64,000 nt of DNA from Heterotrichella gracilis (Eukaryota; Sar; Xanthophyceae; Tribonematales; Xanthonemataceae), in the NCBI GenBank assembly GCA_032358255.1, contig JAULBX010025054.1, forward strand, positions 1 to 64,000, in the 5' to 3' direction. Both the position numbers and the translations under genes were made by a program. Under the pieces are notes generated by a model. It ran no database searches and was not told the origin of the DNA. It saw only the letters and a program-made list of their open reading frames with translations. Position 1 is the stretch's first letter, and the number at the start of each line of letters is the position of its first letter. Below, piece after piece: positions 1 through 64,000 of this stretch.

Positions 1-75
<75 letters not shown>

Positions 76-77
76 AT
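1..77. repeat. (TAAA)n microsatellite
   Basis: An uninterrupted tetranucleotide TAAA repeat opens the window and ends at about position 77. It is a simple sequence repeat; its true left end lies outside the window. It lies just past the stop codon of the minus-strand membrane protein gene, so it may fall in that gene's 3' region. Confidence 0.97.
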
Positions 78-92
78 CTACGCAGCCTGTCC

Positions 93-884
93 TTAAACAG
101 GCCCGTTGTTTAAGGAAGCGGTTTGCGAAGAAGAGAGCATTGCCTTTTTGTCCACTGTTTCCCCTACCATCAGTACCCGCACCCTCTCCCCAATAGGTTG
201 GTAAGTGAGGCTGTCGTGCGCCTCCCACGCTGTCTGCATTGCAAGGAGCCCAGACAGTGGAAGGAGCAGGCAGATGGATACCCACAGAGAGACTTTGCCG
301 GCTGCTACCCAGTACTTGGATTTGCTAAGCTTTGCTATCGTTTCCTGAGCTTTCTGGTGGAAGGAGGAATCGAAGTACAGTGGGAGGTCTTCTGCTGGGG
401 CAGCAACTGGGAGCCCTGACTCTGGCTCTGTGAGTGACTGAAGCTCTGGGTAGGGAACATCTTCAGGGTATCGGGGGGACGGATAGAGTTGCACGAGTGA
501 CGAGTAGATGATACACGTCAGCGGGAAGAGCCAGGTTGCTGCCCAAAAGGCTGGAGCCCCATTGTAGCCTGTGACTTGGCTGTCACTGCTAACTATTGCG
601 TCTCCCACCACGATAACCACGCTGCAAGCCGCTTCATACGAAGCATAGCATAGCCACACAACATATGAAACGCTGCTGTGGAGACTGATGACGTGCAGAG
701 CTTGTAAGTCTATCACGGCTCCAAACAGGGCTGGCCACATTGGTATGAACTGGTTTCCATATTGGCCACACTTGTATGCTTGTGCCAGGTGCACAGCAAA
801 GCCAACAGCATGAGCGCACAAAGTTGCAAACAGGAAGAGTCGCACTGTCACTACAACGAAGGAACCTGGAAAGGTGAGCATCAT
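93..884 (-). CDS. Unknown multi-pass membrane protein (263 aa)
   Basis: This is a single open frame of 263 codons on the minus strand. I do not recognise the family. The protein has about five hydrophobic stretches, near residues 8-32, 48-66, 70-95, 110-132 and 195-216. Between the fourth and fifth lies an acidic, proline-rich loop (about 135-170) followed by a short Lys-rich segment. The first hydrophobic segment could be a signal anchor. It is the only gene here that I read as intronless, so it could also be one large exon of a longer gene. Its start lies 553 bp from the ZPR1 start on the other strand, forming a divergent pair. Seen: frame and hydrophobicity. Inferred: that it is a real gene. 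Confidence 0.55.
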   Translation of the reverse strand: MMLTFPGSFVVVTVRLFLFATLCAHAVGFAVHLAQAYKCGQYGNQFIPMWPALFGAVIDLQALHVISLHSSVSYVVWLCYASYEAACSVVIVVGDAIVSSDSQVTGYNGAPAFWAATWLFPLTCIIYSSLVQLYPSPRYPEDVPYPELQSLTEPESGLPVAAPAEDLPLYFDSSFHQKAQETIAKLSKSKYWVAAGKVSLWVSICLLLPLSGLLAMQTAWEAHDSLTYQPIGERVRVLMVGETVDKKAMLSSSQTASLNNGPV

Positions 885-1437
885 GGCTCACCTTTCTATG
901 CCTTTTGATGTGGCTACATGCACGTCCAGCAGTTTCAACATGTCCCAAAGCAAATCCCAACAAGACACCGAACTTGAAACTTCACAAAGCGTAAAGTGTC
1001 AGGACTGCACCTCGTCTGTTGAAGGTTTGGCAAAGGTTATGGCATGAGTACATGTCCAGGTCCTGCAAATGCCAGGTGTCACACGCAAAAAGTGTGCTCC
1101 GCTGCCTTCGAGAACCCTCTTCTCGTCCAGCATTCAACCCTTTGGCTGCTAGCCCACCGCTGTTGCACAGAGCATATACGCCCGAGCTTCCATTTGATCG
1201 GACAGTTCACGACGTTGCTCGCACCACAGTTTCCTTGTTCCCTCTCTACACAACCCAAGCATCGATAGACTCTATAGTCCAACAGGCTCAGGTGCATGCA
1301 AAAGAAGCCAATTTTCGTGTCGAGCAACCGTACCTGTTTGTCAAGCAACTTCTGAGTTGACAGCTTATAAGCTTTACTAGCTGGTACATAAACAGAGAAC
1401 CCAGTACATACGCACGTGCTTGCAACGTTGGTTAACC
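885..1437. other. Intergenic region between divergent genes
   Basis: This 553-bp stretch separates the divergent starts of the membrane protein (-) and ZPR1 (+). It probably holds both promoters. I see no TATA box or other element I would defend. Small frames here overlap on both strands and are not convincing. Confidence 0.5.
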
Positions 1438-4400
1438 ATGGCAGCTGCGGCAGAGGCGCCACCCAGTGAGCAAGCAGAGAGCACGCCCATACACTTCTCA
1501 GAGCTATCAGCAGACACGTCGGACCAGGATGGGCAGCCGCTTGTCCTCTCAAGCCTTTGCATGCATTGTATGGAGGACGTAAGTGCTTCGCTGCACAGCA
1601 CTCCTTGCAAAATACCCACAGCTGGTTGTCCAGGCGGCGGTGCCATACCGAGCCAAACACTTGCTGTGCCAGTACAGATGCAACCATAAACAGCTTCCAC
1701 TTTCAATTTCATCACTTACAATATCTTAATTGCACCCGCATTCACAGCAACTTATCCCAGCCGTTGAACCACCCACTTCACATGTGTTTTCCTCCATGCC
1801 GGCAGGGCGAGACGACGATGCTAATGACCAAGATCCCTCACTTCCGAGAGGTGGTGCTCATGTCATTCGAGTGCAAACACTGCGGCTTCAGGTAGTCCAT
1901 CTACTGGGCCTTGAGCATGGTGGTCGTTATCTGTGCACATGCATGCATATGGGAGAACCACACACGCACACAATGCATGCATCTGCCAGACGGGGGTTTG
2001 GGGTACCTATGTGTGATGCAGTGCAGCTGCATGGGTAGAATGGTGTACAGGTTATGGTGTGAGTTGGTTTAGTACACAAAGCCCACCGCAAACCCACCAT
2101 TGTGCTGAGCCCTGGCCACTCTCCCACCCCCGCCTCTCCCACCATGCCATAGGAACAACGAGGTGCAGTTTGCTGGGCAGTATGGGGAACAAGGGGTCAC
2201 CTTCACTCTCACCATACCCATGGGCGACGCACCAACCATGAGCAGACAGGTATGGCGCGGGGGCACACTCCTATGCTCACTCCCGGCAAGGCACCATGCA
2301 GGCAGTATTATTACAAGCGTGCCAGCCACAAAAGCCAGGCAGGCATTGCACATCAAATATCGAGAATGGATGGAAATACCCAGCGATCCTGTTGTCATTC
2401 AATTGCTTTATTTTAAGCACAATGTCGCCAAAAATCCTCTGCTCAAATTCACGGTTGTGCGCCCTTGAATACCAACTGCGCATTGAGGTACCGGTATGTA
2501 CAATTTCAGGCAAAAGCATTACACCCCATCAAGATCCAACCTTGTTGGCCTGCACCAACACCCTAATGGTACCCTCCCAGGTTGTCAAGTCGGAGCACGC
2601 CATGGTCCGCATCCCAGAGCTGGATTTTGAAATTCCCGCCAGCAAGGAGAAGGCCCAGGTGACCACTGTGGAGGGGCTGCTCAGCGGCGCATCCGCAAAC
2701 CTAAAATTGCTTCAGGTGAGGTTTAACCCTGCTTTAGGTCTTCTGTATGAAGGGTGGGCAGCATCTGCATGGGGGTGTGGCCAATGCCATGTGCTGCACA
2801 TCGCACTGAGGCTGAACAATTAGACTCCTCCTCAGTATTGGACCCTAAGCCATGATGAAAATTTAACAGAAGTAGGAGGGGTTATTGCCAGGAGAGCAAA
2901 CAGGATCGTTTGCATGCATGGGCACAGCAGTGAATTCAAGTGAATACAATACAATTGCAAAGAATACAATGACATGACACATGGTTACATGAAAACGTAG
3001 CGATTGTCCTGCTGCGTCACAATCCTGGGGTAAAACCAAAATTGACTTTAAAATAACCCCTGCATTACAACACGCTGGGATGAAACAAGCCTTTGCCCAT
3101 CCCCACAGGAGGAGCGGCGAGCTGTCAATGTCGACATGGCTGAGGCAGTAGATCGGTTCCTGGAGAAGTTGGATGCGTATGCTGCTGGTGAGCATGCCTT
3201 CACCATGGTGCTGGATGACCCCGCGGGTAACAGCTTTGTGGAGAGCCCTGGGGATCCCAGGGATGACGCGCTGCTCAAGGTGGGGATGGGATGGGGTTTG
3301 GATGGATTTTGGGGGGAATTTGTGAATTGTTGGGGATCCCAGAGATGACATACTGCTCAAGGTGGGATTGAGATGGGATATTGATGGATGTTGAATGTCA
3401 GGAGTTGGGAATACGCAGGGGAAATGGGTGCTGCTTGTATATGCGTCGTATGAATGCATTCCCAGGCATGTTGAACTCGTCTTTATCTGCATGCTGTTGC
3501 TCAGCAGGGGGGTCTGGTTTGATGGTCCTGCATGCGTACCCTGTATGCAACATGACACACCATATGACATGAAGGACGTGACAAATTGAGTGCGGACGAT
3601 TTTTTCTCTATCATCCTCAATCACACCCAACATTCCGGCCCCCCACACCCACACCCAATCATCCCAACCCCCATCTCAGGTGGAGCACTACGAGCGCAGC
3701 ACCGCCCAAACCCAGGCCATCGGGCTGTCCACAGGGGAGGAGTACATCCACAGGCACGGGGAGGGCGCAAGCACAGCCACTGCGCCGCCGCCACCTGTGC
3801 CCCTGCCAGAGGGCATCAGCCCCGACGACCCCCACCACGGGGCGGCGCCGGTGGGTGCATTGGCGGCGCGCAGGGCGATGGCCAAGGCGCAGGGTCAGGC
3901 AGTGGAGTCCATGCTCAGCAGGTGGGTGCATTGCTATAAACCCTCATAATAACTTTCTAGGTTCGGTTGAAAGAATCAGCACTGTCACCTATACCAAGTG
4001 TGCACTTTCTAAATTGCAATCAACGCCACTAATTAGATTGCAATTTAGAAGTGCAGGGAATCCCTCAAAAGCACCAAAACTCTTAACTGCTTGGGCATTC
4101 GGCAGCCGGCAAAACCCCTCCCTAATCTGATCCATCCCTAACCGTATTCTGGCCTTTTGCAGGTACTCTGCCCCTGAGGAGGTGATGGACCTGCCCGGCA
4201 AAACCTAACTTCACCCTACCGTGCACCCTACTGTAAACCCTACCCTACCCTACTCCCTCGCAGGTACTCCGGCCCCGAGGAGGTGATGGATTCCCGGCAA
4301 ACCCCTAACTTTACCCTACCTTCGACCCTACTGTGAACCCTAACCCTAATTCAACCCTATCCCCATCACAGGTACTCTGCCCCTGAAGAGGTGATGGAGC

Positions 4401-6052
4401 TGCCGGGCAAGTGCTTTGCCTGCGGGGCAGACACCGCCACGCGAATGTTCCAGACGGACATCCCCTTCTTCAAGGAGGTGATCGTCATGTCCAACTCCTG
4501 TGACACCTGCGGGTACCGGAACGCAGAGGTCAAGTCCGGTGGCGCCACGAGCGCGCTGGGGAGGAAGATCACGTTGCAGGTGGGTGTGGGGTTTGTGAAG
4601 GGTTTGGGGGAAATCATGGTGCAGGTAATGCTTTTCAACATGGTCCCACAAAGGGTCTGGCATCCTGTGGTCTTGTTTCAGTTGCATGCATGCATTTGTT
4701 TACTTTGTGTTTGTTGGAGTGGCCTGGGCGAGCTGTGATGATATCCTTATTTCGTAAGTAGATATGGACATCTGATGACCACTGATGCAACAAATTGATG
4801 GGAATCTCTTTGAGCTCGCGCCAGGCCACCACCCTAAACCCTAAACCCCAGACATGCTGCACTCCATTCTTGCTGCACTCCGTTCTTGCCACCCTAGCAT
4901 GACACCCCCGCCCATTCATGTCTGGATTTAAGCTTTAGTGGCCAAAGCGGGAAAACAAGTACTGCGATGGTGGCTTGTAAGCTGCCAATTTTAACCTGCT
5001 TTGTCACCCAATAGTCTGCCAATTTTAACCCGTTTTCTCCCATCTACCTTCCCCTACAGCAACATCTACCCTTTTACCCACATGTAATGCACCCTGCAGG
5101 TTGTGGAGGAGTCTGACCTGCGGCGAGATGTGATCAAATCTGACAGCACCACTGTGTGCATCCCCGAGCTTGACTTTGAGATGGGCGCGGGAACCCTGGG
5201 GGGGCTGGTGACCACGGTGGAGGGTCTGGTCATGGCGGTGAGTGGGGATTGGGGTGGTGGAGAAGAGCCTAGTATAATGGTGTGGAAGCCTAGTATAATG
5301 GTGTTTGGTGGTGTGTGGTGCACCTTGGGGTTTGGTGCATGCCTTCACAGCCTGTAAATTGGTGACCACGGTGGAGGGTCTGGTCGTGGCGGTGAGTGGA
5401 GTGTGTGGTGGTGTGGTGGTGGTGGTGGGGTGGTGGGGTGTAGGGAAGAGCCTAGCCTGGCTGTGGAAGCCTAGTGTTTGGTGGGTGGGTGGTGTACCTT
5501 GGGGCTTCGTGCTAGGCTCACGGCCGTATAAAATTTATCTGTGTGTTTTTATCTATTAAACTTTCAATTTTATAAACAAGCCAATGTGCGCGCACCTACC
5601 TCTCTCCAGCCTTGTCACCAGATATCTCCAGACCCACCGCCCTCATACTACAGGCGGGCAATACCCTCAAGCGCACCCAAACCCTGACTAACCCTAGCTA
5701 AACCCTACTTCCCCCACCCCAGGTCGGCGACGCCCTCAAGCGCACCCAGGGCTTCCACCTGGGCGACTCTGCGCCCACCTCCGACCGACACAAGTGGGTC
5801 ACCTTCCTAGCAGAACTGGAGGACTGCCGCTGCCTGCGCCGGACCTGGACCCTACTCCTGAACGACCCCCTGGCCAATTCATTTGTGGCCCCCGTGGATG
5901 ATGATGTGGCCCGGGACCCCCGGCTGACAATCGAGGACTATGTGCGGAGTGCGGAGGAGGAGGACGAGTTTGGGATCACCGCCATGAAGGAGAATGAGCG
6001 GGCGGGGCAGGGACTGGGCGCGATTGCGGAGGAGGGGGAGGAGGGGGCGTGA
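1438..6052 (+). CDS. ZPR1: ZPR1-type zinc-finger protein
   Basis: ZPR1 family proteins bind eEF1A and shuttle between cytoplasm and nucleus. The gene has nine exons: 1438-1578, 1806-1891, 2153-2249, 2581-2715, 3109-3279, 3680-3921, 4372-4579, 5100-5237 and 5723-6052. They join in phase to 515 aa. Two ZPR1 modules are visible. Module 1 has Cys41/Cys44 and CKHC at 70-73, followed by RIPELDFEIP and a DDPAGNSFVE motif. Module 2 has CFAC at 305-308 and CDTC at 334-337, then CIPELDFEM and LNDPLANSFV. The duplicated finger plus alpha-beta layout is diagnostic. The C-terminus is acidic (EEGEEGA). Exon edges are echoed in introns near 3331, 4163, 4263, 5361 and 5652. Start: the first ATG opening the frame, context AACCATGG. 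Confidence 0.95.
3331..3368 (+). repeat. Echo of ZPR1 exon 5 donor edge
   Basis: The sequence GGGATCCCAG-AGATGAC-CTGCTCAAGGTGGG repeats the end of exon 5 (about 3249-3285) together with its GT donor and G-rich intron start, with a few substitutions. It lies about 50 bp inside the following intron. It looks like a decayed tandem copy, not a second exon. Confidence 0.85.
4160..4412 (+). repeat. Triple tandem acceptor edge of ZPR1 exon 7
   Basis: Three successive copies of the exon 7 start (GTACTCTGCCCCTGA-type) follow an AG at 4163, 4263 and 4372. They are separated by about 100-110 bp of similar C-rich intron (CCTAACTT-ACCCTACC...CCCTACTGT). The repeated unit is therefore intron end plus exon start. 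Only the third copy stays open into the zinc finger; the first meets a stop within about 45 bases. Confidence 0.93.
5361..5398 (+). repeat. Echo of ZPR1 exon 8 donor edge
   Basis: The stretch TTGGTGACCACGGTGGAGGG and the following TCTGGTCGTGGCGGTGAGTGG copy the last about 35 bases of exon 8 (near 5206-5242) including the donor, with one or two changes. A weaker echo of the exon 9 acceptor edge (CCCTCAAGCGCACCCA) sits at about 5652-5685, before the true copy at 5723. Confidence 0.88.
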
Positions 6053-6854
6053 GGGGGGCTTTCCAGTGAGGAGGGGACTGGTTTTTGGGGGGGATTGTTT
6101 TTGGCCCAAATTAGGGGTGGCAGGCCTGCGTCGGAGGCAATTGTTGGGGTTTAGGGGTTTAGGTTTAGGACACACGCAGCGGCAGGTCTTTAGGGTGCAA
6201 GGGGTACAAGTGGACACACTCAACTTTTTATTTTTCAGCCCTAGCTGCTTGTGTCCAGCTGTACACGGTACTTCAGTCCACCTGCCAACCTGTAGCAGCA
6301 ATGCTGTCATATACAAAAGTCATGGAGGAGGACAAGGGGCGCGCAATGGGTAGTGAGGGGACTCTTGGCGCAAGCTGGATTCAATTCGTTTGGTGAATGG
6401 GGTTTTATTCATTCAATGCAGTTCACGGGTTGCGTTTTTGTGGGGGGGTGTGGTTGTGGGGTGTTGTGGTGGTTGTTGGGGGAGGTGTTTTGTTGGGGTG
6501 CAGGGTCTTTCACCTGCTCTTGAGAAATTTTGGAAATTTGTAATCAGTCCCCACGTGGACTGCAGCCTTTGAAGGGTGGTGGATGGCGGTCGTGCCTGCC
6601 AAAGTTATGGGTGCCGGACCCCACACCGCTGATCATATTGGATCAATCGATATCATTCAATTTTACAGTTGATCAGGCAGCTGCCCGAGAGGCCAGGCTT
6701 TGTATACAAACGAAGTTGTTTAAGCAGCTACACAGGTTCACGCTTTTTGAAGTAGCCTACTGACGAGGGTGTGTAAGCATGGCCACGAGTGCACAGGCTC
6801 GCCCCATTGTCTGGGATGCGTGTCCCCACCGCGCAGTGACTTGCCACTTGCGCG
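6053..6854. other. Intergenic region after ZPR1
   Basis: An 802-bp stretch between ZPR1 and the transporter. A TTTAGGG-like run lies at about 6149-6170, and TGTAA motifs near 6538 could serve as poly(A) signals of ZPR1. No gene is recognised. Confidence 0.4.
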
Positions 6855-9800
6855 GTGGGAGCTGGTGGGCGAAACACCGTGTATGCTAACGTCATGAACC
6901 CACACGGGTCAATATCTGTGGACGTTGGAGGCGTTCGGAACATGCCGAGCCGCAGGGACACGGCGACGGCTGTTATTCGCTACCTGGCAGTAGTGACATC
7001 TGACGAGGAGGTATGGGTCTTGCGAAATTTCTTTACAGACACCAGCCCAGGATTCTTGCTGGTTGGTTTCTACCGTCCTTGCGCTCACTCTAAGAGCAAA
7101 TCATAGTGTATGTGTGGGGGGAACGCACGCTCGATGTCTGTGTGTGCTTTGGTGTTGTATGCATGGGTACTTGCGCTGTACCAGGCTGGTATCACTGAGG
7201 TCTTCTCAACCCACGTGCAGGTTCCAGCAGTAAAGCAAGGGTTTGCGTCCTTCTTCTGTGTAAGTCCACAGCCCTAGTATACTTGCTTGCACCGAACGCC
7301 ATATACTGTGCCGCTACCGTATCCTTGCACACCGTATCGGTATTCTCACCTTGACCCCTGGCTGTGCGATGGGACAGGTGCTCGCTGCCTATTTCCTGCT
7401 GCTCCCACTCAGGGACGATGCTGGCGTCACTCTCGGTGAGCTTACAGGGAACTGTATCCAGGACCGTATGCCAGCCATATGCATGCACAATGGCCGAATT
7501 AAATAAATAAGAAAATAGTATTGTCGTTCACTGCAACGCATGCACATCACAGTTGCGTCCCTTGACCTGTCGCGAAGCGTGCTGCCAGCCACGAATGGAC
7601 AACGCAACCGCTGTTCTTTTTTAGAAATTCATTTCTTTGCGCAATGAAGGATTGGTTATCATGGGTGCAGGCACTTCCATGCTGCCCACCCTTTTCTCCC
7701 TCTCCCTGGTTGTCACCACTGTGGCTACCCCTCTGGCAAGCTCGCAGTTTTCCAGGCCAAATGTCAGCAGGTGCGTGCACCACGCCCTCCCCTGAAATAC
7801 TCATCTAATAGAATGCAAGAAAAGGTGACCAACGCCATGTCCATGCATTACAGAGCATGATGCCAAAAGAACCATGAGCTATCCCAGCCAACACGCGTCA
7901 TTGGGTTGGAAAATGATGGAGCCAACCCCTTTAGATTGTATCAATCCCCTGCAAGACAAGCAGCTGACAGCACACTCCCACATGCCATGGCAACACTGGC
8001 GGTGGCGCATTGCATGGATCTGAATCTGGCAACATTAAATGGATTTCGCCACGTGGACAAAACAATGCTGAGAGCGACAACATTGCCATTACTGAATGTG
8101 GTGACATGCACTCTTGCAGGGCAACTTCAGTCAAGCAGATGTACCGGATGCTCGCCATCTCAATACTAGGCAAGTTCGGGAAAGGGAGGCCACGCTTGCA
8201 TCCAATATATGCCAACTTTTGCTGCATAATAGCCCTTGGTCGCAAGCCACCCTCTCCCAGACCTACCTGTAACCGATGGTGGTGGTGCAGTTTGCCACAC
8301 CCCCGGCAAGGGTTTTGCTTCTAGGCCCCAACCTACACCTCATCCAGGTCTAGTGGTTCTAGTGTGTGCCCATTATGAGCTCTCGATGCTGCAGGCTACT
8401 TTCTTGCCAAGGTGATGCTGGTGTCGCTGGAGAACCTGCATGACCAGCACGCGCACAGGAGGGCGCTGGCAGAACCCTTGCCAAGCGGTACCGACACCCT
8501 AAACCCTAGCACAGGGTTGGGCTACCGCTACCAGCCAGCAGCCTCAGACAGCTTGCAGCAGCCTAGGCTATCAAACCCCAGCCTGTGGATGCCTTTTGGA
8601 GCTCATCCGCATGCAAATAGCAGCCAACGAGATCCCCATGCGAAACCCCAACCCCACATGCTTCCTGTATCACTTGTCAGGCAACAGTCAGGGGAGCTTA
8701 GTATGGGATCAGGGGAGCATGGTATGGGACCAGGGGAGCACAGCATGGGGGGGAACGGGAGTCAGTACACAGGTGGGGGATCGCATGCAAGGATGCTGAT
8801 AGCGGAGGAAGGCGCGGGGGCGCAGGCAGAAAACTCGCGTGGGGAGGAATTCATACAGCTGCAACTGCTGCCGCAGCAACGGCTCAGCACGGGGGCCTTA
8901 ATATCACCGGGGGGGATCCCACACCAGGGGGGAGTAATATCACAGGGGGACCAGGAGCTGCGCAGCCACATGCGCAGCCTCCTGTTCCTGGCTGACCACT
9001 ACCTCCCCTTGCTGCGCATCGTGACGCACGCCACCTTCTTCCTGTGGGTGTCGGTGCTCAACCTCATCGCCATCTCAACAATGTGGGCATGCATGGCGGA
9101 TGTATTTAATGCGGATGCGGCCGCGAGGCTGTTTGGCTTCATTGGAGCGGGCGCGACGCTAGGTGGGAAATGTGATCGGGGATAGGAGGGGGGATTGCTG
9201 TTATATGGGCTTGCCTGTAGTGTGAGGATGGTGCAGGTGTGGGTCCCAGGGGTGTGTGGAGGTGGTACAGGGCATGGGCATGGCAGCTTGGAAAATTTTG
9301 TCTCCTGTAAATCTGTAAATTTGTAATGTGGGTGCCAGCTGCCTGATATTAAATTACGAACCCCACCACACACCCCACAGGCCAGCTGGCGGGGTCGCTC
9401 ATCGCAGTCACATGGGCACGGCTGTGCACGTGGGCGGTGGCGGACCCCAACGCCAGGAAGGTACCGCTGCTGGCGCTCATGCTGGCATCAGCTGCGCTGT
9501 TTGAGTGCGCGGGCAGGCTGGCCTTTCGCCTACCGGGGCTGGATCGATCCTACCCCATGGAGACCAGGTGCGTGTGGGGAACCCTTCAAGGGTGTTGAAG
9601 GCATGGGCCAAGGGACTGTGTGTGCAAGCTTGTCGCACCGCGGCACTAATGTGGAATAATGCATCAACTAGGACCTGTAATATTAACGTATATTGTGGAC
9701 ACGGCCCCAATCAACGCATCCCATCATACTACCTTCATCTCAGTGAGATGACCTCACCCATTCACCCGCCACCCCCAGGACGTCTCCCTCCAAGCACCAC

Positions 9801-11388
9801 CACCGCGGCCCCAGCCAGTGGCAGCGCACCAGCGTGCGCCTGCTGGAGGGGTTCCACCTCATCCTGCGATCAAAGTACCTCCTGCACCTGTGCGCATACA
9901 TATGCGCGGCGCACTGCATCTCCTCGTTCTTCTATTTCGAGAAGTCGCTGGCGGTGGCGGCCGCCACGCACGACGCCGCGGGGCGCACCGCGTGGTTTGC
10001 GGCCATCAACTCGGCGTCTGCGGGCATCATTGTGGTGCTGCAGCTGGTGGCCACAGGTGGGGAGAGTTTGCCGAGGGTTAAAGGAGGGTTTAAGGAGGGT
10101 CTTGCGGCAGTATGGTGATCAGATTGGTGTCTGTGGGCATCATCGTGGTGCTGCAGCTGGTGGCCACAGGTGGGGAGGGTTAAGGAGGTTTCGGGGAGGG
10201 CAAGTATGCCTTGATATAAGATAAGGGTGCTCTAACAGGGCTGGCGGTTGTGGTGGTGAGCCACAACGCCACTGCGCGTACCGCATGGATCGGGCGTACC
10301 GCATGGAATATCAAGCTGATTGCCCCCGCCCCCTTTTCCTGTAGGGCGCATGATCGAGCTATCTGGTCCTGTCCCCGAACCTATACCTACCCATGCCAGC
10401 CAAAGTTTCCCTGACCACGAGGTTAAGCCATGTGGCCTCTCTGCCCTTGCAACAATCCACTTGAGCAAGCCCAGAACCCCCCCTCCTCATCCTCTTGTCG
10501 CAGGCCGCATGATCAAGCTGTTTGGCCTGCCCCTCTCCCTCTCCATCACCCCCCTGGCAGCCTGCCTCCTCATGGCTTCCATTAGCTACCTACCCGTGCC
10601 AGCCACAGTGGCCCTGGCGGAGGTCCTTCGCAAGATTGTCAACTACACCCTGGCGAGGCCTGCCAGGGAGGTGCTGTTCACAGTGGTCAGTGCCGAGGAG
10701 AAGTACAAGGCCAAGATCTGCATCGACATGCTGGTGCCGCGCATTGGGGACGTGAGTGGGGAGGGGTGTGGGGCAGGGTGTGGGGGTAGGGGTTTGTGTG
10801 GAAGGTGCCAGGGTTTGCACTAAGGGTATGGATGGGCCCGATAGGTCACACCTACCACGGTGTTTCCGTGATAGCTTTGTGGAGGGTCTGGGGAGGGTCT
10901 GATCTGGGGAAAGTATAGTTGATGAAGCTATGACATTAAAATGTACAATGCATCTGGTGTGTCCTTGTGCCGACACCCCGCCCCACTTTCCAACCGATGA
11001 CCCTATGACCCCATGTCATCCCCCACCCCTTCACATGCAAACCCTGACTCCTACGGCATACCCACACTGCCCACAAATAACTTCACTCTGAACCCATTCC
11101 CAACAAAACCCAAACCCTACTGCCACCCCAAAATGCACACCCTAACTTCCCGCCACTTGCCCCCACCCGCAGGCCGGCGCAGCTGCAGTGGTGCGGGTCA
11201 TCCAATCGCTGCTGGGCGACGATGTGGTCCAGATCGCACGCACATGCGCCCCGCTGTGCCTGCTGTGGTGCGCAATCGCATACAGCTTGGGGGTGCGGCA
11301 GCAGCGGGCGGCGGCGGCGCAGGGGGCGGGGCGTGGGGACAAAGGGGGGATGGGGGTTGGGGCGGTGGCGCTATCAGGAGAATTGTAG
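6855..11388 (+). CDS. TLC (ADP/ATP carrier-like) MFS transporter
   Basis: A multi-pass transporter related to the bacterial/plastid TLC nucleotide translocases and their MFS relatives; substrate unknown. Exons: 6855-7010, 7221-7259, 7378-7435, 7671-7770, 8120-8169, 8395-9162, 9381-9567, 9779-10056, 10504-10751 and 11173-11388, about 699 aa. Family signatures: LLPLRDDAGV in the first helix region, WVSVLNLIAISTMW then ARLFGFIGAGA, LRSKYLLHLC, RTAWFAAINS, and RPAREVLFTVVSAEEKYKAK. The C-terminus is low-complexity. Odd: a hydrophilic insert of about 170 residues (about 147-320) in exon 6, with repeated GEHxMG units, interrupts the loop before WVSVLNLI. The intron after 8169 has a GC donor. The start is uncertain: an in-frame ATG at 6894 is also possible. 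Confidence 0.85.
8170..8394 (+). other. GC-AG intron in transporter gene
   Basis: The exon ends ATACTAG and the intron begins GCAAGT, a consensus GC donor. It ends with GATGCTGCAG. Only this junction keeps frame (phase 1) between LAISIL and GYFLAKVM. Confidence 0.8.
10118..10192 (+). repeat. Echo of transporter exon 8 donor edge
   Basis: GGCATCATCGTGGTGCTGCA followed by GCTGGTGGCCACAGGTGGGG repeats the true exon end at about 10022-10066 nearly base for base, including the donor and the G-rich intron start with GGGTTAAGGAGG. It is about 105 bp downstream of the original. Confidence 0.93.
10337..10412 (+). repeat. Echo of transporter exon 9 acceptor edge
   Basis: TGTAGGGCGCATGATCGAGC and the following bases, including CCCATGCCAGCCAAAGT, resemble the true exon start at 10504 (CGCAGGCCGCATGATCAAGC ... 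CCCGTGCCAGCCACAGT), with an internal deletion. The AG acceptor is kept. The echo lies about 165 bp upstream of the real acceptor. Confidence 0.85.
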
Positions 11389-12559
11389 CATAGGGAGTTG
11401 CGGGGAAGGGGGGTAGCGGAGTGCGGGAGCGGGGAAGGGTAGGGGAGTGGGGAGAGGGGCATGTGACGTGGGATAGTGACGAGAGTATATTGATGAGGGT
11501 GGGGGACAGCAGTCATCAGTAGATAGGGGAATTCTTGCTCGTCTTATGTGCACCAATGGGTGTGTATTATCACCTGCTGTTAAATTATTGTAGCTAGCCG
11601 ATTGTGGAGGTAGTTTGTCAAAGAGAACCTGTATCAGTCAACCGTATCACCATGCTTTGCAGTACTCTTGTTTACTGGCTATGTAACAGTTACACCTTCG
11701 GCCCTCAGAGGAATTGGACCAACACCAGGTGGGGGGCAGCAATGCGCGTTCAAACTTTATTTCTACTGTACAAAAATACTTGTTCCATGAAGACTTCCAA
11801 AGCAAACTTTGTCCCTCAGCAATAAGATAATCTCCAATTTATTGTACTTGACCTCCCCCCTCACTGTGTGACACCAACCTGTTCGTGCTGCTTAATGTAC
11901 ATGAACACTACCGTGACGTTCTCAAACAAACAAATTGCACCCTACTACAAACTCTGCACTGTCATACCCCTAGCTTGCCATGTCTCAATCCTCGACAACG
12001 TCATAATCCATCTTGCAGCTGCGCAGCAAATTCAAGCACAACTTGTGATTGCGCATCATGATTCATCCACAAAGTACTTCCTATTATTCTCGGACAAATC
12101 TCAAAATAGTACATCATAAAACAGTACGTACTCTATCCTATGGAAACATTCCGTAGTAGAATCCATTCCCCCCAACTCATTGAGGGAAAAGGGCGCAATA
12201 CCGTTTACCCAAACTGGGTTCACCCTCAAAAATGGATCCACGCGATCAACTCAAGGGCTCCAAAATCAATGTGCATCTGACCATTGAAAAACGACCAGCC
12301 CTAGGAACCTCATAAACCAGGCCAAGGGATTCTTCCAACCGTTGTGGCACATGCCCACTGCAATCAGCACTAGCCAACAGACTATTCTGCACCAAAGCTC
12401 ATCTACCTTACGCTCAAGTTGAAACACCGGTCAAATCATGTTATTATTGCGAGCGGTGTGCCTGATGCGAACATTTCACCCTGCATCCCAACACATGTCT
12501 TACCGAACCCCAATCTACTACAGGAATCACTCGTCGCCAATGTGACCTGCACGCACAAA
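11389..12559. other. Intergenic region between convergent genes
   Basis: About 1.2 kb between the transporter stop and the PAO 3' array. The base composition is more AT-rich than the genes. I see a TGTAA near 11682 and scattered short frames, but no gene or repeat that I can support. Confidence 0.4.
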
Positions 12560-13050
12560 TGATCAATTCTGTTACCCCAGTAGTGGCACTGTTGCTGGAG
12601 CAGCCACGGCAGCAGCCCCACAGCGCCCCCCCCACCCCCACCCCCACCCCCACCCTCTCAACCACACCCGCCCACATCCACACACTGGCCCCGACCACAG
12701 CCATTCCAGTAGCTTCTCCCTGCACGCAGCTCCAAGCCATCGCCAAAACTAACCGACCCTAGTGGTGGTCAGCATGCACATAGTTATTGAAAAAGAAGTT
12801 TTGCTCCGTGCGCTTGAGCAGTCACACTACCAGCTCCACAGCCCCCACCACCAGCACACAGCCCCCAACCTCATCCAGTGGCTTCTTACTGCACGCAGCA
12901 CCAGCACTAAGCCATCGCCAAAAATCAACCTACCCTAGTGGTGGTCCGCATGCACGTAGTTGTTGAAGAAGAACTTCTGCTCCGTGCGCTTGAGCAGCCA
13001 CAGCGCCAGCCCCACAGCCGCCACCGCGGCCCCACACACCCCCACCGGCT
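12560..13050 (-). repeat. Three-copy tandem array of PAO terminal exon and 3' region
   Basis: The last exon end with its stop codon (12935 onward) is repeated at about 12768-12850. That copy still encodes LLKRTEQ-FFFNNYVHADHH plus a stop. A third, more eroded copy starts near 12570. The 3' flanks repeat too: CTGCACGCAGC and AAGCCATCGCCAAAA recur near 12720 and 12890. The unit is about 170 bp. The second copy would translate to almost the same C-terminus. Confidence 0.9.
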
Positions 13051-16000
13051 GCGACCTGAGGGCCACTCCCTGCCCCAGCAAGTGCGACAACCAGAGGAAG
13101 GCACCCGCACCCGCCACCTGCAGGGCCCCAATGGCCAGCCTCAAGTTGCGCAGCGCCTGCAGGGGGTGTAGGGTTTTCATTAGGGTTTGGGGTGATGGAG
13201 GAGTATCGGGGTGTTGATTTAGGGTTTAGGGTTTAGGGCTATCATTCAGTATTTGGGGATTAGGGTATTGCGGCAGGGTGTAGGAGGAGGCATGGGCAAT
13301 GAGAGCTGACCTGGTCAGCTCAGAGAGATGGGCGCACTAATGCATCAGCAAGGTGGGTACTGGCAAGGGCTTCATTCTTGGTGCTTGTGGTCAGATGCAC
13401 TGGCCTCCAGGTGGAATTAAGCTCACCTTCATGCAGTAGGGGCAGTGCTTTGTGTGCTGGTTATACACATCAAGCAGCACAGCCCTGTCCAGCTCAGCGG
13501 GGGGGAGCATAGGGTTTGGTATGTCGGCGCCCCAGTCGGGCTCGCCCCCCACCCTATCCAGCCACTGGCGCAGGGTCATCACCCCTCGGTCCGACTCGTT
13601 GGGGAGGTAGTACTGCTTGATCCACCCCTTGCCCCCCTTGCGGCGCAGGTTGCGCTCCTGCAATTAAAACAGAGGAGTAATCAAGTGGCAAAGGCCTGCT
13701 TTAGGGTTTATGCTAAGGCATGGGTGCAAAATGGCCAAGGAAGTATTTGAGTGATGAAACAGGTGGTGCGCAGAGAGCTGTCAATCAAAGGATTTGCAGC
13801 CAGGCACCAGTCTTGGTCAAGGCAAGCACCCGCGCGCATGCAGCACAATTGAGTCCGCAGCCAAAACATTTCTAGGGTTTCCTTAGTTTCTACACACCTG
13901 TGCATGCAAGACTGTGATGTCCCCATCGTGCACCGTGTGGTTGAACAGGTGCCTCAGCCATGGCTGCCACTTGAGCACCCATCCAAGGGGCTTTAGCTTA
14001 GGATCAGCCGCCAAGGGGAGGGTGAGCACCCTGGTCCAGCCGGGGCGGATGGGCACCGCAGCCAGCAGCAAACCCAGGCCACCCATGTTGGTGGGGTCGG
14101 GGTTGCCGGCCCTGGGGATCGGAAATTTGGATTGAGTGGGAATTAATGGTGAGTTGTTTTTTCATTGTAAAGATGAAAGGGTTACATTTTAATGATCCAG
14201 TGTGCTTTCCGGAGACGGATGGCCTACAACAGGCATGTGTCAACCCCAGATGCTGTGTAAGTTCACTTTTAAGTGCAATTCCAATTGCATTGCGGCAACA
14301 CATGTGATTTACGCATCCACTTGATGGAATTCTGATCCATCACACGTGCAAGGCAGGGCCAGATTCAGTGTTTAGGGTTTAGGGTTTTCACACGCACCAT
14401 AGCATTGCAGGTGGGATGAGCTTCACTTCCGGGAAGCCAGGACCCTGTACATGGAAGGTATATGAGGTGTCGTCGACCTTGGCTAGGGTAAGCTTGATGG
14501 GCTCGCTCTTGTCCCTATTGGCCAGGGTGCCGTGGTGGGTGAAGAACACGTGTGAAGGGTCGCCGTTGTTCTCTAGGAGGGACTCAAAGCTGACGGGTAC
14601 CTCCCGCACGTACCTGCGCGCCACAGAAAGGGTTTAGGGGTAAGGAGAGAAGGGATTAGGGTTTTTGAGTGGGGATTAAAAGCTGACAGACATTTAGCGG
14701 AAGCACCTGCGCACCATGTGAAAGGGTTTAGGGTAGGGTTTTGGAGCAGAGATTAAAGCAGGCGGGCACCTACCGCACATGCGCACCTCAGGACAGGGTC
14801 CAAACAAGGCTGCTGCAGAGGGCTTTGCTGCGAGGCCTTGACATCAGGACAATGAATGCCTCGATTCTAACACTGCTATACATTTGCAAGTGAACCCAGG
14901 CATGCAGCAATCCAACCGCCCCACCTATCGCGCCTAACTTTAAAAAACATGCACACCCAGTTCACATGCAGCGTGGCCCTCACCAGTGCGACAGCGAGAA
15001 GTAGTTCCCCCCCTCCGTCTGCAGCGCCCCAACCACAGGAAGGGGCTTGGCTGAGGACTCAATGAATGCCTCAGGCCCCGTTTCCAGGTACACCCACAGC
15101 AGACCATACTTCTCGGTGGTGGGGTAGGTCTTCACACAGGAGCGCCTGCTGGCAGTGGCCACCTGCAATATTCCAGAATTAGAAAACAAAATGAATTTCA
15201 TTTCATTTTACAATAGAATGAAATGAAAAATGGCCACCTGCAACGAATGTCTAGGAATCACTTTGCCGTTACCGCAGCAAACAATTCAACTCGATACTGC
15301 GAAATCGTTTCACATAACCTCATGCGAACCAAGTTTCCGAACGAAATTGACTTAACGACTATAGACTTATCGACTATAGAAAATATGACTCTAATTGACC
15401 TCTTACGAAAGTCATAGCCAGCACAAATTGACTTCCCTTTTTTAATACGTACTGCAACTCTTGTAATCTTGTCATTTTACAGGTCAAAATCTTCTCTCAA
15501 TGTCGTACTGTACCCCTTCGAGAGCCCTCCCTGGTACTCTGCCACCCTGCCTGGACCACCGCACCTGCTGGGCCTTGGGGTCCTCCGACTGTGGGATGTC
15601 TGTGCAGTGGCCATCCTCCTTGAACTGCCAGCCGTGGTAGGAGCACTGCAGGGCCTTGGTCTTGGGATGGATGCGGCCCTCTGCGGGAATTTGGAAAATA
15701 AGTCAGATGAGGATCAGTAGCAGGTGGTAATTGATTGCGCAACTGTGCAATAGCTTTTAGGGAACGCCAGGCAGCACCGCAGGGGTTCAACCCCTCACAT
15801 ACAGGGTTTGCGTGGTAGCAAACCCCTAGGAAGTAAAAACCCTAGGAACATTTGGTGCGCATGGCAAACCCAAAGCAAGGATTTGGCACATGCCTGAGAG
15901 CGGCGCGTTGCGGTGCGGGCAGCAGTCATCGAACGCCCTCCAAGTGCCCTCCCCATCCTTCCACACCGCCACGTTGCGCCCAATGATTGTGAAGGCAATG

Positions 16001-17635
16001 GGCTTGGTGGCGTCCAGGTAATCGAGGGCGGTCTGCAGCCATGCAACCGATCATCAGAAACCAATGTAAGCATTCATTAGGAAGCAGTTCCCGCTGGTGC
16101 ATGCAGGGGTGTATGCAGTGGTTCCTAGCACGTGAGATAATTACTGGTGCGGTCATCTACCTGCAAAGTTGTCCAAACGACTCCAGGAAATTTTTATTTG
16201 TGTCTGCATTTAAATCCGTGCATGGTCACAGATACTATATCTACCTCGCAAGTGGGTTCAGGTGGCCAAACCCACTGCTCACAGCTGCAAATGGTGCACA
16301 CAACTCTGGCATCCCATTGCACGCATACATTGGTGCTGTAAGGATAGCAAACGCAGTTACAAAGTAACGATAATATACAAACAAATGTGAATATTAATGT
16401 AAGGTTCTGGTATGTGGATAAGAGCAGGACAATACCTTGCGCGTAAAACCTTGGCAGGGGCAAGGGAAAAGAGAACTGGTGTGGGATATTACATTTACTT
16501 GACCAGTTCCCTCAATGCAAAATGACAAATCTTGGGCTGAACTTCAAAACCGGAATCTCACATGCAAACTCACAGTTTCCGAAGTGCAACCCAGAGAAAT
16601 GCCATATAGTAACGAACGCGCTGTCAAGTACACCTCAAACCCAACACAATTACAATTTTTCCTTGCCCCTGCCAAGAATGAAAATGTGAGGTGTTCTCCT
16701 GCTCCTTATCCTGTACTAAAACCGTATGACCACTTTGGACATGTTTGTATACTAATCCCGATCTGTACAGGAATTCGCTGCCCTTGCAGCACCATCCATG
16801 CGCATTCAGCTGTGCATTACAATCCAACCTCATACTACCCAAACAAAAACCCACTACAGTAAAAACGAATGTCATTAATGACGTAATGAGTCCCCCCTCA
16901 TTCCTACTCCAGCTGAAATGAGGGCCTGTGCATGTTAGAAAGCTGCAGTGGGGGTTGAGGGTTTAGGGTTTAGCTGCACCCTTCCCTCCCTATCGCATGC
17001 AAGCCCTACCACAGGGTACCACTGCTTGGTCCAGCTGAAATCCTGCGACTCGATCTTGGGGCGGGCGTCCGTGTGGCGCTTTTTCTCAGGTGCCTGCGGG
17101 GTCTGGTCCAATGTGGAGCTGCCAGCTGGCGAACTGGAGGTGCAGATCACCCCTGCCCTGTGTTTTAATGGTGCTGCTCCCCTTGCCGCCTGTGTGGTAC
17201 ATGGAATTGGGGTGGTTGAGGTGCAGAATGCGATGGGTGGGTGGTGTGTGAACAGAGTGAGGATGTAAGGATGGCTATACTTCATGCTCAACATGAAGCT
17301 CCCGGGATATGGGACTGCAATCGATATTGCACTGCACCTGAACTCGCCAACCCTAAACCCTAAACCCAGCAGGGGCAGAGTGGGGGGCCAGGTGCTATGT
17401 TTCCTTAGTGCACCAGACCAATTGTGGTCAAAATGAAGACATTCAGAGGCTTGGTTGACAAAGATCCCTGATGGCAGGATGCAGAATACACACAGGCAGT
17501 GGCGTGGGGCGCACGTACCTGAAGGGTGGGGGCGATAGGGCGAGGAAAGGTGCGGGGATGGGGTGGCCTCAGGGGGCACGCACGGGAGGTGCCAGCCTCC
17601 TGCACCCCCAGGCTGGTGTTGGTTCGAACCTGCAT
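12935..17635 (-). CDS. PAO: Pheophorbide a oxygenase (Rieske, PAO/ACD1 type)
   Basis: A plastid Rieske mono-oxygenase that opens the pheophorbide a macrocycle during chlorophyll breakdown. Nine minus-strand exons (17519-17635, 17010-17189, 15894-16032, 15565-15680, 14984-15162, 14398-14613, 13898-14111, 13427-13657, 12935-13156) give exactly 537 aa, the usual PAO length. Visible: Arg/Ser/Thr-rich N-terminus, probably a transit peptide (about 1-70); FSWTKQWYPV at 90-99; Rieske ligands Cys137-x-His139 and Cys158-x2-His161; mononuclear iron site near Asp262, His265 and His270; the PAO-type CPYC at 459-462; one or two C-terminal membrane helices; and the end FNNYVHADHH. The TIC55/PTC52 relatives share the domains, but the HTKHCPYC and C-terminal segments fit PAO best. 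Intron 3 is GC-AG. Exon-edge echoes lie near 14640-14800 and downstream of the stop. Confidence 0.93.
14640..14800 (-). repeat. Echoes of PAO exon 6 acceptor edge
   Basis: ACCTGCGCGCCACAGAAAGG plus GTTTAGGGGTAAGG at the real acceptor (about 14612-14644) recurs as ACCTGCGCACCATGTGAAAG plus GGTTTAGGG at about 14706-14735. A third copy, GGGCACCTACCGCACATGCG plus CACCTCAGG, lies near 14765-14793. The copies are decayed. Confidence 0.65.
15681..15893 (-). other. GC-AG intron in PAO
   Basis: On the minus strand the exon ends CCGCTCTCAG and the intron starts GCATGT. The next exon begins after CCCGCAG. Only the GC donor keeps frame across the Rieske domain (APLS-EGRIHP). A GT four bases later would shift the frame. 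Confidence 0.8.
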
Positions 17636-19195
17636 GAAGCAACCAGTATCAACCTGTTTGTGTACCAGCAGTGTGCACTAGCCTTGGGTGGATGCCAACA
17701 CCTGGTTGGTTTTACAATGCTAGAGGGTTTTGCAACTACCAAACCTACAAAACGGAACTGTGATCTCACATCTTGTGTAACAGGAAAAAAAAAATGTTCA
17801 GCTTTCAGTACACATGGCCCACAGGTTGACGTTGGTCACCCAATTGAAAGGGTTCCCCGCCATCTCAAAGACGTTGTGGGGGAAAAACCTATACCGAGTG
17901 CCCAGTGTGTGCTCCAGCTAAGAAATGTCACTTCTAGACGTTTGAACAGCGACGGGCCGCGATCCTTTGTTTTACTGAACCTTCCTGACGTGGACAGTCC
18001 TAGATACATAGACTGACTCAGCAATGGGATGCATGCATGCATATGTGACGTGGAAGCCAGTGGCGCTCAACAAACCCTGCTTCCTCAACGAGCCCTGATG
18101 CACCTCCTCGATGCTATTGTCGCTGCTTATAAGCTGCCGTAGCCACCACAAGATCGAATAAGCCGTTGTTTATACAGCCAGTAGGTCAAGGGGCAGTTGG
18201 GCAGCAGCATGCGGGAAGGTGTTCGTCATGGCTCAAAGCGCAACCTTGGGCAGGGCTCAAAAGACAGCATGCGGTGCATCATCTAAACTGTGATAGTACC
18301 TGCATGTTGATTGAGAGCACTCCCTCTCGCTGGGATGTATACTTTTTTCGGAAAACTGAAAGCAGATGCCGGTTGAAGGCCACGGGCTAAATCCTGATCT
18401 CGAAGAGTGTCCTGTGCGAATCTAGTTGTGGCTGTTAATATCCTGAGCTGGGTCTTGCGTGTCGCGTGCAATAGAAAGGCGTCGTGCGAAACAGCGCTGA
18501 AGACGTCCTCTCGCCCACAAAGTTTTCACAAACCCTTGTTTAGGGTTGAACCTCCCAGATTGCAGCCGCAAACCGTGTGCAAGCCTTGCTTGCATCACTC
18601 GCGACAAAGTCGTGTCAATAGCTCACTGTTGGGGGTTGTCACTAAGTTTCCACCTCTCACAGAAGCTTGCAGCAAAAAGCCTGTTGCCCCCTCTTGGCCT
18701 GATACCTGCTACCCTGTTGCAACTGTGGCAGAATTCATTACTAGTATTCTCAAGTTATAACCTGCCGTGGTATGCGCAAAGTGTCAGGATATACAGCAAT
18801 GTAACCCCTGAAAAGAGTTTCTTGGCACAGATAGCTATCTCCCTAGCAGTAAATTCCCCGCCCTCAGACCCATTTGACCTGGGATGAGCGCCCAGCTGGG
18901 CATCTCGCACTCTACACCGAGTTTTCAACCCTACAATCGGTTAAATGCACATAACGAGCAGCCAGGAGCTGCTTGGAGGGCTGCAGCGGGAAAGCTAGTA
19001 GGGGCCCGGTACGAGTGCATGCATAAACGACACTGCATGCATGCATTGCGCAGTGTGTGGGCACTGGCTGTTTGTGGCCTCTCTTTCACCTCAGTATCTC
19101 TCTATGTTCAAAGTGCGCACGAGAATCATGCGTGCTATGCACACAATGCCCACCCAGCATGCGTCCAGATCCTCGCCCTTGTATCAATCCCTGTC
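17636..19195. other. Intergenic region between divergent PAO and SET genes
   Basis: About 1.5 kb holding the promoters of PAO (-) and the SET gene (+). GCATGC-rich palindromes occur at about 18028-18042 and 19015-19050. Long open frames run through the right part (from 18884), but I see no domain in them. Confidence 0.4.
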
Positions 19196-19267
19196 ATGTC
19201 GTCAACCCCCTGGGTGTCTAAAACCTTGCCCATCTGTTCTCCAGATGCAGGTTCCCATATTTTGCAC

Positions 19268-22200
19268 ATGCCCCTCACACCCTACGGCCAGCAGCGCCAA
19301 AACCCTTGCAAGCCAGCTGCACCCAAGGCGAGGCTGGCACACAACCCGCACAAAGTAAGAACCCTACCCCTACAACGCCAAAAACCCTTGACCATTGACA
19401 CTTGTTGCCAGGCTGCCACGCCCGTTGCCCGCAGCCCGCGGCGCTCTGTGTACTGCACAGTGTGTAGGGTTCGGCGACGCTCTAGCGGCGGCAGGCTTAG
19501 GGTTTTATTAGGGTATACAAGGCAGCGATGGCTCAGGGCTGAGGTCAGACCATGGTGTGGTAACCGTACTTATACTGAAAGCCTGGCAGATGTGTGTCTT
19601 GGAATATCTGCGCCAGCGCTATTGCTGCACAGGGCAATAGTTTGGGGCAAACCCCAGCCCTCCGCACTAGCTTTGGTGGTTGCCACACACATCTGCCTCG
19701 TCTCTGCTCAGATCTCACACCCACTCCGGATACGACAATGTTTTGTAAATCCCTAATCCCAAAACCCAAGACCCTAACCCTAAAAATCCAAACCATAACA
19801 GCCCACCTGTGCCCTTGATCGCAACCCAAAGTGGACACAGACACCCACACCCACCATACGGCAAACCCCCCGTGCGGCAGGTGCAGGCGAAACCTTCACC
19901 CAGCTGGCAGAGCATGTGGGTCTCCAGCAGCTCGGTGTGGCCCTACAGGGGGGAGACAGTGGCAACGGCCTGTACGCGCTGCGGGCCTGTGCAACAGATG
20001 AGGTGCGCAGGGGCTGCCATGCATATCCACTTGCAGAAACACATGTAGTTTTATTTTTTAATGGGGGGTAGTTGCTCACGATTTTGGGAGACATCGAGGT
20101 TCTTGACATGGATGGGTCGCAGCACATCTTTTGCCACATGATATGGGGTTGGTACATGGCTGCTTGGCCGGCATGCCTGCCGTGCACACGTGTGTGCACA
20201 TTGATTTTGCTGAGACAAAGGGTTTGCCTGGATGGGGTTTCTGACATAGGGTTTTGGCTGCAACAGGTGTTGATGCGGGTGCCAGGGAGGGTATGCCTGG
20301 CCATAAATTACGAGAGCGGGGAGATCACCATCCCAGATGAGGCCTTCCCCAGGCTGCGCCAGGGCTTGCAGATGGACCCCCCACATACATATGACATTTT
20401 GCTGGTAAGGGTGCACCACTCCAGATATCAGTGAGATACCTGCACCTGTTTGAAATCTTAGATCCTAAGCCCTGGTGGGCCAATGCTGTACATGCATGGG
20501 CTACCCCCTCGCCTCCCACACGAATACCACACTGCATGTGCCCAAAACTGCACAACGGCCATTTGCAATGTGCCAAGGTTGCCATGATCATACACAACAA
20601 TTGGTCCTTAGCTCTGCAATTATTGGCCACGCCCGCACTTTTATTTTAAAGAAGAAGAAAATTGTGCAAAATTATGCTATTCTGGACCAAGTTGTACGTT
20701 TTCATCCTTTTACCTCCAAAATTTCCTCCCCTCATTCACGGCACCAACCCTGCTCTTTGTGGTGCGCAGGCTCTGGGGATTGTGGATGCTTTGGCTGGGG
20801 ACGGAGGCCGGTTCTGGAGCGTGTATTCAAATAAAATCCTCCCCTTGCCTGAGGTCATGGCCCAGCCAGTTTGCCTCCCTGGTCCCCTATTGGAGCAGCT
20901 GCAGCACGATGAGGTCATTGCGGCAGCGCGGCAACAAAAGGTAACCCCTAGGCCAGGGTTTGTGCGGGGTGCAGCAGGGAATTGCGGGGTGGACCCTTGA
21001 CAGGGTTTGTCCAGTGCAGTAAGGACGCATGGACACAATAGACATGCCCTCGAGACACCCTACTAGGATAAAATCCTGTGATTCTGCTCTGTGACTGCCC
21101 ACCTACTTGCACCCTAGCAAGGGTGTACAGTACATGGCCAGCACAGCCAGGCATTTGTGGGCAGTGCTCAGAACTCTCACCATGGACTTTCCAAACCATG
21201 CAGGAGAGGCTAGCCGGCCTGCTCCCCGGCTTGAGCCGAGAGATGGTCCCCGGGGGCCCCACATACCTGGAATGGGCCTTTGCATGTGTGCGCAGCAGGG
21301 TATTCAAATTGGGCCCCATGCACTACGCATGTGTGCCCTTTCTGGACATTGCCAACCACAGCATCGAGCCAAATGCGGATTTTAGGGCCACCCCGGGAGG
21401 AGATGTGGAGCTTTTTGCCATCAAGGGGATTGCAGCAGGGGAGGAGGTCACGGTCAGCTACACGGGGGTGTTGCAACCAGCGTGAGTGCAGTCACACCAC
21501 CTGCCATTACCCTGAATCTCCTGCCATTACCCTACATCACACCTCCTACCATGACTGTGTATCACGTCTCCTGCCATTTCCTTATATCCACGCTCCCTAT
21601 TCTCTGTTTTTCATGCCCCTTGTTGTTCCAAGGTTCCTAACAAGCATGTGACACCAAGTGCGGCCCTAAGCCCTAGGCTAGGGTGAACTTTTGATTTGCG
21701 CAGGGTTTCGACTCTAGGGTTCTGCCTCCTTACCCTGCCTCCTACCCCCGCAGGTACACCAACCAGCGCATGATGCAGCTGTATGGATTTGTGCCTGAGG
21801 GGAGCATGTGGGATAGGGTGGACTTGAGCGAAGATGTGCAAGGGTGGGTGGGGGGTACATTGGTGTAGGGGTGTTTGTGGGTGCGCAATGGGGGGTGGGG
21901 ATGGGGCAATGCAATTGGGGATGGGGATGGGGCAATGCAATGGGGATGGGGCAATACTGGTGGAGTTGCAGCATGATTGCAAACATGCATTGCACACATA
22001 GAAACCACAAACAGTCATGGTGCAACAACCTGCAAAGTGAAGCCCCTTCCCTTCCCTGAACCCTTTCTTTCCCAATCCCTGGCAGGGAGCAGCTATCCCT
22101 GGCCCACATACAGAACCTGCTTGGGGACCAGCTCATGATGGACGCCATTGAAGCCAAAAACCCCTACATGCACGCAGCCCTCAGATCACTCCCCCTGGCT

Positions 22201-23163
22201 GCCGGGGATGATACCAATGATAATAGTGACAGTGAAAATGCTGGTGCCACATCAGTACCTGGCTTGGAGCTGGCTGGCAGGCTTCTGGCCAGGGTGGAGG
22301 GGCAGCTGGCAGGTGAGTGATGGAGCTCTGGTTTGAAGATGGGTTCTCAAATGTGGGGAACATTTCTGTGCGCATGGATTCACAAATATTGCATGAGGGT
22401 GTACATGCCCTTCACACGTCCGCATGTTGGAATGCTGCGACTGCCAGGGGTGTACTGTGGCTACACCTGTTCACCACTACTATTATCCTTGTAACACGCA
22501 TAGGCATTCGTGAATATTTGAATATTACTTTTCGGTTTTGATTCCCTGCTCGTAGCGCTTAAAACACTTTTATAACGCTGCTTTGGGAAATTGTGTATTT
22601 GCTCACCATGGCCGACCCCTGCTCTGCCATCCTTCCTTGCAATATACACCACCGCCCCTCCCCTGTCGCAGGCCCTGCATCCTCCACCTCACTTGCCCAG
22701 GATGCAGAAGCCTTGGCCCAGGCGAATCAGTGTGGTGATGTGCGGCTTCAGGCGGTGGTGCGGTACAGGGCGGAAAGGAAGAAGCTGCTGGTGGCATTAC
22801 AGGTAACACCAGAAACAAATCAAGTACTGCAAATTGAACTTGCTTTTCCAATGTGGGCTCCCTGTGTGGGACCAGGTACTGGTGTCTCTTTCGCCTGGAA
22901 AAACGTTTGGGAGTGTCATGCACTTGGAGGTGCACTTGCCATGAAATGAAGTTGAATGCGCAGATGTTCACATGTGCGTCGACAATAAGGACAATATGTG
23001 TGACTCATTTGCACGCTATATAAAGGACTCCTCCCAACATTAATAACCAGGTGGGGCATTAACGCTTCAGTACATCCATTGAGGACTTCCTTGTGTTTTA
23101 CAGGCTGTGCTAAAGGCGTACACCAGGGGTGCGGCGCCGCCCGACACCTTAGGACAAACCTAA
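19268..23163 (+). CDS. SET-domain methyltransferase, Rubisco LSMT-like
   Basis: A protein-lysine N-methyltransferase of the plastid Rubisco large-subunit/fructose-bisphosphate aldolase class. Exons: 19268-19354, 19412-19463, 19887-20002, 20267-20404, 20770-20940, 21204-21481, 21754-21843, 22086-22312, 22672-22802 and 23104-23163, about 449 aa. The SET start is GNGLYALRACATDE-VLMRVP. The catalytic core is PFLDIANHSIEPNADF followed by GIAAGEEVTVSYTG and MMQLYGFV, and the helical substrate-binding C-terminus follows. The first two exons (Arg/Pro/Ser-rich, ending RRSVYCTVC) look like a chloroplast transit peptide. They are joined by phase only, so the N-terminus is tentative; ATG 19196 is an alternative start. 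Exon 3 may instead begin at 19881. The target protein cannot be read from sequence. Confidence 0.85.
21497..21595 (+). repeat. Short tandem repeat CTCCTGCCATTACCCTACATCAC
   Basis: About four degenerate units of 22-25 bp (CTCCTGCCATTACCCTACAT type) lie just inside the intron of the SET gene after 21481. Confidence 0.75.
21844..21960 (+). repeat. G-rich minisatellite GGGGATGGGGCAATGCAAT
   Basis: Three to four copies of a 19-25 bp GGGGATGGGGCAATG unit begin shortly after the donor at 21843 in the SET gene. The sense strand is G-rich and could form G-quadruplexes in the transcript. Confidence 0.8.
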
Positions 23164-23515
23164 AGGCTCTGCCCTCACTTGTGTGTGCAAAGCGCGACGC
23201 CATTCAATTCTTGCAATCCTTGGCCAAAATCTCGCGAGTCATTCCAGCGCTGAGATGAAGTGCTGTTTTAGACCATTGTCAAGGAGGTTTCCTGCATTCC
23301 AGTTGGGCCCGTCCTGCCTGTTGGCGGACTGGTCCCTGCCACCAGGATAGTCCATAAATGACAGAACAAACCCTGAATACTATTAATGAGTACAATTGCG
23401 AGTCCAGTGATGATTTTGGCACGCAATGCGCTGTAAAACAAGGCAAGCAACACCCGCCAGGCACCCTGACCCCCATGGGTCCCTGCCTTCCGAGGCACCT
23501 CGCTCAGCTGCCTGC
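23164..23515. other. Convergent intergenic region
   Basis: About 350 bp between the ends of the SET gene (+) and the unknown gene (-). No feature recognised. Confidence 0.4.
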
Positions 23516-26219
23516 CTAGTGCCCCAGGCGCTTGGCGATGACGCCCAGCGCAACACTGGCCAAGCCGTCCGCCATTGCCATGGTCGTGGGCAGGGGCCTC
23601 CTCCTGACTGCAGCATCGGCATCGGCACCGGCACTGGCATCGACATCGGTATCGGCATTGGCATCCGCAGTGACTGGGTCCTCCGGGGTTGAGTTGAGGG
23701 CGCTAGAGATGAAGGTGGACAGGACCTGCAGGGAGGGAGGGGGGCATATTTATGAGGGTATTAGGGTTCCAGTTTTATTAAAGGAGTGGGGCTTGCTTAG
23801 TTAAGGGTGTTAAGGTACAGGGTTCTGATGTAACTGGATTGAGGGCGGCGCAGCCTGCCATGATGGAATCTGCAGCGGAGTGCGCATTGCCAACAGTGTT
23901 GTATATCACAACATGTAACGTGAGGTACAGGGTTCAGAGCCTTGAGTTTGGGATGACCAATCTAGGCACCAACGTTTGCAGGGTCATGTGCCGGAGGTAG
24001 AGGGATGATACTTTCACAGACTGTTGAAGTCCTGGTAAACCTGGAGTAGGTTCTTCAGGGCACAATTGACGTGAGTTGCATGGAGGAAGGAATACGAGGA
24101 AACTGGTGGTCAGGGGACTTCACTACACTCCAGTGGGTGAAAAGCTAGTGCATTGTGGCCAAAAGGGGGGAAACATCCTAGAGTGCACACCTAGGAAGCT
24201 TCATTTGCAGGGCCTGCAAATACGCCACCCCAACCCAATGATAGGCAGCAACAAATGAAGGGGTCAGGGTCTACTCTGCACCCAAACCCTTACCCTCGAG
24301 GGAGGGACCTAGGGATGCAATAGCCTAGAATTGCTGGAGAGACAGAACGCATGTCTGCATGCCGAGTTGCGTTCACTGGCAATTGCATGGAGGATCACAC
24401 ACAAAAACAATCAAAGAAACTTGGACATTTAACCACAGATTAGCCTGCCATGATGATGATACGCTCCTCGTTTTAGCATTAAGTTTAAACAACTAAGTAA
24501 CAATTTGCAAGTACCCACTCATGTAGATAACAACATACCAGAATTTTAAATGGCAGAATGGTGAGCACTTGCACATATGGTGAATACTGGCGATATGGTG
24601 CAAGCACTTGATCTGCGTGCACCGCCCTCCCCTCTCTCCCCGAAGAGCAGTCCCCTCCTACGTAGGGGTATACCCTCCACCCCCCCACACACACTTCATG
24701 CGGTAATATGGCGCACTATAGGCAATATGGGTGCCTTGCACACACATTTACCCGTGAGCAGAGGTGATGTTTCAAAGGTTTTGTGATGTAGTGATATTGT
24801 AGAGGCTACACACGCTTTATTACTACCTGCCCTGTTGCTGATAAAACTCCTGTGTAACGTATCTCAAGGTACCAATTATTCTCTTATATCTTGTTCACCC
24901 TGGATTGGGAAGGCGTACCTGGTCCTTCAATGCCCGATGTAATGCGCCCCTAAGGCGTGCCTTTCCAGAAGAAGACCACTGTTTTGGCGTGATGGAGGTC
25001 AGCTTGCGAGCCCAAGCAATGAGCCGTGCTGAGGCTGGCCAGCATGGCGTCTTGCGCAGGCAGGACTTATCCAGGTTGAGCAGTGCCATCCTCTTTTCTC
25101 TGAGGTACTTAGTTTTCAGCTTGACAAAGTTGGCTTTCTCCTGGCCAGAAAGCGTTCCCACCAACTTGCGCTTCTCCTGTGGGCACATGTCACATGGGAG
25201 TAGTCCGACTTAGCTAAGTGGTCATCCGCTATAGCAAGTGGTCACCCGTCCGGGGGCCCCAGGGCGGGGTGCAGGTAAAGACAGTACATTCCAAAACCCG
25301 AACGTTGTACAAGGTTTTTGAAAATTCCAGTGGAGGTAGTAATGATATGCATAGAGTTCTCTATCATGGTCAAACGTACGCACGATTCATGCACCGACTC
25401 AATTAACTCCACTGGCTCACCACTTAGTGGATTTGGAAAAATGCACATGCAAGGGGTGACACTGACATGTTGTTAGCTAACAACATGTTAGTACATCAGG
25501 GTAATCCATCAACAGAGACAGGTTACTTTTGTGTAAGGGGAAAGGGTGACATTACTGCAATAATATCTTTTTTTTGGCCATTAGTCACCCTAAACCCTGA
25601 CCCTTATAGAAACCCTAAGGCATGCCAACCGATATCGACGGTCGACATCGGATATTGGATCGGCATGCCGGCATCGCGAAAATGGGTTGGCATGCCATAT
25701 GAGCGATGCGAGCACTTCATCCTCTTGTACCACTGTAGTAGGTTTGCAATGCATATGCATCACATACGAAACTAGCGACGGGTATGCACGCACGCGCGCA
25801 TCTGCGCAGTAACTCTGCTTTAGGAGTCCATTGTTTGTTAGTGGCGACGGAGCGAACGCTGTACACAATGCGAGTGAGCTTGGGAGGGATACAAACACAA
25901 CGAGCCTATATAGCATACAGTTGCCCACAATATTGCATTAATGGCACCAACTTTTACACGCAATCTAGTTGCATCAACGGTACCGTACGTATACGTTGCG
26001 CAGCTGGCTCAGCCCTGACATATGACAAACCGCTTACAAGTAGTTTTCAGTGCTCACCTGCGCACGAGCCCTCTTAGGCAAGGAGGGCTTGTCGGAAACG
26101 GTCTCACTGCTCACACCTGGGCTTGCTCTATAGCTACTTGGGCTTGCTACACTTGGGCTTGCTCTACTTCCCCAGCTGGCCAGGTTCATGTGATGCACTT
26201 TGTCTGGGTGGCCGTCCAC
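23516..26219 (-). CDS. Unrecognised basic protein with Ala-Asp repeat
   Basis: Three minus-strand exons, 26058-26219, 24919-25176 and 23516-23725, all join in phase 0 with good GT/AG sites. They give 209 aa. I do not recognise the family. The N-terminal part is Ser-rich and ends in a KRARAQ-EKRKL cluster that could be a nuclear signal. The middle part is strongly basic and probably helical (KLKTKYLREKRMALLNLDK). The C-terminal exon carries ADANADTDVDASAGADADAA, encoded by a GCATCG-type hexanucleotide repeat, followed by a short hydrophobic tail (DGLASVALGVIAKRLGH). Introns are 0.9 and 1.2 kb. Exons further upstream cannot be excluded. Confidence 0.55.
25619..25696. repeat. Inverted repeat with palindromic core
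   Basis: GGCATGCCAACC (about 25619-25630) and GGTTGGCATGCC (about 25685-25696) are exact inverse copies around a core rich in short palindromes (ATCGACGGTCGACATCG, GGCATGCCGGCATCG). It lies in an intron of the unknown 209-aa gene. It could be a small foldback element. Confidence 0.65.
26110..26168. repeat. Short tandem repeat ACTTGGGCTTGCT
   Basis: Three copies of a CTTGGGCTTGCT-type unit lie in tandem within the first coding exon of the unknown minus-strand gene, where they contribute to its Ser/Pro-rich N-terminus. Confidence 0.75.
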
Positions 26220-27814
26220 TTAATTTGTACTGCTTTGCCACGGCCACGAGTTATCGCTTAAATTATCTTGGCGTTGAGACGGAACGAGTCAAAGGCGTTC
26301 CCTTGTAGGAACTTGAGCACCGAAAGAAAGCTTCGGTTGCCGTACGGGTGACACTTTCGTCACGGACAATGCCACCCCTTTCAAAACCTTCATTAGGCAC
26401 CCTCAACAGGCAATAGATGGTACACCCAATTTTGCTTGACTGGTGCTTCAGGCTTCTCACCGGTGTCGTGTATGAAAGTTCGCATCAGAGGAACAAGATC
26501 TAGATGGGGCTAGCCTCCACAGTAGTCCTATTCTAGTCCCCCTTGGGTTTCCTTTTCTTTCGTTTTTCTTCTATCCCCCTGGGGCTCAAATCATGGGGGG
26601 ATGCCTCCATGCACATATGTTATTTGGGTAAGCCCAATAGGCTGCCACGGCCTGGCCATGAGGAGCAATGCCCCTCAAAAAGTTTTTTGGCAACTACCGT
26701 ACTAGTGAATACGACATTAAAATCCCGTCGCAGCTGCACAAACTTTGAGATACTGTGGCAGTGGAGAAATGACCAGCCTTCACTCCATTGAGATGCCTAG
26801 ACTAGAAAGAAAGGAAAGAAAGGGAAAGAAGCCCCCACACTGTGGCATGGCAAGACGGAACGCCACAAGCCACTTGCAAAGCCTCATTGAATGTTGATAA
26901 CACAGTCTGCTGCAGCAACCGGTCACTTCCGGGAAAATGGCGATAGAACAAGGGTATAGGGCCTAAGCATAACATCGATTTGTGTCTGCTAAACCGGGTA
27001 GGAATGACTGAGCCTAGCCTACGTAGCAACTTGAGGGGAAAACCAATAATACGCAATGCGACCTAGCTATGGGCTGCCTTGCAAAACCGAGATGTGGTGA
27101 TGGATGATCAGCCGGGCACTGGGAGAAGGCACATTCATGCACTTGTAGCACAGGCACACTCCTACCCATTCATAAATTTGTGCGCCCTTCATGAAAAACA
27201 GCAACACCTTGAAAATGCACAAAGTGGCAATGCCAAGAGTTGCACTAGGCCCTAAGTTGAAGTTCAGAACAACGCAAAATGCACAGGGATGGGCAAACCC
27301 TGCCAACACACACATGCAACGTTACGAAACTTTACGAGAAATGGCTGCGAGAAAGCTTCCAAAAACGCCAGAGAAACAATTAAATGCCACAAAATGCACG
27401 CTGTCCAAATTAGCTATTGCTCTAGTACCTGCGGCAGGTACTAGGTTACCACAAAGGGTTGGCACCTGCAGTGCCATTGCTGAAGGAGGTGGTGCCAATG
27501 CATACCCTAGTAGGGTTCACGTACGGTTCATACCTATCACAGTTTTGGGTCAACGGAAAGGAATTATAAGGAACCGAACCTGGTGGAAACCTCACGCACA
27601 CTACCTAAGCATGTATGGGTGCATACAACTGCTGCGGCTGCACACAACCCAGTGCACGACCCAACTACCTCAATACCCCCTACACACACCACAAGAGTGT
27701 TTACTGCAACTGTCATGCGGAAGATGCATCGTCCATATGGTTAACAGCCCCGCCATCTTTCCACCACAAACACGTTTCTGCTGAACAGATCGTTGCTGAG
27801 GGTTCCGCATTGCC
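26220..27814. other. Gene-poor stretch
   Basis: About 1.6 kb with moderate GC and scattered short frames on both strands. A 197-codon plus frame (27191-27784) has no recognisable domain or exon context. An AG-rich run (GAAAGAAAGGAAAGAAAGGG) lies near 26800. No gene supported. Confidence 0.4.
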
Positions 27815-27960
27815 CTAGAGGCAGAACAAGGTGTGAAGTTCCTGATTTTGCCTGACGCCCCTCACAAACAGGTGCGGCAACTGCGCCTGAAGCACCTGGA
27901 CAGTTTTTATCGCAAAAACCGCCCCCCGTTTGGGATTGACACAGGTAAACCTTGATCCCA
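27815..27960 (-). repeat. Tandem echo of terminal exon with stop
   Basis: This stretch aligns with 27999-28175, the end of the unknown gene's last exon. Shared blocks include CAGGTG-GG-A-CTGCGCCTG followed by AGCACCTG and, further on, CCTTGATCCC and GCGCACC. A stop codon sits at the equivalent place. Identity looks about 60-65 percent by eye, so it is an old copy. Confidence 0.75.
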
Positions 27961-27998
27961 CCCACATGCGCACCAGCCAGGATCTGCCTCTCCTGCGG

Positions 27999-30900
27999 CT
28001 ATAGGCAGACCATGGTGTGGGAGTCGGTCTTGCGCCTGCCATCCCTCACCATCAGGTGTGGAAGCTGCGCCTGGAGCACCTGAACTGTCTGGGTCACAAA
28101 ATCGTCCCCCTCGGGACCCTCCAAAACCACCCGGATCCCCTCGGGACCGCTGCTGGGGACCTTGATCCCGCCGAATTCGCGCACCGGCTCCGGGATGACC
28201 TCCAGGTTGCTCAGGGTTTTGTAGGCGATGCGGCCAAACCCTAGGGCCTCCACGCGGTAGCTTCCCGATAGGCCCATGGTGCGGCAGGCCTCAGCGGATT
28301 CGCGTAGCTCGTGGCGCGCGGCGTAGAGCAGGTTTTTCAGGAGGTCCTTGTTGGCGCGCGTGGAGGTGGACTGCACATGAATGAGTTGTTTGTAAAGGAT
28401 CGGCATGCAAAAACAAATGTGTTGAGGATTGGCATGCAGAACAAAATAGCTTTTCATTCCTTGAGAAGTCATGATGCACATATAGGTGGGAAAATCGTTT
28501 ATTTGGTTTTAGATGCATTGTTTGTAATGTTTTCATACAACAGCCAGTGACGCGGCGCAGCAGGACATTTGATCAAGGAGGTTATTCTTGGTATGGCGCG
28601 CAGCAGGGTAGACTGCAATTGACATTTGTTTTGCAAGTAACATCAAGGTAAGGCGAACCAACAGAAGATGCCACCCATGCCCAGAAAACCCCTACATCCT
28701 ACCAAACACCCTGCACCCCGCAACCCCAGGCGCGGCCAGGTAAACCCTCCAAAAGCCCATTTCTTACCTGCACCGTCCGCACAATGAGCGCGGTCTGGCC
28801 GGTGTGTGGGTGCGTGAGCCTCAGCAGCACAAAGTGGAACAGGCGCTGCACCTTGCCTAGCGCCCTCACGTCGTGCACACGCAGCCTGCCGGCAAACCAC
28901 TCCTTGCGCGCCAGAAGCCTGCAGGGGGGCAACAAGAGACACGTTACTGGGCTGGATAATTGGATTTGATATTGTAATTATTATTCTATTTTTTTTTTCA
29001 ACATGTATTTTTTAACTTTTTAAGTTCCAAGAATTATAGATATTTTGTTGCTTACCTTGCCGGGCGCAGAAGTCCCTCAACTTTGAATTGAATTGCGATA
29101 ATATATGGTGCGTATGCCTGTTGAGCCCAGAAGCTTAAGCCTTGAAACTTAAGGGTGTGGCGTACCTGGGTGCGCTGGCCTCGCTGGGCATCCCCCTGGG
29201 GCTCGGTAACCGGTTCACATCCAGCGATTGAGACAGCAAGCTGAGCTGGCGCCTCATGTCGAGTGGGGGGTCGGGGGCACCGGCTGCGCCAGTGGAGGGT
29301 GGTGGGGGGTCGCAGGTGGGGGGCGCATGCTCCAGCTCAGCAAAACCCCCCACTGTAAACGCAGGGGAATTGGTGTTGGAGCCTGCAGGGGAAGGAAAGG
29401 AGGTTACGAAATTAGCCTCAAGAGGGATTAATGCGGGGATTTGGGGTGTAGCCTAGAGGCGAGGGAGGGGATAGGCACAAGATGGGAGGGAAGGCATGCA
29501 TGTGTAGGGGCGGGGATGGCATCGGACAGATGGCATTCAATGGGAGGTGCAGCATGGGACACCGAAAACCAACCCTATCTGTCAGATGAGGCAGCTACTG
29601 CATCATGGGCATGTGAGGCACGGCATCATGCCGTCGGCATGACCACCGTGCAAGTGCCGCTTCGGATTGTTGCCAGGGTTTATAACACTCAGCATCAGAG
29701 CTTTGTAAGCTCTGCCGGATATGCGCCCATCCACAGCGCCAGGCTGTGATGGCAAGGGACTTTCAGGGGTCATACTCATGATTGAGGATATACTGTGGCA
29801 CTGAGCCCACAAGAGCTGCGCCAGCTACTAAAAAGGGCAGAATGTCGTCCTACAGGGTTACATCTAGGGTTTTGGTCTAGGAGTTCGGGTGTCAATATGC
29901 GCACCAGAGCTTTGCGAGCTGCCGGAGGTGCGCCCCGCCCGCAGCGCCAGGCTGTGGTGGGCCGGGTGCTGCGGCGGCTGTGGTGGTGGGGGGCGGTGGG
30001 GCCGCTGGTGGGGGCTGGCGGGGGGCGTGGCTGATGAGGTGGTGGTGGGGCTGATCCCCCCCGGGCTGCTGCCGCTCCTCCCCTGCCTGCGCAGCTCCAT
30101 GTATTCCTCCAAGGTGGGGAAGGCCTGCGGAGGGTTGGGCATGGTTTAGGGATTTGGGGTGGTAAACGATGGGCTTTGCCCCTAAAGTAGGGACCCCTCA
30201 CTCTGCTTAGGTCGGGTTGATTCTTTCCTACAGCCGCAGATTACCACACCTCATCTTCTACCCTGCCTCCTTGTCAAGGGCCTCCTCAGCGATTGCCTCC
30301 CATTCCCATCCAGCTAGCCAGACACCCTGTGCCCCATTCAACTCACACCCTTAAAAACCTCACGTGAAGGTTCACCCCTTTACCCTACCTCTTCCGGTTT
30401 GTGTGCGCTGGCCTCCCACTCCCTTGCCTCCAGCCCAGACACCTTGTGGCGCATCCAGCTGGCGCCCAGGTTGACAGGGGAGGGGGCGGTGGGGCGAAGC
30501 TGCGCGTGGTGGGGCAGCGGGTAGGTGGGCGCGGCTGGTGGGGGCGGGGCCTGGGCGGCGGCGGAGGTGGTGGCGCCAGCGTCTGTGCCTGTGGGGAGGG
30601 TGGTGGGAGGAATGGTGGTGAGGAAGTGCATGCGATTGAAATCTCGACAAAATTGGTTCATGTGATCAGCCCAGGACGGCACATTGTCATGGGCTGATTG
30701 CATGGGTGGCGCATGTGATTGACCAAGCATTAGTATGGTCCATGTGATCCGCCATGCGTCAGCTTGGTGCATGTCATCGGTTTTGCATTGGGATGGCTCA
30801 TGTAATCGGCAAATCGCCAGGATGGCGCGCGCGATACGCAGCGATTGCCAGAATGGTGCCCAACCGCTCGGCAAAATGATGCATTTGTTCTGCCATCCAT

Positions 30901-32104
30901 GACCATCCCAACCATCAGCATAGCCATGGGACCAATCCCCGCAACATGTCAACCAAGCGCACCCTCCCGCCCCTTGTTTGACCGTGAACCCCCTCCCCAC
31001 ACCCCCACCACCACCGCCAACCCCCTCCCCCACACCCCGCACCTCTCAGCTCCGGCCCCCGCAATTGTCCACTGTACTGCTGCTGCAGCGGCTGTGGGTA
31101 TGGCTGTGGGTGCGGATGCGGCAGCGCGTGCCGGTCCACCATCCGCCGGTGGCCCCCACCCTGCCGAGGCCCCGCGTGGGGTGGGTAGTGGTGGCCCCCG
31201 TGTGGCTTCTCCTCAGAGTCGGGGGTGACTGGCTCCAGCGGGTGGTGCAGGGGGGGGTGCGGGCATTTGGAGGAGGTCGTGGGGTCGTTTTCGTTGAGGT
31301 TGCTGGGGTTGCAGCGCGCCGCGATAAACCCTTGGGACCTGGCAGGAGGGAAGGTGGGGTGAGGAATATGCAGATGACCTTAACCGTAAACCCTAGACAG
31401 CGCGCCGCGATGCATCCTTGAGACCTGGCTGAGCTGGTTACCGGCGTGGTTCAGGAAACGAATGCTGCCCTATACATATGAGGCATTGTGGCTGAAAAAA
31501 CAGAAAATCTGTCCGGTATGGTCAGGGTTGTGCGCTGGTGTTACGCAATGCTGGCGCACGGGTCATGTTCCAGGGTTGAGGCCAGGTCCTAGGGTTTTCA
31601 GGGTTTTCCCTGCGCACGCACCACGACTGCTCCATGAAGGAATCCAGCTTGTACACGGTGCCGCCCTGGGAGTCGGTCCACGCCTCGCTCGCAGAGCTCT
31701 GCATGGGGTTTGGACATTTTGGGGATAGGCTTTGATAATTCCGTGGGGGGCACAGGTTGCACACCAGGTTGCACACTGCCACAGCATATGATTTGGGGTT
31801 GGGCACACGGTTTAGGGTTTTTGCACAGGGTGGTGATGCATACGTGATGTGCCACACCAGAGCCCAGCAGGGTGCATGTGCTGGCGCCTCCCGCTTTCCA
31901 GTGGGTTGTGCAAAAAGTGAGTCCTGATGCTTGTGGTCTGTGTAGAAGATGTGGGCTGGTGGCAGCCACACAGGGCAAGCTGACTGACCAGACAGTAGTA
32001 GGGTTGTGCCCTAGGGTGCTGTGACTCACCATGGAGCGCAGCAAGCGCCGTTTGGCCCCCAGGAACGAGGTCAGCTCCCTGTAGCTGGAGGCCACCCACT
32101 CCAT
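27999..32104 (-). CDS. Unrecognised eight-exon protein (about 535 aa)
   Basis: Minus-strand exons 32030-32104 (exon may reach 32119), 31622-31698, 31043-31338, 30389-30588, 29905-30124, 29166-29382, 28768-28918 and 27999-28370 join in phase throughout. I do not recognise the family. The N-terminus reads MEWVASSYRELTSFLGAKRR and is followed by VYKLDSFMEQSWSQGFIAAR. A long His/Pro/Gln/Gly-rich disordered middle carries PTLEEYMELRRQG. The C-terminal 170 residues look folded: KEWFAGRLRVHDVRALGKVQ, then RLTHPHTGQTALIVRTVQ, a Leu/Ala helix (DLLKNLLYAARHELRESAEA) and RIAYKTLSNLEVIPEPVREF. The first Met is chosen at 32104, but an upstream exon is possible. At least five exon edges have echoes in this gene, the highest density in the window. 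Confidence 0.7.
28545..28622 (-). repeat. Echo of last-exon acceptor edge
   Basis: GACGCGGCGCAGCAGGACAT and GGCGCGCAGCAGGGTAGACTGCAATTG mimic 28308-28378 (GGCGCGCGGCGTAGAGCAGG ... GGCGCGCGTGGAGGTGGACTGCACATG), keeping the acceptor (CTGCA on plus). The copy is decayed. Confidence 0.65.
29685..29760 (-). repeat. Echo of exon 29905-30124 donor edge
   Basis: CAGAGCTTTGTAAGCTCTGC followed by CGGATATGCGCCCATCCACA and GCGCCAGGCTGTG copies the real exon edge at 29905-29958 (CAGAGCTTTGCGAGCTGCCG ... GCGCCAGGCTGTG). It lies about 210 bp downstream on the coding strand. Confidence 0.85.
30255..30345 (-). repeat. Echo of exon 30389-30588 donor edge
   Basis: CTACCCTGCCTCCTTGTCAA ... GCCTCCCATTCCCATCCAGC ... 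AGACACCCTGTGCCCCATTC resembles the true donor edge at 30384-30470 (CTACCCTACCTCTTCCGGTT ... GCCTCCCACTCCCTTGCCTC ... AGACACCTTGTGGCGCATCC). Confidence 0.75.
31395..31437 (-). repeat. Echo of exon 31043-31338 acceptor edge
   Basis: CAGCGCGCCGCGATGCATCC followed by TTGAGACCTGGC copies 31312-31343 (CAGCGCGCCGCGATAAACCC, TTGGGACCTGGC), including the acceptor, 86 bp away. Confidence 0.88.
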
Positions 32105-32119
32105 AGGCCCACCTCCTGC

Positions 32120-33376
32120 CTGCACAAGGGGAGCACAGGTGGGTGAACACCCTGGTGAGGGTTGGGTGCAGGGGCATCGAACCCCTGACCTCCAAAAGGC
32201 TCCGGCCCCGTGGGTAAGTCGATGTGCGAGGGATGGGTGTACAGGGTGGGAGGGTGGGTTGGGTTGGGTTGGAGTTGTGGAGGGGTGGGGTGGCGGCGGT
32301 GGTGGTGGCGGTGGGTGCCAAGGGGAGCAGCACGGTTGTAAAACACGTGCCCGCGTCAGCAGCATATCTCACGGAACCGGAAATGGGGCCAGGGTGGTGG
32401 TGTCTGTTCAACAACGGCTGGTGCGTGGTGGGTGTGGGTGGGTGTGCGTGTGTGGGTTGTGGGCTTGTGCACATGGCTGCCGTTGACGGGCCTGGAGGTA
32501 GGGCTAGGCGAACCCCGGTTTGGAGGCATGCATGTGGCACGTGCGGCAACCTGGTCTGATGTCATATGCCAAGCAATGGGTCCACGCATTAACGAGACGA
32601 GAAGTTTACAGTAAGCATTGACACTTTGTGTACAGTGCTGCTGCGACGTGTGGCGTCGCAAATGCGCCTCCACTTGATGTCGCCACCCATTGGGACGAAT
32701 GGTCCGCAAGGATGTCGAGATGCTTCTATAATACTACCGGCGACGCCGCAAGTGTATGCGAATGTTTTCTTACCCTGGAGCTTCTACCGCCCTCAGGCTC
32801 CCTATGTAGGCTGCTCAGCCGTGTGTGGCTGGGTATCATAGCGGTCGATGGCTGCTAGGCGAGATCGGCCCCAAACCGTGCTTTGGGGTCAGCTCATGAT
32901 GGGCAAGCACCTAGCTCGCGTGCCACCACATGCAAGCGTTCACGTGAAAGGGTCGAAGCATTTGGCTGGGCTGTCTACGGCTGCGTGACTCGTGACAAAG
33001 CAGGCCAAGTGTTTTTTCAGGGAACCAAGTCAAAAACGCCCAGTACTTGGTTGCGACAGTTCTATAGCTGCCCGAAGTGAGGGCAGACTCACTAGGAACT
33101 CCTGAAAGTGCGGCTGGTTGGGAGCTCTTGGAACGTAAGACGCCGGTTTTGCAAGCATTGCTGCTACAACCGCTGTCGGAATATCAAATAGCAAGCGACT
33201 TTTTGTGCGGCGCTGTCACAAGGGCACGTGCTGGATGGGGCGCAAGATTCGATTGTGTGCGGGGAGGGAAGGTGGCGCCTTTACGTTTGAGCGTTTTCTG
33301 GGGGGCATACTTTACAGCGTTGCCTTCCGAACATCGCCCTCTTTCAGTCTTCCGCTGGTTGTGGGGCGCCGTCAAG
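32120..33376. other. Divergent intergenic region before eL43
   Basis: About 1.25 kb between the unknown minus gene and eL43 (+). It may contain an upstream exon of the minus gene. A B-box-like GGTTCGATGCC (minus strand, about 32171-32181) is present without a convincing tRNA fold. Confidence 0.4.
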
Positions 33377-34597
33377 ATGGTGCGTGCCATGCCTGCCGGG
33401 CTGCGATGCAGTCGTGCAGCTTTGGAGGGCCATGCGAGGCCCCATTTGCACGCATACCACCGTGGTCGCCGCCGCCTGCTCCTCCATGCATTAGCACTCT
33501 TATGAGACATGGTTCTGACAGTCCCATACCCATCCTGTGCTGCTTGTTCTTATCCTCGTTGTAGGGCTGTTGGCTTCATCGTAGGACACCGTGCTGTTGT
33601 TGTGGGGGCGCCTGTGACAGTGTATTGTGCACCTGCAGTCGAAGCGCACCAAGAAGGTTGGTATTGTTGGCAAGTACGGGACTCGCTATGGTGCGAGTCT
33701 CCGTAAGCAGATCAAGAAGATCGAGGTCAGCCAACACTCGAAGTACTTCTGCAGCTTCTGCGGCAAGGTGGGCATGCAATCCTTGGGCTAAAGCAGATGC
33801 AGATGAAATGCACAGCAGCCAGCTGGGTCTTTCAGTCTGTTGCAGTAGCGCTGTCTGGCAGCAGAGCAGCGTCGGAAATTCAGCGTGGGAATGGGGTGGT
33901 TGGGTTTTGGGCACTTTGCAGAGGGGATGCACAGCATCACATATGCAAATTGGGTTGGGGTTCTTGCTTTGTGCGTCACCACTTGCTAATGAGGGTTTCT
34001 GGGCAAATACAGCTAATGCTACAGCCCAAACATAGATTTTGCAACTTTGCTCACAACCATAGCAGGTATCCATGGGGTGCACAAACGCATCAAGCTCATA
34101 TACGTGCACCACTACTTGATGGAGCCATCTGATAGGCCACCCTGGGATTTGGCGTCTCAACTACTCCCCCTTTGCTTTGCAGTTTGCCGTGAAGCGGACA
34201 GCAGTGGGCATCTGGAACTGCAAGTCCTGCAAGAAGACACAGGCTGGCGGTGCATACCTGCTCCAGTAAGTGAACCTCACAAGCGCCTATACTAGTGTTG
34301 CCAACGTTACGTTTGGGGCTCTTCACCACAATGACGTGGCATGAGTTGGTATGGGGTCCATTACCCTTCCTGTGCATGGTGTGAGTGACAAGCCACTAGT
34401 TTATTGGTGTTTGTATGTGGCTACACCCACGTCCATCGGGGGCTCGCATAGTCCTTGCACTGGTCCGCTTTTACTGTGCCCTTAGGTACTTGGCTGGCAT
34501 AAGCTGACCTGCTCGTGGTGTGTTTCTGTGCAGCACCGGCTCCTCCGTGACTGTCAGGAGTACCATCAGGCGCCTGCGCGAGCAGACCGAGAAGTAG
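33377..34597 (+). CDS. RPL37A: 60S ribosomal protein eL43 (L37a)
   Basis: A zinc-ribbon protein of the large cytosolic ribosomal subunit. Four exons: 33377-33379 (only the ATG), 33639-33767, 34183-34265 and 34534-34597, giving 92 aa, exactly the family length. Visible: [20 protein letters not shown], the zinc ligands CSFC and CKSC (Cys-x2-Cys twice), [10 protein letters not shown], and the end [14 protein letters not shown]. The ATG-only first exon (TCAAGATG|GTGCGT) is inferred from phase and from the requirement for a Met directly before SKRTKK. No echoes are seen in this gene, and a TGTAA signal lies about 110 bp past the stop. Confidence 0.96.
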
Positions 34598-34705
34598 ACA
34601 GCTGGCCACCATGCTGCCCTGTTCTTGGCAACGACCCTCCCAGCACTGATGTTGTGCCTTTCCGGTTGTTTGGTCACTTGAAAGTGGCGAAAACCCAACA
34701 ACGCC

Positions 34706-34710
34706 TGTAA
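34706..34710 (+). terminator. TGTAA poly(A)-type signal of eL43
   Basis: TGTAA is the usual green-algal polyadenylation signal. This one lies 109 bp after the eL43 stop codon. Confidence 0.55.
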
Positions 34711-35898
34711 TTTCGTCTACACAGAATACGGGGTCTTACTGGGCCAGCCAATGCACTGCGTTAGATGTTGTCGCACTGTGCTCATGGTGGGCTTGGGGAG
34801 TTAAAATGCACTTACTAGTTGCATTCTGCTTGGCCAGCAGATAAAGGGTTGCATGGCAGGCCTCAGTGTGACCTTATGCCAGGCAACAATGGGACCATGT
34901 TGCTACCTATGCCCACGTGTTGCTACCCATTAGCCAGCCCTCCACCATTGTATTGCATGGCACTGGCTGTCAGGAGACACACCAGTTGGGGGTGCAGCAC
35001 AGTGCACGTGGCAAGTCTGCCTTGGGGAGAAATCAGCACCAAACTCAAAAACATGGTGGCACAGAAACCATGCATAACCCCCACAGGAGCAGTTGGCAGT
35101 GTCTGGGGTGACGAAGCACTGTAGGTCACCTGTTGAGTGGTGGCACCAGAATACCGATAAACCTTCCTTGTGAAACCGCCACCGGCTTCAGATTAGAAAG
35201 GAAAGCTTACAGGAGAGCAGTACTCAACCCATGCGAAGGTTGTTAGAAAAGTAATTGTCCAGTAGGAATCTGACCCCGGCATCGATTGGGCAGGGGATGA
35301 GAACCACACTGGAAAGGGTGAGTCTTAGTGCCGCAGCAAATGCTGCCAGTGTGCAGTGGCAAATGCTCGCACTTGTGCTAAAATGGCAAGCCAGTGTGCT
35401 GTTTCAGTCTGTGCGGTCTTTACAGCAGCTGCATTTCAGTGCAGCAAATGCATCATGAAAGCACGTTGCAACACGGAGCCTTGAGTTTTGCAGTTAAAGC
35501 CTCCACCATTCGGCTCATATATGACCAACAGGACTTGAACAGTCTCAAACCCTGCCTGACCCCCCCAAAAAAAGTAGCCAGCACTGTGCAGAGTACCATT
35601 AAGCAGGCAAAGCTTCATGGCAAGTGGACAAGGCAATCTAACAATAATCCCGGACACAAAACACAGCGGCGCTAAGTCATGGCGCCACACTACCCCCGTC
35701 ATATGCATGCAACTGACAAGTGGGCTGGGATCAAACCGTCCATGAAAACCATGCCATGGTTGCTGCACATCAGGTGCCAGAAGCTGCCATCCCAACCTTT
35801 GACGCACACATAATGCACCTCTCATAAGCTCATCCATTGTCATGCGCATGTTGCTAGCCAACTCAATTGCTGGCCGGCCCCATAGCAGGCCTGGAATT
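34711..35898. other. Convergent intergenic region
   Basis: About 1.2 kb between the ends of eL43 (+) and TRAP-beta (-). It is mostly 3' flanking sequence. No gene or repeat supported. Confidence 0.4.
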
Positions 35899-36865
35899 TC
35901 ACTTCATCTTCTCCACCTCCTTCAGAGCACGCCTGTACTTTTGCCTCTTCCGTGCCTCTGTCACCGCGCTGTAGGCCCAGTTCAAGATAAACAGGAAGGC
36001 AATGACTGCTACCGTCACCGCAACAGTGACCCAGTGCTGCACTGTCCTGAAGTAGCCCAGAGAGAAGTACGCGCCCTACACAAACACAAAACAGAGTTTA
36101 GAGTTGCTGCAGACACAAACCCGATTGCAGGATGAAATTTGGTTTGCATCAGGAGGCGGGTGCCACTGTCACTCACCGCTTCCAAGGCCTTTTGCACGTA
36201 GTGGTCCTTCAGCGTCCTCACAGGGAAGTACTTGACAGCGGAGGTGGCAATCTGGGACACAAACCTCAGCAGTGAGTGGAAGGAACAATGCTTTGCATCT
36301 TAAGGGTGCAAGTGGGCACATGCCAGATTGCATTGATGGGGAGGTTCTGACCTGGGGAGCATCGGCTTCAGCCTCTGCCTTGTACTCAATCGTTGCAGGC
36401 AGCAGTTCCAGTGTCCCTGCCTCCTTTGCCAAGACGACATATTGATGCTTCTCTGTGCTTCCAGCGGATATTCTCTCAAAGGACGCCTCAAGGGTGCCTT
36501 CTAGCAGCTCGGCTTTGGAGGAGTCAACCTGATCCACGAGCTTGACATCATATGCAGCACTGCAAGGGACAGCAGTATTAGAACCAGCTGACGTTGCAAT
36601 CAACGGTGTTCTTCAGCTCACGAACTTACATGTTGCCTGCGTTGTACACCTCCAGCAGCACAGTTACGTTGGAGTTCTGCACAGCGTGGTCTGCTGATGT
36701 GTACTTGCGCACAAGCAGGGTCGCCCTCTCCTCATCAGCATAGTCGTCGTCCTCCACCTCTACGTCATCATCTTCTCCCCTGATGACAGGTGCAGACAAG
36801 CAGACCAACAGGACCAAGCCTGCGATAAGTGCCCTCCTGCAGCCCAGCATCGTGGGTATTGTCAA
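35899..36865 (-). CDS. SSR2: Translocon-associated protein beta (TRAP-beta/SSR2)
   Basis: An ER membrane subunit of the TRAP complex next to the Sec61 channel. Exons 36630-36865, 36352-36559, 36177-36251 and 35899-36075 give 231 aa. Visible: signal peptide (RRALIAGLVLLVCLSAPVIRG), acidic linker (EDDDVEVEDDDYADEE), a lumenal beta-sandwich with RATLLVRKYTSADHAVQNSN, VTVLLEVYNAGNIAAYDVKL and LAKEAGTLELLPATIEYKAE, one membrane helix (VTVAVTVAVIAFLFILNWAY) and a basic cytosolic tail (EARKRQKYRRALKEVEKMK). The AGxIAAYDV segment matches the TRAP-beta hallmark. A second in-frame ATG at 36850 is an alternative start. Introns are short and without echoes. Confidence 0.92.
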
Positions 36866-37772
36866 ACACAGCTAGACGGCATGCACTATTGATTGGTGTC
36901 GGCTGGAACCAATGTCAAGCAGATCAAGGCCGAAACAGAGGCCCCAGTCACAAGCACAACTACCCAAAAGAGGTAGAATCGAAATGCTTGTGTTCTGATG
37001 TGCTGCCCAAACGCAAGAAGCTCCCTTTGTTGGAACGTCAAGTGAAGGGACTCGGGCCTGGAGGTACAGTTGGGCAGGTGAACGGGGAGACAGGGGTCCA
37101 TGTGGATGTGCCCATGTGGGGTCACCCCAAGTCAACCTCTCAGGCTGCTTTATTTGGTCATAAAGGCACCCAGACAATAATACCAAATGGCGTACCGTTG
37201 GCTAAGCCAGACGCTGTCTCAGGTGGCTTGGTCCGGCAGGGTCGTGAATGCTCATGGCGAGGTGCGTGCATGTGACGTAGGCACCCATCCTTACCCAATG
37301 GGTTGGGTTCGTGCCTTTGGTAAGCAATAATCCACCACCAGGATGATCCAGAACACGTGCCGCGTGTGGAAATGCTGAAGCAAGCTCTGATTAGCACCTG
37401 GCTGCCCACATTGCGCCCGGTTGCCACTTTCGAGTACCCGCACCATGTGACAGTTATAAAAAAGGTGTAGTTGTTACAGAGCTGTGCACAGCCTGCACTC
37501 ACCCAAATGCCCAACGTCTGTGCACCTGGCACTGGTCAGAGCAACACAGCCGTTAAAGGCTTTGGAGCTGAACAGTGCATACGTGACACAGCAAAGTTTT
37601 GCCAACCTGCAAGCTGAGCAACTGTGCCGCTGCTTTTGCAAGCTGCTGCCACTTAGGTACGTCCAGCTCAAACAGCCAGGCCAATCACTAGACCAAAGAC
37701 CAATCCATCCCACGTAGCACCCCAAAACTTGAGTTATATCCCTGCAGCTGCCAACGCAGCCACACTGCCCGT
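36866..37772. other. Region between TRAP-beta and cyclophilin
   Basis: About 0.9 kb containing the TRAP-beta promoter side and the cyclophilin 3' region (both genes on minus). No further gene supported. Confidence 0.4.
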
Positions 37773-38861
37773 CTAAGACAGCTGTCCGCAGTCAGCAATC
37801 ACGATCTTCTTGGAGGTCTTGCCGCTCTGGCTGCCGTAGCTCTCCACCTTCTTCACCACGTCCATGCCCTTGGTCACCGCGCCAAACACGCAGTGCTTGC
37901 CGTTCAGCCAGCCAGTCTCAGCTGTGCACAGGAAGAACTGCAGGCAAAGGGACAGCAGCATAAATAAGACAGCAGCGTTATGAAGATAGCATTACCACAG
38001 TGGCCTGCAAGACCTCTGTGTGCCCGTGTCACATCCGGCATGTATACAGCGGGGTATAGCACTGGCAACTTCACTGGTTTGATTGCCATATGCAGCCTAG
38101 ACCAGGTGGGAACCAACAGACACGCACCTGGGAGCCGTTGGTGTTGGGGCCAGCGTTAGCCATGGACAGGATACCTGCACGAAGACACAAAAGACTCAGA
38201 TTTTGTGAAATAAAGCTGCATCAACAGCCCTTTCTCCTGGACACCTCAACCACCAGCTGCCTGCCAGCACACACAAACCATGGGACCTCACCTGGTCCAG
38301 TGTGCTTCAAGATGAAGTTCTCATCAGCGAACTTGGCGCCGTAGATCGACTCGCCACCAGTGCCGTTTCCAGCGGTGAAGTCACCACCCTGCGGAGGGTT
38401 GGATCTCAAGCTCAGTACACCCATCACCAACAGCTGCCGATTTGGTAGTTCAATGCACACCACCTCAGTCGCACCTGGCACATGAAGTTGGGGATCACAC
38501 GGTGGAAGCTGCTGCCCTTGAAGTGCAGGGGCTTGCCAGACCGGCCCACGCCCTTCTCTCCTGCACAACCACGAAAAACGTACGAAAGTGAGAAGCTGAC
38601 AGGCACCCATCAGCAGCCATCAGCCAGCGTGGCATCACTCATCACGCACCTGTGCACAAGGCACGGAAGTTCTCGGCGGTCTTGGGTGTCACATCGGCAC
38701 GCAGCTGCAACAACAAAGCCATATTGTGAGTTGTGGGGGGCGAAAGCAGCGTGGAACAAAGGGAAAACGCACGAAACACGTTTGTCACGCACAGTCATCT
38801 CGATGCGGCCAACTAGCTGGCCATCGGCGGTGATGTCGAAGAAAACCACGGGGTTGGCCAT
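37773..38861 (-). CDS. Cyclophilin A-type peptidyl-prolyl cis-trans isomerase
   Basis: A cytosolic prolyl isomerase. Six exons: 38793-38861, 38650-38704, 38475-38560, 38292-38388, 38128-38174 and 37773-37937, giving 172 aa, the standard single-domain length. Visible: [20 protein letters not shown], the catalytic block [20 protein letters not shown], the [20 protein letters not shown] block, [20 protein letters not shown] with the cyclosporin-binding Trp, and [20 protein letters not shown]. The plant-type GVGRSGKP insertion after CTGEK is present. No transit or signal peptide is seen. It is divergent from the DUF819 gene across 446 bp, which probably holds a shared promoter region. Confidence 0.97.
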
Positions 38862-39307
38862 CTTTGCTTGAAGGTGGGCGGAGGCAACAGAGAATGGGAG
38901 GAAGGTAAAGGAGGATGGGTTGCGATAGGCGCACACTCTTTATTCTCGAAGTTGCGACACTGCTGTGTGCAGAGGCGGCCTATGTGAGGGCTGCCGTCCG
39001 ACCGTTCACCCCGCCGTTTCAGATGGGCGATGTCTTCTGGATGTCTTGGGTGACTTTCCCCGTGACAAGTCCCCGAGACGTTCCTCATCTACCGGTTTCC
39101 TCACCTCGGGCATGGTATTGCTTAGTCTAGGATAGGACAGCCCTGTATGGTGCCCCTCTCCCTTTCTTCTTATCCATTCCTGCCAATAGTACTGGGTTCC
39201 TCCCTCCACCTTTGTTCTTTATGCCGCCGTGACAGGTAGCGACTCACGAGAATAGCCCCATTGTACCCTTTTGAGACCTGCATATTCAACTCCTTTTTTT
39301 TTGCACA
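38862..39307. promoter_or_regulatory. Bidirectional promoter region, cyclophilin / DUF819
   Basis: This 446-bp intergenic segment separates two divergent starts. It has no recognisable TATA box. Inferred from gene layout only. Confidence 0.4.
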
Positions 39308-42300
39308 ATGCTTCGGCATTCCACCGCATGGCAACTGGCGCCTGCCTCCATCGACAGCCGGTTCCAGCCCTGCAGCCTATCTCAGAGACAGAATACGGTT
39401 GTCTCAAGGCAACTAACACACAGTTGCTGCCTAACACACGACTCCGCAATCCCCAGAAGCCATGCCACAGCCTTGCTTGCTGCTAGCCAGTGGACCCATG
39501 CCACAGCACACACATTGGGACGAGGGAAACAAGCTAGGCGGACTCGGCTGGCCTCCCCCGTGGCGTGCGTCTCCCCAGGGGTAGCCCTGATCACGACTGG
39601 GTTCCCGCTATGGGCGGTCATCGCGACTTGTGCGGCAGCGAGCGTGGTAGGTACATATGCATGCGTTATCCACATAAACCCTAGTGCTCCAACCCTAATC
39701 TGCTGGCTACTTATTTACCGCATTCTGTATACACTGCAATTAAAGTTTAAAATCCCATTGAGCAAATATCTGCCAGACACCCAGACATGCATACTAGAAT
39801 ACTGGTGAACAATCCACCTCATGCGGTAGAATAGTGCGGTAGAATTCTTAGACAACTGTGGAGCGGGTCCTCCATTGCGGGGAGGCATGCAGGAGCAACA
39901 AACACTACATGCAAATCTCCCTCCCAGGTCCCCTCCCCTGCACCCAGGTGGTGGAGCGCCGCACCCCCCTTGGCACCGTCCTCTCCGCCCCCCTTGTGTC
40001 CATGGTCCTCACCATAGGCTGCGCAGCGGCTGGCATCATCCCCACCGCCTGCGCCGCCTATGACGTCATTTGGGCATATGTCATGCCCATGGCGGCCGCG
40101 CTCTATCTGCTGGAGTCAGACCTGCAGGAGTGAGTAAACCTTAATCCTACACCCTACTACACCCTAAAACAGCAAAACAGTATAGTAAACTGTTCGATGT
40201 GTTGGTTACATGCATTGCAGTGATACACATGGGATACGGTAACAGTCTGCACTGCATGGCTTGCGCCAGCTTGCCCTGTCTTGGCACTACCCTGTGCTGG
40301 CCCTATCAGGAGTATCATCATGTAAGCACCCACACCATCCATCCCTTGCACACCAAGCACCTCTCAGCCCCACCCAGATCCCATTCCCTCACCACATGAC
40401 ATTCACCAGTGGTCCAGCTGCCATGGCATGCCCTCCATTGGTGCCACCGCCCCACTAAGAAGGCAAAATCGTGGGGCTCCATACATCATCCAAACCATTG
40501 CTCCTCCCTTGCGCAGCCTGGGATCATCTGCCGGCGCCACACTCACCGCATTCCTCCTGGGGTCAGTGGGGACCGTCATCGGCACCGTGGTGGCATTTGG
40601 CGCCCTAGGGTCTCGGCTGGGGCCGGAGGGGTACAAGGCGGCTGCGGCGCTGTGCGCTAGTTACATCGGGGGGTCGATCAACTTTGCAGGTAGGGTCAAT
40701 TTTGATGCGAGCGGACATGCTGGGCTGGTACGCTAACTCCTCTTCCCTAGAAGGTGCATATTTAAGGACAGGCTGCGTGGGCTCTGGCCATTTGTCTACT
40801 TACTTATTTATCTCTTTGATTGTTTCCTTTTGCCAAAAGTTTTGGTCGATTAAAATGTTATTCACATGTAAGAATATCACACATCCTATCAGGTATCAGG
40901 GGGAAAACAGTTAAATCCCTTTTCTCATTCGCCTGTGCAGCCACGTGCCAAGCACTTGGGCTGCGTATGGGTCCCCTGCTGCTCGCCGCAATGACCGCCG
41001 ACAACATCGCCATGGCGCTGTACATTGCAGGCATCATGAGCATGCCTGCGGAGAACGTGGCGGCTGGGAGCGGGGCTGCGGCGCAGGGTGGCCAAGGTGG
41101 GGGGGTGGCTGCGGTGGCGGCGTGCCTGTTGTGCATGTGTTTGTGCATCCGATCTCTGGTTCCATGCCGCTTTCACCCTTGCAACCCTTGCATGCGCATA
41201 TGCGGACAGTACCGTACTTGTTTACAAGTCGGTGGGATTTTTTTGTTGCGCTTGCCTATTAATTCACTTCACTAGGTAGCGCAGCCTTGGGAGAGTTGCC
41301 AATGCGTAAAACCAGAACACCCTTGCTCATGAGGGCAAGTCCCAAAATTCTTTGGATTAGCCAGTTCAAATTGTGAATTAAAATAGTAATCCCCCACCCA
41401 TCACCCACCGGCTGCGCCCCCCCCCCCCACCCCATCCCCCCCTCCAGGCGCCAGCCCCCGTGCACCAGCCACAGCCGAATCAGTGGCTCTCTCCTTGGCG
41501 GCCGCCGCCACCGCCTGTACCCTAGGCAATGCCCTAGCCGCTGCCCTAGGGTTTCCATCGGGCAGCCTGGGGGTGGTGGCGGTGGTGGCCACACTGTTTG
41601 GCCTCGCGGGGGGGCGCATCAGCCGGTGGGGGGCTGAAACAGGTAGGGCTTGCCACCTGCGAGGCATCTCCGAGGCATCTGCACGCACACAGGCTGGAAA
41701 TGTAGTCCTGGCACTTGAAAATGTGTGCCTGGCCTTGCTATCGGCGGATCGCGTTAGGGATGCCTGTAAGCGGCATGCAGGGGAATGCATGGCTGTACCG
41801 TTTAAATGACCATCTAACAAAATCAATGTGCATCAGCGCAAGGATGCCTGCCAATTTCTACCAGCTCACCAGCATGTCTGTTGCTAACCCACAATCCCCT
41901 CCCCACCAGGGTACTGCACAACCCCACTCTAGCCGCTCCACCAGCACTAATTGCTCATCAGTTGCACCCAACTTGCACCAGCCCACTCCACCCATAACCC
42001 CTGCCACAGGTGCCCCACCCGCCCCGTCCATCTTCACCGGCGCCGAGGCCATTGGCGGCGCCTTCATGACCCTCTTCTTCGCAACCATCGGCGCCGCCGC
42101 GGGCTCGCTGGCTGCCCTCCGCAGCTCCTGGAGCCTCCTGCTCTTCATCCTCATCCAACTCACCTGCCACATGGCGATCCAGCTGGGGGTGGGGAGGGGC
42201 CTAATGAAGCTGCCCATGCAGTCCCTGCTGGTGGCGTCGAATGCGAATGTGGGGGGGCCGGCCACGGCGGCGGCGATGGCGGGGGCCAGGGGGTGGCCGG

Positions 42301-42404
42301 GGATGGTGCGGCCCGCGCTGCTGATGGGGAGCCTGGGGTATGCGATAGGGACGGGGGTGGGGTGCGCGGTAGCGAGGCTGCTGCAGACGATGCCGCTGTT
42401 GTGA
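39308..42404 (+). CDS. DUF819 family multi-pass membrane protein
   Basis: A membrane protein of the DUF819 (PF05684, YjcL-type) family, function unproven. Plant members are predicted to be plastid proteins. Exons 39308-39646, 39948-40129, 40517-40689, 40941-41087, 41448-41642 and 42010-42404 give 476 aa. The N-terminal 90 residues are Ser/Thr/Arg-rich like a transit peptide. Family blocks: ERRTPLGTVLSAPL, AYDVIWAYVMPMAAALYLLE, LLGSVGTVIGTVVAFGALGS, CASYIGGSINFAATCQALGL, MTADNIAMALYIAGIMSMP and the C-terminal SNANVGGPATAAAMAGARGW followed by MGSLGYAIGTGVG. About ten membrane segments are expected. The stop is followed by a perfect 42-bp hairpin and a TGTAA signal. Confidence 0.9.
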
Positions 42405-42492
42405 TGGAGAATGGTTGGTGGGATGGGGTGGGGACGGGGGTGGCGCAATTGCCACGGGGTGCCATGCGCTGCCGCCGATTTTGTGACAGGAA

Positions 42493-42584
42493 ACTTCCAT
42501 TCAATGTGTGACGAGGACCCCATTATGTGGACTCCACTGTGTGAGTCCACATAATGGGGTCCTCGTCACACATTGAATGGAAGT
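42493..42584. repeat. Perfect 42-bp inverted repeat (hairpin)
   Basis: The arms 42493-42534 and 42543-42584 are exact reverse complements (start ACTTCCATTCAATGTGTGAC, end of left arm TTATGTGGACTC). The 8-base loop is CACTGTGT. It lies 89 bp past the DUF819 stop. A TGTAA at 42593-42597 follows directly, so the hairpin is probably inside the 3' UTR. Confidence 0.97.
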
Positions 42585-42592
42585 AATTTATG

Positions 42593-42597
42593 TGTAA
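42593..42597 (+). terminator. TGTAA poly(A)-type signal of DUF819 gene
   Basis: TGTAA lies 189 bp after the stop codon, directly past the inverted repeat. Confidence 0.5.
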
Positions 42598-43117
42598 GAA
42601 AAGAAACATTGAATTTCGCAAAAGGCGTAAATAAGGCGGCATAGCAACTACGCATAGCTTGTCCTTAAATACATGATACAATGGGGCACGCCCCATTCTT
42701 TTAACCCAATTGAACATTTGGCAAACGTTACTTTTACAACCTTTGAGGCTATCTGGCCCACAAGAGTGTGCGTCAGCTAGGCGCTGACAACGTCACAATG
42801 TCACCTGTCATCGAAGTGCTAAGTTAAACAAGGCATTACATCGAAGTGCTGACGAGCCCACACAGTCTGCTGCAATATTTGGCACGCCTATGCAATTTCC
42901 AGGCAAGAAGGTTGATGTTGCCTCACGCATGGTGCTGTACTGTGCTGTCTTCACAAAACAGAGCAACCCCCGCCGCCCTCAGTCCTCCGGGCCCCTTTCC
43001 TCCACTCCATCAACTCCCTGCCCCCCCCCCCCCTCCCCACTTCAACTGAGCCCTTCCTCCCCACGATCCCCCCCTCAGAGCCCCTGCCTCTTCCCCCCTT
43101 CGCATAGCCACCTCCCC
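42598..43117. other. Convergent intergenic region DUF819 / SF3A3
   Basis: About 520 bp of 3' flanking sequence of two convergent genes, including C-rich runs near 42968-43060. Nothing else recognised. Confidence 0.4.
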
Positions 43118-46100
43118 TCATATGAGCCCCTGCCTCTTTAGGTCCTCGTACGTCTTCTTGCTATACACGTTGCCAGCCTCGTCCTCAAACTCCTCGTCAG
43201 CCTCGGTGAACCCACCCGCATCGCGCTCCTGGAGGAAGTGGGTGGTCAGGTTTGTATGGGTTTGTCAGGGGGTTGAACAACGGTTGCTCAGGGTTGCAGG
43301 GTTTTGGTCAGGGTTGCAGGGTATTGGTCAGGGTTGCAGGGTTTGTTCAGGCTCGTCCCAAGTCCTTGACAGCCTCAGTGAAGCCACCTGTGTGGTTCTT
43401 AAGAATGGGGAGGTGGCAACGACGGCAGGGCCCTGGTACGCCACCCGCGGGGCGCCCCAACGTTTCAGTAATTTTGGGTGATCCCAAAAGGTGCCTAATG
43501 AATTTGAGAATTCCGCACAAGCCAGATCATTTTCAGGCTGGACCCCTGCCAACCCAGTGTCAACACTTAATTCCTCCCCGTCTCTCCTCACCTCCATGTT
43601 CCTCCACAGCTCCAGCGCCTCCTGTATCTGCGTGACCTCGTAGAAGTTCTTGTTGTTGGGGATCCCCAGCGCGCGCATGCCGTTCATGTGCTTCCACTCC
43701 TTGAAGTGGCGCTCAAAAGCCCTGGTCAGAGGAGGGGGGGGAGGGTTTAGGGTCCAGGGAGGCAAAGACCCTCAAAAACGGTTTTGAAGGGTGAGCTTGC
43801 GCTCCATGACATGGCGCTCAGATGTCCGGGAGGGCAGGATATAGGGTAAAGAGGTGCAGATACCCTAATGGAGGGTATGAGGCAATCATGCCGCTATAGG
43901 CCCTGGCCAAACGGGCCTTTAGAGCACGAAATCCATGGGTGCATGCGCAAGCTGAAAATAGTGTGGCCCCTGGTTGATCCAGCGCTACACCCTGCACCCC
44001 ACTCCGTACACCCTACACCCCAAAAGTCCTGCCGCACCTCCTCCCCCAGTAGGAGTAGTTCCCGCAGATCTCGCACTTGAATTCCTGGTTCAGCCCATGC
44101 AGCTTGTACAGCCAGTAGGGGATGGGCTTGCCATCCCAGCCCAGAGGCAGCTTCAAGGGGTTGTAGATGTACTCGTCCTCGTCGCTGTCCTCGTCAGCAA
44201 GGGCATCCTGGGGGGAAGGGGGGATTGGGTTGGAATGCAATTGTGGGGTTAGAATTGGATTGGATTGGGTTGTATATGTACTCGTCCTCATCGCTGTCCT
44301 CGCCAGCAAGGGCATCCTGGGGGGGCAAGGGGGGATTTGGCGAGAGAGGAATAGACTAGGTTAATTTGAATTGCATTGGATCATGTCACTCCTAATCATA
44401 TTGCCTGATGCAGTTGCAATATGGATCAACCCTTGATCATACCAAATTAAAATATTCGCAAATGAAAACTATTTATCAAATTAAAATTATGCATACATCC
44501 ATAATGTAAACTGCATTACCGTGATCCTGCAGTTCCTATATACATCACATTCTTATTCAAATGTGGGATAATTCGACCCAAGACCACCCCATTCTGCCCC
44601 CACCTGCTCCCCCTCCTCGAGCTCGTGCTGCATCTCCTCAAACGTCCTCGCCTGCTTCTTCTCAACGTTCCCCTTGGTATCCTCCACCACACTGCCCAGC
44701 ACCTCGCACACACGCGCAACCTTGGCCTCAAGCCGGGCAACCTCACGGGAGGCCGCCACCTGGCGCACCTGCTGCTCGGGACCCTTGGGCTGCAGGGGGG
44801 GGGGAGAGGAGGGGGGTAAGTGGGTGGATGGGTGGGGCAAGGGAATATCTGTCGTGACGCATAGGTGTTCCCCTGCTCCACACCAGCTGCGGCATATATT
44901 ACCCCCCTTGCAGAGACGAAGTGCCTGAATCTTGTGTCATTTGCAATCAGAACCCTGTCCACCAGCAGCAGCCCAATTGCCATGCATACCCCCTCGGCAC
45001 CCCTCAACAGCAACAGCGCAGACCCCACTAACCCCCTGTTCCTCTCCCACCAAAAAACCTCCCATTGCCCCCCTCACCCCACCCTCACCAGTGGCGCCGC
45101 CCCCTTTGCAAACAGCCTCCTGTCCACCTCCTCCAGCGCCTTGCCCTTGGTGGCCAGCAGCCGCTCAGCACGCTGCTTGGGGGTGCCACCCGCCTTGAGG
45201 CCAAGCGCCTGCAGGGCCTCCTTCAGACGGTCAGCGCCTGTGGGGTGGGGGAGTAATGGTTAAAAAATGGTAGGAAACTTTCTTCAGAAGGCTTTCAAAT
45301 CGGCAAGAGGAAAAAGATTTATCATAAATTGTTATCTTAGATAATAATAGGTCATATTAGTATCTTATCGCCCTTGCAAAGGCTTACCAAAATGTATACT
45401 GAGTTTTACAAATACCCACACATACACATCACATTTACAAAATTAAATATAAAACCGTCGCTTGGTTCCAAAAAGTCCTTGCCTTGGAACCCACAGCGTG
45501 CATCCAATGCAAAATTCGTGTGAACTGAAGTTGTAAAATTTTCTCGTGGGTAAATTGAATGCTTGGATTCTTTTGCATCGGCTGCAGGTTTACAAGGACG
45601 ATACCTATCGTCTCCAGCTCCTCCGCGCTGTCAAATGCATCCAGGTCAAGCAGCGCGTTGCCTGCATCTGGGAGCTGGCCCTTGCCCTTGTCCTCCCACC
45701 CAGGCACCTCCCCAGCCTCCCACTTGGAGTCAAACTCCTGCTCCATCTGCGGCATGGGGTGGTGAGGGAGTGGCGAGTGAGAGGCTTGTAATGATGACAG
45801 ACCAGATATGTAGGAGCGGTTTTGTAGTGCGCTCGCAAAACTCGTTTATACCGAATTTATGTGTTCCAAGATTCCATTACCCACAGCAATCCCAATGAGG
45901 CAATTTGCTGCCGTGGCAGCATTGCTGCTGCGACATGTACATCACCGACCAACGGCGCCGCTCGCACCTTTTTGTAGTGCTTTGTGATTGCTGCCAGCGG
46001 CTGCGTGCGCTCGTAGAACCCTTCTAGGTACTCCAGCAGCGCCACCAGGTAGTCCCGGTAGGCCTTGGTCAGCTTGAGGTGGCGGGGGGTGTCAGCAAAG

Positions 46101-47723
46101 TTGGTCAGGCTGCACAGGTACTCCATGTAGTCGCACTGCCTGGGAAACACAATTGGTTGGGCCGCGTCAGTTCCCATGGGGTTGTGCATTTTTACTGTGC
46201 AGGACTTCACTCGTGTGGAGTAGTTTCAGTAGTTCACATGAACCGCAATATCCGCTACTTGCACAGCCTAGGAGCAGCAGGGGTGCACACCACAGGTTAA
46301 AAATCCGCCGATTTCCCATGGCCAACGTAACAGAATGCGTGCAGCTTGATGCATGTGCATGCCCCCACCCCGTACCTTCCGAACTTTGCATTTGTGTATA
46401 TTTGGTGCAGCTCGTGCAGGTCCAGGTAGCGGCCCAGCCCCTCCTCCCCGCTGAATTTGACATCAGGCTCCCCCCTGAGCCCCTCATCCTGGTCCTCTGC
46501 GGAGGTGAAATCGAACAGCTGGTGCTTCTTGTGGTACTCGCGCACCTCCTTCAGGCGGTCGTAGAAGGTGCTGCGGGGTGGTGGGTTAGGTATGTGGGGG
46601 GGAGATACTGGTGGTGGTGGTGGGACGCGTGTGCAAGTGGGTGTGGGGGTGTGGGGGTGGTGGTAGTGCTTCTTGTGATACTCGCACATCTCCTTCCCGC
46701 AGTTGTAGAAGATGCTGCAGAGTTGTGCAGTGAGGTGTCGTGTGTGGATTGGTGGTTGCCGGCGTTCGGGAACACAACCCTAAAACCCTAATCCCTTCAT
46801 CGTGGCAGGCAAGCCTGGCCTCTTGAGCGGGTGGCGAACACTGTGGCTCACCTGAACACGTTCTCCCCCCGCAATGACGCAATCTCCTCCTTGCGCGCGT
46901 TGTCGTCGTCCTGGTAGACTTTGATCTGCGGGGTGGTGCAGTGGTGCGGGTGAGTGAGGCTCAGGAGAGCTGCTCTCAACGCCGTTGCAACTCCTATTGT
47001 GAGATTATGGATGATGAAACCACTAGGCTGCGTTGAACTGGCGAAGGACTTGGGCGACGTGGGTTGCGTTCTGGTGCAGTCATGGGGAGTGCATGCACTG
47101 CGGAAGTGCACCCACCAGCTTGGACGCCCGGTCCTGTAGCGTGTCCAGCGCTTTCCGTACTCGGTGGTTCTGGTACAGCCTGTCCTTGTGGGTCTTGACC
47201 TCGTTCTTGAAGTCCTTCACCACCAGCCGTTCCAGCTTCTCAACTTCTTCATGCAACTCTGAGGATGCAAACAACCCACCCCATTAGCCATGGCCAACGG
47301 TGATGCAGGGCACAGGTGCAGTGGGTGGCCCAACTTAATGCAACCACCACCAGTGCTTGCTTGCATCATGTGCTTTCTGCCTTTCACGAGCTGGTGCGAA
47401 GTGCCAGCCCCTAGGGAACCCCCTGTGGTGATACAGGTGCAAGGTTGTTTCATGCCTGGCACACACCCCGTCGAGCCGTGGCCACCGGTGCTGCAGGTGT
47501 ACAGGCTTTGGCCAAAGAGGGGACGGTACCCGTGAAGAGGGTATTGCACCAGGCTGGCACCCGGTAGCGAGGTGCACTCGAGGCTGCTACACGCTATATG
47601 CATGCATATGAAGATGGTTAAGTTGTGTGAAGACCACGGCTGTGCTTGGTAAACCTGTAGAACGAAATTGATGCAACACCGATGAAACCTACCTCGTGTT
47701 CTCTCTAACAGTGTGCTGGCCAT
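43118..47723 (-). CDS. SF3A3: Splicing factor 3A subunit 3 (SF3a60)
   Basis: A U2 snRNP (SF3a) subunit needed for pre-spliceosome assembly; nuclear. Eleven exons: 47693-47723, 47116-47258, 46852-46925, 46376-46570, 45968-46139, 45605-45746, 45089-45237, 44604-44789, 44038-44207, 43592-43721 and 43118-43228. They give exactly 500 aa (human about 501). Visible: N-terminal [16 protein letters not shown] and [31 protein letters not shown]; the SAP-like [20 protein letters not shown]; the acidic [20 protein letters not shown]; the matrin-type zinc finger CEIC (409-412) with [20 protein letters not shown]; and the conserved end [13 protein letters not shown]. Echoes of exon edges lie near 43357, 44266 and 46662. 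Confidence 0.96.
43357..43398 (-). repeat. Probable echo of SF3A3 last-exon acceptor edge
   Basis: CAGCCTCAGTGAAGCCACCTG resembles 43199-43219 (CAGCCTCGGTGAACCCACCCG), followed by weaker similarity. Old copy; moderate confidence. Confidence 0.55.
44266..44337 (-). repeat. Echo of SF3A3 exon 9 acceptor edge
   Basis: GTATATGTACTCGTCCTCAT ... AGCAAGGGCATCCTGGGGGG copies 44164-44220 with four or five changes and includes the acceptor and the C-rich intron end (on minus). The copied reading frame ([17 protein letters not shown]) is still intact, so use of this upstream acceptor would insert acidic residues. Confidence 0.93.
46662..46727 (-). repeat. Echo of SF3A3 exon 4 acceptor edge
   Basis: GTGCTTCTTGTGATACTCGC ... 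GTTGTAGAAGATGCTGCAGAG matches the real exon edge at 46520-46580 (GTGCTTCTTGTGGTACTCGC ... GTCGTAGAAGGTGCTGCGGGG), acceptor included. Confidence 0.9.
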
Positions 47724-48606
47724 TGTGTATGCTCGGCTGAGCAAGCACCAGATTCCCCCGAGTTCAACAGACCAATCAGCCCACCATCATTAAGAGTGGT
47801 GCATCAGGAACTGTATGATAATTGCGCGCGAAAGAATGGGTCAACTTTCCCTGTGTTCAAAGCCAGTTGCCTTGTGGTTGACTGATGGCTCGCATGCACG
47901 ACGTCCTGTGATGGTTTTGATGGTTGGCCGCAAAAAGGGGTGATGGTGCAGGAGGAAACGGCAGGAGGTGTGGTTGGCTCAGATATTTTGAGAATACTGC
48001 TCGATGTCTTGCTTTGCTTGTGTTGTTATGCACAGCCGCACTCTCAAGTACTGCAAAATAACTTTAAAAAGTCCTCGGTTTTCCGGGCTGGGCTTTATTT
48101 CAGGTTGACACTCTATAGCCAAAGGCACGGGACAGCCTGCCGTATTATATGGTCATTCGAGATTAGTGCTGTCACGCTGAATTGCCTTTCCACCTTGAGA
48201 AGAAAGCCTCTTGATTTGGCTGACTGTACTGCTTGTTGTATATGCATGCAATTGTGCATGCATTTGCCCCGCATTGCGAACCATTGCTGAACGCACATGT
48301 AAACGAGCACCAACCGCCGTTATTGTTTCAAAGTTAGGTTCTATTTCCACGGTGGGTTTAAATCTCCAGCACCGTCAGCGTAGCACAGCTGAACCGGCTG
48401 ACTGATGGGGCGTATGGTGAGAACCCACATGACGCGAACGCCCTGGTATGAAGGGGTTTGCTAGCAGCCACAGAGGCCCGCTAAAGTAGCCAGCATGGTC
48501 CAGCTAGCAGCTCAGGAACAGCCAATAACCCAGTAGCTATAGCTTGCCCCCTCTTGAAGCCCACAGCCTCTGCACCCTTCACCATGCCCCAGCAACCCCA
48601 GCACCC
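47724..48606. other. Divergent intergenic region SF3A3 / glycosyltransferase
   Basis: 883 bp between two divergent starts, probably both promoters. No clear element seen. Confidence 0.4.
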
Positions 48607-51600
48607 ATGAACCATCTCTCTGGGGCCCTATGTATCACGGCCCTGGTATGGGCCAGCGCCTTCCAGCAGCTTCCAGTTACAGGAGGCAGCCTAGCCCATC
48701 TGGGTGACCACACAGGCCCACATAGGGGCCTATTGGTGGAAGGAGAGCGGGTCACCTTTTCAGACGATGGCGCCTCCCGCTTGCTCGAGGAGCGGGGGGA
48801 CCAGCTCATCCTGCCAGGCAACGACCGGAAGCAGTCAAGTACGCCGCCAACCAACCAGACACTCTGTGCCGCACATAGCACTGCACCCTCCCATAAACCC
48901 CGCGGTGGAATCACCAGCTGAGGTTGCACTGTGCCATAGTACAGCACATTACTGCACCTCCCCAGACCCCTGTGGTTACATCACCAGCTGGTCACACTCT
49001 CGTATAGCACAACACAGTATTGCATCCGTCTACAACCTTGCAGTGAAACCACCACCTGAGGTCCACCGGCAGGTTGCATCCTCCTGTAGTACAGTGCATT
49101 GTGATTGTACAATTACAATTAAATTGTAGTACAGCACATTGGATTCCATCCTCCCTGAAATTAACCCCACCCATGGACCTTCTCACTGCAGCGGCCCATC
49201 GGCACTCGGACTTCAAGCCCCGGCACCATGCAAAGCAGAAAGCCAAGGCGACCATCGCCTGGATGAACGTCCCGCCCATTGACCCCAAGACCCTAAACTC
49301 CATCCCAGAGTCCGACACCACTCCCCGGGACCTGCTGCGCACCACCAAGCCCGAGGTGTGGCTGTACTGCCTGCTGGCTGCGGACTATGGGGGCGCCCAA
49401 CTGCTGCCGCACTTCCTGGTGCACTACCTGCAACTAGGTGAGGGGAATTCACATTATTGTGGTAAAACCAGGGCCGTATGCTTTTGCGGGTAGGCACAAA
49501 GTACTAAATATGATACCACCCATCGTGACCTGCTGCATACCACCAAGCCCGAGGTGTTGCTGTACTGCCTGCTGGCTGCAGACCGGGGGCGCCCAGCTGC
49601 TGTCACACTTCCTGGTGCACTACCTGCAGCTAGGTGAGTGCTATAGTGGTGCCACCCCCTCAACATGGCCACCAAGCATGTTGCACCGTGCAACCACAAA
49701 CCATGGCAATAGCCAGTTGTTTGCCACAGCTCGTATTGGGGGTGTTACAGGCCACACAAGCTGAAAACAGCTTTCCACGATATGGCCATGGGTACAGGCA
49801 TTGTTGAGTAGTGGGTCATCTTCATCGTCGCCTGCAACTCTCAACCCCTAACCCCTAAACCCTCGCCGGGGCAGGCATCGCCAAGGAGCGCATCCTCTTC
49901 ATCATCAACACACCCAACCTCAACCTTCACATCCCCACCCCTGCAGGCATCGCCAGGGAGCTCATCCTCTCATCATCAACTCCAACCCCAAACCCTACCC
50001 CTAAACCCTAAACCCCCAACCTTAAACCCTACATCCCCACCCCTGCAGGCATCGCCAGGGAGCGCATCCTCTTCATCATCAACTCCAACCCCGCGCACAA
50101 GGACATCCCCGAAAACGCGCTGCGCGACATGACCGACGTGCTGCACGAGTTCGAGGTGGACTACCGCGTGTGGCTGGGCCAGTACTCCGCAGAGGCGCAC
50201 CTCAAGCGCAAGCTGCTGGTGCTGATGCAGGTGCCGGTGCAGGACTGGATAATACTTGTGGACAGCGACGAATTTCAGGAGTATGGGGGGAGGTCGGTGG
50301 AGGAGTTTTTGGGGTCTGCTGATAGGGAGGTGGGTGCGACCTGAAACCCTAAAAGGGCCTGGCTAGGGAGGTGGGTGGTACCCAAAATCCTAGAACCCTA
50401 TTAGGGCCTGGCTAGGACAGCGACGAGTTCCAGGGGTACGGCGGCAGGTCGGCGGAGGAGTTTATTGGGGTCTGGCGATATGGAGGCGGGTAAGACCCTA
50501 AAACCCTAAAACCCTAATCTGTGGCTGCTAGGACCCTAAACAGTGTCCCCCTTCCTACAGGGCGCCAATTGGATCAAGGGGCTGTTTGTTGACCGGGTGT
50601 CCATGACCGGCAAGCTCACCCCCTTGGCCAGCACCCCCAGCATTTTCGAACAGTACCCCCTGCGCTGCGAGGTGGCTGTGCATGTGGCGCATGCTGAGAA
50701 GGTCAAGGTGGCCGCTTTCAAGGTGGGTGTGGGTGTGGGTGTGGGTGGGGCGGCCTCAGGATGGGGGTGGGGGTGGGAGGGGGGAGATACTGATCAGCAA
50801 GACAATGCCAAGAGCTGTTTACTGGCCCATGCTGCATCCATCCCCTAGGCCAACCAATGGCAGGGCACCTCCTGGGAGGCCAAGCCACGCTGCAGGCCAT
50901 CCAGCCATGCGCTAACCCTGGCACACCCTGGCACATGCACACCCGCACACACACACGGTACCGCTTGCAGGGCTTTCTCAAAACTTACACTTAAAACCCT
51001 AATCCTGGTGGCCCCGCAGGGCTTTTTGCGGTCGGGTGTGGGCAACCACGGCATCATCGCCGCGTGGCACGCCCGCAAGTACTACGGCCCTGCCCAAGTT
51101 GGCGAGGAGAGCGCGCGCTACGGGCTGTGCGGGGCAGAGGACTACTTCTCACTCACCCCATACTACAAGTACGGGATACCCTCTCCCAGATAGGGTTTGG
51201 GATCCCAGATAGGGTTTGGGAATTATGGGAAAATAGCAGAAAATGTGTTTTACCACCCTTGGCCCAGCCTACGTGAGCAACAAGACCAGTGCACTAGTTG
51301 GCTTTGTTTCGTTTTATCTCCTCGTTGGACGCTCAGCACCATCAGCTAAAGGTTAAAGCGTTCACCGCTCTGTGACTTACATGCTCTGTCACTCCACCAG
51401 GTACCACAAGTACTACTGGATGCACCAGTCGCAGAGGAACCCGTGGCTGTGGAAGCTGGCGGAGGGGTCCACCAAGGTAACGCAAGGGGGTGGGAGAGGG
51501 CAGGGGAGGAAGCGCATCGCCTGGCTGCGCCATGCGATTTACTCAAGCACATGCCTGACTGCGCATTGCTCTCAATAGCTCACGTATTGCTTATTGAAGG

Positions 51601-51999
51601 GGTCACAATACAGGAAGGTTGGCCCCGCAGTGGCATGGCATGTGGAGACTGTGCACCAACCCACGCAATCCACTCAAGTTCCTACCCAAAACGCTACCAA
51701 AACCCTACTCAAAACCCTACACCCCACACCAGGTGAACGTGCACCACTTCAAGTGGCACAAGGGGGTGGAGCGCTCTATCCGCGACAGGCTGGCGCACTA
51801 CCGGGGGGACGATGAGCAGTGCGCGCCCGGCCAGCCGCGCTTCAAGTTCTGGCGGGAATCGGAGCGGCTACAGAAGGAGATCCAGCGGCGGGACGGGATT
51901 GATGTGGTCAACCCCCTGCTGGACTGCCAGATTGCGGAGGATGTGCGGGGCAAGGTGAGCTGGCCGCCGCCGCCGCCCGCCAAGCTCGTCATTCACTGA
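48607..51999 (+). CDS. Family-2-type glycosyltransferase, secretory pathway
   Basis: Likely a Golgi/ER-lumenal glycosyltransferase of the GT2-like (PF13704-type) class; acceptor unknown. Exons 48607-48838, 49192-49437, 50049-50329, 50561-50722, 51020-51168, 51401-51476 and 51733-51999 give 470 aa. The N-terminus is a signal peptide or anchor (NHLSGALCITALVWASAFQQ). Core: AADYGGAQLLPHFLVHYLQL, ERILFIINSNPAHKDIPENA, VDYRVWLGQYSAEAHLKRKL, the metal/nucleotide-sugar motif DWIILVDSDEFQEY, NWIKGLFVDRVS, and the distal HHFKWHKGVERSIRDRLAHY. Exon edges are echoed at 49518-49640, 49875-49985 and 50411-50492, and the terminal exon again beyond the stop. Confidence 0.88.
49518..49642 (+). repeat. Echo of glycosyltransferase exon 2 donor edge
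   Basis: About 120 bp repeat the end of exon 2 (49319-49441), e.g. ACCACCAAGCCCGAGGTGT and TACTGCCTGCTGGCTGC, including CTAGGTGAG at the donor, with about 85-90 percent identity by eye. Base loss in the copy (GACCGGGGGC) disturbs its frame, so it is not an alternative coding exon. Confidence 0.93.
49870..50090 (+). repeat. Triple tandem acceptor edge of glycosyltransferase exon 3
   Basis: GCAGGCATCGCCAAGGAGCG, GCAGGCATCGCCAGGGAGCT and GCAGGCATCGCCAGGGAGCG start at about 49872, 49945 and 50045. Each is followed by CATCCTCT and a CATCATCAAC block. Between them lies C-rich telomere-like intron (CCCTAAACCCTAAACCC). Only the last copy continues as an open exon. Confidence 0.95.
50404..50495 (+). 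repeat. Echo of glycosyltransferase exon 3 donor edge
   Basis: GACAGCGACGAGTTCCAGGG ... GGCAGGTCGGCGGAGGAGTT and GGGGTCTGGCGATATGGAGG repeat 50262-50334, including a GT at the equivalent donor. The copied DSDEF motif is readable but the flank is not an open exon. Confidence 0.92.
50723..50785 (+). repeat. (GGGTGT)n at intron start
   Basis: A short G-rich repeat GGTGGGTGTGGGTGTGGGTG follows the donor at 50722, then more GGGG runs. Potential G-quadruplex in the nascent transcript. Confidence 0.7.
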
Positions 52000-52056
52000 C
52001 CCCGGGAATGGCTACGGCGCTGCCGCAGTCTTAAATTTCTGATTTTGGTGCTGGCA

Positions 52057-52299
52057 AGAGTTGGAGCGGTTGCAGAAGGAGATCCAGCGGCGGGACGGGA
52101 TTGATGTGGTCAACCCCCTGCTGGACTGCCAGATTGCGGAGGATGTGCGNNNNNNNNNNNNNNNNNNNNNNNNNNNNNNNNNNNNNNNNNNNNNNNNNNN
52201 NNNNNNNNNNNNNNNNNNNNNNNNNNNNNNNNNNNNNNNNNNNNNNNNNGGGCAGGGTGAGCTGGCCGCCGCCGCCGCCCGCCAAGCTCGTCATCTACT
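52057..52299 (+). repeat. Copy of glycosyltransferase terminal exon split by gap
   Basis: 52057-52149 matches 51863-51950 almost exactly (GAGCGGTTGCAGAAGGAGAT, CCAGCGGCGGGACGGGATTG). After the gap, 52250-52299 matches 51949-51999 including the stop. Either a recent tandem copy of the last exon or an assembly artefact at a contig join. Confidence 0.9.
52150..52249. other. Assembly gap (100 N)
   Basis: Exactly 100 Ns, the usual placeholder for a gap of unknown size. Confidence 0.99.
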
Positions 52300-52333
52300 G
52301 ACACATGGCGGAGCCCCCCGGGCGCTGCTGCGT

Positions 52334-52338
52334 TGTAA
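52334..52338 (+). terminator. TGTAA poly(A)-type signal after glycosyltransferase
   Basis: TGTAA lies 35 bp past the stop of the duplicated terminal exon, about 335 bp (with the gap) past the first stop. If used, the transcript would carry both copies. Confidence 0.4.
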
Positions 52339-53205
52339 TAGTATGCTTTTGATTCTGATGTGTGGCGGTGTTAATCTTGCAGTTTCTGGAGGTCAGTGAA
52401 GTGATTCGTGGCTCTTGTGGGTTTCATGCAGCAGCCAAACAGTGAAGGTGTAGGGGTAGGAGCCTGGCATGACCTGCTTCAGAGTAGGCTTGAAGTTGTG
52501 CAACAGTTGCAACATAGGCTTGTTGTCTACAGATATGGTCAAAGCTTTAGTGTCTACTTTATACAGTGTATTTATCTTCTTCCACCTTAGGACTGGGCGC
52601 CAGGCGTTGTGGGCGTGGCCCAGCCACGCACACCGGGTTATTGCTGTAATGCAGCCTTATAAGCTGTAATGCAGCCTAATAAATTGTGCCATGGCATGGC
52701 AAGCCTATAGTGCCACAGGCTTGTGGCAAAGGCGGGGGTCTCAAGCCAACGGAGATGTTGTGGATTACCCAGTGTAATTTTGCAAAAAATGCCCATGGAT
52801 TTCCCAGCTGGGAGCAGCTGTGGGATGAACATAGAATCAAAGGGGATTTTGGGGGTGGAAGATTGCCCCACCAGAAAAAGATTTGCCAGCTTGGAAAGCG
52901 TATGGCCCTTTTTGGGGCGTGGAAATGCCGAGGAATGGAGAGGGCCACGTCGTCGCCGCCACCATTTTCCGGCGAACTTGCGCTTTTCCGCCCCTGGAAA
53001 TGTGGAGCATTTTCAGCCAGGCGTGGCATGTGGAGGTGGGCCGACCAGGAAGGCAGATCGCGCTTCGAAACACTCACACAGGCCATAGTATAAGTCATAT
53101 ACCAACACACAGCACACACACACAAAGCCATCTACAGCGCTGACCAAACAGATCGGAACCGTATTTCTCCTTGTTTTGTGTATGTAGAGTTACAGTTTAC
53201 GCACT
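52339..53205. other. Intergenic region before PPR gene
   Basis: About 870 bp with no gene supported. Overlapping frames on both strands at 52680-53130 are short and lack motifs. Confidence 0.4.
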
Positions 53206-56200
53206 ATGGCGTTCGTCACTCGTGGCGGCCTTTTACCAGGGGCAGAGGGGCTGGGACAGGGGCAGACCGTAATACAGTCTCGCGGCACAGCGGTCGGCCA
53301 AAAGCCCTTCATCACACACAATGCGAGGAGCCAACAGGGCGTCCCGGGCGGGCTCCGTCAAGGCTATGCCCGCTCAGGGGCCCAGCAGGTGCTCGCCAGC
53401 ACCCAAACAGTGGAGGTCGACACGAGGCTGGTGCCAGGCTATGGCAGGAACAACTCCCGGGTGAACGTGGTGGCTGATGGCTGGCAGGTAAGCCTCGCTT
53501 GCATATGGATTGGTGGACGGTTGGGGCTGTTGTTGCAGTGGGGTTGGTGCGCCTGGTGGGGGGCTTGGGCTGGTTTTGGTCAGCTACAGGGGGGGTGCGT
53601 GGAAATCGTCGAGATGGGTGGGTGATGGGAAAAGTGCTTTTCTTGGCTGTGTTTGCGTGGATGTGTGCGTGTGTCGCTGGATAAACCCACGTTTCATCCA
53701 TATTAGTGGGCTTTTACATGTGCGTCGACGTTGCATATGAACCCACGGTATGCGGATTCATGTAAAACTCGCACTGGATGTTTCACTTCAACAATTTTGA
53801 ACGGAATTTATGTGCATCCGGCTTTTTTCGACCCGCCCACTTCTTTCTTATTTGTGCAACATATGTAGTTTTCCAGTCTGTAGAACATATAACACAGTTG
53901 CACGTCGCCCACAGTTGACGATGCGTATCCCCTTGTGGGTCGACCTGTTGGCACTCATACACCGCAAAAGCACCGTTGTTGGTTTTTAAATCCAGTAGGA
54001 TTCACCTTTTACCCACTGAAATATCAGCGCTTAGCGCACTGGCTTTGTGTCAATGCATTGGGTTTAGGGTTTAGGGTCAGACTCTGCCTTTCCCCAGTAC
54101 CTACCTACCTACCTACCACTTGGGTCCCCCCTGGTGTTGAGCATTGCTGCCCACAGCCCTCCCACTGCACTGCTTGTGTCCTATGCAAGTTGCACAAACC
54201 ATGTTCCATTCTTTCCCCCATCATTTCTGGGATCAACCCTCCGCCCTGTTGTGCGACCCCTCCTTCCCCCCTGCCATCCCATATCACCACTCAAACCCCC
54301 GACCCCCCACCCGCAGTTTGCCCACCAAGAAGCCCCCGGTTCCCTCCCCGAAGCCCTCTACCGCCTGCTGGACCCCCACGCCACCGTGGAGCTCCCCCCC
54401 GTCAGCCGCGTGGACCCTAGAACCCTAGACAACCGCGAGCTGGACAAGCTGGTGGGCAACCTAGGCAAGAATAAAGCCACCTGGCGGAGAGCCCTCATGC
54501 TGCACGAGTGGTTGCTGAGCATGGGGCACGTGCCGGACGATAGGCTGTGCACAACCCTTATGAGGGTCTGCGCCACGCACGGCCAGCCGCTCACCTCTCT
54601 GTCGCTGTACGACTGGATGCGCAGCAGTCCGAAGGAGGGCGGGGCGGGGCTGGTGCCGACTGTGTTCACATACACGGCGGCCATGCGGGCGGCGCTGACG
54701 GGCAACCTGCTGGATAGAGCCCTGGCGGTAGGTTGACAACCCAAAACCCTAAACCCTGTAATGTAAATTCGAAACAGACCCCTTGCTTGACAGAGCCTTT
54801 GTCCTCCTTACCCTTGCCAGGGCCACATGGGCAATCATGTTGTTGCAATCTGTTACCACCCCTTGCTACACTGACACAGGATGCATGAACAAAATGCTAG
54901 CCCCCTGTTCAAACGCTGCGCTGTTTACACCCCCGTAGTTCCTCAGCTCCTGACCGCCGCTCTCCCACCCCCCATTGCAGGTATGGGACGATGCGGTGCA
55001 GAGCCGGTGCGACCCCGACTGCCGCATGTGCACCACCCTCATCGAGGTGTGCGCACGCAAGGGCGACACGCAGCGTGCCCTGGAGATGTACGACCGCATG
55101 CGTACCTCCCGACCCGACTCCAAGATGGCGCCATCGGTGCATGCATACACCGCCGCCATGCGGGCTGCGGCTGAGGGCGGGCTGTGGCAGAAGGCGCTTG
55201 ACATCTGGACTGACATGGAGAAGGCGCGGTGCAAGCCCACTGGTGCGTGTGCGATCCTATGTGATCCGCAACACCCTTTGAGTGTACACCGCCATGCCGA
55301 TGATGATTTTGGGTCGCATTGGGCGATCCACCTGTTGCCTTTCATGCTGATGGTGCTGGAGTAGATGCTCGCATGTGATCTCATGGCGAGCTATGCATGT
55401 ATGCACCCTCTGTGCCATTACACCTAGCCACAGTACCCCCTCCATCCCTTAAAATCTCTGCAATCACCCACTGACCTACCCATCCCCTCCCCGCAGGCCA
55501 CGCCTACGCCGCCGCCATCAGCGCCTGTGCCACCGGCGGCGACTGGCGCCGCGCCATCAAGCTGTTTGACGACATGGTTGACCTGCACATCCGGCCGGAC
55601 GTGGTGTCGTGCACTGCGCTCATCACCGCGCTGGGCACCGATGGCCAATGGGAGCATGCAGAGAAGGTGGGTGGCCATAAATTGAATTTTAGTTTAAACA
55701 ATGCGTGTTGTGATGAAGTTGTACATTTTTCGCCATGGTAATGGAAGGTGGGTCACATTCCTGCCTCCCCCCATGGTCACTGTGCGAGGGTATGAGTGGC
55801 TGTATGTTGCTGGACAGAGCTTGAAGACACCTTTCAACAAGCGTAGGATATGTACCTCACACGCATACTGCACCTTCCCCAGGTGATGAATTGCGCCTTC
55901 TTACATGTACATTGCTAACATATGTATATTGCAACCTCCCCAGGTGGTAGACTGGATGCTGCGCGCCGATGTGAAGCCCAACGTGCGCACCTACACCGCG
56001 CTCATCACCGCGCTGGGCAACGCCAAGCAGTGGGACCGCGCCATCGGCCTGGTCAAGCGCATGCGCGGCAACCAGCTGGGCGGCGTGGAGCCCAACTCAT
56101 ACACCTACTCCGCGCTGCTCAAGACCATGGGCGAGCAGGGCAAGTGGCAGATGGCCGAGGCGGTTTTCGCCGAGCTGGAGACCGAGCAGCTGCACGCGAT

Positions 56201-58078
56201 GGGGATCGAGACGCCGCTGGAGCGGGGGTTCGGGGGCGGCGCCAGTCTGGCGTCCACCTCCGCGGCGGCCTCCAGCCCCTACCAGCACACCCCCCACGAG
56301 TGGGGGACCACCTCGGATCTGTTCTATGGTCAGGATCCCTGGGAGGCCAATCGGGAGCAGCTGCTGAGGGCGAATGAGCGGGGCGCGAGGGACACAGGGG
56401 CGCTGATCCAGCAGCTTGCGGCCATGAGCTTGGGCCCACTGGTGCCACAGGTAAGGGTTTAGGGTTAACGGTGTGCGCGCACTGGCTGGGGAGTAGGGTT
56501 ATGACCAAATCCTGTTTGGGTTACATCGCCTGGACATTGCTTTTGCCTGTGGGTTTTCAAATGATGTAGGTGTTGATGGGATGGCGCCATTGCCTGTGCA
56601 CCGTCATGCTACCCCTCTCAACACATATTCCTGACCCTACCTTGCCAACACCATCAGGCACTGGACGGCGCTGACTCCCCACCACTAGCCCCCTCCACCT
56701 CCTCCTCATTCAGCCTCTTCTCCCACACCACCCCCTCAGCAGCCGCCACCCCATCCCTGGACCAATTACCCCCCGCCAGCTGGACAACCACCAGCGCGGC
56801 AGTGGCTGGCCTGCACACCCTGGCGGGGGCTCAGGCGGCGCAGGCGGCCGCCCACCAGCAGCAGCAACAAGCCCTGCTGAGCAATGTGGTGCCAGCCCAC
56901 CTTGGGTCAGAGCCCCGCGCGGACAAGGTGTGTGGGGAAACAGGTGTATGTGACCGGTGTGCGCTGTAGTCTGGTCCCTGTAGAGTAAACTTGTGTGTGG
57001 CATTTCTACCTGTAGGATGTGGAGTGGGTGTCTTGCCTTTGCATTATGCTTGAACACCCCTGTGTCGGGACCGCTTCCCGATGTCTGCATTTCCCCCTCC
57101 CCATACCATCTCTGACATCCACCCCTCCATTCCCCAGTTCAAGTTCCCCAAACCCGGCACCCGTGCGCGCGGCCCTGTGAACGAGGTCGTCTGCGGCGCC
57201 ATGATGCATGCCTACGAGCGCTCCGGCCGCTGGGAGGAGGCCCTAAGGGTGCTGGATCGCGCCCGCCGCATGGCCATCCAACCCAACACCATCATGTACA
57301 ACACCGCCATCAGTGCGCTGGGCAAGGCGGGGCAGTGGCAGCTCTCGGAGGCTGTGTTCAACCAGATCCCCAGCGCGGATGCGGTCTCGTTTGAGACGCT
57401 GATCGCTGCCTATGGGATCAGCGGCCAGGCTGAGAAGGCGGAGCGCCTGTTCCACGCCATGCTGGAGAGGAACTTCCAGCCGCGGGACTACTCCTACTGC
57501 GGCCTCATCGCTGCCCACAGGTGAGGACGACTGACAGTAGCTGGTCATGGTATGCAACTGTCGCGTATGGACAGCAATTCTCTTGCACTGGCAAGCAGCT
57601 TGACCTGAGTGTGTTGGAGCAAGCCCTGGGCAAGTGGAGTGTGCCTAGTCCAGCCCTGCTTCTGTTTGTTGGCCACCCCCCAATTGGGCAGTGTTGCAGC
57701 ATCCTGCTGTGGTTGCCCCACCTCCCAGCCCATCTACTTACCCTCCTGCCTCCCCTCCCCCGCAGCGTGAACGGCGACTGGCGCGCAGCGCTGCGCATCC
57801 GCCACCGCATGCGCCGGGCGGGCCTCACCCCCACCATCCACGTCTACAACGCCCTCATCGCGGCCTGCGAGCGGGTGGCCCAATGGGACCCCGCCCTTGA
57901 GCTCTACAGGGAGATGAAGCGGGAGGGTCTTGAGGCCAATTTGGTGACAAACAGCCTGCTGACATCGGTGGGTCGCAAGGGGGTGGCTGCGATCGAGGAC
58001 CAACAGGCGGCGGCTGCGGCCATCACGGCGGCTGTGGCGGCTGCGGGGACCATTCTGATGCGCTCGGGGATCTTCTGA
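53206..58078 (+). CDS. Pentatricopeptide repeat protein (P-type, organellar)
   Basis: An RNA-binding PPR protein, probably for plastid or mitochondrial transcript processing. Exons 53206-53487, 54317-54727, 54981-55242, 55497-55666, 55944-56450, 56658-56927, 57138-57520 and 57766-58078 give 865 aa. Repeats of about 35 residues are clear: TVFTYTAAMRAALTGNLLDR, SVHAYTAAMRAAAEGGLWQK, HAYAAAISACATGGDWRRAI, NVRTYTALITALGNAKQWDR, NSYTYSALLKTMGEQGKWQM, NTIMYNTAISALGKAGQWQL, DYSYCGLIAAHRSVNGDWRA and TIHVYNALIAACERVAQWDP. An Ala/Ser/Gln-rich spacer (exons 5-6, including HQQQQQALL) splits two repeat blocks. The N-terminus is Gly/Arg/Gln-rich with few acidic residues, consistent with a targeting peptide. 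The repeat order resembles MRL1-type proteins, but I cannot assign an orthologue. Confidence 0.92.
55864..55900 (+). repeat. Echo of PPR exon 5 acceptor edge
   Basis: CACCTTCCCCAGGTGATGAA then TTGCGCC parallels AACCTCCCCAGGTGGTAGAC ... CTGCGCGCC at 55933-55968. The acceptor is intact, 70 bp upstream of the real one; old copy. Confidence 0.6.
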
Positions 58079-60733
58079 GCGGTATTGTGGGGACGGGGAT
58101 GATGGGGTTTTGGGTGTTGTTTTTGGTGGGTGGTCGATTACAGGGCGCTTGGGTGCTGAGTGTCAATGTGGGGACGGGGGTAATGCAGTATGGGATGGGA
58201 TTTTTTGGGTGGGGTAACGGGTATTAGAGTGGTGCGCTCTGGGATGGGATTTTCTGGGGGGTTCAGGGGACATGTAGCTATTCCTCTCCGCAATTGCAGC
58301 AATAGCATTATGCAACATTTCACAAGTGCAGTTGCCAGCCCATAGGCGGCTGCCTACTTGTTATGTGTGGTTGGTGGCCATGGTTTACATGCATTGGCTG
58401 GGACAATATGGGAACTATTCAGCTATCGGACAGGAGGGTTGTCAGCTTTGCACACCGAGAAATATTTTCAGTGAACTTGGATATTAAAAAGATATTACGA
58501 GAGTTGGAGGCTGTGACAAAAAGTGGTTTGCCAATGCAAGCAAAATGTCTGCAGTTCTTTTTGGGGGGGGAGCGGGGGGGATGAGTTTACCCTACACGTT
58601 ATTGGCATGCTGCGGCATTCGTTATTTCCTGTCCCTTGATTCAGGGCAACATGCAGGCTGTCAACATATATGTTCAGGATTCGTGAAACTTGAGTAGTTG
58701 GTTTTGGTGTCGAGCTCGTTTGTCGCTAGATTTTTTGTTGCTGCCTACGCGTAATAGATGTATGGCTTTGCACTTGCCTCGTGTTTTTGTCTTATAATTG
58801 CACACGTCCAGTGACGTGCACAATGTGGGAAGGGCTGTGGAATTAGTTTAATTGTTTGATTATTGCAGCATTCATCCGCAGCATGATACTGCACCAAATG
58901 CTGTTTAGTAGGCTATGCCTACCAAATTTGTGCGGCCCCAGTTTGATCTTGGTCTTTTGTGGTGGGGAATACGCGTTCAAGGCACCATGACAATGGTGTT
59001 TGTCAAGGGGTAGTACCTTTCACATGTAACTACCATGGCAATAAGTGTTCCAACACTCTCTGATATTCCAAGGCGTCAGGCCCAAGCTTGAGGTTGACCA
59101 CAAACATGGTCACACTGCAGTACCACAGTACCATGCCTTGCCAGCTGCTGCCACCCAGGTGATGGCAGTGAAACCCTGTGGGCTCTGAAGAAGGCTTCGA
59201 TTCATATCGCCCCACCCTCCCGGGATCCCGGCAACACACCTTACACTTACACTACCAAGTTAGTGGGCCTAGAATTAAAATTAGAATAATAATGTACCCG
59301 TCGCGGCTCAGAAAGCCATAGACTACACGCTGGGACAGGGGCAGCATCCCTGCAGCGGATCATGCTAGTGGGCCTGGCATGAAGTCTGTGCCAGTTTCTT
59401 CAAAAGAGGGTCGGTTCCGAATCCCCTGTCCCCGAACCCATCCCCCGAACCCTAAACATGCATGCATGCGAAAGTTGTTGTCGACAAAGGAACCCTCGCC
59501 CTCAGAACCACTACACGTCTACCTGGGTGGGTAACCTTCCTCGTGTTGTGTGCCACCTTAATTGCATCCAACGATGCACACAATACACGACAAGAACGGT
59601 GTCTACATATGCATGCATAAAATCAAGTCGGATAAGTCGCCTCCACATCTAGTACGACAGCATACCAGTCGTTTATACACTCACTACCTAACAGACCAAC
59701 ATACCAACGCTTTGACGCGTCACTAAGGCGCCACATTGGATCTATCACTTGCCAACTTCGTTCCAGGGGAAGCCTGGGGCAACGGAGCTTGCTCGCGTAT
59801 TGCACTTTGCTGAAGTCTTTCGTGCACGTGGCCAGGTGCGCAACCTATTCGTATTTTTGTTGGGCCTTAAAGAACGTTGTGTGCGCTTCCAAGGCTTGTG
59901 ATTGTGAGGCAGAGCTTGTGGTGGGTGGCTGTGGGTTTTGTTGGGCTACCATGGAGATACGTTCTACTTACACTGTGTGCCAGTACTTCAGCGTCACTGC
60001 TCAATAAGATCGTCACAACCCCAACCTGTCTTCGAAAAGTGGCACCGCATCCAACTCCTGTTCACCTCCAGGCGTTGCATGCAGGCCCTACTCCTCATCC
60101 TCTCCTCCAACCCTAGGGTTACCCTAGCTGTATGGCGTGGCTGGCAGCCTGGCAGTACTAGCCTGAACTGCACACACCCACGCAAGCTGGCAAGTGCAGC
60201 CGCTGGCAGCTGCCTCCTGTGGCGCTAGATGCGGTGCGTCCCCTTCCAAGGCACTGACACAACCCCGTGTGCTCCAACCCTAAACCCTAAATCCAGGCTT
60301 CAGTGGACCTGAGACCCTAATTTCTAAGACTGCGTTGCTACTGTCTAAAGACAGGCAGTGTGTGCAGGATGTGTACACGACCCCTTAGCCTTCTCCATGC
60401 ATTTGTCTGCCCCCGTCACTCGCATACCTTGTTAGCACAGCTGGCCCCCTGATCGACTCAGTCTGCGACCGATCGACTTCAGATTGGCAAAACTTGTTTC
60501 ACAGTACCAGAGCAGCACTGGCGCTGCCATATATATACACAGGCTAGGTGTTGTAAAGGGGCTGTACATAGACAGGCAGAGCCAGCTGTTAGTAGCCCAC
60601 CTCATACCAGTAGCCAACCGTAAAACCCTAAACCCTCCGAGGACACTCTGTGCAATCATAGGCATCCATCCATACAAGCCAGTGGCTTTGCGGCCTTGAG
60701 CTTACATCCAACAGTGCAACTTTCAACACGCCA
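58079..60733. other. Gene-poor region
   Basis: About 2.65 kb without a gene I can support. GATGGGATTTT(T/C)(T/G)GGGGGG repeats occur near 58193 and 58240. A CATGCATGCATGC palindrome lies at 59457-59470, and CCCTAAACCCTAA-like motifs near 60280 and 60623. The AT-richer part at 58600-59000 looks like spacer. Confidence 0.4.
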
Positions 60734-61909
60734 ATGCCTCTTTGCAGGGCCACGCACTCGTGCGCCTGGGTGGCAGCATGCGCGGTGCTCCTTGCCTTCA
60801 ACCCTAAGTTAGGGCCGGGCGGCTGGGTGAGGGCCTCAGCTGGACATGAGGAGCAGGAGAGCTGGTCGGAGCTTTGGAATCTGGAAGGCAGCAGCCACAG
60901 CCGCCAGGAGGTGCCACTTGTCGCCATCTACACCAGCGCAGCGGGGTCCATCAAACGCAGGGCATTGGTGCGCACCGCCCTCACCCGCAGCATGCGGCTG
61001 GCGCAGGGCATCGTCGCCTATGGGACCCAGCCCTTTGTGTACAAGTTTGCCATCGGGAGGCAGGGGCTGGCACATGCCGCCCTGACAGCCCTGCGTAAGG
61101 AGCAAATGAAGCATGGCGACCTTGTGCTGCTGAATTGCACTGATCAGGACCCTCCGGGTAACATCTACCCCAATGCCTCAGCCACCACCAGCAAGGTGCT
61201 CATCTCCATGCGCATGGCGGTCCACAAGTACGACTTCTGGTACATGGTTCGGCTCGGGGACGACGCCTACTTTCGATTCGACTACTTTCTGAAGCTGGTG
61301 GCCAAGGGCGCCTACCCCAGGCATATGGCATTGATAGGCCACATCTACCGCCCAACAGGTGCGGTAAGCGGCACGACTGGTTGGCCACCATCTGCCACAC
61401 TACACAGTGCCAGGCAAGCCTGTGTCTAGGACTGGGGTGAGGCATACCCGGGCATGCTAATCTGGCTACAACCTGGAATGCAGATACTTACTTACTTTCT
61501 GACTCGTTCTTAGTGGGGGCTATGCGTAATTGCTGTGCCGCCTTATGCACGCCTTTGGCGTGAGTTTTCTTTTTTGTTCTTACTTACTTACCGCCCCACA
61601 GAGCTCAAGGTTTTCCGGGGTGCCAAGGTGCGGTACCCATCAGGCATGGGCTACGCCATCACCTACGATGCCACCCACGTGCTTGCCAGCATGGCCCATG
61701 TGCTGGTCAACACCTTCCCCGAGGATGCGTGCGTGGCGGCCTGGACTTTTGGCACCGCCATCAAGCTGGTGAACGACCGCCAGTTCCACGAGGCAGGGAT
61801 GCCCTACATCAAGGTGTTGAACTGCTCGGAGAGCTCTGTCCTGATACACAAAGCCAGTGTGATGGCGTGGATTGGGATCAGGGAGGATGGGGTCATGCTC
61901 TGCAGCTGA
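60734..61909 (+). CDS. GT31-like beta-1,3-galactosyltransferase
   Basis: A type II Golgi glycosyltransferase of the GT31/galactosyltransferase class, acting on glycoproteins or cell-wall glycans. Two exons, 60734-61358 and 61602-61909, give 310 aa. Visible: N-terminal signal anchor (CAWVAACAVLLAFN), VPLVAIYTSAAGSIKRRALV with RTALTRSM (the conserved R-x2-IR-xTW region), FAIGRQGLAHAALTALRKEQ, GDLVLLNCTDQDPPGNIYPN, FWYMVRLGDDAYFRFDYFLK with the DD-x metal motif, and the distal YPSGMGYAITYDATHVLASM then FPEDACVAAW. This matches the usual YP-x-GyaY...EDV order. The C-terminus is shorter than in many members. Confidence 0.8.
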
Positions 61910-62699
61910 TTGATCCACTGATTAATCTGCGGCATGCCAGGCTTGATATGTATTTTTCAAATCTTGTTATGACAGGATAGAAGTATCCCACATGCATGCA
62001 TGCCGCATGCCACTACTGTAGCAATCATTGTATTATACGCTTTTTTGGGCACCACTACTTGTAACAATGCGCTTCATTGAGCACCACCCATGGCACGTCA
62101 CCTGCCAGGCACCACCCACATACCCTACAACACACCCACAGCCCTGCGTACTTTATGCTTTGCATCATTGTGCAATTATTCTTCCTTTCCGCCAGGCAGG
62201 TGCTGAGCATCGTTTCTTTCAATCTTTTCCGTCATTTACTCATTCTGCGCCAGTTCAGCTGGCAACACAGTTGGCAACAAAGTTTGCAAGAAGAAGAAAG
62301 AATGAAAAGGGACGCCCAAAACATTGATAGCCAATCACGCCATACATACGCAGTCCGCTCTGCAGAGTATTTCATGGCGATATTGATCCTGCAGCATGGT
62401 ACACTTACTAAGTTATCATGGATGTGATTTCAAAATCTCCAAATCATAATCAGGTTATGTCTTTCGAACTGAGGCATATCAAGGCGGTTAACTGTGGACT
62501 GGCCCCATAATGGATACTCTCCATACTACCTTGCATGCATTACAATCTCGTGTCTGTTCACAGATCCGCGCTGATTGCATGAATCATGACCACCTCGCCC
62601 AGAAGGCCTGCGTGCATGCGCTGCACCTTGGCTGTGAAATCCTGTTAAACCCTAAACCCTAAACAGTCCTGAGGTTTAATACCAGCAGCCACCAAGGCC
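61910..62699. other. Convergent intergenic region
   Basis: About 790 bp between the GT31 gene (+) and YidD (-). TGTAA at 62060-62064 could be the GT31 poly(A) signal. GCATGCATGC palindromes lie near 61992-62010 and CCCTAAACCCTAAA at 62646-62664. Confidence 0.4.
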
Positions 62700-63436
62700 T
62701 CACTCCCTATCGTCCCCCCCGCCCGGCCCTGATGGGGGAGGCCCCCCAAACGCCAACTCCAGCCCCACCGGCGGCCATCGCACAGGGTCGTATCCCCGGC
62801 CCCCCCACGGGTTGCACCGCGCCAGGCGCCAGGCTGTCAGGCAGGTTCCCCTCAGTACCCCCTGCTGCTTGTAGGCATCCACGGCGTAGGAGGAGCATGT
62901 GGGCAGGAAGCGGCATGAGGAGGGCATGAGCGGGGAGATGGCCACCTTGTAAAACGTGAGCATCCCCAGGGCGGTCCTGCGGGTGGTGGGAAGGGGCTTT
63001 ACTTGATTTACATGCATTCCAGGAATACAGACAGATTAGCAGTCGGTCTTGCACATGCGGCGCGAAGCAGTGCTTTCCTGGCACTGTTAACACCACCCAT
63101 TTTATCCTAAGGTAGGGGTGTACGTGAGGATGAAAAGCCGTGGTGGGAAGGTGCCCCATGCGTAGGTGACTCACTTGGGAGTCCAGCATGGGACCTAGTG
63201 TGGAGAGCATAAACGCAGTGGCCACACGAGTTGCTGCCCTAGCTGACACCCTAATCAAAACCCTAGACAAAACCCTGGCTGAAACCCTACCTCACGCCCA
63301 AACTGAGCTCTTCCCCATCCTCCCCTTGCTCCTCCCCACTCTCCTTGACTTGCTGCTCTTCCCCTTGCGCCCCGCTATCACTAGCCACGGGTGGGTCAGT
63401 GGGGTGGTCGGATCCCGGGGAGGCACGGGCCACCAC
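62700..63436 (-). CDS. YidD-family protein (partial, nuclear-encoded)
   Basis: YidD is a small factor that aids membrane insertion beside YidC/Alb3; a nuclear copy in an alga suggests plastid targeting. Two exons are firm: 63291-63436 and 62700-62976, joined in phase 2. The hallmark is FYKVAISPLMPSSCRFLPTC followed by SSYAVDAYKQQGVLRG and RLARCNPWGGRGYDPV, with both conserved Cys and the CNPW-GG-GYDPV block. The tail is Gly/Pro-rich. The upstream exon encodes an acidic linker (QGEEQQVKESGEEQGEDGEE) that bacterial YidD lacks. The first exon with the start and transit peptide was not found. It may lie at 63650-63934 (minus), but no clean donor supports that. Confidence 0.82.
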
Positions 63437-64000
63437 CTGCAAGGGGTTTTTCAAGGCTTTTCAGGATTTTTAAGGGTTTTGCAATGCGTCAGACCATGGC
63501 TGTATACAGAACGCCCTGCCAAGCTTGCACAAGGTATGAGCTGGCCACGCCAGCGTAGCTAGGGCGATACATAGTTTAACTTCCATGCGAGCCCGGGAGT
63601 GCACCAAAAATCGGCCCACTTGCAAGTCAAAGGCGGAGAGCCCAGTGGTTCAAACGCAAGGGCTACCTTTGAAGTCAAGAGCTGGATCCGTCCTACAACG
63701 CACCTTTGACGTGCTCCTAGATCCCTTGGTTGTACTGCACTCGAGCTCCCCCCGCCTGGCCCGCCGCTGCTGTGAGGCACCCCCACCCCCCACCACCGCA
63801 GCTGCCAGGTCCACTTTGCACTGCTGGCACCCGAGTACCACCAGAGCTTGCCTGGGACCCTGCAGACCGGAATTCGGCTTGTTTGATATGGATTCAGGAG
63901 GGAAAGCACGTTTCCTTGGTGTACAGAAGTCCAAAACACTGCCTGTAATCGAGGTGCAACAGTGGGGTGGCCTGCTGCCACCGCGACCGCTACCAAGTAG
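63437..64000. other. Window end; possible upstream YidD exon
   Basis: Minus-strand frames here (63559-63996 and 63650-63934) are open but have no domain. They could contain the YidD transit-peptide exon or be noise. Confidence 0.3.

Follow-up and report, generated by a model that had tools for sequence, protein, structure and literature searches.

Partial duplications inside genes are reportedly common, and those considered here differ from them in being dead-looking fragments of exon margins that lie in introns and are tied to telomere-like repeats. The published account of the potato RdRp gene describes a head-to-tail duplication from an intron into the next exon, with a new spliced intron and RNA evidence for it in this one gene (Ma, Lan and Niu 2016, PMC4974935). 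As far as that account goes, the likeness lies in a tandem duplication across the intron-exon boundary in both cases; unlike the single potato gene, about 5-7% of exon edges are involved here (about one in every fourteen to twenty-one), the copies are mostly old and a new intron was not seen. What we found in the window (the whole 64-kb stretch of DNA analysed) and elsewhere in the genome are tandem genomic duplications crossing the exon-intron boundary, in the form of junction-spanning repeats of which one copy decays freely. In Drosophila, novel intron positions have been ascribed to sliding or tandem duplication, and proto-splice sites in coding exons to give rise to new introns (PMC2891723); our data share with that description tandem duplications in genes with splice signals, whereas here existing exon margins are copied instead. 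Introners, as presented in PMC9860276, have large-scale intron change in common with our case, but the introns here are not copies of each other: pairwise comparison of 464 introns gave 40 hits at E≤1e-4, many of them short, the longest being a dispersed repeat in three introns, and introner elements were therefore rejected. In mammalian cells, CST-guided Pol-alpha fill-in at staggered breaks was reported, at Cas9 cuts, to produce small tandem duplications (insertions <100 bp, 50 bp overhangs), CST being also involved in telomere fill-in (PMC8355091). The likeness to that report consists in small tandem duplications; here the break points are old, and only the association with telomere-like words bears on CST. 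Short plant-type telomere motifs inside chromosomes have been reported to lie preferentially in 5' flanks and mainly in 5' UTRs, whereas here such motifs lie in introns near duplicated exon margins. Single cases are already known, and what is new is the density and the link to telomere-like repeats.

The presence of these copies, which we call echoes, at exon edges was confirmed both in the window and beyond it. Our sample comprised the window and 24 further 10-kb stretches of the 68.5 Mb genome, with gene models predicted ab initio without RNA, and the edges compared were those with an exon of at least 40 nt and an intron of at least 100 nt (772 edges). At a score of at least 18, a match to the own intron was found at 55/772 edges versus 6 of 3,860 comparisons with introns of other genes, and at a score of at least 24 the figures were 36/772 and 0/3,860; exon-interior windows gave no match to introns at this latter score (0/204). 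Outside the window, 36 of 614 edges matched their own intron (score at least 18), and inside it 19 of 158, spread over six predicted genes. The alignment of edges with their own introns thus bears out the phenomenon, which an earlier note had described from the letters of the window. Its 18 places are about right and its eight genes somewhat high (six predicted genes reach a score of at least 18), since the gene finder mistakes some echoes for exons, so that among the 19 window edges some are a single family counted at two edges, and additional copies in the window span predicted 3' ends of genes. The cyclophilin and TRAP-beta genes have no echoes in the edge listing, as the note had claimed of both. 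Furthermore, the first 294 kb contained 103 local repeats (E≤1e-3, low-complexity score ≤3), and none turned up when each sequence was randomised three times by a block-wise Markov procedure, while the direct repeats at the places named in the window were recovered by two methods, some of them being also read by eye.

On the forward strand, the donor edge 3249..3311 of the ZPR1 gene (exon ending at 3279, followed by GTGGGG) has an echo at 3331..3393 (83% identity, offset 82). In the same gene, the real acceptor edge 4369..4410 (exon from 4372) is preceded by two acceptor echoes, 4159-4201 and 4260-4302, with telomere-like filler between, and the exon placed by the gene finder at 4264-4296 falls inside this echo stretch (4159..4302); the donor edge 5206..5259 is echoed at 5360..5413 (91%), and here the remainder of the unit is homologous too (p=0.003). 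A weak acceptor echo of the edge 5720-5748 lies at 5651..5679. The forward-strand gene 6942-11385, one exon of which was scanned and gave no family hit, has a donor edge at 10005..10088 with an echo at 10118..10200 (82%, offset 113), and 10323..10416 reads as the acceptor echo of an exon starting near 10503, the gene finder starting an exon at 10345. On the reverse strand, a VanA_C-domain oxygenase gene has three copies of about 175 bp (12594..13046) spanning its predicted 3' end (12938); these copies are absent from the filtered lists behind our counts, apparently lost to the low-complexity filter. Two copies (27815..28110, 71%, offset 184) likewise cross the predicted 3' end of the reverse-strand gene 28002-33487. 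Further reverse-strand pairs are the donor edges 29901-29960 and 30405-30467 with echoes at 29692-29752 (81%) and 30289-30350 (73%), and the acceptor edges 14568-14639, 31312-31343 and 43174-43216 with echoes at 14661-14733 (71%), 31398-31429 (88%) and 43348-43388 (81%). An SF3A3-containing gene model on this strand has two echoed acceptors, namely edge 44158-44268 with a complete tandem echo at 44267-44379 (80%) and edge 46522-46583 with an echo at 46666-46727 (82%), which the gene finder fuses as one exon. Back on the forward strand, a glycosyltransferase-like gene (family hit below the cut-off) has a donor edge at 49314-49442 echoed at 49512-49638 (88%); by our reading its donor is at 49438, and by the gene finder at 49419. 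Downstream, one acceptor edge is present three times (49836-49909, 49910-49989 and the real edge 50012-50092) with telomere-like filler, the donor edge 50260-50354 is echoed at 50415-50511 (84%), and an exon end is copied in tandem at 51846-52053 and at 52048-52149 plus 52250-52357, a 100-N gap lying within the second copy. This last exon end (51846-52357) is a stop-codon end by our frame reading and has a donor at 51955 according to the gene finder. An unmerged contig overlap was rejected here, as the first halves of both copies are on one side of the gap. Echoes mistaken for exons affect, by our reading, four of the gene models in the window, which calls for caution with gene finders.

Codon-position, tandem-structure and splice-dinucleotide counts rest on 44 mapped events, with offsets of 40-369 nt (94-127 in 19 of them), and the repeats span the junction at all 44 mapped junctions. 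Complete head-to-tail duplications, defined by a match over 80% or more of the offset, made up 19/44 events and partial ones 25/44. These complete units, together with the longer intron stretches searched at echo edges (median 350 versus 244 at other edges), support the proposal that short tandem duplication across exon-intron junctions lengthens introns. In 19 events (18 partial, 1 complete) the remainder of the supposed unit lent itself to a test, and it showed homology at p<0.05 in only 3, so that plain tandem copying with subsequent point decay cannot account for all events. Differences at first, second and third codon positions were 58/616, 64/616 and 123/616 over all 44 events, and in complete units the exon part diverged by 0.137 and the intron part by 0.211 (ratio 0.65), as expected when one copy is constrained and the other free. 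The surplus copies look dead, and their decay is neutral-like. Three or four copies were present in 10/44 events (two of these ten being one family). Divergences gathered around 0.2, and the intron part was below 0.10 in 2/33 events, both of them at doubtful predicted junctions (49419 and 49947, two families in one window gene). A range from near-identical to barely alignable copies is thus half right, its near-identical end being weak, and with so few young copies a steady process is doubtful.

The duplications were also unevenly placed. Among 30 families, 26 crossed a junction (or joined an exon copy and an intron copy), 2 were intron-only, none intergenic, 1 at a gene edge and 1 in an exon, compared with a crossing:intron-only:intergenic ratio of 621:405:377 in a simulation of random placement plus decay. 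With the window left out, the ratio was 15:2:0, and 32:6:1 under loose thresholds. Exon margins are therefore favoured over intron interiors and intergenic DNA beyond what random placement and decay give; survivorship alone leaves the rarity of intron-only and intergenic duplications unexplained, and exons must be hotter. Duplications were found at the predicted stop-codon ends of 4/51 genes, so the process seems not to be specific to splice junctions; predicted start ends had none (0/50). In same-exon duplications the offset was divisible by three in 17/18 HSPs, most of them from a few repeat proteins.

In addition, echo junctions tend to sit near degenerate TTTAGGG words. For 38 echo junctions, the mean number of such words within 90 nt was 4.16 versus 1.97 expected within the locus (p=0.0004), a link discovered and tested largely on one and the same data. 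The 27 echo junctions outside the window gave 3.30 versus 1.96 (p=0.02), and scoring presence instead of number gave a weak difference (0.55 versus 0.40, p=0.03). Echoes and telomere-like words were also associated at the locus level (rho=0.61, 25 loci), and the filler at unit joints was telomere-like (7.66 versus 6.53 of 14, p=0.0002). At the intron level, outside HSPs, the number of such words showed no association (p=0.58), only the test near junctions being positive, and telomere-like microhomology at exon-side break points was not significant (p=0.08). As a separate hint, echo donors were G-rich, with 10.2 G-run bases (n=13) versus 5.5 (n=382; p=0.008, or 0.029 within echo loci only), and the signal at echo acceptors was weak (p=0.047 and 0.217).

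Duplication of AGGT-type proto-splice sites is an established model for the creation or sliding of introns, as set out in PMC4974935 and PMC2891723, and the duplications here do include splice sites. As an explanation of our data it is very unlikely: donor and acceptor agreed in AGGT register at ≥28/60 in 1/464 introns (null 0.10%), apparently an echo mistaken for an exon, and at ≥26/60 in 4/464 (null 0.55%), and splicing at the echo would introduce a stop in 33/44 events, with 3/44 in frame and open. Rogers-model intron gain was rejected on the single, apparently artefactual intron at ≥28/60; the suggestion that echoes create introns was not borne out, and the idea that they move them found little support. 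It is also highly improbable that echoes are regulated alternative splice sites, such as unproductive or alternative exon ends. The splice dinucleotide was unchanged at 38/44 echoes (39 counting a GC donor), in line with that reading, but this retention (0.86) is barely above the value of about 0.80 that we estimate for neutrally decaying copies that have taken on half of the divergence of the pair, and the codon pattern is that of a free copy. Selection keeping the dinucleotides was rejected on these figures; alternative or mutually exclusive tandem exon ends fit poorly with the 3/44 echoes in frame and open and with the free-copy codon pattern.

Divergences near 0.2 with few young copies, and the scaffold gap at 52150-52249 inside one copy, could suggest divergent haplotypes or homeologues laid side by side in the assembly. 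This is quite improbable, since two functional alleles would be expected to differ above all at third codon positions whereas first and second positions each had about half the differences of the third, three or four copies occur in 10/44 events, and no N separates the first halves of the two copies beside the gap; haplotype false duplication as a general cause was rejected by the codon-position pattern. Intron breaks might instead have been patched with nearby sequence by polymerase-theta or SDSA type synthesis, a rather unlikely source of the echoes that accords with the 25/44 partial events and with the 16/19 tested remainders without homology at p<0.05. Such templated filler should copy intron and exon interiors too, yet exon-interior windows gave 0/204 matches and 19/44 events are complete tandems. 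RNA-mediated copying of spliced or unspliced transcripts would place events in genes and few between them, as found, and 7/42 echoes matched the neighbouring exon past the junction at p<0.05; but by our reading five of the seven are at places where an echo had been called as the neighbouring exon, another belongs to a repeat protein, and the last (L018 1453) is weak. A clear spliced-mRNA junction was seen in none of the 42 echoes, and this origin is extremely improbable.

Taken together, we consider it likely that the echoes are tandem duplications from break repair, retained where the reading frame leaves one of the copies out. Ordinary DNA-break repair would make short tandem duplications that strike coding exons and exon margins preferentially, and survivorship would then act as a filter: duplications wholly within an exon would be purged unless in frame, whereas those crossing a margin (donor, acceptor or stop codon) could persist, as one copy can stay outside the mRNA or the reading frame, the surplus copy decaying as dead intron or 3'-flank sequence. 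Less surely, intron-side break points may fall at degenerate TTTAGGG-type repeats acting as break or priming sites, CST-guided polymerase-alpha fill-in at these repeats being a possible example. A more far-reaching, doubtful possibility is that intronic degenerate telomere repeats turn exon margins into duplication hot spots, where telomere-maintenance enzymes acting at breaks (CST with polymerase alpha-primase, or telomerase) would copy the margin, including the splice site or stop codon it contains, so that introns lengthened in an episodic burst; if true, the dead exon ends that remain as echoes would be a fossil record that can be dated.

Lastly, if the pattern is genome-wide, introns would owe part of their growth to the uptake of dead copies of the ends of their own exons, and exon margins would be targeted by duplication, as opposed to random places. 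Each echo would then provide, next to the constrained original, a neutral and dated copy of its coding sequence, giving many natural replicates with which splice-site competition and decay could be measured, and the link to telomere-like repeats would offer a testable mutational cause.

The exon-edge echoes, decayed extra copies of an exon end and its splice site sitting in the adjoining intron, hold up as an observation and reach beyond the window. Local direct repeats spanning exon edges lie where the earlier note had placed them, and a search at E≤1e-3 that allowed low-complexity scores of up to 3 found 103 repeats in the first 294 kb of our sample, but none after block-wise first-order Markov randomisation (three per sequence). 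The sample was taken from an assembly of 68.5 Mb in 903 contigs and comprised, besides the window, 24 further 10-kb stretches, placed blind to content on contigs that a kinase search had named, and eight short loci from that search (334 kb in total); the per-locus and per-edge tests covered the window and the 24 stretches. The earlier note had proposed to compare each exon edge with its own intron, and this comparison, made on 772 edges with at least 40 nt on the exon side and 100 nt of intron, bore out its claim: at a score ≥18, 55 edges matched their own intron, and 3,860 pairings of an edge with an intron from another gene gave 6 matches; at a score ≥24 these counts were 36 and 0. At the higher score, none of 204 exon-interior windows matched, and outside the window 36 of 614 edges matched at a score ≥18 (by subtraction). 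The matches fell in 51 introns, and 23 of the 66 genes and 13 of the 25 loci had at least one. Echo events clustered: 44 were mapped among 906 junctions (chi2 63.1, 24 df, p=2e-5).

Gene models came from an ab initio, self-trained gene finder made for this analysis, which predicted 77 genes and 464 introns (median 256.5 nt) with GTGAG-like donors and TGCAG-like acceptors. Pfam named ZPR1, SF3A3, PPR, cyclophilin, TRAP-beta, SET, YidD and VanA_C genes in the window, the glycosyltransferase match falling below the cut-off. Taken by itself, this gene content would suggest an alga of the green lineage. On our reading, some models mistake echoes for exons: window 4264-4296 and 49875-49946 are echoes called as exons, 46376-46714 is a merged exon containing one, and at 10345 an exon start is called at an echo. 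The gene finder also joins the PPR-repeat gene at 53240-58075 to the glycosyltransferase-like gene immediately 5' of it. Among the most frequent intron heptamers were words of the TTTAGGG repeat (AAACCCT, AACCCTA, ACCCTAA and complements), as well as TGCATGC and ATGCATG. In predicted introns 160 nt or longer, the sequence following the donor is G-rich (G makes up 0.45 of the first ten positions, counting the donor consensus) and that preceding the acceptor is C-rich, with telomere-type C-strand words most frequent in the last fifth. A dispersed repeat lies in predicted introns of two other sampled loci (L019 769-1007 and L032 9032-9269, 97% identical) and of the window (61359-61504, 86-88% identical to either), and window 1-77 is a perfect (TAAA)n tract.

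One event per junction, the nearest copy, was retained, giving 24 acceptors and 20 donors. A few families were counted twice, once at each of a pair of predicted junctions (window 49947/50049; sampled locus L016, 9852/9945). Offsets between original and copy span 40 to 369, with 19 of the 44 at 94-127. A complete head-to-tail unit, with the match covering ≥80% of the offset, was found in 19 events, and the match was shorter in the other 25; the remainder of the unit was homologous at p<0.05 in 3 of 19 testable events (18 partial, 1 complete), and the remaining partial events are decayed, broken up by later insertions or other than simple tandems. Ten events have three or four copies, two of these ten being one family. 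Tandem duplication across junctions and lengthening of introns, both claimed earlier, are supported. Creation of introns is not: of the 464 introns, one shows the AGGT register expected of intron gain at ≥28/60, and it is apparently a mis-called echo. An introner-like origin was rejected, as introns are not mutual copies, and an origin from spliced messages was without clear support.

In complete units the copies differ at 107 of 781 exon-part and 285 of 1,352 intron-part sites (ratio 0.65), and in partial units at 138 of 1,067 and 110 of 566, respectively. Over all 44 events, differences at codon positions 1, 2 and 3 numbered 58, 64 and 123, each of 616 sites, a pattern that one constrained and one free copy would give. 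Two functional copies would differ mostly at third positions; haplotype mixing, which also predicts mainly third-position differences, was rejected as a general cause on the same counts. In the window, a scaffold gap (52150-52249, 100 N) falls within the second copy of an exon end in a 202-bp duplication; this copy is not an unmerged contig end, because the first halves of both copies share one side of the gap. The flanking copies align straight through the gap, whose true length may approach zero. Splice dinucleotides are intact in 38 of 44 echoes (39 counting a GC donor), close to the neutral-decay level, use of the echo site would introduce a stop in 33 events, and three echoes are in frame and open. 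Echoes are best read as dead sequence.

Intron divergence, estimated for the 33 events whose alignments had 20 or more intron columns, was <0.10 in two, 0.10-0.20 in 12, 0.20-0.30 in 14 and higher in five. The steady process proposed in the earlier note should give many young copies, but both events below 0.10 belong to one gene (junctions 49419 and 49947, wrongly predicted on our reading). Either activity was episodic or near-identical copies were collapsed by the assembler, although collapse should remove only the very youngest copies.

Of the 30 families with at least 80% identity, a length ≥40 and offsets of 60-400, 26 either span a junction or consist of one copy in an exon and one in an intron (one of the 26, at 51846, may mark a gene end instead); two are intron-only, one lies at a gene edge, one within an exon and none is intergenic. 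For comparison, 3,982 artificial duplications were placed randomly on the same sequences and, after excluding 496 exon-only and 43 ambiguous ones, decayed and passed through the same detector, which recovered 621 at junctions, 405 in introns, 377 in intergenic sequence and 56 at gene edges. Limiting simulated age to near the observed range raised the expected junction share to 0.53 (0.60 in the oldest band tried) at the ≥80% identity threshold; at the loosest threshold 0.37 was expected versus 47 of 56 observed, and without the window the observed counts were 15 of 17 and, at the loose threshold, 32 of 39. Binomial p-values for the junction excess, from 2.5e-3 to 7.5e-13, overstate certainty because families cluster in loci and simulated unit lengths come mainly from junction events. 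The process seems not to need splicing, since duplications also occur at predicted stop-codon ends (4 of 51 genes; 0 of 50 at predicted start ends) and in 17 of 18 HSPs from same-exon duplications, mostly in a few repeat proteins, the offset is a multiple of three. A filter purging frame-breaking duplications would fit this distribution; beyond it there is an excess of events at exons that such a filter would not explain.

The TTTAGGG-repeat words showed a further association, spotted and then tested mostly on one data set, to which only the loci L029-L032 were added later. Their density outside the copies correlated with echoes per 10 kb across the 25 loci (rho 0.61, p=0.001; without the window, rho 0.59, p=0.002). 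Within 90 nt of 38 echo junctions the mean was 4.16 words versus 1.97 expected by within-locus permutation (p=0.0004; without the window, 3.30 versus 1.96 at 27 junctions, p=0.02), and the share of junctions with at least one word was 0.55 versus 0.40 (p=0.03). The 14 bases at the unit joint scored 7.66 for telomere likeness versus 6.53 for intron positions drawn randomly from the same locus (p=0.0002). An intron-level test of words outside the matches was flat (p=0.58), and the likeness at exon-side break points was not significant (p=0.08).

The open-access literature, mostly as titles and abstract openings, was searched for telomere-like repeats in algal introns, interstitial telomeres and intronic tandem duplications, tandem duplication at splice sites, internal duplication, break repair in rice and plants, and intron expansion. 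In that material no description of this echo density or of the telomere link was found, nor any paper that treats interstitial telomeres together with intronic tandem duplications. Earlier work reports a new intron from a single duplication over an intron-exon boundary in potato (PMC4974935), tandem duplication with intron sliding in Drosophila (PMC2891723) and small tandem duplications via CST-guided Pol-alpha fill-in in mammalian cells (PMC8355091), and mention interstitial telomere repeats in Chlamydomonas (PMC6549138). Relative to this known work, the new elements in Heterotrichella gracilis are the density of echoes, their apparent burst, the preference for exon margins, predicted stop-codon ends included, and the association with telomere-like repeats.
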